A stretch of 64,000 nucleotides of DNA. Source: Plumapathes pennacea. Taxonomy: Eukaryota > Cnidaria > Anthozoa > Antipatharia > Myriopathidae. A program made the translations under genes and the position numbers. The notes under the pieces are model-generated. The model worked only from the letters and a program-made list of their open reading frames with translations, was not told the origin of the DNA and ran no database searches. Shown here in pieces: positions 1 to 64,000 of this stretch (its first letter is position 1; the number at the start of each line of letters is the position of its first letter). Where the stretch lies: positions 39,165,680 through 39,229,679 of the forward strand of contig OZ038462.1 in NCBI GenBank assembly GCA_964036295.1, in the 5' to 3' direction.

Positions 1-75
1 TATACACAGGTCGTGATATCTCTGCAGAAAGCGATCATTTGTAAGTACAAGATATATCACTTCAAGGCAACTTAC

Positions 76-299
76 CATGTGGAATACAGTCCTTTAACAG
101 CCATCTCTTCGTCTTTCATTTTGCTGGGATTCTCGTATTTGCACTGACGGCCTCCGCAAAACATCGAACATTGGACTGTTCCGGGAGTGAGATGCCGAAT
201 AGACTCTGACAAACGCGAATATTTCGGCCCTGCATCTTTCTCCAGTTGTTTAGAGTCCAGATGAGTCCACTTCACTTGTCCGCTATTGCCTTCCGCCAT
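76..299 (-). CDS. PTPDC1: PTPDC1-like protein tyrosine phosphatase, first coding exon (partial gene)
   Basis: This exon holds the first 74 complete codons of a protein that I recognise as the N-terminus of protein tyrosine phosphatase domain-containing protein 1. The diagnostic stretch is the conserved pre-catalytic segment TPGTVQCSMFCGGRQCKYEN followed by AVKGLYSTW. The start ATG at 299-297 has A at -3 and G at +4, a strong initiation context. The exon ends at 76 before a GTAAG donor and splits the Trp codon (phase 2). The catalytic HCxxGxxR exon would lie at lower coordinates, outside the window. PTPDC1 is a dual-specificity-type phosphatase linked to cilia and centrosomes in vertebrates; function here is inferred from homology only. 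The family call is confident; the rest of the gene is unseen. Confidence 0.85.
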
Positions 300-1956
300 C
301 CTTCAACAACAACAGGCATAAACAATGACTAAAACAACTTGAACAAGGTTTGAACAACAGGGCATCGGGAGCGAAGATAATACTAGTTCCCAGATCCTCT
401 AGCACTTCAAAATGGCGGATGGCATAATTACGTAATCGATTTCAATTTTCCGCATGTATTTGTTTTCTACCAATTGCACCGACTGCTAATAAAAAGCTTG
501 AGATTTCAAGTCTATGATTATGAAAAATATTTTATATGTGGGTCAGCAACATTTTTTTATTTCATTCTATTGGCGGGGGCGGGATAAATTTGCAGCTGTT
601 GTTCACGATTTTACAGCTCCTGCGGCCATTCAAGACATTAAACACACTGCACGTGTACCTCTGTAGTTCAATATAATTGCTGGATGCGCTCAGACACGGT
701 ATATTATAGTCAGCAGTTATGAAGTAACTTTAAAGCAGTTTGCAAGGGGAAAAAAGAACGGGCTTCAACAAGAATAGAACCCAGCACCATCTCGATACCA
801 GTGCGATGCTCCATATCCAACGAGCTATAAAGCCGTATGGAAGCTAGCCAGTTCCAGGCTCTCGTGATACTGAAGGCATGGTGCCGCAGAAGAACGAAAA
901 TGAAAATAATAGCGCGCGGGCCATAGCCCCAGTCTTTCCCTCCTTCCTACCTTGCGACATTTTTGCGTGTTTTCTGCATGGAACACTTATATGGGAGCTG
1001 GTCAAGTGTATGGTTCGAACTGTACTCGTCACAGTATGATGGGAATAATAATGATGATACACAAAACAAATCACACCGCAAACAAGTTTACACTGTTCTG
1101 TGACTGCCAGATTATCCCGCAGGGCCGTTTTTGAACACCTCGTGTAATGGCACGAAATCCACGTTCACGGCCGTCAATCAGCGGCTAACACGGCCGCAGC
1201 GCAGCTTATCCTGGCCTGGGGATTTCGAGCTGTTCTTATATAAGCCGCGGCTTATCTTGGACGTGAAACCGCGAACCATTTATACGAGTCTCACGTCTTG
1301 TGTAAGCCGTACTCGTATAAATGGGGCTATTCACGTCTTATGTAAGCCGCGGCCTATGCAAGCCGCGGCATATTTTCTCCCGTATAAACGACCCCAGTAT
1401 GTCTTATGTGGTTCGGAAAAAACTTATTGCCAAAGAATATATTTTGTGCTAAAATAAGAAAACAAATAAAGTCAGTAAATATGTCTGCAAAGGTTTATTT
1501 TACCACACAGTGAATTGAGCAAGTGAAAGTAGTTACATACATGACCGGGCGTTAGTTATATTAAATTAAGTGACTTTAGACGAGAAACGAACAAGAGCGA
1601 ATTTGAGTGTAACTACTGAGTAATTCACTGTCTTCTGGCTGTACTAGGAGGATATGTTTTGACCTAATAAACGAAGCTTTTCATCTTTACCTAAAAGACC
1701 TATTTCCTTGAAATATTTTATGGTCAATGTGCTTGAATTTTACTTGCTTGCATATATTTATTTTTTATTTAGCTAAACTCAATTCATATTAATTATGACA
1801 TAAATTATTTCGAGTTACGAGTTAGAGAGGTCTGAAGGAAGAAAAAGAAACAAGAAAGAAGCCAAAGAAAGAGGAACTCGAGATCTGAGGAGAGGATTTC
1901 AATTTGGCCCGGCGGGCTAAGAGAGGATTAAGGCAATTAGATGAAACAATCAAGGG
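300..1956. other. Intergenic region: PTPDC1-like promoter side and receptor 3' flank
   Basis: The stretch next to 300 should hold the 5' UTR and promoter of the PTPDC1-like gene; no TATA box is evident. Towards 1956 it holds the receptor's 3' UTR. Candidate AATAAA signals on the minus strand are at 1764-1769, 1757-1762 and 1494-1499. Repeated GC-rich words such as taagccgcggc occur between about 1230 and 1375 and look like repeat-derived sequence. No convincing coding region is seen; the short plus-strand frames at 952-1457 have no recognisable motifs. Confidence 0.5.
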
Positions 1957-1986
1957 CTAGAAGTCGTTGTTTTCTCGCCATTGTTT
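1957..1986 (-). CDS. Receptor exon 104: last nine residues and stop
   Basis: After a strong acceptor (polypyrimidine tract ending tttttcag, with a ctaac branch-like word upstream) the frame reads KQWRENNDF and then TAG. Phase 0 matches the preceding exon. No PDZ-binding motif is apparent at the C-terminus. This is the least certain exon because it is short and rests only on splice signals and frame. Confidence 0.55.
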   Translation of the reverse strand, partial: KQWRENNDF

Positions 1987-4900
1987 CTGAAAAAGAGTGA
2001 TAGCCAAGTTGTTAGTCAATAAGGAATGAAAAACAAAAACAAAAACAACAACAACAACAACAACAGCAACAGCAACAACAGCAACAACAAAAAAATATCT
2101 CTAAACTAAACAGTGAAAGAAAGGAAGTTGGAGAAAGCAAAACGAAAACAAAGTGAACATTACTATATTATGAATGTATCTTTAGTTTGAGTTAATAAAT
2201 TTGAGTTGTAACACCGACGTTTTGGTCATAACTTTTACAGAGCTTTTTAAGTGGCTAAATCAAATTTGCTTGTGACAATGAAAAGGTCAAACTAACATAC
2301 GGGATGTGTTTACATACCTTGACTTGTACATTCGGTTCATAAAGCGAGTGCCTTCTTTGAAGTGGCCGTTTGAGGGTAAGCGATGTGTTGGTGTATGCCG
2401 TGGCCTGCGGACAAACGATTAAATGATTGTTTAGTTTATGTGCTGTACTGTGTCATAAGGATCACAGATCATTCAATTAAAGATCTGAGAGAAGGAAACA
2501 ATATCAAAGTCCAAATGTACCAAATACGACCGTTATACCTGAACTGGCTCAAGCTTCAAAGGGTTAGACTGAAAAAAGGTCTAATCGGCCTAATCCACCA
2601 CAGGATTAGCTTAATCGGGCTTCAAACAGCTGTGCCCAGAAGATAAATATATAGTATTCTTTTAGTGTTTAGAATGAACTGTTAACCCATTTGAAGTTGT
2701 GAGTTCTTCTACTGGACATGTAAAACAACAAGAACATGTTTTTGTTTTGTTTTTGTTTTGTTCTTTTTTGACAAACACATGCATACCTTGCTGACAGACG
2801 AGGAGAACATCTGTGCATCTCTTGAGTGGCCAGAAATTTGTTTGCAGTGTGCATCGGAGCTGCCAAATACAGTTATCGAATCCCATCTGGGCCTGAGGAA
2901 CTTTCTTTTAAACATTTTAGAGACCTGAAATATTTAAACAGACATAATACTTTTAACTATTATTATTATATCACAAGCTGTAATAATTAAAATGGGCGAA
3001 TTTTGGCAGTAAATGGGCACTTCATATTTATGAAATGGAGTTACATTTCCTTACTTCCTGAAGCAAACTTAGATTAATAGAGAAAAACGTACAACAGTCT
3101 CCGTTTATCGGAGGCAAAACGTGAATAATTGGATAAGGTTTGCACAATCACCTATACCGCAATTTCAAAGTTAAACCTGTGTTCGGGTTCAAATTTTAAT
3201 TATTTTGATTCTCCGTCACGGGGTTCTGGACTCCAACTACAAAATGTGGATTTCTGAATGTTTCAGAATTTTACAATCATGTTGAACAATGACTACCAAA
3301 ACATTTAATAATTAAGCTATTGCTTAACATTCGTTCTTCATTCATACACGACACGGCTTAATAATGATAATTCAAAAAGGTGATTACAATACAAAGTAAC
3401 CGGGATATTTACTGAGAAATGGATTATTTGCAATTCCAGCACAAGTTTTGTATCCTTTCCACTCACTACAGATACGCAGTAGATTTCCCGTTATACTTAC
3501 CTCGGTATTTAAGACGCAGTTGTAGAAAAAGAAGAATACACCCTGTGTGTGAAAGCAATCCCACTGCTTAAAAATAGATATTAAAAATGGATGCATGTGG
3601 TGTGACCTAGCATAATGACGTGTAACATTAACGCAGTGCGACGTAGGACATTGTATTGCAGTGTGGTATGAGTTGGTGCATTGCATTGTTATAGTCTGAT
3701 GATCATGACAAGCGGTGGTCATCTGAATGAAACATAGACAATAAGAAAGTGTATAATGTAGCAGCTGCTAGTGCTGTAATAGGGTGTAGTGTGTACGTAG
3801 TGTAGTATGGTCTCACCATGTGTTGGGTAGTGTGTGTCAGGGTAAGTATTGGAATGCCGTGGAGTGATGGGAACAGAGCAGCAGATGATTCAGTAAAACG
3901 TAGAAAAAAACTGCAGTAAACAGTTGTAAATAACTGGCCTGTTTGAGGCTTTTTGTTTGAGGTCTTATTGTCTCATGCGGTATGCTGTGCCAAAAAGCGA
4001 CTCGGCTTTGGCGCAGCAAATGTGAAAAAGTATACCATCCCCTCAACCTGCGAGGGTACTGGTCGCGGAACGATCTAGCAATATATTTAGCGGAGTGAAC
4101 GACAAACGACCGACAGACCTCTTCGGGCCGCGCGTCATTCTGGGGTATGTTTTTCAAAACGTACCTCGCAGGGCGAGGTACATATCGCGTTCTTAGTAAC
4201 ATTGATTCACAATCCTTTGTACGTTTGAACATCATATTTTTGGTAACACTGATTCACAATTCTCGGAGCTTACCTGGCTTGAGCTAAATAACACAAAGGC
4301 GTATGATAACACTAAGCTATCGGAGTTGACGTGCATGAGTCCGAGAATCCACGAAATGCAGAGTAAAGCTAACATTATTGATACACCCTTCAGTTCTCGC
4401 CTGTTAAAGAAAAAGGAACGCCCAACAATGAGTTCTGAGCCTTCACAACAAGTCCGCTACAACTTATTCTCTTACACCAGCTCTTCTATCTACTGGATGT
4501 TAAGTTTTGTGCCAGAGTATTATCCTTTGAAAACAACATGGCGACATCGTTTAACGAGCGATTGATTTGGAAAAAAAAAAAAGTGCTGGGGCCAATTCAA
4601 TTAGCATTAGTTAACAAGTGCAATTTACAAGTTGGACCATTAAATGTATTTAAACACAACTAAACGGACTGTAATCTGACAAAAAGTTGACAGTGTAAAA
4701 CGTTACAGATAAAGGTGTTGAACTCAGTACAAATGAACTGCAGCAGAATATGACCATGGTATTGGATTAAAGTTGCTAAACGTATGGGAAAATTGGTCCG
4801 ACTTGTAAACTACACATGCCGATGATCTACTGCCCCCGGGTGTATTTTCCTTGTGTGAGGTTGAGAGGTTATAGTTCCCGCATCGTCAGAAGTCCCTCGC

Positions 4901-7900
4901 ACGCGCCGAACCTATTGCAAATTGACTCACTGCTCATTTGCATTAAGTTCGGCGCATGTGAGGAGCGGTGTCTGAACCGGATCTAATTCTGCGCGTGAAA
5001 CATTACCTGATGGCCGTGATTCCCGCTTTGTCGGAGTTTTTTCTCTCAGGAGTTTTGCGTCGCCTGGCCGTAGCGGGTGAAAACAAAAGCCCAGTTACCA
5101 TGCCCAATGCGATGGTATTTATCTGCGGAATTACAAATTACATTACAAAATTAGAAGTTTGATTAGGGTATATCAATCCAGGCTTTTATATATTATTTTA
5201 CTCGCCTCAATTGGGGCTGTTGTAATTATTCCAAGAAGGCATTCATTCGGTTATTACGATGCTGGTAGAGAAATCAGAGCCCCCCGTATTATAAAAATCG
5301 TCGGAGTTTAAGAAGAGCGGAACACTTCAAAAGAACTGAAAATCAGCAAACAGCATCGCTCTTTGTCTAAAGGAGATCGAACGGGTCAAAACAGCCAACG
5401 AATGGAGCTGAGCATATATATATCTCAACGGTAAACAAAATTATGTCGAAATATCCCGTGGGAGGAAAGAATAATGGTAGCGCAGGCAAAATATAATACG
5501 TCAAGTTATTGTGAACTCACCAAGAACATGGCACCCATTGGTGGAACGACTAACGATAAGAGAACAAGGCTTGGTACCCAGCACCTAAAGACAAGAAACT
5601 CTAGAAACTAAGTATAGCAGAAAAGCCGGCTTCAACTGAAGACCAGAGTGTATAGAGGGAAATTTCGGTTCAACTTTTGAGTGTTAATTTCAGATTTGCG
5701 TGATTCCTATCTATAGTTCGAGAAACAAGCACAAACAGAAACAGTAAAAAACAACAAAGACAGTTGCCACAGAAGAAAAACAATCTAGCCAGAAAAATAG
5801 AAAAAGGGAGATAAGAAAAGCGGGAATAGAGAACATACACGTCTTCAGTTCCGTAGCTATCCCAAAACGCAGCCATCGATAAGTTAATGACAAAAGCCGG
5901 AAAACCTGAAAGTATAATAATGATAAATGACTTTATTAGTTTTGTCCGAAAACAGCAGTAAGAAGTGGAATTAAAAAGGATGACTGATTGAACACTGACT
6001 AAAATTATGTTCAAAGCAGAGTTATAGGCTAACAAACACGACTTCGACGAAGCCCAATTTTGTGAAGCCACAGATTAGTTTAGTCGAGCTTTGAAGAGGC
6101 GTAACCAGAATTACACTGTTCTTACCGTATCCTAGACTGTAGAATCGCTTCAAAAAGCTTTTCTTTTCTGCGCCAAAATGCCTGATAAGAGAGAGATAAA
6201 GGTGCCATCCTTGGACAAGCATCCAGCTGAACATGGCGACGAGGAAGAAGTGCAGCCATATGGCCACTGCTTTACAAAGTCCCTGCAAAGACCCGAAAGA
6301 AACATGTCTTTATTTACCTCAATTTGTAAGAGCATATCCTTCAGTGATGAACTCATAGTGTTGATTTTGAGGAATGGTATTAAATTCAAGACTAACAGAA
6401 AGACTGAATAAAATGAGAAGAAGCATAAATCCGCGAATAACTGCATGCAACGTTTGGGTCGTACAAATTTGTCATGTACTATTAAATATATACGATTACG
6501 ATAGGCGAGCGACGTTGCGAAATCTCTATTTAGAATCCTACAGATGAAATTCTTAATCCCACTGGATAAAGTTCTTTAAATTATGCAGAAGATAAAACCT
6601 TGGGACTCCAGAAAATGATAGTGCAGGTATAGTATAGGTATGTCTGAGTGACATGTAGGTATGAAAACGCCCCATACAAGGGACTACAATAACTTTTGGT
6701 CACGTGATCTTTGCTCTTTTGTGGACAGAACAGATGATCACACGTGCTCGTCACCTTATTTTGAGTCTGGTTCAAACCAAGGAGGAAAATGAGTTGTGTG
6801 ACGCCAATGCTGAAGGCCAAGTTCTTGTGTACATGGGCTCTGTCTGACTTAAAGCTGCAGAAGAAATTACGCGAATCGGCTTGAGTCGCATCACACCACA
6901 CCACTCTGATAATTGACACGTTACTAGTGGACGGATCACGACAATTCCTTGTCACATGACGCAGTCGACACGTCACGATGTTTACGTCACCTGAACTCCA
7001 AGGAAATGGTGGTCGAAGTGAGAACACAAGATATCACAGCAGCTACTCTAAAGACGACAAAATGTCTTTTTCCCTTCATACATGGGCAATAATTATTTTG
7101 TATAATCCTCGTGTACGAAGACAAAAGAGCCATTTCTACAAACAAGAAGCACAACCATCCCGGCTACAAACATTACTGACAACATTATTAAACCGTACAA
7201 TTATCTGAACAACACTTCAAAAAGTTGGGCAGGGATTTCGCAAATTATAATCCTGTTCAATTTTTCTCTTGAACTTATTGAAAGTTAATACATGCTAAAG
7301 ACATAAAAAGTAAGGAAGAGTCAAGGATAGAGTGGGGTCCAAATGACGTGCAGGATCCCGAGGCTAGTGAACTTACTGCAGCATACTGTACACGACGACC
7401 AACAAGAAACAGCACGTGACAGACGATATGGAACCCATGATTGTCAGGATAAACAGGACCAGATTTTTCTCGGCAGGACTGGGTTCCTATGGCGTTCAAA
7501 GGAAATAATTCAACACCCTTCAATTATTTCAATCTTCCAACAGAGCTCATGAACAAAAACTGTCAAGAGCATGCGTAAATGTTGGTTGCCTTCCCGCTGC
7601 AACCAGCATCTACACACTGCGAACTGCAACGAGTTGACCCAGAACATTATAAGTAATTTACGATATAAGAATGACGCAAACTTTTATTGTTGCTACTATC
7701 CCGCATAACATCCGGCGCCACCCTACCCCTCAAATTGGGTTTTTTGTTTGCGTCAAAAAATAGAAAAGTCCCTACCGGTGGCGGGTGTTCATCCATTAGA
7801 AGAGCAAAGCTCGTCATGTGTGAACAGTGACACACAGTGTATGACTTATTGGTGTGATGTACAGAGCAACCTCCAACTGGCCAGCGGTCCTCTGGAGTTC

Positions 7901-10900
7901 TGCAAAAGGCAAACAAACAATCAAACAAACGAACAAACAACTGTATTGTATAACATATGATGTTTTTGGTGCGACTCTAGCTAATAACATGGATACTCTC
8001 TTCTTGCACAAAGTCAGACAAGACTACCTTAAATTAGATTAGTAAATTTTGGGCATAGCATAAAGAATAATCAGTAGATACGAGTTTGATCAACTTACAT
8101 TGACTGCATGTTAAGGAAGGCACATTTTACCGCGTCTGTTTCATTCGGCTCCTGTGTAACACGAAAGCAAATATCAAATTCATGTCGATAAAACAGAGCT
8201 TGTCTTTTGTCAGGCAGTATTATTTCTGGTTCACACGTGTAAATCAGAAGGGAGGCGGGTACGGAACTTCGCGAAACCAAAATTATTCTCGGAAACTTAT
8301 AGTGTGCTGTCTGACTCGATTAACTCGATAAACGAAAGTTACACTTCAAATAGCCTGTAACTTTCTTCTTGCATGTGTTTAGTCAATTGTATATGACGAG
8401 CATCCATGTATTTTTCTGTGAAGCAAATTCAATGTGTCTGTCTGTTGTACTTGCTTTACACGAGCATCTTACCAGGTGCTTGAACACCAAAACAATTGGT
8501 TCGGCAACGGACGAGATTTTCTCCCCTTCTGCAGTTACTACTGTTGCTGCAACTACCAGTGAGTTGATATGAGAGCCATTGGCAATAGTTCCAGTTTCCT
8601 GAAGGGACCTGCAAGGTGAGAAATGAAGCAAGTAATATCTCGATCTTCTGCTGAAACGCGAGCTTAATTTGGATCACAAGATGTACAAGCAGAGCAGAGG
8701 ATGAGAAAGGCGATTAGAGTAGAAATATAGACGTACAGAGCGGGAGAAATAGTAACATTGAACGGAGTGACGGGGACGAATAACAGTGCTAATTCTTTTT
8801 TCCTTCTTCCTAACTAGCTCATATTCAGTGAGCTCTAGCCCTGAACATAACATTTTTTCTAGCCCGATATCAAATTTTTCTAGCCCTGGGCGTCGGGCTA
8901 GCGTATGTTCGCGCCCGGAGAGAGGAAAAAATAAATAAAAAAGGAAAGGGCAAGGCCAAAGAAGTTGGACAAAACTTCAAAAAAGCGCAAAGAAGGTCAA
9001 ATGAAAAATCTAACGCTATGGAAGAAACTGTCCGCTTTGCTTATTCTACATTTAGAGAAGCGAGATGCATCACCATGTGGAAGTACTCAGATTTACGGCT
9101 ATGAATCATAGCACTCTCTTAACTTATGAAAAATGGTATACGAAGCAATTTGTATATAAATGTAGTTCGTCCTTTTATCGAGTAGGGTTTCCTGATGATA
9201 TATATTCTCATATCAGTAGCTAATGGAAACACTGTAAGGTGTTCGCTCACCTTATCTTGACGAGTGGATCAGATGTAAGCAGATCGCCCAGGTTTCTATA
9301 AAACACGGTACTGAGGCTACTGTAGTAAGCTGTATACGGACAAGGAGAAGAACAAAATAATAACAGGCCGTGAAGCAACTTTGCTGGAAATAGCGACTTT
9401 TAACAAATGAATCTCCCCACTTCTCTACCCAGACACTTCACGGAACTTTCTTTCGAAGGAAAACACTAAAAAGTACGTTTGTACCTTTGAGAAAACTATT
9501 CACTAAAACTTTTCACTTTCGCGCCGTTTGAAAGTTAAAGGTTTTGTGACAACCAAAGCATGGGGGCTTTGTGCGCAAGCTATGTGAATAAAACGTACGA
9601 TATTACTAAATTTGTACCCTTTTATTTGCAAAAAAGTTGGTCACAAAAGTTTTGTGAATAAAATCAGAAGGAACCTTTGAAAATGTTCGTAAGTATGACT
9701 CATGCAAGATAGGTCAAGTATGCTTAAGTCATATTTACGAACTTTTTCGGTCGCACGAAAGTTTTGTGAATCCAGGCCCAGTTCTGTGCTTGGAACACTG
9801 TAAGGTATGTCAGACACGCGTATGTGTGAAATAAATTAATCCCACCCTACCCCCAAATGATAAAGCCATTCTTACATACCATTAATGATGTAGACATCGT
9901 TTGCAAACATTCCTCCCTTGCCTCCGACGCAGTTCTGCGCATGTCCGTATTTCTTGTACGTGAGATGCGCAGTTGCACTTGAGCCACACCAGCCGCCATC
10001 TTGAATAGCGAACACACTCCATCCCCGGCTGTTGGTCACCTCAGCACACTTTTCCACGGCCTTGTCGCGTGTTAGGAAGCTTCCTTTTAACAAGCTGTGA
10101 GTCCCCTCTACGGTTGGAATGGCTCGATCTTGATCATTGTCTGCGAAGCAACCTAAGTGCGAATAAACACCTGGAGAAAAAGTAGAGAAAAAAGAATAGG
10201 CATTATGTGAAAAATAAAATTACAGATAAGACACATCACTAATCTAGACAATAATTTGATGATGATCATACTAAAAGTTTTTCTGGGTGTGACATTACAC
10301 TGACAGACAAGTTTGAGTTTTTACTTCCATGTGTTACTGCGCCTTAATTTATCCAAGTGCCCAACTGACGTTTTAGTGCCCGCAAAATTATTAGCAGACG
10401 TACCAAATATGTACTAAAAAATTGGTGAAGAAATAGGAACATGACACTGAGTCCTGACACTGTTCTCTTACCTTGGGCCAATTTTTTTTGCAGCTCGTTT
10501 CCAAAGACCGCAGGCGGGAACAGAACCTGTCCCTCCACTGCGGACGAGTTGCTCTGTAGATTGACGTACGAGTAACTTCTGCCAGGGAACTCAACCATCT
10601 CCACGATATCCACGGAAGCATCTGCAGGTACACATGTGATGAAAGGGTACATCACACACTGAACGCATGCAAATTTCTGCGTTTGTCTATTTCTGTATAT
10701 CTGTGCAAAACCCATTTATTTACTTGCTTACGACTGTTTTAACATAAGGGTTGCTTTTCACGTCCCATATTTTTGTGCTATCAGTGGCTTGGTGGCACTA
10801 AACAGTGTAGCAATATCGAGAGCAATATGACGGCCTAATCGAAGTTTAGTATCAACTTACCGACATATCTGTTGGTGTCAAAGCGCCGTTTGCACTATTT

Positions 10901-13900
10901 TCGCTAAAGTCACAAGTGCGACCGCGGCCAAATACTCACACATGCATACATACACGGCTGACAGATGGACACTTCACTCTCAGACAGTTCGGTCTCTCTC
11001 CGCCTGTATTTAATCTTTTACGTACCTATATTTCGTGTGCTAGCCTTCAATGACATGCTGTGGAACAGGCTTGGGTCGGTGATGGCATGGGCTTTCATGA
11101 CGTTCAACTGAGCACTACCCACAATAAATGCCAGACGCTCAATCATGGCCACCATCTCCGATGACTTCAGGGCGGGCTGTGAAATGGACACAGAAAGATT
11201 CGTTAAAAGACCCGGTGGACTTAGCGAGGTTTTGTTTTAATAGGTGGGCCTTTACAAACAGTTACGTCCACTGCTTGTTTAATTTCTCACAATAAAACCA
11301 TCTATACAAATTTCATTATCAGGAATGCCTTGTCGATGAGGAAAAAGAAACCGTCGTGGATTAATCTTCCATTTTTTAACGCTAAAGAACCTGCCTTGTT
11401 CGAAATTTGGAGCGCCTTTATGGCCTGAGCGGTGTCAAGATTGTGTGGTCAAATCCATTTTCAGACTGAGCCCTTTTAACCAGTAACCTTTTCAGCGCCA
11501 GTTGAAGGCAAATTTGACGGCCTCGGTGAACGTCCAACACCTTATCTTCTAAGGGATAGTTAAAAGACACATTTCGACCCAAGTGAAAGCTCTCAATGAG
11601 TACACTCTAATAGAAGTGTTCACTTCTTGTTGAGCGAAGTTCATGTGTATATTGCATCGTTCTTTCTTGGCTAGAAAAACAGCAGATTCAGCAATTGGTT
11701 CGAAAGTTTGTTGCACTCTAGCAGTTCTATTAGTAGTGATTCCTACGTCTTACTGTTGACGCACAGTGAACACAGATCAACCCGTATCAGTATTAATGGA
11801 TACTTTTTATTCATGCTATTCCAATATACTGCTCCTGATGCCCAGATTTTGTGTAATTACCTTTTTCATTCCATTCCAGGCGTCTCTGTTTTCGTATATG
11901 AGAAGATTGTCAAAGGGTTTAATTGTAATCTGTAAATGAAATAAAATAATAGCCTTACAATCACACAGTCACACCATGATACCGTTGACTATTAAACCAT
12001 CAACAATCAAACCGTCAGTTTAACGGCAATTAACCCATAAACCGGGCAAAAAAGGAACAATCAAGCCATTAAAAAGACAGTCAGGCAGCCAAATAAAGTT
12101 TCGGCTCCACATTTTGTGAACACAGCCGGAAGAGGTGTTACAGTATATTGGTCTGTCAGACTACATGCAGACTGTTCAGAGAGTTCTTTCTGTGTTGCTC
12201 ACCTCAAAGAATTTTCCCAGTTCTTCTGTGGTGATGTTGAGCAAGGTACTGTTGCATTTGTCGACCACAAATCTTAAGATTTGCAGGGCTACAATAATGT
12301 CTCCAGCGTAGATCTTGTCGACTTGTGGATCGGTGATTTCTGTTAATCTGATCGTTACATTCAGGAGATCGTCGAGTGTTAGATTGCCCCAAAGCAAGAG
12401 CCTGTCCACCTGCACAAAAAACAAACAAACAAACAAACAAAAAAAAAACAAGACAAGAGAAGAAACTATTGAACAATTTTGAAATGCTTTATATTATGTT
12501 AACGTTCGTTAGTATTGAATAAAAGTGAACTGTCTTTCCAGTTTGTAGTTGCAAATATAGCTCTGAAATGACTCGGGTTCTCGACGGGATTCGAACCCTT
12601 GGCCTCCGCAAACCCGGTGTGACGCTCTACCACTGAAACCTTTGAGGCACATTTCAGTTTTTGCAACTTAGCCCCAGAGCAGTGGATGTCTTAGTCTTAC
12701 TAACAATGATAGTGATATAATAACAAATGTGAAATGGCTATTCACACATCACCAATAAATGTTTTACGTAGAAGGTTCCTTTTGCAGCCGTTTTCAATTA
12801 CCTATATTTCTATTGTTGCACCCCGAAGAAGGACTAACAGCTAAATAAAAAAAAAACAAGCTTTATGCAACTCAGTGCATGTAGCAATGATACGTTATCG
12901 AAAGACGCACATTTCAGTTGCCATAACACTATTCAATCACACGTCAACAACAACAACAATAGATAACAACAACAGCACTAAAACACCAGAAACCATTCAT
13001 TTACTTCATGTAGTAGTTCTGTCATCGCTTTAGTTGTACAGCGGGTCAGATCCGGCACGCCCCACACTCCACCGCGCATTCCGTTGTAACATTGCCTCTG
13101 CGCTTTGCCTGGAGGGAAAAACACGAGACGGTGTTTTGTATGCAACCAAAAACAGACAAACAGCATAACATCAACTCCATCCATCTGCCCGATCGCTAAC
13201 AAAGACTAAGCTTAGACCTGTTGGATAAGTTATCAAACCGCCTTGCATGCCTCTCTTAGTTGTGCTTAAATAAGTGCCTAAATATATGGGGTTCTCTTGC
13301 GAAAGTACCAGCAAGTACAAAACGTCAAATAGATAAGAACTAAGAGAAAATAGGTTCTTCTGATGTCCTTTCGATTTTTTCTTTGAGTCATTTGTGGCCA
13401 TCTTTGTAGGTTGCGTATAACCGATGCACGCGTTTGAATTTCCTTCTCATAAGTTACCTATGAAGAGATGTTGTGGACAGGGTTTTTCATCCATACTGCC
13501 TGCAACAGTTGAACTCCACTCCAGGTCCTGCCGCCACTCCGAATCACAATAAGCCGTGTCGCCCTTAGCGGCTGAAAAGCAACAAAGGGAATGATAAAAA
13601 ACGAACTATTGCAACGCCCAGAGTCACACTAAATTATGTCACCCTTAAAAGCTAGGTTGAGCTAAGGTATGTGGTTTCTAAATTAAAATTCACAAATTCT
13701 TATCTCAACTGAAAGTAAATTATCAAAATATCAATGGAATATAGTCGCACTTTGCATAATTATACACAATAACTGTTAGTTATATACTACAACTTCAAAC
13801 GCAATCATTTTCTCTGTTCAACTTATAAACGCAATCACATCGTCAGCATTTATTGACTGGGGAATCCAAGTGAATAAATCACTCTGGTAATTGTTAATAA

Positions 13901-16900
13901 AACACATTGTAGAATTTGGGCTGTGCCACAACTCCTTACGATTTAAAAGGGCCCTTTCAGCCAATTCAATATTTTTCTTTGCACCTTGAAATGTTTAAAA
14001 AAATTCCAACGCTAAATTTGGATCCCACACAACACGACAAAATGTAACAAATAAACAGCAAAAAAGGTAAGTATATCACAGAAAGAAGGAATATTCACTT
14101 TAAATATTCTTCTTAATGGATCGGATAGAAATGGATTGCTAAATTCATCTTTCGACTTTCGGGGCGCAAAGGACTGTGGTCGAGAAGGCCCCTTTGAGTA
14201 CCTTTGCACTTTTTTCTGTCCGTGCTGAGGTAAAAGCCGGTGTTACAAACGCAGTGATAGCTGCCCGCAGGACTGTTAAAGCAAGAGTGGTCACAGCCGC
14301 CATTGTGAACCGTGCATTCGTCTTGATCTGTTAAAAGTTAAAAATCAGAGAATTAGATTAACATGAGTTACCGGGTAGCGCCAAAATATCGAGTTGTGGC
14401 AGTTCAACATTGAAAAAAGAAGATATAGAAGGAAAAAGTAATTAAGGACAATAAAAACAAAGAGAAACTGGAACACCAAGAACAAGGAAGACTAGGAAAA
14501 CAAGTCGAACACATTCAGCAAGCCGTGTGGCGGAACTTATAAATATAACTAATCCTTTATGAATTGGCTTATGGCGAAAAGCAACGTTTATTTATAAACC
14601 AGTACTTCGATAAAATCACTCTCCTCTATTTTTCCAGTTTTTTAATTTTTGTTTTCACTCAACCAATAAGTTCTGCTCGCAGGGTACCAATCAGTACGTT
14701 GTTCGCAAAACAACAAAATGCACTATATAAAGTGGTTACGAAGCAATATATAAATCATGCTAAAACTAAAGACAATGGGTAGGATTTTCGAAATGCCATA
14801 AGCTTGTTATTAAAAATCAAATTTGAATGACATCAAAAAGTGCCTGGTTAATAATTCTCACCTAAGCAGTCTATCCCGTTACCAATGTAACCTCGCTCAC
14901 AGTTGCATCCAAAGTTTGAACCATTTCTTGAACAGTATGCGTGTGGGGAACATTGCAGAGGGCAATCCTGTCTTGCTGCAAATTAAAAAAAAAAAAAAAC
15001 GCAAAATGGAGATGAAAGGCCGTTCTCACTTGGAGAAAAGACTTGGGTGACTGTACGTTCGTACCTACGACCTCTATGATTCGATACAGGTCCATCTCTA
15101 CCAGTAGGTCTCCCAGCTGGCCTCGCTTGACAGCTAAAGTCAGCGACTTTGTTAACTGGCTCGCATCCGCCTCGAAAACTACCCAAAAGTCTGCCAATGT
15201 GTAACCATTACTGCAGAACAAGAAACGTATCAACTGTGTATACGCACACACTTATCTGACGTTGGGAAGACGACTTGCGTAGGTGTTCGTGTGTTTATTT
15301 GCGTGTTCGTGTAAGTAAGTGCGTGCACACGTACTATGCGTGTTTGTGGAGAACACACTCTGACGTACCTGTTATAAAGATGCATCACTTCTACACGCTT
15401 GAACAGAGGGTCTGTTAAGTAGATTTGATGAACCTGAAACACAAAAAAATCAAAACAGCTCAAGCTCAAAAGATAATACACATGCAGTTGTTTTATGAAT
15501 CGAAGTCCCCCACCCCCCCCCCCCCCCCTTTTTTGCAATGCAAGATAAAACGTACGGCTCTCTCGATAGTTGTAGCCATCGATCTGAACTGGAGGTCACC
15601 ACTTGAACGGTATTCTTCTCTCCACAAGCTGGAAGAGAGGAGCAGCTCGATCTTGAAGGTCTTGCTGAGAACTGTGAAGATTGAACATTCAAACAATTCA
15701 TCATCAGTTACTGTGTGGAGATAGCTGTACGGTCAACTGGCTAGCGCTGCATAATTAAACAAACTATGGCAGATCTCACTCAAGAGCATGAACATTTGCA
15801 TGAAATTATCCTGCGCATACAGCCGGCTCCCGCCGGGTAGCTGTGTTCGCAGGCTCAGATGAAAATTGATCAGAAGCTAAGGCATTTTGTTATTCAAAAA
15901 CATAGTTTTGATCAATTACTATTTCATGGCTTGTGGTTAGTATATATACTGCCGAATATGACCGAATTAGTTTAGATGCTTTACAAAAAATGTAATGGCA
16001 ATCGTTTTAGCGAGAGGAAAATATTTGTTAACAAGTATATAGCTTATAGTTTAGGCTAAAAAAAATAAAGCATGCGTATTCGCTGGCCGCACACTTTGTA
16101 CAGGTGGGCTAGCGGTTAAATAAACAATAAACTACTTTTGGCGAGGAAATATGCACGGATAATTGTCCGAGGATATCATCTGTTCCGAGAAGCGAACAGT
16201 TGCCCGGGAGCGAAGCTCGAGGGCAACTGTGAGCTTCGAGGAACAGATAATGTCCAAGTACAATTATCTGTGCATATTTCCGAAGCCAAAAGTAGTTTAT
16301 TGTCTTTATTATCCTTCAAATATTTCCTCTCGCAGCGCAAATAACGGCGCGGAAACTATGAAGTTTTTTAGTGCTTTCTGGAACTACATTTTCGACCAAT
16401 AAATTGATGTCTTCCTCAGTAGTCGTCTTGTAAGGATTTTTGTGACTAAATAAATAGAACTGTGTTCGGATATTGTCAATAAACAGCGTTAGTTCGCTAG
16501 GCGGGGGTTATTCGCTGATAACGTCCGCTCACGATCGGACATTATTCGGTCACGTGTCACGATTCTACTAATCACGCGCGGGGAGAAATATTTGATGGGT
16601 CATAATGTTTAGATATTAATGTGATCAAACAGTGTCTTCGCAATATATTTGGTAATTCCTTTTCATTACCATTATACCAAAAACTGGTTAATTCTAGACA
16701 CTCTTTATGCAATAGGCCCTGTATTTCTGAGTGGATGTGGTCAAATATTTCGGGACGATAAAGAGACAAAGATACATACACAGAGACACACAAACAGATG
16801 TAGATCATGCACACTTTCCAATGTTATGTCATTTAAAATGTCCCATCTTAGTTATCAATTACGAAAAAAGAAATAAAGTGAACCCTAAAACTGAGACAGG

Positions 16901-19360
16901 AGCAAAGAGATATATAGAGTTTGTTAGATTCGCTCGACAAGCACGAGAATAGTCTCACCAACACATCGTCTTCCATCTCCTCTTGTTCCAGATGTACAGG
17001 AGCAGTTGTAGAAGCCTGGTTGGTTGATACACACTCCGTACAACCCGTGGCAGTCATGCAGACCCTCCTCGCACTCATCAATGTCTGCAAAACACCGTAC
17101 AGCATAAATATAAACTGAGCGTTAGCAAACCAAGACATAGTTAAAAACGAACCAACTGTTAATCACAACAAGTAGTTTGTTACTTTCGTAATGCGGAATG
17201 ATATGTCAGTTACTTCAGTTACCTGCACAAATGAAGCCATCTCCCGAGAAACCACTCAGACAGGTGCAAAAATAAGAGCCCTTTGTGTTGGAACATGTGG
17301 CATCTACGTGGCATTTGTTCCCACCATTCACACACTCATCAGTGTCTAAAATAAATAAACAAACAAACAAACAAACAAACAGACAGACAGACAAAAACTG
17401 AGAGCCTGTAATAAGCATTTCATACTTTACTATCCATAATTTTTCATATCACATATAAATCAAGTTTTAATTCTATTTATAGTTTCTTAGCTCTGACGTA
17501 AAACCTCTCATCAACTTACCTGTACACTCAAAACCATCTCCATGGTAACCATGATTACACGTGCAGTTATAAGATCCCTTAACGTTAAGACAGGAGGCGT
17601 CTGCGTGACACTTGTGGGAACCAAGGGCACATTCTTTTATATCTATATAAACCGTACGTGCTGTTAGTCGTACATAGATACTGCAGATATGTAGACATTG
17701 ACACTGACTCAAGGATAAAAAATAAACAGATGGTATATACATATTAGATTGCCAAAACTATCGATAAATAAAGAATAATTTAAGGTGATTCCCTAGTTTT
17801 GCATTGCGCATCTTTAGTGCGCACAACACTTTTGAGATGGTGGAATTTAAGAACCACCGAAATTTCAAGATCGAAAGTTCTTTATACTCGTTACGCAAAT
17901 AAGTTTTATTTTTCGTCGTTCCTTGTGGAAGCAGCCACCTTGAAAGTTGAAACTCGCCCCAGTCCCCTCTCGGAAAGACGTATTTTGAAGTGAATTCGCC
18001 GTTTCCTGGACAATTGCGCAAAAACGAGCATGGTGACCCCCCTTTTTTATTTCATGTATTTTAAGAAAATACGACTCCCCATGATATATCCAAATTTAAA
18101 CAAAATTTCTTTACTCAATTTTGAAATATTATCATTGAATCACTATTACAATATGTTTTTAGGTGTTTCAGTGCAAGCGTGTAGATGATCAAATTGCCTA
18201 TTATTTCATGGTGACCCCCTATTTTTTTTTTATTTTTTTAATGTACTAGAAGTAATTAATAATCGTGCAAAGTTTTAAGAAAATTCAATTACTATTTCTT
18301 TTTCGATGGAATCACCTTAACATGATAATGTACACACACATACATTATACGCCACGTGCAAGCTCCCTTTTACTTACGTTTCAAAATGTTTTATTTTCAA
18401 ATGAAGGATTCTGCACATGGCCTCGTTTCGAAACGAAAAAGTCAATATGACCATTTATTAAGTAACATTGCCAAGTACACCGATACGCAAATGTGACGTC
18501 ACGCACCTGCACAGTTTAGACCATCTCCGGTGTAACCAGCGTGACATTTGCAGTCAAAAGATCCTTCCGTGTCAACACAATATCCATCTTCGTGGCAGTT
18601 ATGAGAATTCTCAGCACATTCGTCAATATCTGCGTGGGTATCAACACAGTTGCACTCGACTCACACATACACTACAGTGTCAGAGCTTTCAGAGCTGGTA
18701 CAACTACTTTTTTTCTCGATACAATGACCAATAAACTGCGGAGTTCAAAACTGGCTAAAAGTTTAGTTCACGCAAAATATCAACGAAATACTGTTTCAAG
18801 GTTTCGACTTTAGCCCTTTATAAAAGAAACATACCAAACCTTTTGATTCGTTATGACATAAACTACAATACTCCCTCTTAAATACTGCATTTTTATTTTG
18901 AATAATCTGATCATTTTTCCCTCACGCTTTCTTCACCAAAACCTTGAGTGTTTGCTGCATTTCATAATTTTTTTCAGTAGTCAATCAAAACAAGTCAGCC
19001 ACACAAAGGCCTGTACACGTTTTCGGATAGCATATACTCACCGGTGCACGTGACGCCATTTCCACGAAATCCTCTGTGACAAGTGCAGGTGAACGTTCCG
19101 TTGAAATTGGCACAGTCTGCGTTTTTGTGGCAGTTATGTGTGTTGGTAGTACACTCATCGATATCTGAAAGCACGAAGAAGTGTGTCTTAGCTCGGCGAC
19201 CAATAAAAAATAACCAGTAAAACGTTGTAGTAAAAAGTTGTAATTCATATGTTGAAAAATGCATTGATTACGAACTTCTTTCATGATCGTATAATTAATG
19301 TATATGATAATTGATGTTAGCCACTGATTAAATCGTATAAGGATAAAATTGGAATTTAAT

Positions 19361-19395
<35 letters not shown>

Positions 19396-22300
19396 GTCAA
19401 TGCATGTACAGTTTTTATTTGATTAGTCCGAACCATTTGTTTACTTGCAATAAGCCAGTGAACAGTGAGAAGTAAGGCTTTCATAAGTTTCCTATTTTGC
19501 TCACCCAACGCTCGAAACGTCATTATTACGAGCGTTAGGCTATACTTTAAAGTTTACTTGATTACAAAAACAGTTATTGTACATGTTTTCATATTTACAA
19601 AATTATAGTCTTGTTTGTTGAAGCTTGCAGTATTTAAATCTATTTCTTATAAACAATTGAAAAATTAAAATAACAAGCAAACAAAACGCAAAGTAAAACA
19701 ACAGCGACAGCAACAACAACAACAACAACAACAACAGCACAAACAATTTTGTAAGCGTTCCTTCTGTTCTGGTCTAACTCAGAATATCGTTTTAGCTATA
19801 AAAGTATCGCTCCCAACCAGAAAGAAGCCAACGATTTCACATGGAATGCTCTATATAAAATTATTCATCCACAATCATTCATTCAATATATTATTTAGTA
19901 GACACACTATAAGTACGAAAGAAAGAGCAACTTGATCTGATTCAAATTTTATCAATTAAGCATTAATTTAAGTATAGTTACTATACTTAATTTACTTCAT
20001 TTAATTTAAATAAATAAATTTACTAAGTATCAGTAGTTTTGTGCATAACTATGCGCCGTGTGTGTATATACGCTTGACTAGTTCCGTGGTTCGTACGTGT
20101 ATACACATATGAAGGCCTAATCTGGTGTTTCTTTGAAGTGTAGTAGACTAGACATACCAATACACGAAACACCATTTCCTAGAAACCCTTTGAGACATGC
20201 ACATTTAAAAGAGCCCTTGTTGTTGGTGCAGGTGGAGAATATGTGGCAGTTGTGCGCGTAATGTCCGTAGTGGAGCGAAAGGCTCTCCGGCGAACACTCG
20301 TTAATATCTGTGAAAAAAAAAAAAAAAAAAGAGAGAGAGAGATATTTATTTGTATTAATTCAGTTTAACCTATGGGTGTATTTGTACTTGACCTATGCTG
20401 ATGTAAAATTTTCGTTGCTTCAATAGGAGACATTGCTTTCATTGAATGCTATACATAAAACATGGGTTCATTATGGCGGCGGTATATATGTACTAGACTA
20501 TACTATACTTTTACCATCTTTTAGAAAATATCTGCTCTACCTTACGTTGCACTCTTCTAGTACTTAGCATGTTCTGAATTCTCATACTTTTACCAACAAA
20601 TTATGTAATGTTATACTTCCATGGTAAACCAAATGGCACTCACCAGTGCACGTGACTCCATCTCCAGAGTATCCCGTGTGACACGTGCAGTAAAACGAAC
20701 CCTTGGTATTGGTACAGTTGGCGTCAGTGTGACAATTATGTGTCCCAACAGCACATTCATCGATGTCTAAGTATACAGGCGAAAATAACTGTCATGATCA
20801 GACTCATATCCTCACTTCCACCGCAACCTCTATCTAATCTGAATCAACGCCAGACAAACAGTAACAAACGAGTATAACACTTGTCAGCGTAGAGTAATAG
20901 AATTACAAAGTTTGGGTTGGTCACTAAAATTGAGATAATGATTTTAAAAATAGTTAAATGTGGAGGAAAATTTTTGTCAGTGATGGTTTCTGGATATATA
21001 TATTACCGACACAAGTGACTCCATCTCCAGAGTATCCCGTGTGACACGTGCAGTAGAACGAGCCCTTGGTGTCGGTGCAATTGGCGTCAGCGTGGCAGTT
21101 GTGAGCATAGTGTCGATGTTCAGAAGCCAGGTCCTCGCTCATGCACTCATTGATATCTGAGAGAAAGACAAACACATTTTTCTTTTGAACCTCCTGACCA
21201 GACAAATATGTGTTGCAGAGGTTCAGAAGACATAGATATCAAACGATCTTGGATAGGCACAGTTTTCGATAAAAGAAAGAAATTGTTACAGAAGTAAATT
21301 TCTAACTTCTTCCACTACTGCTAAGGTTTGTTTGTAATGCAGTTTCACAAGTTAAAATAACTATGCAGTGGTATAGTAAGGGTTTCCTTGATCTAAGATT
21401 CCATCATCAATGGATCCCTTTTATACTGCAAGGATCATTAGTGTAGCTGCGCTTTATTATAAAAAAAAATACTCTAAAATAATGAAATAAAGAAGCAAAA
21501 TTCACAAGCAGCATTTCGCGAACAAATATTCCTGCTCTAACAGTTTAAACTAAAAAAAATTGGAAGTCAACAGAAAGAGAATGCTTGAAACGTTGAACGT
21601 TTTTATATGCTAACTGACTCGGGCATAACCAGTCGTTCTTACCTACACACGTGACTCCATCTCCAGAGTATCCCGTATGACACGTGCAATAGAACGAGCC
21701 CTTGGTGTTGGTGCAGTTGGCGTCAGCGTGACAAATATGAGAGTAGTTGCTATGTTCGGCCGCTAAATCGTCTGGTCTGCACTCATTGATGTCTGGAGAA
21801 GACAGCGTGGTAATGCTTTATCTGTTGGCAGTTTTTATTTATTGACTAGCCTTTTTTATAACTACTTGAACCACCAGCAGCTAAATTTCAGTGTTTTGAT
21901 AAAGATTTCTGAACGCATCAAAATAGTTTCATCAATGAAATATGCTGTTTGCGAAAACCGATAATCGATACGTTGGAAATATTTCAATGGAAAGACATTG
22001 ATTCAGTTCGATTTATGCTAAATTATCAACCCAGGACTAAAGCATTTCGTCACACTTCTGTTAACGCGGTATAAGGTACAGACTGAAACACTTTGAGTTT
22101 AACTTAAATACGTACCCTCACATATGACTCCATCTCCAGAGTAGCCTTTGAGACACGTGCATTTGAAAGAACCCTTTGTATTGGCACATTCAGCGTCACT
22201 GTGGCAGTTATCTGTGCCAGTAGCGCATTCTGGGATGTCTAAAATAAAGAAAAAACAGTGCTCATAGGTTAAAATTTGTGAGGTGCTAGAGCAGTTAAAA

Positions 22301-25300
22301 ATAACTTTAATACAATACAAGGGGATTAGAAACATTTTGTTATTTGACGCCTCTCTTTCATGTTTTCCACGAAATTGATGTTACAGCCTATCACGAGGAA
22401 CCTTAATGTCGGCGTGATTTTATGTGCTTATTGCTGAATTTTGGTTTACTTCAGTTACCAAATTGATGGTAAATATCCATATGGTTTATGGATATCTTAC
22501 CGACACACGTGACTCCATCTCCAGAGTATCCCGTGTGACACGTGCAGTAGAACGAGCCCTTGGTGTTGGAGCAATTGGCATCAGCGTGACAGTTGTGAGC
22601 ATAATGAATGTGCCTAGTGGCTAGCTGGTTGTTTGCGCACTCATTAATATCTGGAAATAAAGATAAAGAATGAGTGCGAATAAACTCTAAAACTGCAGTA
22701 ACGAAGTAATATTAGAAAACAGTAGAGAATCAAATTGTTGGGAGACGAATACCTGTGCAGATGACTCCATCTCCAGAGTAGCCCGTGTGACACGTGCAAT
22801 AGAACGAGCCCTTGGTGTTAGAGCAGTTGGCATCAGCGTGACAGTTGTGTGCATGATGATCATGCTCTAAAGCAAGTTTATCATCTTGACATTCGATAAT
22901 ATCTAAAACAAAATCAAACCCTGGGATGAGAAAGCGAACGATCTTTCAAGTAGCTGACGGCCGAACAAAAAACGTCGAACTGACTTCTCTAATTGTGAAA
23001 ACAAGTCACCACTAGAACCAACTCTAAATCGATACAATACGAGGCCTTTCTCTTGTTAGGTAGTGTATCGGAATCATCTGAATTGTCCATGAGCCTCTTT
23101 ACAAGTTCGGTTTGACCTCCACGAAAGACCATCGGATTTTGAGCGAGTGCAGCCATTTTGACTGGTCGTATTTGGCTGTTTTATTGATGGTCAAGAATTA
23201 AGGAACACTTTATGTTACAAACAAAGCTTACGGCGCGGATACTAGCACTTGTTATCAAGTATGTGGCATTTTCAATGCAATCAAAACAAAAATAAAACCA
23301 TTTGCTGTGTGCAATATAAATATAGAACCTGATAATTCATACCAATGTCTCCGGTCTGTGAGAAGATGAGAATGCTTTGTCGGCAAGCATTAGTTATTTT
23401 CTACCGGATAACTTATAGAACAATAACAACGAATACGCCGCTTTAGTTCAGGCCAGGGAGAGGGGTATTGAGCTTGGTACAACTGGTAAGGGACGTCATG
23501 TGTGTGCAGTTATGTAGTTATGACATAAAAAACTTGTTTGCACAGGAAGTGACGTGGTGACTCAACACTCTTGAGAAAAGAGGTATGAGAAGCAATCAGG
23601 ATTCCTGTTGTTGCAAAGAACACCTCAGTCTAGTCGCTTAACTATTTACCTCTTCAGCATTTGATAGCGATTCTTTAACCATTTGTAACGACAGAGTACA
23701 AGGGACAAAATGAGAATGAACATTCAATCAGATTTCAATTACGCTTGCACATAATACGCTACATTTTCCTTATTTTATCATACATCACTTGTGAGATACC
23801 AAACAGAAAACATTGAAGGGATTAGTTACTTAGTCAGAAAATGTTTGGACTGCATAGTATGAGGCTTACACAAAATATATGCCCTTTTGGGTCTTTCTGC
23901 TATGTGGTTTGAGATCGTCCTTTATTTTGTTATAACTACAAGACAATTCAGTGAAAATATCGATACCATCACATATGACTCCATTTCCAGAGTATCCCGT
24001 GTGACACGTGCAGTAGAACGAGCCCTTGGTGTTTGTGCAGTTGGCGTCAGAATGGCAATTGTGTGCTTCGATGGCACACTCTTTGACATCTAAGAAAAGA
24101 AATTAAACGAAACTGTGAAAATGGACAACCTCATTGAAAGATATCACAACAAATAATATTGTCCTTACCAACACATGTGACTCCATCTCCAAAGTATCCC
24201 GTGTGACACGTGCAATAGAACGAGCCCTTGGTGTTGGTGCAGTTAGCATCTGGATGGCAGTTGTGTGTTCCGACATCACATTCATCGATATCTAGATAAG
24301 CAAAAACAAAAAAACTGTTGAAATGGAAACATATTACAGTAATAAAGAATGTGGAATAATCTAGTGGCCTACCAGTGCACGTGACTCCATTTCCAGAGTA
24401 TCCCGTGTGACACGTGCAGCAGAATGAGCCCTTGGTGTTGGTACAGTTGGCGTCAGCGTGACAGTTATGTGTCCCAATAGCACATTCATTGTTATCTGAA
24501 TAGGGAGGCGAAAGACAACCGTTCAAAATAACTAGAAATACGATAATAGCAGATACCCCTCGCTCTGCCATTGATGGGACTTTTACTTTGGTACTCCCAA
24601 CAAGAGCACCCTTTGTTTTACCGAAATGTTGACTCAGTCTTTTCTTCGAAGTCAAGTGCAACACGCAAAGGAAGGAGAAAAAGAATGGTGTGTGTACGTT
24701 ATACTTTTGCGTTGAAAAAAGAGTCGATTGCGTGACGAAGTACATATTTCCCACGGTCGGCACGTCAAATTAATTCATACAGTCTGCCAAGCACGTTCTC
24801 AAAATTTAATACTCAAATTTTGAAGTTGGTCGGCCGTCGTAGTACGGGAAAAAAGGAACACTGATTTTTCAATTTTGAATTCATAGGCAGTACAATTAAA
24901 TAGGCTTCCTGTGCGATTTGTTTTTACTCTTGACTGCATGCTCCAGACTCAGGCATGCATATTTAACGAGTTCGAATTGTTTTTATGTGAACCCGCTCAA
25001 AACAACATGATTTCTCCTAGAATCAAAGCAAAACTTGAACGGTTTACCTCAAATTATACACGGGCTTCAGACCTAGTCATACTTCTAAGGGCTTGTGCAC
25101 GATTCTCGCTGCAATCACCGCATGTCAGATTACAGCATTTGTTACAGTTTTAATAGTCTTGACAGAAAAATAAGACATCTGACTAAATCATTCAAGAGAC
25201 TCCAAGTTCCGATTGCTCTGAGCGAATACGGTAGCCGAAACTGGCGACAGAAGCGTATTAAAACAATACTTCGAGGGAAAATGATCAGCATACAGATTCT

Positions 25301-28300
25301 AATACATTCTTGAAGTGATCGAGTTACAAGATACGGGTAGAATATACTTGTCACGGTGATTGTTTGATTTCCACTGACTAACCTTTGTTGCTTGTCCTTT
25401 CTGAATAAGTATCTGAGTTTAACACAACGGCGTCTGAAGCTCCCGTTTTGCTTTCAAGCGTTGTTCTCTTTGTGGAGTCTTTTCTTCGGCCCGCTTTTGC
25501 TTCTGAAGCTCTCGTTTTGCTTTCAAGCGTTGTTCTCTTTGCGGAGTCTTTTCTTCGGCCCGCTTTTGCTTCTGAAGCTCCCGTTTTGCTTGTTTCAAGA
25601 GCTGTTCTATTTGTGGAGTCTTTTCGTCGGCACGTGATTGTCGTCCTTTCTCTAGACGTATTTGGCGCTGTTCGATCGTTTCACGATTTTGCCTTGCCCG
25701 TGCCTGTTCCCTTCTCTTTTGAAGACGAGCTTCGCGAGACCGTTCTGTTTCAAGTTTTCTAGTTTTCAAATTCATTTTCGTGAATGCAGTCACGTACAAT
25801 TGTTGCTTCGTTCAAATCTTTCTTAAAAACACTGGCGGAGATGGTAATCTATAATCAACAATGATTACGTAATTGCCTTATTAGGACATTGCCTTAGGCA
25901 CCTGGCCTAAAGAGGTCGCATCGCACACACCCACACACACACGAACATTAAATTTCGAGATGGCGACAGGCTTGGAGTCTTCAAATTAATGCATTAGCGT
26001 CGTGATTATTTCCCTCACTTCGTTCGGGGATTATATCCTCATGGTCGAATAAACGTCAACTTCTTGTCTTCTATGTGTTGTTTCTATATTTCTACAAGGT
26101 CAGGATATCTGCTCACCCATACACGTGACTCCATCTCCAGAATATCCCGTGTGACACGTGCAGTAGAACGAGCCCTTGGTGTTGGTACAGTTAGCGTCAG
26201 CGTGACAGTTGTGCGCCAGGTGTGTATAATTAAAAGGTATTGATGCAGGGGAGCACTCGTCGATCTCTGTTGGGTTGTCAAGATTAAACATAATTCATTA
26301 TTCACCAATGTTGGTCAATGTTGATAATGTGGTGATCTGTCGGTATAATACACACCAATATTTCTAACAACATGAACCTTTGCTTAGCACTAACTCAAAA
26401 TAACGTAATAGCGCGACATTAATTTCTATTATAAATATTTAATAGAAATGTAACTTGAAAGACATAATACCTGTGCACGTGACTCCATCTCCAGCGTGTC
26501 CCGTGTGGCACGTGCAGTAGAACGAGCCCTTAGTGTTTGTACAGTTGGCGTCCACGTGACAGTTGTGAGCCAGGTGTTTATACTTGGCACCGATCTCACT
26601 GGGCAGACATTCTTGGATATCTGTAATAATATGTTACGATGCATTACGAGCCGGACCTGCCGATGGATGTCGCAAGGGACGACTGTCTTCCTTATCATTA
26701 TGACGGCCGAAAAGTCCCCATTTTTGTTTAAAATGAAGACGCCATTGAAGGAACAAACGCGCCATTGAAGGAAGATGCGCGGACAAACAAATGAAGATAC
26801 ACAAAGCCAAAGTATCAATGGGATATTCATGGCTGTAATTGCAGTCAATTGGATTTTGTCTTGTTCGCAAAAGTTCATACCATTATCAGCCTTCTCGAGC
26901 AGTCTTTTGTCGCTTTTTTTTGTGACAGGTAATCAAAACCTGATTGGACACTGATCTTTATTTTCTGAGCGAATAAATCGCAAATTAAAAGTTGGCTATG
27001 TTGGAGCTATATACATATATTCAAAAAGCCACATGTATGGCAGAATATTTGTTTTGGTGTTAGGCTCAGCTAATTAGTAGCAAGTGAGTAATGCTGATAC
27101 TGTAGATTGTGGAGCCTTTTGATTTCTAACGCAAGGGAGTGGTTGCTCTTCAAAGCCCTTCCCCCTTATTTTGTATATAGTGTGTTTTAACTACTGTACA
27201 GGCTTAAATTACTCTATATTTGAAGTCGCGTTTATTTATGTAAAACCAAAATCATCCTTGCACATGAGTCACCCTTGCACAAAAACGAACCACCATTCAA
27301 GTACTTGGCGTAACATATCCTATTGTGTACGCATTCGAGATGATTTATTCTGTTTATATCAGCAGGGAAGGGCACACTTGGTTTTCCGTTTTCCTTAATA
27401 TGGAATATAATCAAATAATATATCACAAATAAAGGGACAGTGTAAATTTTATAATGTTAACAACTAAGTAAATATCAATAATTAGATATCAAGAGTTACT
27501 GACAGGTAATAGTCTGTCGAGCAAGTCTTCTATGCTATGTCGGATTCCCGTGAGTAGACTCGGCTTAAAAAATTCGATACAAAACCTGAAATCCGAACAC
27601 AGTGGACGAAAATTAAATGATAAAGAATCAACAAGAACTTACCCACACATGTGACGCCGTCCCCAGAGTATCCATTAAGGCACGTGCAGTAGAACGAACC
27701 CTTAGTATTGGTACACGTGGCATCCACGTGGCAGTTATCAATTCCAGAAGTACATTCATCCACGTCTGACACGGAAAAGTGTAAGAACAAATTTGAGTAT
27801 TAGGAAGTTAATATGAGCTTTTAATTTTTTTTTAGCAAGCTGTTTTTAACAACCAAAGGACGTCCGCAATGTGTTCATTTGTTTACTGCAAGGTAGTTGA
27901 ATCAAAGTCTTCTCGCTGAATTCTGTATCAGCATTAATTTATTTGGTTTCTACCTGCGCATGCGCAGCAGACACAATTAAACTACATCTACATATTATGA
28001 TAAGTATTACCTTTACACGATCGTAGCGTGTACTTTACTTTATTTTAATTATAACCTTGCTCTTCCATAATAGTTGCTAAACACCAAAAGAACATCAAAA
28101 CAGATTCTATTAGAACCTTCAACTCACCTACACACGTGACTCCATCTCCAGAGTGTCCCGTGTGACACGTGCAGTAGAACGAACCCTTGGTGTCTGTACA
28201 GTTGGCGTCTTCATGACAGTTGTGAGTATAAGACAGTTCGTGGACATCGCTTAATCCTGCCTTGTCACACTCATTAATATCTGTGAATAAGAAATTATTT

Positions 28301-31300
28301 AGTCATACATAGCTTTAAACTTGTGATTAAAGCTCCGGTCGCACTCGTAACTTTAACGACATTAATATTGACATTTCCATCGTTTGAAGTGCAAACAGCG
28401 CTTGCCACCAGAAAGATATGTCAATCAGTTGCTACCAAACATTGAAGAAGCCGTCGTACTGCTCTCGATGCTGAGTTATTATCGACTAAACTTCCCATTG
28501 CGACCGGGCCCTTAATTACGAATACTTACTAGCACACGTGACTCCATCTCCAGAGTATCCCGTGTGACACGTGCAATAGAACGAACCCTTGGTGTTGGTG
28601 CAGTTGGCGTCAGCGTGACAGTTGTGAGTTCCTGTAGTACACTCATCAATATCTAAAATGAGAAAGAGACTAGAGAGTCAGACAACAAAAGCAAACAAAA
28701 CAAAAACGCTTTTTACTCGAGCATGTTTATTTACTAAAAATAAACAAAAATTGCGAAAATCTTGATGTCGCGAAAAATAAGTGTCGACCAGACATATAAG
28801 CGTTAAGTGAAGTACTAGTCCTTTACAGACATTCTGAGTCCACTTATTGAATATTTTCGTCGTCTCCATCTTCAATCTCCTTGCCCAAGTTACAGTTTCG
28901 TTGCAGTTGTATTCGTTATTTTTTAACACTGGACATTGTACCTTGCAGGTTTTTACCAACCGGTGTGCAATGATTACGAGTATAAGAGAAATACAAATAG
29001 AAAACAAAATTTATATACAGTAGTCTGGTATATTTTCGTTTTTAACTCAAATAGCGAAGGTATTTAATGATTAGTTATCGACGCAATAGCGAAAATATAG
29101 TGACTCAGTTTCTTCAAATTTAACAAAATCGCGAAATCAAAGCGTCGCGTCGTGTAATCAGTTAATAAATTTGATCCAAACAAGCAAACAAACAAATTCC
29201 GGCGTGTAGTGTTCCTTTGAAGACCTATACAGTTCCTCCGTAATTCTGCACTGAGAGTTTTAGTTATGGCAAAAAAAAAAAAAAAAATCACTGTTTCTTA
29301 CCCACGCACGTGACTCCGTTTCCAGAGTATCCCGTGTGACACGTGCAGAAAAATGAACCTTTGACGTTTGTACAATTGGCGTCAGGGTGGCAGTTGTGTG
29401 TACCAATAGAACATTCATTGATATCTAAGCAAGACGCAAAAGAAAAAAAAATGTAATTCCGATGTATAAACCCACTCTTCATCTCATTCAGGCTTTGACG
29501 CCCGGTGCAATAAAATTTGATGTCGGGCTAGCAAGTTCTGTGCCTGATTCCGATAAGAGTGTTATGTTCAGGCTTAGAGTTCCTAAACCTGGGCTAGTAA
29601 GAAAGCAAAAAACTTCTCGATTCCTGGCCACTGGATTGACCTATTAACTCTTGATCTCGTGCTTCAAATTCTCTCAAAATTTCATGCAGGGAATGTATGA
29701 GTCACTTGGTGAGAAGTCAATTAAATTTTGAACCAGCTTTTGCCTGAGTATCACATGTCAGGCCACTATACATCTGTGGTCAAGACATGAAATGAGAAAT
29801 TTTACCGTGGATCACAAAAAGTTCTGGATGATGATAAATATCAAAACAAAATTCCAACACCTCAATAAGGGTAACATTGCACTGGAAATGAAGTTAGGAA
29901 GTTCTGGAGCAGTAAGGCAACAGACGAACGGGTTAAGCTCTGTAACAAGAGCCAAAAACTAAACACTAAACAACGTTTCCATGGCATTGGGTGACCAGAA
30001 GAAGCTTTGTGGTCACTTATTAAAAAATAAAATTTGGTTTCCTTACCCACACACGTGACTCCGTCTCCAGAATATCCTATATGGCACGTGCAGTAGAACG
30101 AACCTTCATCGTTGGTACAATTCGCATCATTGTGACAGTTGTGGTGGTAGCGTTCTTGGTGAATCGGAGCCAGGTCACTGGGGCTACATTCGTCAACATC
30201 TAGGGACAAAAAAAAAAACACTTACAATATATATCGGAGGAACGTATTTTCGAGTGATCACAGGCAAAACCCTCTCAAAACTTTTACACTTGAACTTCAG
30301 TACATTACTACGCATGACTGTGAAAGTGGCTTATATATGCCATAGCTCACTCACCCACACACGTGACTCCATCGCCAGAGTATCCCGTGTGACACGTGCA
30401 GTAGAACGAGCCCTTGTTGTTAGTACAGTTGGCATTAGAATGACAAATATGAGAATAATGTCTGTGCTCATCTGCTAGCTCCTCTGGTCTGCACTCATTG
30501 ATATCTGCACAAGAAATCGCACATTTGTTACCTCAGCTCCTGTTAAAATATTTATTTTCACTTTCTAGTTTAAAATAAAAAACCACAAGAATTAGTCAGG
30601 AACTGTATGATGTATTAGAAAGTGAAACTCGAAGTTAATCACTCTGGAGTTTATTTTTATTACGTGATGTTAAAGTTGAAATGAGCTAATAAAACAAGAC
30701 AGACCTGCCATGTTTTCCTTTTTTCAAATAGATTAGAAAATGATCACAAGATCAGCTTGAACATTCGTGTAAGTACACTCACCAACACACGTGACTCCAT
30801 CTCCAGAGTATCCCGTGTGACACGTGCAGTAGAATGAGCCCTTGTTATTGGTGCAATTGGCGTCGTCGTGACAATTATGTGGGTAACTGGCATGCTCAAG
30901 CGCGAGGTCTTCCGGTCTGCATTCATTGATATCTGTAAATTGGTTGCACATTGCTTTATAATAGTTATACCAGTTCTAGGATTAGTCCGAAGCAAGTGTC
31001 TTTGGGTATGGGAATGGATGACAGCCGCATATTCCACTTTATTCGCGAGGAAGATGTAACTACAATAACTCTCACTCACTACTACTGCTTTGAAATACCA
31101 TTAATTACTGGATGTGAATGGACAAAGGTAAATGGAAGATCGACTATTAAGACAACTACTTAACAAAGATAATTGCATGAAACTCAGATAGACCCTTCCC
31201 ATTTCAGTTAGTCCTTCGTTCTCTTTATCCTACAATGCTCTTATTTCCGATTAGCTTATTTTTCTGTCAACATCACTCATATTTAACAACGCAATCTAGA

Positions 31301-34300
31301 GCACAGTTATCATATGTACCGAAACACGAGACAAACTCATTGAAATATATCACAGCAAAATAATATTGTCCTCACCAACACACGTGACTCCATCTCCAGA
31401 GTATCCCGTGTGACACGTGCAGTAGAACGAGCCCTTGGTGTTGGTGCAGTTGGCATCATCGTGACAAATATGTGAGTAGTTGCTGTGCTGGGCCGCGAGG
31501 TCCTCCGGTCTGCACTCATTGATATCTGTAGGAAAAATTGGGTGTATGGGCTGACGTACGCGTCCTTAGTCCTTGTTGATAAGTTCTGACGATGCAGACC
31601 AGAAATATATTGTAGTTCTCACAGTGGCTAGCATTGCATTGCTGAATAGACGCCACGGCTCCTTAACTTATCTAGGAACATTTGTCTTAGATACAGAATT
31701 AAAAATAATGTTGTTGCATACATGCATTTAAATTAATGTGCTGTTCATTTAACAGTACCCACCAACACAAAGGACACCATCTCCAGAGTATCCCGTGTGA
31801 CACGTGCAGTAGAACGAACCATTGTTGTTGGTACAGTTAGCGTCAGCGTGACAGTTATGTGTTGCTATTGCGCATTCGTTAGTGTCTAAAAGACAAGAAA
31901 AGCTCAATATAATGTCCCACCCACCCATGCAGAACCCCACCCTTGAGAAAGCATAAGAGGGAAACAGAGGTAGGGTGTAGGATTAAAAGAATATTTTAAG
32001 AAAGACAAAATTCATAAACAAAATCAAGGTTAAATATCGCAAAACAAAGGAAAAGATAAACAAAGGAAAAAAACGACTGAAACAAAAAGAATCAAGATAT
32101 TGGCCCAAAAAATTCTTATAGTAGCAATTTCTTTAGTATTTTACCCAATATTTAGCAGTATGAAGAAGAAGAGATATAATTTAAAGAAAAAAAGGAGGAC
32201 TAGAGAGACAATTAAAGTCAAGGAATACACGTTAAACCCAATAATGTTCCCAAGTAGATCAGGAGTTGACATGGTAACATATAAATGCAGTGTGGAGCGT
32301 GAACACGACTTGTATGACTGGTTTACCAGAACACATGACACCATCTCCAGAGTATCCTGTGTGACACGTGCAGTAGAACGAGCCCTTGGTGTTGGTGCAG
32401 TTGGCGTTCACGTGGCAGTTGTGCCTCTCATCAATACATTCATTAGTGTCTGTCCAAAACGAAAAAAAAAAAACATATTTAAAGGAAGAGCAGATAGGGA
32501 GTGTTAGTTATCCCTGTCAGAACCTATGTGTAGGTTCCACAAGAGGACGTTCAGCACCAGAAAACGTTTTGGAAACACATTTATTTGATTCGGCTTCCTT
32601 TTATTGCACAAGAACATCAAATAGAAGAATATAAAGGAAACGCTGAGACTAGAAAGAAAAACAAATTAATGTGCTTCAAAAGGATAAACAGGCTTACACA
32701 TATAGGCTAACGTAAATATCTGAAATATCTGAGAACATTTAGAAAACAGAGGTTAAAAGTTTTAATTGAATTCCAGACTAAATAGTTTGATGACGCAACT
32801 GAAGATTAATATGTGTGATAACTTCATGGACTGGATAATCCTTACCATCACACGTGACTCCATTACCATGGTAACCGTTCAAGCATGTGCAATAGAATGA
32901 TCCTTTGGTATTGGTGCACGAAGCGTCCACATGACAGTTGTCAATTTCATCTTCGCATTCATCAACGTCTGAAAATCGAAATGAACTATTTTTGACCCAG
33001 CAACAGTATCACACCATTATCCTAAATCTTGTACGCAGAATTGGATCAGATCATCAAGCAAAAACAGAGCTACACTTGACCTAAAAATGATGCAAAAAGC
33101 CAAAGTTGCTCACTATTAGTTTAATTTATAGGTATCACGGGATTTTACCATACGTTGAGTTTTTCTTTTATCTTTGGCTGAATCTTTTCCTTTTCTTTTC
33201 TTGCAGCAAGCACAAGCCTCTTGCAGCACGTGTCATACAACCTCACACACGTAACATTCGTCACTTACCCACACACGTGACTCCATCTCCAGAGTATCCC
33301 GTGTGACACGTGCAGTAGAACGAACCGTTGCTGTTGGTGCAGTTGGCGTCAGGGTGACAGTTGTGATGATAATTGGCGTGTGCTAGAGAATGCTCCTCGG
33401 GTATGCATTCATTAATGTCTGCAGTAAATAGGAGAATAGAAAGAAAACAAAACCCACAATGCACTTAGTTGGTCAAGTTATGATGCCAAAGTGGATGACA
33501 TTGATTTTAAAGTTCGTACAAACAGACGTTAATTAAGCAGAACTTTATTTCATAAGACCTGTACACGTGACTCCATCTCCAGAGTATCCCGTGTGACACG
33601 TGCAGTAGAACGAGCCCTTGGTATTGGTGCAGTTGGCGTTAGCGTGGCAGTTGTGTGTTCCAGCAACACATTCGTCAATATCTGAAATATAAGTTATTAT
33701 CTTTCCAAAACTTATTTAAACTGTATAATACCTCTCGCTCCCAAGTCCATATCGACTTCAACTTGAAAATACCTGACTTAACGATAGAATCGTCATCATG
33801 CCAAATAGCAAATTGTGCTTTCTCTTTTACTCGAGCAATCACACTAGATGAACAACATATTATTACTACACGTACATTTGATAACGTTATCCATCACGTG
33901 GCAATATTATTAAAAATACATACCAACACACGTGACTCCATTTCCAGAGTATCCCTTGTGACACGTGCAGTAGAACGAGCCCTTGGTGTTGGTACAGTTG
34001 GCGTCATTGTGACAGTTGTGAGTCTCTGTGGAACATTCATCAACGTCTGACAAAAAAAAAAAAAAAAAAAAACAAAAAACTTTCTCAAAGGCGTTGTAAG
34101 CTGCTACTTCTAAGGATACAGTAACCTTCATCACCCACGGAAAAGTATCCTAAACATCAACATATATTTCATTGGAACCTTCAACTTACTTACCTATACA
34201 GGTCACTCCATCTCCAGAGTATCCCGTGTGACACGTGCAGTAGAAGGAGCCCTTAGTGTTGCTGCAGTTGGCGTCAGTGTGACAGTTGTGGGCAAGGTGG

Positions 34301-37300
34301 TCCAACTCGACGGGCAGGAAATCAGAATAACATTCATCTACATCTGCAGCGAAAGACAAAAACAAAAAACAATTGTGGAATGGAAAGTTTCTGGTCTAGC
34401 TAAGCAGGGCAGTGTACCACACGAAATTAAGTTCAAGGCATGCATGCTTCGTTGTAGATAGATTTATACATAATGGGAGAAATAACAAAAATCAATGGGC
34501 CAATAGGATTTCCTGCGGCTGACAATCAGAGTGTTTCGATTAGACTAAGATGATTCAAATGTCAGTCACAGAAGCTACTAAATAGATTAGTCCAACCGAC
34601 CCCGGAGGAAACAGATGTAACATTGTAAAATAGCTTTACTATTAAACACTAAAACTTATCAATAAGGACACGTGTGATTCAGGTAGGCCTTGTGAAGGGA
34701 GAGCATATGTTTCGACGAACCATGTATTTAGAATAAAAAGCATTGATTATTCATTGACTCTTGGAACTGTGCCCAAAATGCTCCGTACCAACACAAGTGA
34801 CTCCATCTCCAGAGTATCCCGTGTGACACGTGCAGTAGAACGAGCCTTTGGTGTTGGAACAGTTGGCATCAGGATGACAGTTATGTCCATAATGATTGTC
34901 ATCAGAAGCCAGCAGGCTGGGGAAACATTCATTTATGTCTGAAACAAAAAAGGGCATAAATGTATCAACGTTGAATTTAAATGGAACCAACTGCCATTGA
35001 GTCCATTTACAAAATTCATCACTTAATAGTAATGCTAATCAGAAAATAAAAAAAATTTAAAGACTTACCCACACACGTGACTCCGTCTCCAGAATATCCC
35101 GTGTGACACGTGCAGTAGAACGAGCCCTTAGTGTTGGTGCAGTTAGCGTCAGCGTGGCAGTTGTGAGTGTAGTTTATGTGCTTTGAGGCAAGTTCACTTG
35201 GGGTACATTCACTTATATCTACAAATGAAGTCGACAATGTTACAAAAACAATCAACAAATCTTCTTCCTAAAACCAGAATAAAATATATACTATAACAGA
35301 TCAGACAAGCCAATAAAAAAAGGTTACACCTATCTTAACAGAACGGACAAGAGAGGATTGGACCAAATACGACAGAGGACACCATAACAGACCAGAATAA
35401 ACAATACAGGCCTTCAAAGACCAGAACAAACTTGACCAGACCAGATAAATAAACAAATCCAACATGAACAGAAAGGAGAAGACAAGGGTAGATCACACCA
35501 GTTCACACACACCAGATCAAAAAGAATTATGTCAAACCAGACCAGACTATTCAAACAATAGACCTTAATCCGTCGAACGGCCAACGCTCGAAGCGTCACC
35601 TAATACTTGTTTTCTACGGCATTCAGACTTTCACTACGCCGACGCAGTCGCAATCCAGTTCTTGCAAGTACTAGCATTCCATTGTACTCGGACAAGAACC
35701 AAACCAAACCAAACAAACAAAAACCTACAATGTATGTCAAAAGTACTATAACTAAGACCATTCAAGGCCGCGCCTTCACCTTTCTTCGTGTTCGATTATT
35801 ATAAATTCATTTAACTCATTATAAACTCATTCGGAATTGAACACGGGGAATGTAGATCCATATCAAACTGGCCAGATCAGATTTGAGCAGATTAATCATA
35901 TGATACCACCAAAAAGGATATTAGAACACACAGAAAAGCGATATCTTACCTACACATGTGATCCCATCTCCAGAAAATCCCGTAAGACACGTGCAGTAGA
36001 ACGAGCCATTAGTGTTCGAACAGTTGGCGTCAGCATGACAGTTATCTACTTCAGTGGCACATTCTTCAATATCTAAAATCACAACGGTTTAGTTGCCAGC
36101 GATAAATGTTCTTTAATTACCTGCGCAGCCTAACAAAGGTCAAGGTGCGTTAACATTAAGTTTACTGGGCCAGGTTTCACAAAACGTTAAAGCCCGGGAC
36201 TAGGTATTAATAACAATGTGAATTAAACTTTATTTTCTGTGTGAACGCCTAGTCCCAGGCATTATAGTTTTATGTAACCGGGTGTAGGCGTAAAGTGACA
36301 GGAATTAACACAAACTACGTAAACTACGGTTAGTGTGATAATTAAGGTGGCAGGATCAGGAGGTCGTATGCATCAATGACGAATAATGCTGTGACAATGG
36401 TGTTAATGTGATACAGATTAGATGATTTCTGGATTTACCACTCTTTGTTACCTATACACGTGACTCCATCTCCAGAGTATCCCGTGTGACACGTGCAGTA
36501 GAACGAGCCCTTGGTATTGGTGCAGTTGGCGTTAGCGTGGCAGTTGTGTGTTCCAGCAACACATTCGTCAATATCTGAAATATAAGTTATTATCTTTCCA
36601 AAACTTATTTGAACTGTATAATACCTCTCGCTCCCAAGTCCATATCGACTTCAACTTGAAAATACCTGACTTAACGATAGAATCGTCATCATGCCAAATA
36701 GCAAATTGTGCTTTCTCTTTTACTCGAGCAATCACACTAGATGAACAACATATTATTGTTACACCTACATTTGATAAAACGTTATTCACCATGTGGCAAT
36801 TATATTCTTAAAAATACATACCAACACACGTGACTCCATCTCCAGAGTATCCTGTGTGACACGTGCAGTAGAACGAGCCCTTGGTGTTGGTACAGTTGGC
36901 GTCATCGTGACAGTTGTGAGTCTCTGTGGAACATTCATCAACGTCTGACAAAAAAAAAAAAAAAAAAATCACTTTCTTTGAGGCTTTGTAAGCTGCTACT
37001 TCTAAGGCAGTAACCTTCTTCACCCACGGAAAAGTATCCTAAATACCAACATATATTTCATTGAAACCTTCAACTTACTTACCTATACAGGTCACTCCAT
37101 CTCCAGAGTACCCCGTGTGACACGTGCAGTAGAACGAACCCTTAGTATCCATGCAATTGGCATCGTTGTGGCAGTTATGACTATAAGACAGCTGGTGGGC
37201 ATCGCTCAATCCTGCCTTGTCACACTCATTAATATCTGTAGATAGGTAATCAATACATATAAATCAGATATGTATAGCTTTAAACTTATTCCATATTTTT

Positions 37301-40300
37301 GTATACTTACTAGTACATGTGACTCCATCTCCAGAGTATCCCGTGTGACACGTGCAGTAGAATGTCCCATTAGTATTGGTACAGTTGGCGTCAGCATGGC
37401 AGTCATGCGCAAGAGACTTATGCTGACTTGACAGCATATCAACGCTGCACTCGTTGATGTCTGAAATGGAAGGAAGATGCAAGAAAAATTCACACAAACG
37501 TAGGACTGAATGAATTAATCTCGCAGCCACACTCGACACAGTGTCATGAGAACTGCTTCTTAACGCCACGAGCTTATGGGGCCTCTCAACCACAGTTTTG
37601 CGAGCCGAAATCCTTGGTTCGGCCATTTTTGGGGCCACCGAAAGTCGAAAGATGAATTGCAATCCACTTCCATCCGACTCGCTTTAGGAGAAGATTAGTT
37701 TCCTTTAATCCAAAAGTACTACTAACCTATTTTTCTTTTGATAAATTACGTTCTTTTGTGTTGGGAACCAAATTCAACCTTGGATTTTCCAGATGTAAAC
37801 AAAAACATTGAAAAGGCTGAGAGGGCTCCTTTAACGTAAGCATTTCATTACTTGGATCATTTAGTGCGCCGCTGCCGTCGCCGAACGACACTAGTCTGAT
37901 TTACAATCCTCACTGATTGAAATGGTGCTAAAAAAAACACAGTTTATTGGAATCTCCAACTTACCCACACACGTGACTCCATCTCCAGAGTATCCCGTGT
38001 GACACGTGCAGTAGAACGAGCCCTTGGTGTCCGTGCAGTTGGCATCAGCGTGACAGTTGTGAGCGTAAGACAGTTGGTGTACCTCACTTAGTTCGGCCTT
38101 GTCACACTCATTGATATCTGTGCACAGAAAATCATAACTTGAAACAAGTATAGTTTTTAGTTTTAAACATATTCCTTATTGTCAATGTCTTAAAGTAAAG
38201 TCAAATATTTTCTCGTTCGTATTTATCATTTTGATCTTTTCTAATTTATTGCATTATATTAAATACCGTAAACCTGCGTTGATAAGATTTTACTTTATCA
38301 ATGAAATCAAAATTACAGTGTTACCCTCAATGCTGAGAAAATCTGAGTGCTTATAAATCTGCTCAGACACCTAATTAGTAAATACAAAGTTTTATACGAG
38401 TTGAGTAAACTATGCTACCTGTCAGGTTAGTTTTTGTTAATTAGTTTCACTTAGCCGGTTAGACCAAATTCAGTTTGTCACATCAAACAAATGAACGATC
38501 GGATATAGTCTGACTATGACGGAGAATTTGATTGTGACTACGACTATGGGCCCAGATAATTATTAAATTTCTCGAAAGTGCTTAACACACCTGTGCAGTT
38601 GACTCCATCTCCAGAGTATCCCGTGTGACACGTGCAGTAGAACGAGCCCTTGGTATTGGAACAGTTCGCATCAATGTGGCAGTCGTGGGAGTAATATTTG
38701 TGCTTGTTACCAAGTTCTTCAACCGAGCACTCATCGATATCTGAAAATGATCGAAAGTATAAAGTTCGGAATAATAGAACAACATTCTAATATATACAAA
38801 GAGTTGATGAAATTAACGTTTGATAACGGTGTGTACATGATAACGGTACCACTTTCATTACAGTACGAGTACGAGCTCACTTCGATTGGGAAGTTTCGTT
38901 CCGGTATGAAATCTGCCCACATTCTGTACCGGTATCATGTAAACGTAGTGGGAGGCTTCGTTCCGGTACAAACTGAGTGGTCGATACGACTGGAGCGGTT
39001 AGACCATGCGCTGACTGACATCGCTTGACATAACGAAGGCATATATATAAACATCTGGGCCCGGTTTTTCGAAAGCCGATTAAGCTAATCCAGGATTAAC
39101 GGAATTCTTTCTGACGACCTCTCTGCCGATAAAATGCGGGGTTTTGTTCAAATATGGATTAAAAAGCTTGTTTTAGCTGAATACGTATCAAGGAAATCGT
39201 TGCAGGACAAATGTCAGGCTTATAAATGACAAGAAAGTTTACACCTAATCCAGGATTAGCCTGATCGTGCTTTGAAAAACCGGGCCCTGTGTCGCTCCGT
39301 TACAACGAAATCCGATGAAACATATCTCGTACGGGAATGAAAGTGCCACACAACATCTGTTACCTGTACAGTCGACTCCATCTCCAGAGTATCCCGTGTG
39401 ACACGTGCAGTAGAACGAACCTTTCGTGTTGGTGCAGTTGGCGTCCTCGTGGCAATTGTGGAAGTAACGGCTGTGATCTGGACCAAGCTCATCAAGGGAG
39501 CATTCATTGATGTCTGAAAATTGAAACAACATTCTTAAATTCTTAATGCATTCTTGAGAGGTCAGTGTGCAACTATTTTTAGTAATTCAGCTTCAAAGCG
39601 AATGCTTATATTTTGTTTGTTTGTCTGCCTTCTGGTTCCTTTTATGTCTTTTCCTTTCACTCTTCGCTCAGACTTTTACCCTATGTATGCTCATACCGAG
39701 GAACATGGTTTCTTCCCTATCCATACAAAAATGACACTCCTTCCAACTTAATTCATGTTCTCTTCCTTTTTTTCCAGTCAAATCTAAGTAGCAGTGGTGT
39801 GTCGTGAACTAATTTAAAAAATAGACGATTTCCGAGACACTAGTTACTTCTGTTTCAAAACCAAATCTAGTGCAAAACCTTTCCGTATTAAAATTAGTTT
39901 AAGACAAATGTTATCAAACTCATTTTCATAAGAGACAATTCGTACTAGGCCTTGTTCTGAAAAACAGAAGACACTGAAGCATCTCGGAAATGTGGCCTTT
40001 TCAACTTGACATACGAAGTACCCCCATGAGGAGGTGAATATGCAGCTAGACAAAAGTTGGTTAGTAAAGTAGGTACGAAACGTAAGAGAAGAAAAGCCAT
40101 AATAACGTCATAGGAAAGATGTGGACGTACGTGATGACTTTGTTACAAAATAAGAAGAACGATGCAAAGAAACGTGCAACTGGACAAAGAATTAAATGAA
40201 AAAGCTAACTAATGAACGTTATTAAACGTTAAAGTCAAAGTTAATATTACACTAAATGTATCAGATAATAACGATGATAATGGAGTTTAATCGTGTTAAA

Positions 40301-43300
40301 TGGATCAGGAGCATTTTGATAAGGAACAAAACTGAGTCATATCATCAATAGTAAACTAATACATTAAAAAATGAAGATAAAGAAAAACCGATAAAGGTGT
40401 TGTCAGGCTCAAACCGTTGAGCACTCTTAAATACTTAATAAGCCCACGCATGCCCACCAACACACGTGACTCCATCTCCAGAGTATCCCGTGTGACACGT
40501 GCAGTAGAACGAGCCCTTGGTGTTGGTACAGTTAGCGTCAGAATGGCAATCATGATTATAATGAATGTGTTCGGCAGAGAGAGCCTTCACTGCACATTCA
40601 TCGATATCTAAAAATGAAATGAAAAGCCTTTAGTATTTGTCGGTTATATTGAAGGTAGAAAGGTAAAAGTAGATGACCGCATGAAAAAACTATCGTCTTT
40701 AATTGCTTTATTTTGCTCAATTAAACGCCAAGTGCGACTAGTTGTGTTAATCCATTTTTAAAACTACTAATAAGAGAAAATATATAAATAGAGAAAACAT
40801 AATTGTATTAATATTTGCTGCTTTCAGTGATACAGTAGTTCCGAGAGGGACCCGCTCTCATAACACCAACAAAGAACGTTGCTTCGCTTTGACCCAATAA
40901 ATCTAACATTAGTGGCATGTATGAGCCGTAATGACAGGGACAAACAACAGCATCGAGTATTTTGTACCTATACACTGGCTTCTAAGCTGTTCATCTTCTA
41001 GTCTTGGTAGCTATGAGAATAAGAATGGCATAGAAACTTTACAGGCGCTCTGCTTACCAGTGCACGTGACTCCATTACCAGAGTATCCCGTGTGACACGT
41101 GCAGTAGAACGAACCCTTGGTGTTCGTGCAGTTGGCATCAGCGTGACAATAGTGGGTCCCAGTGGTACATTCGTCAATATCTGAGAGAATATGTTAGATC
41201 AGCCTGTGCTCAAATCCAGAAAGCACTTTACTAAAAGAAGACAGACTCACCCACGCACGTCACGCCATCTCCAGAGTAACCCGTGTGACACGTGCAGTAA
41301 AACGAGCCCTTGGTATCGGTGCAGTTGGCGTCAGCGTGACAGTTATGAGTGTATGCGTCCTTGTGTGATACGCTCAACCCATCAACATCGCATTCATCAA
41401 TATCTGTTGATTACAGAAATATGTCTTTGGAATAGTGTATTCACAAAATAACTGGAACGTGGAGTCAGGCATAAAAATGACTAACATTTTCACGAAGCCA
41501 TCACGCATATTCCGTCTTTGAAACTAATGACGTCTTAGTCAACTTACCAAAATTTAACCTCTTTTCGAAGGGGAGAAAGACGCCACATAATCTCAGGGGG
41601 TATTTTCCAAATCGTTTTTGTTTTAAGTTTAACTTGTGGGATAATAGCACCCCATACGTTCTTCAGTTTATAAACATCTTGTCTCAACCTCGTCCCCAGG
41701 GCCATCCACATGAGAAGTGCTCAAAAACTTGAGGGCTTCTCACACGATGGCCTCGGGACAAGGTTAGCAGTTTATTGAGTAGCAAAGGCAGGACATTGTC
41801 GGAGCATTTCTTTGCACTTCTCAACTTACTAGCACACGCGACCCCATCGCCAGAGTATCCCGTGTGACACGTGCAGTAGGACGAGCCCTTGGTGTTGGTG
41901 CAGTTGGCGTCAGCGTGACAGTTGAGCGCAAGTTGCTGATGTTTGTCTGACAGACTGTCAGGAACGCATTCATCTATGTCTAAAATGAAATGTCGAAACG
42001 TGAAAGAAATTGTTCCATTTTAGATCAAACGTCATTCCCTTCCATGAACTAACAGAACAATATAAAATACATCTTGCAAGGAAATGCCATGCTCGGCTGT
42101 GACCCCCCCCCCAATTAAAAGGAACGGGTGGTTACGCTGGCGTACTATGAAGCTAAACTTGGCAGCCTAATTCGAGCCATTTTTTGTCACACAAGTTTAT
42201 CACAAATAAGAATAGCTACCACAAAAGCTTATTTTATACTACCACTCTTATGATCAAGTAAAACTTACCCAAGCACATGACTCCATCTCCAGAGTATCCC
42301 GTGTGACACGTGCAGTAGAACGAGCCCTTGGTGTTGGTACAGTTGGCGTCAACGTGACAGTTCTGAGCGAAAAGACTATGTTCTGCTGCAAGTTCTCCTC
42401 TCGAACATTCATCGAAATCTGAAACGCAGTGACAGTGTTGGCGTTTTTATCACAGGGATACGAAACTAGTTCCGATTGGTTCATTTACTGGAAATCAGTC
42501 CCGTACTAACGGGAAATTGTACGCTCTCGTGTGACTAAACTGGTCAAACAAAAAATTAAGATGCGATCCTGCCATTTTACAGCAAATTACGTTTATTTGT
42601 CAAAAAGATTTTGCAAAGACATCCAAAATCTAGCTTGCGTCGTAATTTAGTGCGGATGGAACGCAATCTACCAGATTCCCGCCGTCTCTTCTCCCGCCTC
42701 CTAAAAATTGCCCGCCCCTGCCCCCTTTTATTACCTACACACGTGATTCCATTTCCAGAGTATCCCGTGTGACACGTGCAATAGAACGAACCCTTGGTGT
42801 TGGTGCAGTTGGCGTCAGCGTGACAGTTGTGTGCATATGAATTATGTTCTACTGCAAGATCTGTGGTTGAACATTCGTTTATGTCTGAAATGAAATAAGA
42901 GTGAATTTTTAGTGGAACCCACTACCATTATTATTATTATAATATTACATATAAACAAATGTATATGCCGATATTATCAAAAACCTACTTAAACTACAAT
43001 CGGAGACAGAAATCTTGGGACAATCACAAAATTTAAATCACATATATACATTTTCCTTCCCCCCTTCCCCCCGTTCAATGTTCCAGTGCTTTTCTTAAAA
43101 CACCTGCTAAATTGTTGTGGAGAGAGGGCAGGAGGACAAGTTGTCTCTCCTTATTTGAACCCTAATGATATTTATGTGTATACAGTGAGTAAAATATACA
43201 ATACTTGCAAAGTGTCCCAAGGACTGTTGGCTTCGATTGCAGCTTTCACGAAAGCGCAAATATAACATGATTGTTTATATAAGAACAAAAATATACTCAT

Positions 43301-46300
43301 CAAAGTTTAATGGATTCACCGGCAACATAAAAGCTACATCTGGTTATATTCTGTAGTATAAAATACCACCCTGTAATCTGGAAGTAGGGTAGGTTAAAAT
43401 TGAATGCCTAAACCTTACCTACACACGTGACTCCATCACCAGAGTATCCCGTGTGACACGTGCAGTAGAACGAGCCCTTGGTGTTGGTGCAGTTGGCGTC
43501 CCGGCCGTGACAGTTATCAGTTCCATTAAGACATTCATCGACGTCTGAAAAGCAACCAGGATGTTTTCTCGAAATTGTTAGTATAACTAAAACTGGTCTC
43601 CCCCAATGGCTTTCGATTCACTATCTACAGGAACTGTGTGATTGTTTTGGCTTTACGTTTCTTACGATCTTTGATTGGTCTGAACAAGCCTTGCCAAATG
43701 GACCAAATGCAAAGCTAATTGCAATTTGATCAAGAAAGCAAGAGGTGATGGCGTTTCTTCGCACTGCTAATTACCTTCTAGCTTTAAACTAAAACCAATT
43801 GCAAATTACTTCAGCTTTTGATCGATTGAAAATTATTTTCTTACATGCACCTGTCGTTATCTTGGCGCTTTAATTCAGTTCTTTGGTTCTTGAAGTCAAT
43901 CAAAAACTTTGCGAGATGTAGGTCGAAAGTACAAAGTTTGTCATGCAAGAAAACCGCACACGAAACATGCAGATTCAAATATAAAAGACTAAAAATATAT
44001 AATAAGATTTGACCTGGGAACGCCCTTGGCGTCTGACGTCGCACCATGCTCATGCAACACTAGTAAGTAAGTAGAATTAATAAAAAAATAGTATGCAAGC
44101 GAAAAGTCTGAATGTGAGTAAGTATGACGATTGCCCATAATGGATCAGGAGCAGTGCTTGTATAGTGAAATGTAAATCTTACCGCACAAAGACCTTACCT
44201 CATGGCGCAGAAACTTACCTAAGCACGTGACTCCATCACCAGAGTATCCCATGTGACACGTGCAGTAGAATGAGCCCTTGGTGTTGGTGCAGTTGGCGTC
44301 AGCGTGACAGTTGTGGTGATAAGCAGCGTGTTCAACAGAAATGGTATTGGGTGTGCATTCATCAATATCTGACAGATGATCAGAAGAAGGGAAAAAAGGG
44401 GTACCAAGAGATAAAAAAGCAAAAATTAGACAAATTACAAAGAAATGAGAAAAAAGGAGTTGGAGGCAAAAATTATGGAAAGGAAAGGAGACAGAACAAT
44501 AAAGAGAACAAAAAAATGTAAGACAAGAGGATGACAAGAACAAGAAAAAGGACAGAAACAAAAAAGACGTTGAAAACATTCATCCAACAACAAGAATAAT
44601 GGAAGAAACATGACACTGGCGTGACTTTGGACCCCTCTCCGCTTAGCAAATCCCCTTACAAGATGCATCGAGACCGATGACGTTTTAGCATATGCTGGTG
44701 TCAGTGAAAGATAACGTTAACGTTAACTAAACGTTAACTACAAGTCAGTATGCGGTTTAACAGGACAAAGAATGCTAAACATAGTATGAATTCCAAGATG
44801 TCGTCCCTACCTACACACGTGACTCCATCTCCAGAGTATCCCGTATGACACGTGCAGTAGAACGAACCCTTGGTGTTCGTGCAGTTAGCGTCAAGATGAC
44901 AGTTGTGACGATAACGACTGTGCTCTGAGGCTAACTCATTTGGACGACATTCGTCGATATCTGGAGTAAAAGAGGCGTTAAAGAACTGGCGATTACTCTA
45001 GTTTAGTTAACAAATAAACCAGCTTCAAGCGTGCTCCGTTCAGAAATAAAGCACGCAGCAAGTGACGAGAGCACGAAAGAAGTGTAGGGAGAAGGCGAGC
45101 GTTTTTCCCCACTTCTTGAGTGCTCTCGGCACTTGCTATAAGTGCTTTATTTCTGAACGGAGCACGCTTGAAGCTGGTTTATTTGTTTTATACCATAGAA
45201 CTTCAAAACTTTCACAATAAGACTGTCTTTATTCATCAAAAATGTTAGAATGCTAACAGCGATGAAAAAATAGATTCTCCTAAACGGCTCGGCGGTCCGA
45301 ATTTGCCAAGTCAGTACAGTTTCGCTTCAATTTTTCACCAGGCCGTCTGTTCTATAAAATTAGCCCTTAAACGGCCAATGGGGTCGTATACGACCCCAAG
45401 AAGCGTGACCAACAAAATATTGTGTTATTTCGTTGCCACGTAACTGTTCATGCGTGCAATGCCCCCTGGGATTGTTGTCATGCAATCGGACGCGTGTTCA
45501 TCGAAGGAAGTCGAGTTCTTGGTCGATTTTTTCGCGATTTTCGGACTCTCTGTGTGTATTTGGACTTTAAAAAAACATGGCGGATGCGAGATGCACTGCA
45601 GATGGAAGTTGTGGGGCTAGTCTTAGGTGATTCCGATGAAAAATTCACTGATTGCGACGAAGCATTTATTGCCGATGTGACAGACGAAGGACAGACGACT
45701 GTTTACACTGCTAGAACACGGCAAAATATCCCGCTACACGAAAGAGAACCTTCTGATGACCGACAACGAAGTGAATTCGATAGGTTTGGTCCTATATTTG
45801 TCGAGAAATCGTATTTCTGATTGCAAACTCGAAACAGATTATCGCCTAACTCGTGTTTTGATTTATCATGAGGTCGCAATTACCCTGTAGGCTTCGGTTG
45901 AAAGTGAGAATGATCAAGAATATGAACCAGCCGGTAGAAGCATTCAAGATGGCTGCCAAGTCAACTTGTGATTATTTTAGTTTCATCGAGACAGTTTACA
46001 TTTTCTTCACAACTGTTTTATATTTTGTTCCCTGTATGTTTGTGGATATTTTCAGAGGTGTTAGTTTGAATTTGTTTGTTGTCTGGTGTTTTGAGAGCTG
46101 CCATGAAAGCCAAGATTATAATATTTTTGCCGTTGGTGAAGTAATTTACTCAGATTTGCTGACCATAATCATCTTGTCAGTACTGATAATGAGTTGCAAG
46201 CATTATTAGAAGTACTCTTTAGGTTGTAAGCTTTCCAAAAATGTATACTTTTGCCCAGTTATAATTCACTTGGAAAGAAATATTTGATTAAATGTCAGCT

Positions 46301-49300
46301 CAGTCTGAATTGTTTTCTTTTTCCGGGAAAAAATTTGGCCGTCTGAGGGGACAACATCTCTCAGTAAAGAACTATATTTCCTGTAGAACTTTGGACTACA
46401 AGTACATAAAATTATACAGTCGGTTAGTGCATAAAATGCAAATTTGAAGGGAATCAACAAATGCTCCAACGGCCGACTCGAAAATTGTGTGAATGAAAAC
46501 TTACCGATTTCTTGACTCTACCTCGTAGTACAATCATTTGAGGTACGTCCGAAAATTCTTCAATCATTTTTTTCAGTCACATCGTCGGAAATTCTTTCTC
46601 TTGCATCACTACAAACACGTCTGTTCGTCTGTCTTCACCGTTCATGTTCAGTGATTGCTCACGGCTGATCTTCTTCAACTGAATGATTTGCTCTCTCCTT
46701 CCTTGTTGAAGCATTCAACTTCATTCAAACAACCCACTGATGTAATTGTGACTCCCAAATATGCTGTACTTAGGGAGAGTGCTTAAACCGAGTCGCTTTC
46801 CACGACGCTGACAAGAAACTTGCCGTTCTTCGACATAGATTTTCCCTCTCCAAACTGTTGAAGTGCTTTTTGATGAGGTCACGTTCTTTACCGATTCACG
46901 GTGAACCGTACTAGCCGGTGCCTTCACTTAAAGCCAAATTTTATCTCGAAGTTGGGCATTGGTGACTACTGCATTCTCGCATTATTTTCTCTTTTTTGCC
47001 AGAGGATGACGTAAGCGTGGTTTATAACTTATGAACCACGGGTAAGTGTGGTTTATACTCTGGCAAACCACGGTTTTCGACCAATCAGCGCGCGGCTTGT
47101 ATCGTGACTATGTTATAATATAGTTTAGTACAGTTTAGTACAGTTTAGTGCAGCACGGCACAGCACAGTATAGACGTATAAAGTTGGTCGAAACATAAAT
47201 CCATTTAAATGGAAAAAGCAAATACTGCATGACACAAACGTAAAACTAGTTACCAACCAGCACACGCAAATCCATCTCCAGAGTAGCCGTTATTGCACGT
47301 ACATAGAAAATGGTTTTCTGTGTCAGTACATTGAGCGTCAGCATGACAGTCATGAGTATTCATGTTGCACTCGTTCATTTCTGAGATAAAAGGAGAGAAA
47401 AGTCAATATTTTAACCAGGGCTAATACTTTTTCAAGTCCAAACCCATCCTCCTCCAAAATTTCCATTTGTCGTATTTATCAATTGTTCAATCCACAATTG
47501 TTAGATTGGTGAGGTAGGAAATTATGAGATAGTTATAAGATAATCGGTACAATACGAGGCAACTTCTCGCACTTTTCGGCCAATGCATATGGTTTTATGC
47601 AGTCCTGCATAAAAGGTATCCTTACCTTCACAATGAACACCATTTCCGGTGTGTCCATCGATGCAAGAACAAGAATATGAGCCCACGGTGTTTGTACATG
47701 TTGCTTTTGCGTGGCAATTATGAGCGTTGAGGGCATGGATGGATGCAAGGTCGTCTGGAGCACACTCATCAATATCTAGGCGTGGGTAGACGCATATTAA
47801 GAATAGTTGTATTGTCCTAAGTTGATCTTCACGAAAAACACTCGTACATTTTGGACAATTTTAGCTTCAAACGTTGGCCTGCTATAGATACACAAGAAAA
47901 CATATTAACAGCTACAAAACCTCCAGCAAGCACACCAAAACAAACAAGACCTACAGCTGAAAGTACAGAAACAATGTAAAACCTATAGGATCAGAAAAGT
48001 GGGTCTGGAAAATTTAAACAGCAAAAAAGAGGTATGGGGAGGAGACGACTGACATTTGAGACTAACAGCAAATCAAAATAAGCGAGATCATAACAGGGAA
48101 AATACAGGGGAGAACTCTAAAAATGTACAACTGTATACAAGTAACTGACGTTTATTGTGAAGTATACAGAAGTAATGGTGTTTCTTACCCACACACGCGA
48201 CTCCATCTCCAGAGTATCCGGTGTGACACGTGCAGTAGAACGATCCATTGGTGTTGGTGCAGTTTGCATCAGAGTTACAGTTATGTGTTTCAACAGCACA
48301 CTCATTCACATCTAAAATAATTTGTAAGAAATGGGCTCTTAGTGTCTAGACATAATCTTATATAGTACATTTAATATTAATATTTTTTTATATAAAATTA
48401 CATCAGAGAATCTTTCAAATGTCGCACATATTAGACTTTTTGTAAGCAATTCACTGTACTTGAAACTCGTGAACGAAACAAGAACATATAAAAGTAAGAT
48501 GGGGTTCACAATCAGAGATTTATTGTACAATTATGGGCAAATAACTCACCCACACACGTGACTCCATCTCCAGAGTATCCCGTCTGACACGTGCAGTAGA
48601 ACGAGCCCTTGGTGTTGCTGCAGTTCGCGTCAGTGTGACAGTTGTGCACAAGATATTTGTATCCTTCCGGAATATCCTTCGGGATGCATTCGTTGACATC
48701 TGAAGAATATAAAAGAGATTTTTAAATTAACTTTTATTTGAGGTACTAGTGTTGTAACTGTGACGAATACATATAAAGTTCTCAAAGTGCAAGAATTATA
48801 ATAATCTAGAAAATAACTTTTGTTTACATTTTAAAGCAATCATAGGCAAGAGCTCTTGTCATGACTCTCTACTCGTGGCTCGGATGAACAATTAAAATGG
48901 CGGTCTCGTCTCTGGATCGAAAAAATAAACAAACGAACAAACACGGGGATGTAAAAAAACACTCAGTGCCTGTAGCTTTGAGCATCTTTATGGAAACCCG
49001 CTCCCAGAAAACCGACAAAGAACGTTGCTTTGATTTGACCCAATAAGCCTAACAAGAGTGGCATGCAAAAACAATTTCATGTACAAATAGCAATGACAAG
49101 GACAAATAACAGAATAACAGCGGCTTATAAGTAGCTATGAGAATACGAATGGTATAGAACCTGACAGGTGCCTTGCTTACCAGTGCACGTGACTCCGTCA
49201 CCAGAGTATCCCGTGTGACACGTGCAGTAAAACGAACCCTTGGAGTTAGTGCAGTTGGCGTCAGCGTGACAGTTGTCTAATTCTCTTCCGCACTCGTCTA

Positions 49301-52300
49301 TATCTGTAAGGTAACTGCTTTATTTTAAAGAACATGACAGAACTTGAAAGAGGAGCTTTAGAGTATTTAAGATAAAGGTTCAGATCTTGCATCGAACATC
49401 AGCACACATAAAAGAAGGTATTAGCATTTTATTTATCATGGCTGTCTAATTTGTGCTGGTTACCGTAATTATTCATTACCTTCTTAATTAAACTTGATAT
49501 AAAATTGAATTAAAAACAATGTAAACTCCATCCACGACGACAACACCAACAACATTGCCAGTAGAATAAGACAAATCTTTCATTTGAGCAGGAACACCTG
49601 TCGAGTTGTTTTCTAGATTAACCACATTTTACTTTAAATGACAGTTAACTGACTAAAAATACCTGTGAAGGGTGCCGGATAATCATAAAGTGCTGACGTT
49701 CATGTTAATACGCTTTGAAACGCAAAAAGGGATCTACGGACCTGCGCACGTGACTCCATCTCCAGAGTATCCCGTGTGACACGTGCAGTAGAACGAGCCC
49801 TTGGTGTTGGTACAGTTAGCGTCAATGTGACAGTTGTGGACGAGGTGCTGATAATCCACAGGTATGTGAGAAGGATTGCATTCGTTGATTTCTGGCAAAA
49901 AAAATGGAAAGATTATATCATAAGTATAAGCATATAAGCTTTAACAAAGTATTAAGGTGACGTGGTTTCTGTTTTCCTGTTCATCTGTCGGTCAGAAAAC
50001 ACGGTTATTGAATCCTTGTATCCTACGATTGATATCACGTTTCTGTATTTATTTACCTTTCGTAAGTCAATCACGGCTTCTTAATATGGCAAAATTCCAA
50101 ACCACGACCACTGACTACATGAATATCAATAAAACAAGTATAAATTCTGGCTAAATCACAGCATGTCCACTTTAAAATGATAATATAATAATGTAGTGTG
50201 ACTAACTCTTCCTGCTGTGCCCCACTAAAGCAATATGGCCAACAATATACCAGTTACACTCACCCAAGCACGTGATTCCATTTCCAGAGTATCCCGTGTG
50301 ACACGTGCAATAGAACGAACCCTTGGTGTTGGTGCAGTTGGCGTCAGCGTGACAGTTATGGTTGGGACCCAAAGGACTTGGAACACATTCATTGATATCT
50401 GTAGAGCATTGTTTACAAAATGAAAAATACGATGATTTAATATAATAAATTTATGCAACACTTGCAAGTAAATTAACTGCAATAGGTTGTTGGGATATTC
50501 ATTAATACATCACCCTGGAAGTCGGCAGAGAGTTCCGCGAGTTTACCTTCACACATGACTCCATCTCCACCGAAGCCTTCTTTGCAGGAGCAGTAAAAGG
50601 AACCTTTGGTGTTACTACAGTTCGCCTCAATATGACAGTTGTGGTGGTAGTGCGCATGCGCTGATTGCAGTCCGGAAGGTGAACATTCGTCAATATCTGC
50701 AGGAACAACGAAAAAGAAATGGAATTAACACCAAGGACTTTTGTCAGATTAAAATAAAAGAAATCCATCTGTAAAATTCTACTTTGATAGTACTTCCAAA
50801 ATTAAAAACCGAATAGACAACTTCAGAGAAACTGCAGAAGTGTCAAAATTACGATCTAATTTGGAAAAATGACGCTAAGAAGAATTGACACGTTTACTAA
50901 CCTACACACGTGACTCCATCTCCAGAGTATCCCATGTGACACGTGCAATAGAACGAGCCCTTGGTGTTGGTGCAGTTGGCGTCATAGTGACAATTGTGAT
51001 TCAGGTGGCTATGTTGGGGACTCAGCGAACTTGGGAGGCATTCATTTATATCTGAAATATAACAATTCAGTCGTGAACTGAACTAAAGGAAATTTCCAGT
51101 AGTCCCCACTGACGCATCAGCTTATCCTGTACACAAACGTCCTGCAATCCGTTACGTCACTGAAGTGTAAGTCGGTGCATATTCAGCTCTCTTTAGAAAC
51201 CAGCCGATATATGAATCGAACAAAAACGTACCCAAGCAAGAGACTCCATCACCAGAGTATCCCGTGTGACACGTGCAGTAGAATGAGCCCTTGGTGTTGG
51301 TGCAGTTGGCGTCAGCGTGACAGTTGTGAGCATCTATGGTGCATTCGTCAATATCTGGTGTTTTAGAATTTAGGCAGAGAATTATTGAATGAATAACTCG
51401 AGTACAGAAATGGAGGATAGCAAGTACACTACTCGACTAGGAATATATTCTGTTAACATATGTATTTCAGTTTAAACAGAAAGGTTACAAAACCTTACCA
51501 ACACAAGTGTGAATTACGTGAATTACATAATGTGTGAACTCACATCGAGTTTTAATGAATTTGCTTTGAACTTAAATCGTGCAGCCACATCAAACTGTTG
51601 TTACTTATAATACCTCTGCATGAGACTCCATCTCCAGAGTATCCCGTATGACACGTGCAGTAGAACGAACCTTTGATGTTCGTGCAGTTGGCGTCTGCGT
51701 GACAGTTGTGTGTTGCAACAGCACACTCGTTGATATCTGTCATTTAAAAACTATAGTTAAAAAACTTAAGTTAAGTTTAGTTATTCGACTTATAGAATAT
51801 GAGGGCACAGCCCTCACATTTGCCTTTCGCACTAGGCCCCGTTTTGAAACGAGACAACAGGCATCTGAGAAATCCCCTATCTAATTATTGATAAATTTGT
51901 TCTGAAGCTTCTGTCAAACATGTGTGAACTTACATCGAGTTTTGATGAATTTGCTTTGAATTTAAATCGTGCAGCCACATCAAACTGTTGTTTACTTATA
52001 ATACCTCTGCATGAGTCTCCATCTCCAGAGTATCCCGTGTGACACGTGCAGTAGAACGAACCTTTGATGTTCGTGCAGTTGGAGTCAGCGTGACAGTTGT
52101 GTGTTGCAACAGCGCACTCGTTGATATCTGTCATTTAAAAACTATAGTTAAAAAAACTTAAGTTAAGTTTAATTATTCGACTTATAAAATATGAGGGCAC
52201 AGCCCTCACATTTGCCTTTCGCACTAGGACTCGTTTTAAAACGAAACAACAGGCATCTAAGAAATTCCCTATCTAATTATTGATAAATTTGTTCTGAAGC

Positions 52301-55300
52301 TTCTGTCAAACATAATATGTGAACTTACATCGAGTTTTAATGAATTTGCTTTGAATTTAAATCGTGCAGCCAAACCAAACTGTTGCTGCTTATAATACCT
52401 CTGCATGAGACTCCATCTCCAGAGTATCCCGTGTGACACGTGCAGTAGAACGAGCCCTTGGTATTCGTGCAGTTGGCGTCAGAATGACAGTTATGGTTTC
52501 CAATGTCACACTCGTCTATATCTGTAAACACATTACCAGCCAGAATGATGTTTATAGTTATTACTCTGGTTAAAACGTTTGTATGGTATTGTGAAAATTC
52601 CCGGAAGCATTTAGTACTTCAATCCGAGATAAAATTGTAATGTATGCATCCCCTGACGATTTCGACGAAACAAGACGTAACATTCAAAGTAAAAAAATGC
52701 TTATTTTACTGACCACGCTCTCAAACCAAGTTTTTGTGAAATCAGTATCTTTGTCTTTATGTGACTGTTTTGACCTTTCACAATTTATCAAGCTTGGATA
52801 ACGATTCGAGGCTTCAAGAAGCCTAAAAAAGGAATACATTACAATATCAATCCTTCGATAACTGTTGTTAAATTTAATCTGGAGTATAACCGCATTCACT
52901 ACAGCTACTGCGAAACCAATCGTATTAATTTTGAATTTCCAATGTCACAGTAACTTTAACTAAAACAGCGTCCGCCATATATTAACGGTAGATCGTAGCT
53001 CCTTCGATAGAAATCCTTCAGGCTAGTTTGGTGGCGTCGCGGAGTAGACTAAATGAGCATCCAGTTGCATACAAGAAAGGACTCGTATTGTAAAACGTAC
53101 CCTGACACGTGACCCCATTTCCCGCGTAGCCGATGTTGCACGTGCACTTAAATGAACCTTTGGAGTTTAAGCAGCCAGCATCTCCATGGCAGTTGTGCAT
53201 GTCTGTGATGCATTCGTCAATGTCTATAAAGAAAGTAAAGGACCAGAAATTATTGTCCGTATTAGAGAGGTGCCCGTAATATAGAGGACATTGATAAGCT
53301 GTTATACTTTGATCATAACAAGTTGCTGGGTGATAATGAAAATTGCCAAATGCAATTCTTACTGCTAAAGAAAGGACGATGGATAACATTTTTATGGCCA
53401 GTATCACTCTTTTAAACAGGAAAATGCTTTTTTCGCTTATTACAGTCAGTGTACTTTGTCATTGTATTCAATTGTCCGTAATAACGAGGTAGAGTATGTA
53501 CTGCTGCCGAGGTTTCGTTTCCGTTGTCCGTATTTTAAAGGGACCGTATTACAGAGTTTTTTCTTAATGGAAAGCATTTATTATGGTAATTTTGACGGGA
53601 CCAAAATGACTGTCCGTAACATAGAGGTGTCCATAAGGAGAGTTTTGACTGTATTAGGAGGTTTTGCCCTGCGAATGCACGGAAAGAAATCTGTACAAGA
53701 TCAAGCAGCGCTACTTTTATTGTATATTTCGCTTTCCTAGTTAAAAATGCAAATATCATATGTGCGAATGTTTCTCGAATAGCGTTACGAGTTATTTTTG
53801 GTGTCACAGTGACTGAAGAAGACTGGAATTAAGGTCTTCTAAACAAGGTGAAAAAATCACAACTGCAAGTACTGTGGAACCTCTACTTTGGGACACCTCC
53901 ACTTTAAGGGACACATTTCTTTGTCCCCCCCCCCTCCCCCCCAAAAAAAAGGCCCATACAATCCTTCTATTTATTAGCTCCATTCAAGGGACACCTCTAA
54001 TCAGGGGACACTTTTCCTTGTCTCGAGGGTGTCCCCTTAATGGAGGTTCCACTGTAAACTATATTGATACAATAATCGTTTCGTTAAGTAAGTCAAATAT
54101 TGATTTACGTGACTAAAATCACATCATAGCAGAACTATGGTACAAACATATATCATCTGACATACCCACACACGTGACTCCATTTCCAGAGTATCCCGTG
54201 TGACACGTGCAGTAGAACGAGCCCTTGGTGTTAGAGCAGCTGGCATCAGCGTGACAGTTATGTAAATCATGGCTACGAGGCAAGCATTCGTCGACATCTG
54301 TCAAAAGAAGTCGATGAGTAGTTATTCACACGCTATGATTTTCTGTAATTTCTGGAGAAAAATTAGCTTCGATTATGATTTTAAAATCTCTCACAGAAGG
54401 TTTAAGGTCTCAGTATAAGTCCATCGTCGCATTCACCTCAAATTTGACACGATAGTTCATTATTATATTAAATCTCCAGCCATTGGACGGTAACAATTTG
54501 TTAGCGATTAAACTGCAATTTAAAAGTGCGTTGAGTACTAAACGGAAAGGTAATTATCTCGATCCTTGGGATATTCGATTCTTTCGTGCTGTCTGCTCTG
54601 ACAAGCCACATAGGCCGTCCAACAACTACAGATACTCTTGATTCATGTATAGACTGGCGTATCTTGCCTACACACGCGACTCCATCTCCAGAGTATCCCG
54701 TGTGACACGTGCAGTAGAACGAGCCCTTGGTGTTGGAGCAGTTGGCGTCAGCATGGCAATTGTCCGTATTGATCAAGCATTCCTGGATATCTGGCAACAG
54801 AAAAATTGATTAAACCGTTTCTTTCATCTCATTTTCTTTGTCAAAGATATCAATAAAAACGGATCCTCACCAACACACGTGACTCCATCTCCAGAGTATC
54901 CCGTGTGACACGTGCAGTAGAACGAGCCCTTGGTGTTGGAGCAGTTGGCGTCAACGTGACAGTTGTATGAGTAATGCATGTTGTCAATAGAAAGTCCTTC
55001 AGGATTGCATTCATTAATATCTGCGGCAACAAAGAAACCAAACCAAACATGAGTATTTGTAGTAGAATGCAAAAAGAACTGTTGCACTGAGAGGCCATTT
55101 TAAAATTAAAAATAATACTGCAACCTCCCGATTGATCTCAGAAGTATAAAAAATGGCAATAGTTTATTTTGCACCTACTTTGGCTATGTTACATGAAAAG
55201 AAAATGGTTACAAGATGTTGTTCGGTGCAAGCTAACTGTAATAACCAGAGGCTAGACTAGACAGTTAGCTGCTTAACATACATTTACATATGAATATGGT

Positions 55301-58300
55301 CAAAAGATAAGCGTACACAACAACAACAGCAACAAAAACAAACAGATGGTTAGGTAGTACACACACACATATACTGTACTTCCACCCTCTTACATCCAGC
55401 GCACACATGTAATGTTTCCGTCCATTCACTCACCCACCCACATATATTTACCACATATATTTATAATATTTGATAGGATGGTCATAAATAATTATTATTA
55501 TTGCTATGGAAAGAGGTACATAAGAGCTAACTAAATTACTATAAGTAATGATATATGCATAATATATTTCTTGCATAGAAGTTGACAATTCCTAGTGGGC
55601 GATGGTTTGAGAAACGTAAATGAACAATATTATATTTTAATATTGTAGAATAAAGTTTATACCGGAAAAAGCTGATTATTAGTGCATTTCTTAATAGAAC
55701 GTCAAATGGGGACCCATCATCACATTTTCAGAATTTACTGTAATGGTTAATGCAACTTTAAAAGTCGGTGTTTCTCGTTATTTGGGACACCAATCCTCCG
55801 TTAATTCATTAAAAAATTCTTTAGGATGATTCAAGCCAATTGGTTTTCTGCCTCCTTATAAACACCGACGAGTAGCTAACATGGTATAGAAACTTAGCAG
55901 GTGCTCTACTCAGAACAATGTACATTTGCCTACCGGTGCACGTGACTCCATCTCCGGAGTATCCCGTGTGACACGTGCAATAGAACGAGCCCTTGGTGTT
56001 GGTGCAGTTGGCGTCAGCGTGACAGTTGTGATGATAAATCAGGTTATCAGAGGGGAGAGTTTCATGAGAGCATTCAACTATATCTGGCTCAGAAGAGAAA
56101 AAAATTCTTGTTGTTAAGTCATTAGAGGTGGCAAACTAACTAGGTAAGTTGAGTTGAGCAGTCTATAAAAGCTTTTATAACATAGTCACGATACAAGCCG
56201 CGCGCTGATTGGTCGAAAACCGTGGTTTGTCAGAGTATAAACCACACTTACCCGTGGTTTATAAGTTATAAACCACGCTTACGTCATCCTCTGGCAAAAA
56301 AGAGAAAATAATGCGAGAATGCAGTAGTCACCAATGCCCAACTTCGAGATAAAATTTGGCTTTAAGTGAAGGCACCGGCTAGTACGGTTCACCGTGAATC
56401 GGTAAAGAACGTGACCTCATCAAAAAGCACTTCAACAGTTTGGAGAGGGAAAATCTATGTCGAAGAACGGCAAGTTTCCTTTCAGCGTCGTGGAAAGCGA
56501 CTCGGTTTAAGCACTCTCCCTAAGTACAGCATATTTGGGAGTCACAGTTACATCAGTGGGTTGTTTGAATGAAGTTGAATGCTTCAACAAGGAAGGAGAG
56601 AGCAAATCATTCAGTTGAAGAAGATCAGCCGTGAGCAATCACTGAACATGAACGGCGAAGACAGACGAACAGACGTGTTTGTAGTGATGCAAGAGAAAGA
56701 ATTTCCGACGATGTGACTGAAAAAAATGATTGAAGAATTTTCGGACGGACTTCAAATGATTGTACTACGAGGTAGAGTCAAGAAATCGGTAAGTTTTCAT
56801 TCACACAATTTTCGAGTCGGCCGTTGGAGCATTTGTTGATTCCCTTCAAATTTGCATTTTATGCACTAGCCGCCTGTATGATTTCATGTACTTGTAGTCC
56901 AAAGTTCTACAGGAAATATAGTTCTTTACTGTGAGATGTTGTCTAATTTTATAGAACAGACGGCCTGGTTGAAAAATTGAAGCGAAACTGTACTGACTTG
57001 GCAATTCGGACCGCCGAGCCGTTTAGGAGAATCTATTTTTTCATCGCTGTTAGCATTCCAACATTTTTGATGAATGAAGACAGTTTTATTGTGAAAGTTT
57101 TGAAGTTCTATGTTATAAAACAAATAAACCAGCTTCAAGCGTGCTCCGTTCAGAAAAAAAGCACTTAGCAAGTGCCGAGAGCACTCAAGAAGTGTGGGGA
57201 AAAACGCTCGCCTTCGGCTCGCGTTTCTCCCCACACTTCTTCCGTGCTCTCGTCACTTGCTGCGTGCTTTATTTCTGAACGGAGCACGCTTGAAGCTGGT
57301 TTATTTGTTAATTATTATATGGCACTGATACTACGCACGCTACGATTGGTTAATTTACCGGTCCATACTTTCCTGTACGGACCGCAAATTGATTTTACGC
57401 ATGTTCTGATTGGTCAATTTTACCGTTCCATAACTTACTGTACGGACCGCAAAATTAGTTTGTACATGTGGATCGCAAATGATTACTCGAAAAGTTGCTA
57501 AACTTTTGTCATAAAAGGCCCAATGCAATGGGAAGTTTAAACGTTCCGGATACTCACTGTTAAGTTACAATCTTGGAAAATGACCGTTACGAAGAAGGAA
57601 AACATCCGAGGGAAAAATTGCTTGCGACCTCAGCCGTCATTGACAACAAGTGCTGCAGAGTATGGAGGGTTGTTTCACCCTGTGTTAAAATGTGCACACT
57701 TGCCAGGAAGAAAGTGGAAAGCGAACAATCACCGTGAACAGTTATGACTAAAACCGTGCAAGAATCAAGTTTTGCAGACATGTTTGCTCGTCATGGCGCA
57801 CTGTGAGGACTGTAAATATATTTTTTATAATGCACGAGAACTCTGTATTTCGAAATCACTGACTGGGACAAAAACGCCGTGGTGATTTGAGGACGTTTAT
57901 TTTGCTGGAAGAAACCTAAACGCTCCACGAGGAGGCAGGAAAATTAAGCGGTGAGTTTTGAATAATATAACTTTCAACGATGTGTCGGTCGCAGTTTGTG
58001 ATGAAATGATTTTCTTTTAGTGCCATTTTGCCTCCCACGTTATTGTATGTGTAAGAAACTTATTCAAAAGAATAAAAAATACTCTGAGTTACAAAGCAGT
58101 TTCTTCTGGAAAGAGATAAGAGTGCAGTTTTTTTTTAATCTTTAGTGAGCGAGCAAGGGCGAGTTCGAGTCGTTCACCGAATAAAGTTCACTGCAGTGTC
58201 GTTGTTTGACACACGCTATCGGCCATTTCATTCAGCTCAGAACAAATTAGTATTCATCTAGGCAGTTGGTTCGACATACGCTTATTTTTTTTCAAGATTT

Positions 58301-61300
58301 ACAAATCGGTAGAATTGTAAGCTGTTAACTGAATTTGTTGTGAAAACAAACGTGCGTAATTCATGCCTGATCGCGATTGATGTTGAATGAACGAGACGAG
58401 TACTCGTTGGGGCCTTGTTTTGTGTTTGCCGAAAGATCTAAAGCCATATAATAAATATCTTATAAACCTCGTTTGCTTGGTCCGTACAGTAAGTTATGGA
58501 TCCTCGTTTTTTTCGTCGCCTTATGGCCCTCGCGCGAAGCGCGCTCGGGCCATAAGGTGATGAAAAAAAAACTCGGTCCATAACTTACTGTACGGACCGC
58601 GCGCTCGGTTAATAAGATCTATGTACTGCACAGAACTCTCAAGCAAAAGATCCAGTGAGAAACACGAAGTTTTTTTATTAAATCTTGTGTGTTCTAAATA
58701 TGCCTGGTCAGTATCTGCAATACAGCACTCTGTCATTCTATTTCTAAGAATGTGATGGAAATATTCCAACTTACCTACACACGTGACTCCATCACCCGAG
58801 TATCCTGTGTGACACGTGCAGTAAAACGAACCCTTGGTATTGGTGCAGTTGGCGTCAGTGTGACAGTTATGGCTGAGGTGACTGTGTTGAGGATCCAAAG
58901 AACTTGGAACACATTCATTAATGTCTGCAGAACAATGTTTACGTGAAATAGGCAGAATAAGAGAGCACGTTCTAAAGTTATATACACCATTCTTTGAAAC
59001 ATAATGTCCATGTAAGCATTCTGTCATAAAACTAAGGACAAAGTCCGCGGTTTACCTTCGCACATGACTCCATCTCCAGCGTAGCCTTCTTTGCAGGAGC
59101 AGTAAAAGGAACCTTTGGTGTTACTACAGTTGGCGTCAAAATGACAGTTATGGTGATAATGCGCGTGCGCTGCTTGCAATCCAGAAGGTGAACATTCATC
59201 GATATCTGCAGGAACCAAGACAAAAACAAAGGTAATTAAGTAATTAAAATATTTGGATAAATAGAGGTTTCTCGCTATTCCCCCAGGCAATGGGACCAAG
59301 TTCATGAAAATGGAGACACATATTGACACATAAGGGCTTCTTGTTATGTCCCATGGCTATGTAGCTTAGTTCAAGCGGTGCCAAATGTGTCGATGATGCT
59401 CACATAGCTAGCTAACGTAAGGTTCATCTACATAACACCTTGAATTTCCGTTTCTTTGGCAGAATTGCGTTTAATTTGAAAACATACTGTAGCTCCGAAA
59501 ATATTTAACAGCTTACCTACACACGTGACTCCATCACCAGAGTATCCCGTGTGACACGTGCAGTAAAACGAGCCCTTGGTGTTGGTACAGTTGGCGTCAG
59601 TGTGACAGTTATGGCTGAGGTGACTGTGTTGAGGATCCAAAGAGCTTGGAACACATTCATTAATGTCTGCAGAACAATGTTTACGTGAAATAGGCAGAAT
59701 AAGAGAGCACGTTCTAAAGTTATATACACCATTCTTTGAAACATAATGTCCATGTAAGCATTCTGTCATAAAACTAAGGACAAAGTCCGCGGTTTACCTT
59801 CGCACATGACTCCATCTCCAGCGTAGCCTTCTTTGCAGGAGCAGTAAAAGGAACCTTTGGTGTTACTACAGTTGGCGTCAAAATGACAGTTATGGTGATA
59901 ATGCGCGTGCGCTGCTTGCAATCCAGAAGGTGAACATTCATCGATATCTGCAGGAACCAAGACAAAAACAAAGGTAATTAAGTAATTAAAATATTTGGAT
60001 AAATAGAGGTTTCTCGCTATTCCCCCAGGCAATGGGACCAAGTTCATGAAAATGGAGACACATATTGACAAATAAGGGCTTCTTGTTATGTCCCATGGTT
60101 ATGTAGCTTAGTTCAAGCGGTGCCAAATGTGTCGATGATGCTCAAATAGCTACCTAACGTAAGGTTCATCTATATAACACCTTGAATTTCCGTTTCTTTG
60201 GCAAAATTGCGTTTAATTTGAAAACATACTGTAGCTCCGAAAATAATTAACAGCTTACCTACACACGTGACTCCATCACCAGAGTATCCCGTGTGACACG
60301 TGCAGTAGAACGAGCCCTTGGTGTTGGTACAGTTGGCGTCAGCGTGACAGTTGTGATTCAGTTGACTATGTTGGGGACTCAGGGAGCTTGGGAGACATTC
60401 ATTTATATCTAAAATATAACAGTCCCTGCTGGTCAGTTGTACACCAAGGAACTTGTTATTGTGCAGAGTGCAATGTGTTGTGCTGACGAACTCCACTGTA
60501 ATCTATAACTGGTGTATTTCAAGCAACTGAATGTTAGCGTAATTTCTGATTCATTTGATACAGAAACTAAGATGACTGCTGCTAAACACGCTAGGTCATT
60601 AGTAAGGCAAACGCCATCTCTTCGCCTCTCAACTCGTTTATTTCAATGGATAAAAAAATGGCCATCTCTTCGCTCCAATATGGACCAGTCCACCGCATCA
60701 CCTCACCACTTTATCACGATCACCACCAATCAACGTTTACACAGGTGCCATTCACTGATTGATCAGCGAAGGAAGCGAGTAGAGGTCTGGATCGATGTGC
60801 TTGTGCGGGTGCAAGTGCAGACTGTTCTTAGAAATACATTTCAAGGAAGAGGTGAAGATCGTTAATTCCGAATTGAAAGCAGACTACTCTGAAATCCTCC
60901 AACATACCAGCTATTGTACTTTGTCACTTTTACGGAAATGTTCACCTGCAATTATTATGAAATGGTGAAGTTACTTTAAAGTTATGATAATTAATCAACA
61001 TGGCCAGAAAACACATAAAACAGTCCTAAGTGAATGCATTGCTATCGACCACAGCTATCGTAAAAATATAGGGGCCTTGATTTTGCAGTTATAAAATATG
61101 TACAGTCATTTACATCAAAACCGCTTTGTGTCACTTTCAGAAAACAAAAAATCAAATTGGAGGTTTGAAATTTTGAAACATATGTTTGGCGAACAAATTA
61201 ATCTTTCACGAAAAGGGACAAAAATCAAAGTTCTCACCTGGTTTTCGATGACTTGTACGTTACTTCATCGGCGGAATCCGAAACAAGACGACTCAGTTCG

Positions 61301-64000: not shown

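Follow-up and report, generated by a model that had tools for sequence, protein, structure and literature searches.

The window, the whole stretch of 64,000 nucleotides that was analyzed (G000:C1:39165680-39229679; genome 290 Mb, 24 contigs), carries on its minus strand 105 exons that join in one frame and end with TAG at 1957; the one at the window edge (base 64000) is truncated. In order, these comprise 78 EGF exons, SEA, two EGF domains, HRM, GAIN, GPS, 7TM and a tail. The original prediction of a giant EGF-containing adhesion GPCR in one frame was borne out by Pfam-supported domains and by matching splice sites and phases, and the single frame stood, although 104 joined exons had been counted instead of 105. 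All domains that it listed from SEA to the tail were present, but two CUB domains and a WSC-like exon (10170-9880) had been missed. The features of the gene within the window are as follows:

16959..64000, minus strand: array of 78 EGF exons of 123-153 nt each, the first cut by the window edge, with two more just upstream
15671-15556, 15433-15369 and 15210-15065, minus strand: SEA, three exons (phases 1-0, 0-2 and 2-1)
14862..14975, minus strand: first EGF domain after SEA (best stretch of the Pfam EGF_3 match, whole-protein E = 8.9e-8)
14202..14327, minus strand: second EGF domain after SEA (six-cysteine EGF spacing read from the sequence)
13571-13458 and 13108-13005, minus strand: HRM (hormone receptor) domain, two exons (Pfam E = 1.8e-6, 28.7 bits, cut-off 26.2)
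12409-12203, 11929-11861, 11176-11026, 10621-10472, 9329-9251 and 8608-8473, minus strand: GAIN exons
10170-9880, minus strand: WSC-like module on one phase 1-1 exon of 291 nt, inserted inside GAIN
8151-8099 and 7899-7776, minus strand: GPS and Stachel sequence, two exons (H-M/T-S-F-A-L-L-M, the slash marking the predicted cleavage site)
7486-7377, 6854-6755, 6282-6126, 5905-5839, 5584-5521, 5122-5007, 4400-4274 and 3542-3501, minus strand: 7TM, eight exons
2924-2787, 2404-2318 and 1986-1957, minus strand: cytoplasmic tail exons (stop TAG at 1957)

The next 100 kb past the window edge were also taken for completing the model. As predicted, the gene continues there: upstream of the window lie two further EGF exons, one CUB domain encoded by a single exon and another split over two, and a plausible start 8,873 bases beyond the edge, on a first exon (MTMKRHLLAVTLITMALNT) that ends in phase 1 and was judged to be signal-peptide-like by hydropathy alone, as were all signal peptides. 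The hydropathy scan found two ATGs within this start exon. Pfam recognized the two CUB domains of the head (4.7e-50 together). The completed model has 111 exons over 70,917 bases, with 14,856 coding nt, 4,951 amino acids and no internal stops. In the hand-checked model of 107 exons (80 EGF exons from 65123 to 16959, of which 78 touch the window, and 27 further exons) the acceptors were AG in 107/107 and the donors GT in 105/106 and GC in 1/106 cases; across all 111 exons, too, every acceptor was AG, every donor GT or (one) GC, and the phases matched. Below 16958 all 27 exons were set or re-checked by hand, as were those of the upstream head, and since exon boundaries were partly set by domain sense, a few (13005, 5839) could be off. 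Candidate polyadenylation signals (AATAAA) were found at 1769 and 1762, 188 and 195 nt after the stop.

An automatic exon-chaining script recovered the array, but its chain ran into unrelated upstream genes and small false exons. Eight script exons inside 16950-65200 were discarded (starts 64892, 62842, 57437, 56716, 47956, 45707, 29823 and 25400), and four were corrected (starts 63669, 50696, 47754 and 47380).

The next gene downstream starts at about 300-75 of the window, on the minus strand (MAEGNSGQVKWTHLDSKQL), and looks as if it encodes a protein-tyrosine-phosphatase-type protein. On the other side, about 88-155 kb from the window start, the exon chain contained several tandem genes on the minus strand, with exons that look like those of SLC6 neurotransmitter transporters. 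By eye, a reverse-transcriptase-like stretch (PQGSVLGPLLFLIYINDIF, plus strand, L009 ~5010-5080) was seen in the intron that splits the first CUB domain.

Judged from the DNA sequence, one gene of about 71,000 bases very probably encodes an adhesion GPCR of about 5,000 residues with 80 + 2 EGF domains, and it would be expressed as a single transcript. With the same high confidence we read the full order as signal peptide, CUB, CUB, 80 EGF, SEA, EGF, EGF, HRM, GAIN with a WSC-like insert, GPS, 7TM and a short tail.

The EGF array

At least 80 EGF domains had been predicted, and 78 + 2 in the window together with the two array exons upstream agree with this number. All array exons (80/80) are symmetric, with phase 1-1. 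They fall into length classes of 123 nt (n = 32) and 150 nt (n = 36), with 12 exons of other lengths, and in the longer class additional residues separate cysteines 1 and 2. Six cysteines were found in 79/80 array exons and seven in 1/80. The seventh cysteine lies in the EGF domain at 24495-24373, which reads GSFCCTC instead of GSFYCTC, so that a thiol would be left unpaired or an unusual disulfide formed.

Scanning with a profile made from the EGF exons of the window itself gave 79 matches at i-E < 1e-3, on the minus strand only, corresponding to the 78 array exons and the first EGF domain after SEA. The best plus-strand match was 0.063, and each of 20 first-order Markov shuffles gave 0 matches. 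As this profile was self-trained, Pfam was taken as the independent test: EGF_3 and EGF_CA matched at E <= 0.001 in 77/77 complete in-window array exons, the 78th, cut at base 64000, lying outside the set. The full calcium-binding consensus was found in 64/80 array domains; calling all 78 exons calcium-binding EGF domains had therefore been slightly generous. The Asp/Asn-hydroxylation pattern was kept in 79/80 domains.

Among the 1,140 pairs of array exons of equal length, which are not independent of each other, pN was below pS in 99.8%, with a ratio of medians of 0.37 over the whole exon. The last 27 codons were strongly conserved (pN/pS of medians 0.22, 3,160 equal-length pairs), and the first part of the exon was looser (0.39, 1,140 pairs). 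This substitution pattern looks like purifying selection.

Two large introns of the array contain inverted, near-identical copies of a 769 bp sequence (46350-47118 and 56175-56943, 98.3%), next to which lies another inverted pair (45007-45363 and 56943-57311, 93.5%). These copies are probably a mobile element.

The receptor end and the WSC-like insert

On the spliced protein, Pfam detected SEA with E = 5.6e-8 (33.3 bits, cut-off 26.4). In a comparison by eye, the G-S-V-V-V-type self-cleavage motif of SEA was absent, the matching stretch being N-G-Y-T-L. Unspliced whole-genome searches for SEA and HRM (7 and 1 matches, respectively) did not list the gene's own domains, which are split over exons. 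For the second EGF domain after SEA, FXa_inhibition (EGF-like) scored 30.8 bits (cut-off 33.4) and cEGF 20.2 bits (cut-off 26.6), both below threshold. GAIN was recognized with 8.9e-10 on the longer part, and among solved structures the HRM-GAIN part matched BAI3 (4dlo, E = 9.4e-19) and latrophilin-1 (4dlq, 4e-15).

The GPS domain (Pfam E = 4.6e-10) contains an H-X-T motif followed by a tethered-agonist-like sequence; H-X-S/T is the cleavage motif described for the adhesion GPCR GPS (PMC13062082), and TxFAVLM is given as the agonist consensus (PMC12716839). Cleavage at H-M/T would yield an N-terminal product of 4,593 residues, signal peptide included, and a C-terminal product of 358. The 7TM domain matched Pfam 7tm_2 with E = 3.7e-37 over profile positions 4-249 of 250. 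Compared with solved structures, the GPS-7TM part scored best with ADGRL3 (7wy5, 7.3e-56), then ADGRD1 (5.7e-49), with ADGRE5 further down (4.6e-27), and chains with little beyond the 7TM gave 2.8e-45 for L3 and 2.8e-22 for E5; this ranking compares constructs of unequal length, the best E5 chain being interrupted by a fusion partner, and is not a tree. By its secretin-type 7TM, the GAIN domain directly before it, and the GPS motif with agonist, the predicted protein is an adhesion GPCR (class B2).

The exon at 10170-9880 alone matched Pfam WSC with E = 1e-4 and 22.9 bits, below the curated cut-off of 27.8, and is therefore called WSC-like. The match was weaker in longer queries (0.007 and 17.0 bits in the HRM-GAIN part; unlisted for the 1,069-aa part). 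A PDB sequence search with this exon returned no convincing match (best E 0.57). Without the exon the GAIN score of the HRM-GAIN part was 46.7 bits, vs. 41.6 bits with it (E 3.3e-12 vs. 1.2e-10), a gain expected of any insert relative to the profile. Judged by eye in the 4dlo alignment, the residues after the insert resume the BAI3 stretch VFVLGAVLYKNLDLILP, and the insert appears to sit just before what should be a strand. Relatives of the exon occur elsewhere in the genome at least 61 times (32-57% identity), some in tandem; tandem clusters were seen at G000:C11:5.69 and 6.77 Mb, C7:14.1 Mb and C1:10.63 Mb. Exon shuffling, which would have placed a common module in an ancestral phase-1 intron of GAIN, is the best explanation for the insert. 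Its expression would mean that GAIN can accommodate an entire foreign module while retaining the GPS motif and the agonist sequence, and would thereby limit how GAIN folding and agonist release can be modeled.

Other receptor loci were also encountered in the genome. A 581-aa open frame with 11 EGF_CA domains (G000:C8:2631431-2633176, L020 6432-8177) is followed on the same strand, some 5 kb downstream, by GPS and 7TM matches and is perhaps part of a smaller EGF-type adhesion GPCR; EGF domains before GAIN-7TM may thus not be unique to the present gene. No array of the present kind was seen at this C8 locus (2.63 Mb; EGF, GPS and 7TM matches), nor at C5:0.70 Mb, where a weak WSC-like match (31%) accompanies a GPS match. 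At G000:C5:22.906-22.937 Mb, a tandem cluster contains seven 7tm_2 matches; in every case a single open frame (476 to 1,114 aa) spans the complete 7TM.

Products of the locus

Just upstream of the gene, at 83029-76423 (outside the window, in coordinates that run on from its start), lies a second head of eight intact exons encoding a signal-peptide-like exon, CUB, CUB and four EGF domains. It shares 59% identity with the gene's own head over 420 codons, with dN/dS of 0.19 and dS of about 1.7 (near saturation), the pattern of purifying selection. Between the two heads there were no EGF matches above 12 bits, and no 7tm_2 among the matches listed. The last exon of the second head ends in phase 1, so that splicing to the common array is possible; when read through, it continues with GTVHWELTFHCGA and then a stop, and the first AATAAA follows at 75534. 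The second head could be an alternative 5' end or a small secreted CUB-CUB-EGF4 relative.

The locus may accordingly give several products: the full receptor, forms of variable length that skip EGF exons, and a second head that is either spliced onto the shared array or yields the small secreted protein. We regard this reading, which is compatible with a single receptor, as possible though somewhat doubtful. In its favor, the symmetry of all 80 array exons means that any set could be skipped with the frame kept, the second head is intact under the low dN/dS given above, and isoforms of CD97/ADGRE5 differ in EGF number, from 3 to 5 (PMC13197933, PMC8191316). Intact exons and purifying selection fit either fate of the second head, however, and its dS is near saturation. 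Moreover, symmetric exons are common in EGF proteins. Rather unlikely in our view is the further reading as a modular mechanoreceptor of tunable length, with a fibrillin-scale array of about 80 EGF exons, each of them skippable, a choice of two CUB-CUB-EGF4 heads driven by separate promoters in the manner of the clustered protocadherins, and the WSC-like module as an extra control point on agonist release. If this were true, array length would vary among cells and among individuals.

Alternatively, the region could hold two genes, one for a secreted matrix protein, CUB-EGF80, that ends after EGF80, and one for a shorter receptor, SEA-EGF2-HRM-GAIN-7TM, that starts in the last intron before SEA. 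This intron (16958-15672) is long for the gene: at 1,287 bp it ranks fifth in size among the 106 introns of the 107-exon model, whose median is 366, but a dispersed repeat (16605-16117) makes up about 490 bp of it. The original prediction had named a separate promoter and signal peptide just before SEA as a sign of two genes, and one hydrophobic ATG exon with a phase-1 donor was indeed found there (16808-16670), outside the repeat, which has at least 43 further near-full copies elsewhere in the genome (88-97%). Two AATAAA motifs (16310 and 16301) and an in-frame stop reached about 11 codons into the readthrough of EGF80 would also suit an end of the upstream gene. Both AATAAA motifs, however, lie inside the repeat, and the donor of 16808-16670 scored 6.9, vs. 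a mean of 8.75 for the array donors. Ten such ATG exons occurred in 164 kb of the plus strand and ten in 80 kb of the minus strand outside the gene, from which 0.08 (plus strand) to 0.16 (minus strand) would be expected by chance in this intron. Besides the two ATGs of the start exon, the hydropathy scan from 72873 to 15672 found four ATG exons with a phase-1 donor and a hydrophobic stretch, 16808-16670 being one of them; 72234-72099 and 47353-47254 overlap coding exons in other frames, and 36792-36666 lies in the intron before an array EGF exon, a candidate similar to 16808-16670. Both 36792-36666 and 16808-16670 could in principle serve as weak alternative starts.

Against two genes, the EGF80-SEA junction (exon 17084-16959 to 15671-15556) has good splice sites and matching phase, and the frame is continuous from the signal-peptide-like exon to a single stop, in agreement with the predicted single gene. 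A second promoter before SEA is unlikely, and we consider two separate genes improbable.

Paralogue searches addressed the join between array and receptor. With the SEA-to-GAIN part as query (93/244 candidates scored), matches outside the window ran through the EGF portion only. The WSC-to-tail query (76/317 scored) gave 78 matches; of those outside the window, 61 fell on the WSC-like exon, six on part of the 7TM (33-35% identity) and one on part of GPS (42%); the WSC-like exon may have crowded out relatives of the 7TM here. A compact sister gene that would prove the join was not found among these scored candidates.

Three pairs of direct blocks within the array reflect recent duplication:

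58759..60410, minus strand: tandem duplication, 58759-59668 vs. 59499-60410, 96.3%
33557..37176, minus strand: second duplication, 33557-34287 vs. 36450-37176, 93.5%
51530..52525, minus strand: third duplication, 51530-52131 vs. 51920-52525, 92.4%

That false tandem copies from an assembly error have inflated the array is highly improbable. In favor of such an error are the duplicated stretches of 912, 736 and 607 bp and the identical coding sequences of array exons 8 and 10. Yet in the 83 kb compared no direct pair other than these three reached 250 bp and 85%, the copies differ clearly more than false ones should, and more than 70 EGF exons should remain even after removal of one copy of each. 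The duplicated blocks suggest that the array is still growing or being homogenized.

Proposed mechanism and comparison with known receptors

In the single-receptor reading, the EGF array, mostly of the calcium-binding type, would act as a long, stiff tether and keep the CUB head well away from the cell surface. The spacing of EGF domains is just under 3 nm per domain, so that a tether of 80 would measure on the order of 200 nm. Stiffness and a rod-like shape are expected of paired calcium-binding EGF domains (PMC3306419). The head or the array would bind the matrix or a neighboring cell and pass force or binding on to GAIN; the tethered agonist TSFALLM, cut free at H-M/T, might then be exposed and activate the seven-helix bundle. 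In current models, adhesion GPCRs are switched when their long ectodomains are bound or come under force. Here we infer the rod shape, a ligand and cleavage at GPS from the predicted protein, and a force-driven activation by analogy with known adhesion GPCRs. As precedents, the CUB/pentraxin part of ADGRG6 binds collagen IV and the extended CUB of ADGRB3 binds C1ql3 (PMC13197933), and for CD97-CD55 it has been proposed that tensile force is carried by EGF domains (PMC8191316). With roughly tenfold the EGF number of CD97 or CELSR, on exons that can each be skipped in frame, the present receptor would be a natural test case for how ectodomain length relates to sensitivity.

EGF, CUB, SEA and HRM are all among the domains of adhesion GPCRs in general (PMC12716839). 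In the open-access literature we found no adhesion GPCR of this architecture or EGF count, which agrees with the earlier view that EGF-SEA-EGF-HRM-GAIN-7TM on this scale is undescribed; automatically annotated orthologues may well exist. The ectodomain fits none of the named adhesion GPCR subfamilies compared. The ADGRE or EGF-TM7 receptors (CD97/ADGRE5, ADGRE1-4) likewise carry tandem EGF domains ahead of GAIN-GPS-7TM, but the present protein differs by about 82 EGF domains and by CUB, SEA, HRM and the GAIN insert. Nor is its 7TM closest to ADGRE, as phmmer placed L3, D1, L2, L4, G6 and G2 chains above E5 (an order of unequal constructs and not a tree, with which the 7TM-only chains agree). 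Latrophilins (ADGRL) share the HRM-GAIN-7TM core and include the best-scoring solved 7TM (L3, 7.3e-56). Their hallmarks are lectin and olfactomedin domains, none of which appeared in Pfam scans of the head, tail and array exons.

SEA is also present in ADGRG6. This receptor (GPR126) further resembles the present one in that its tip is formed by CUB, with HRM-GAIN lying close to the membrane (PMC13197933). It differs in that the 80-EGF array and the WSC-like insert are found here, and its 7TM scored E = 1.4e-31, behind L3 and D1; Pfam scans gave no match to pentraxin, so that CUB and HRM are present without the CUB-pentraxin-HRM-GAIN order of ADGRG6. In CELSR/Flamingo, EGF domains also occur in a very large adhesion GPCR, with 7 calcium-binding EGF motifs in Ciona CELSR (PMC2396169), while its cadherin and laminin-G domains had no match in Pfam scans of this gene.

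Two further comparisons lie outside the adhesion GPCRs. The WSC of polycystin-1 lies apart from GAIN, whereas here the WSC-like module is inside GAIN, in a protein with a 7TM. Polycystin-1 is an 11-helix protein that combines WSC and GAIN (PMC9672506). Fibrillins have similarly long arrays of calcium-binding EGF domains (PMC3306419); their TB and hybrid domains were absent from the Pfam results, and in contrast to fibrillin, which is without a transmembrane part, the array here ends in a GPCR, with the 7TM in the same frame.
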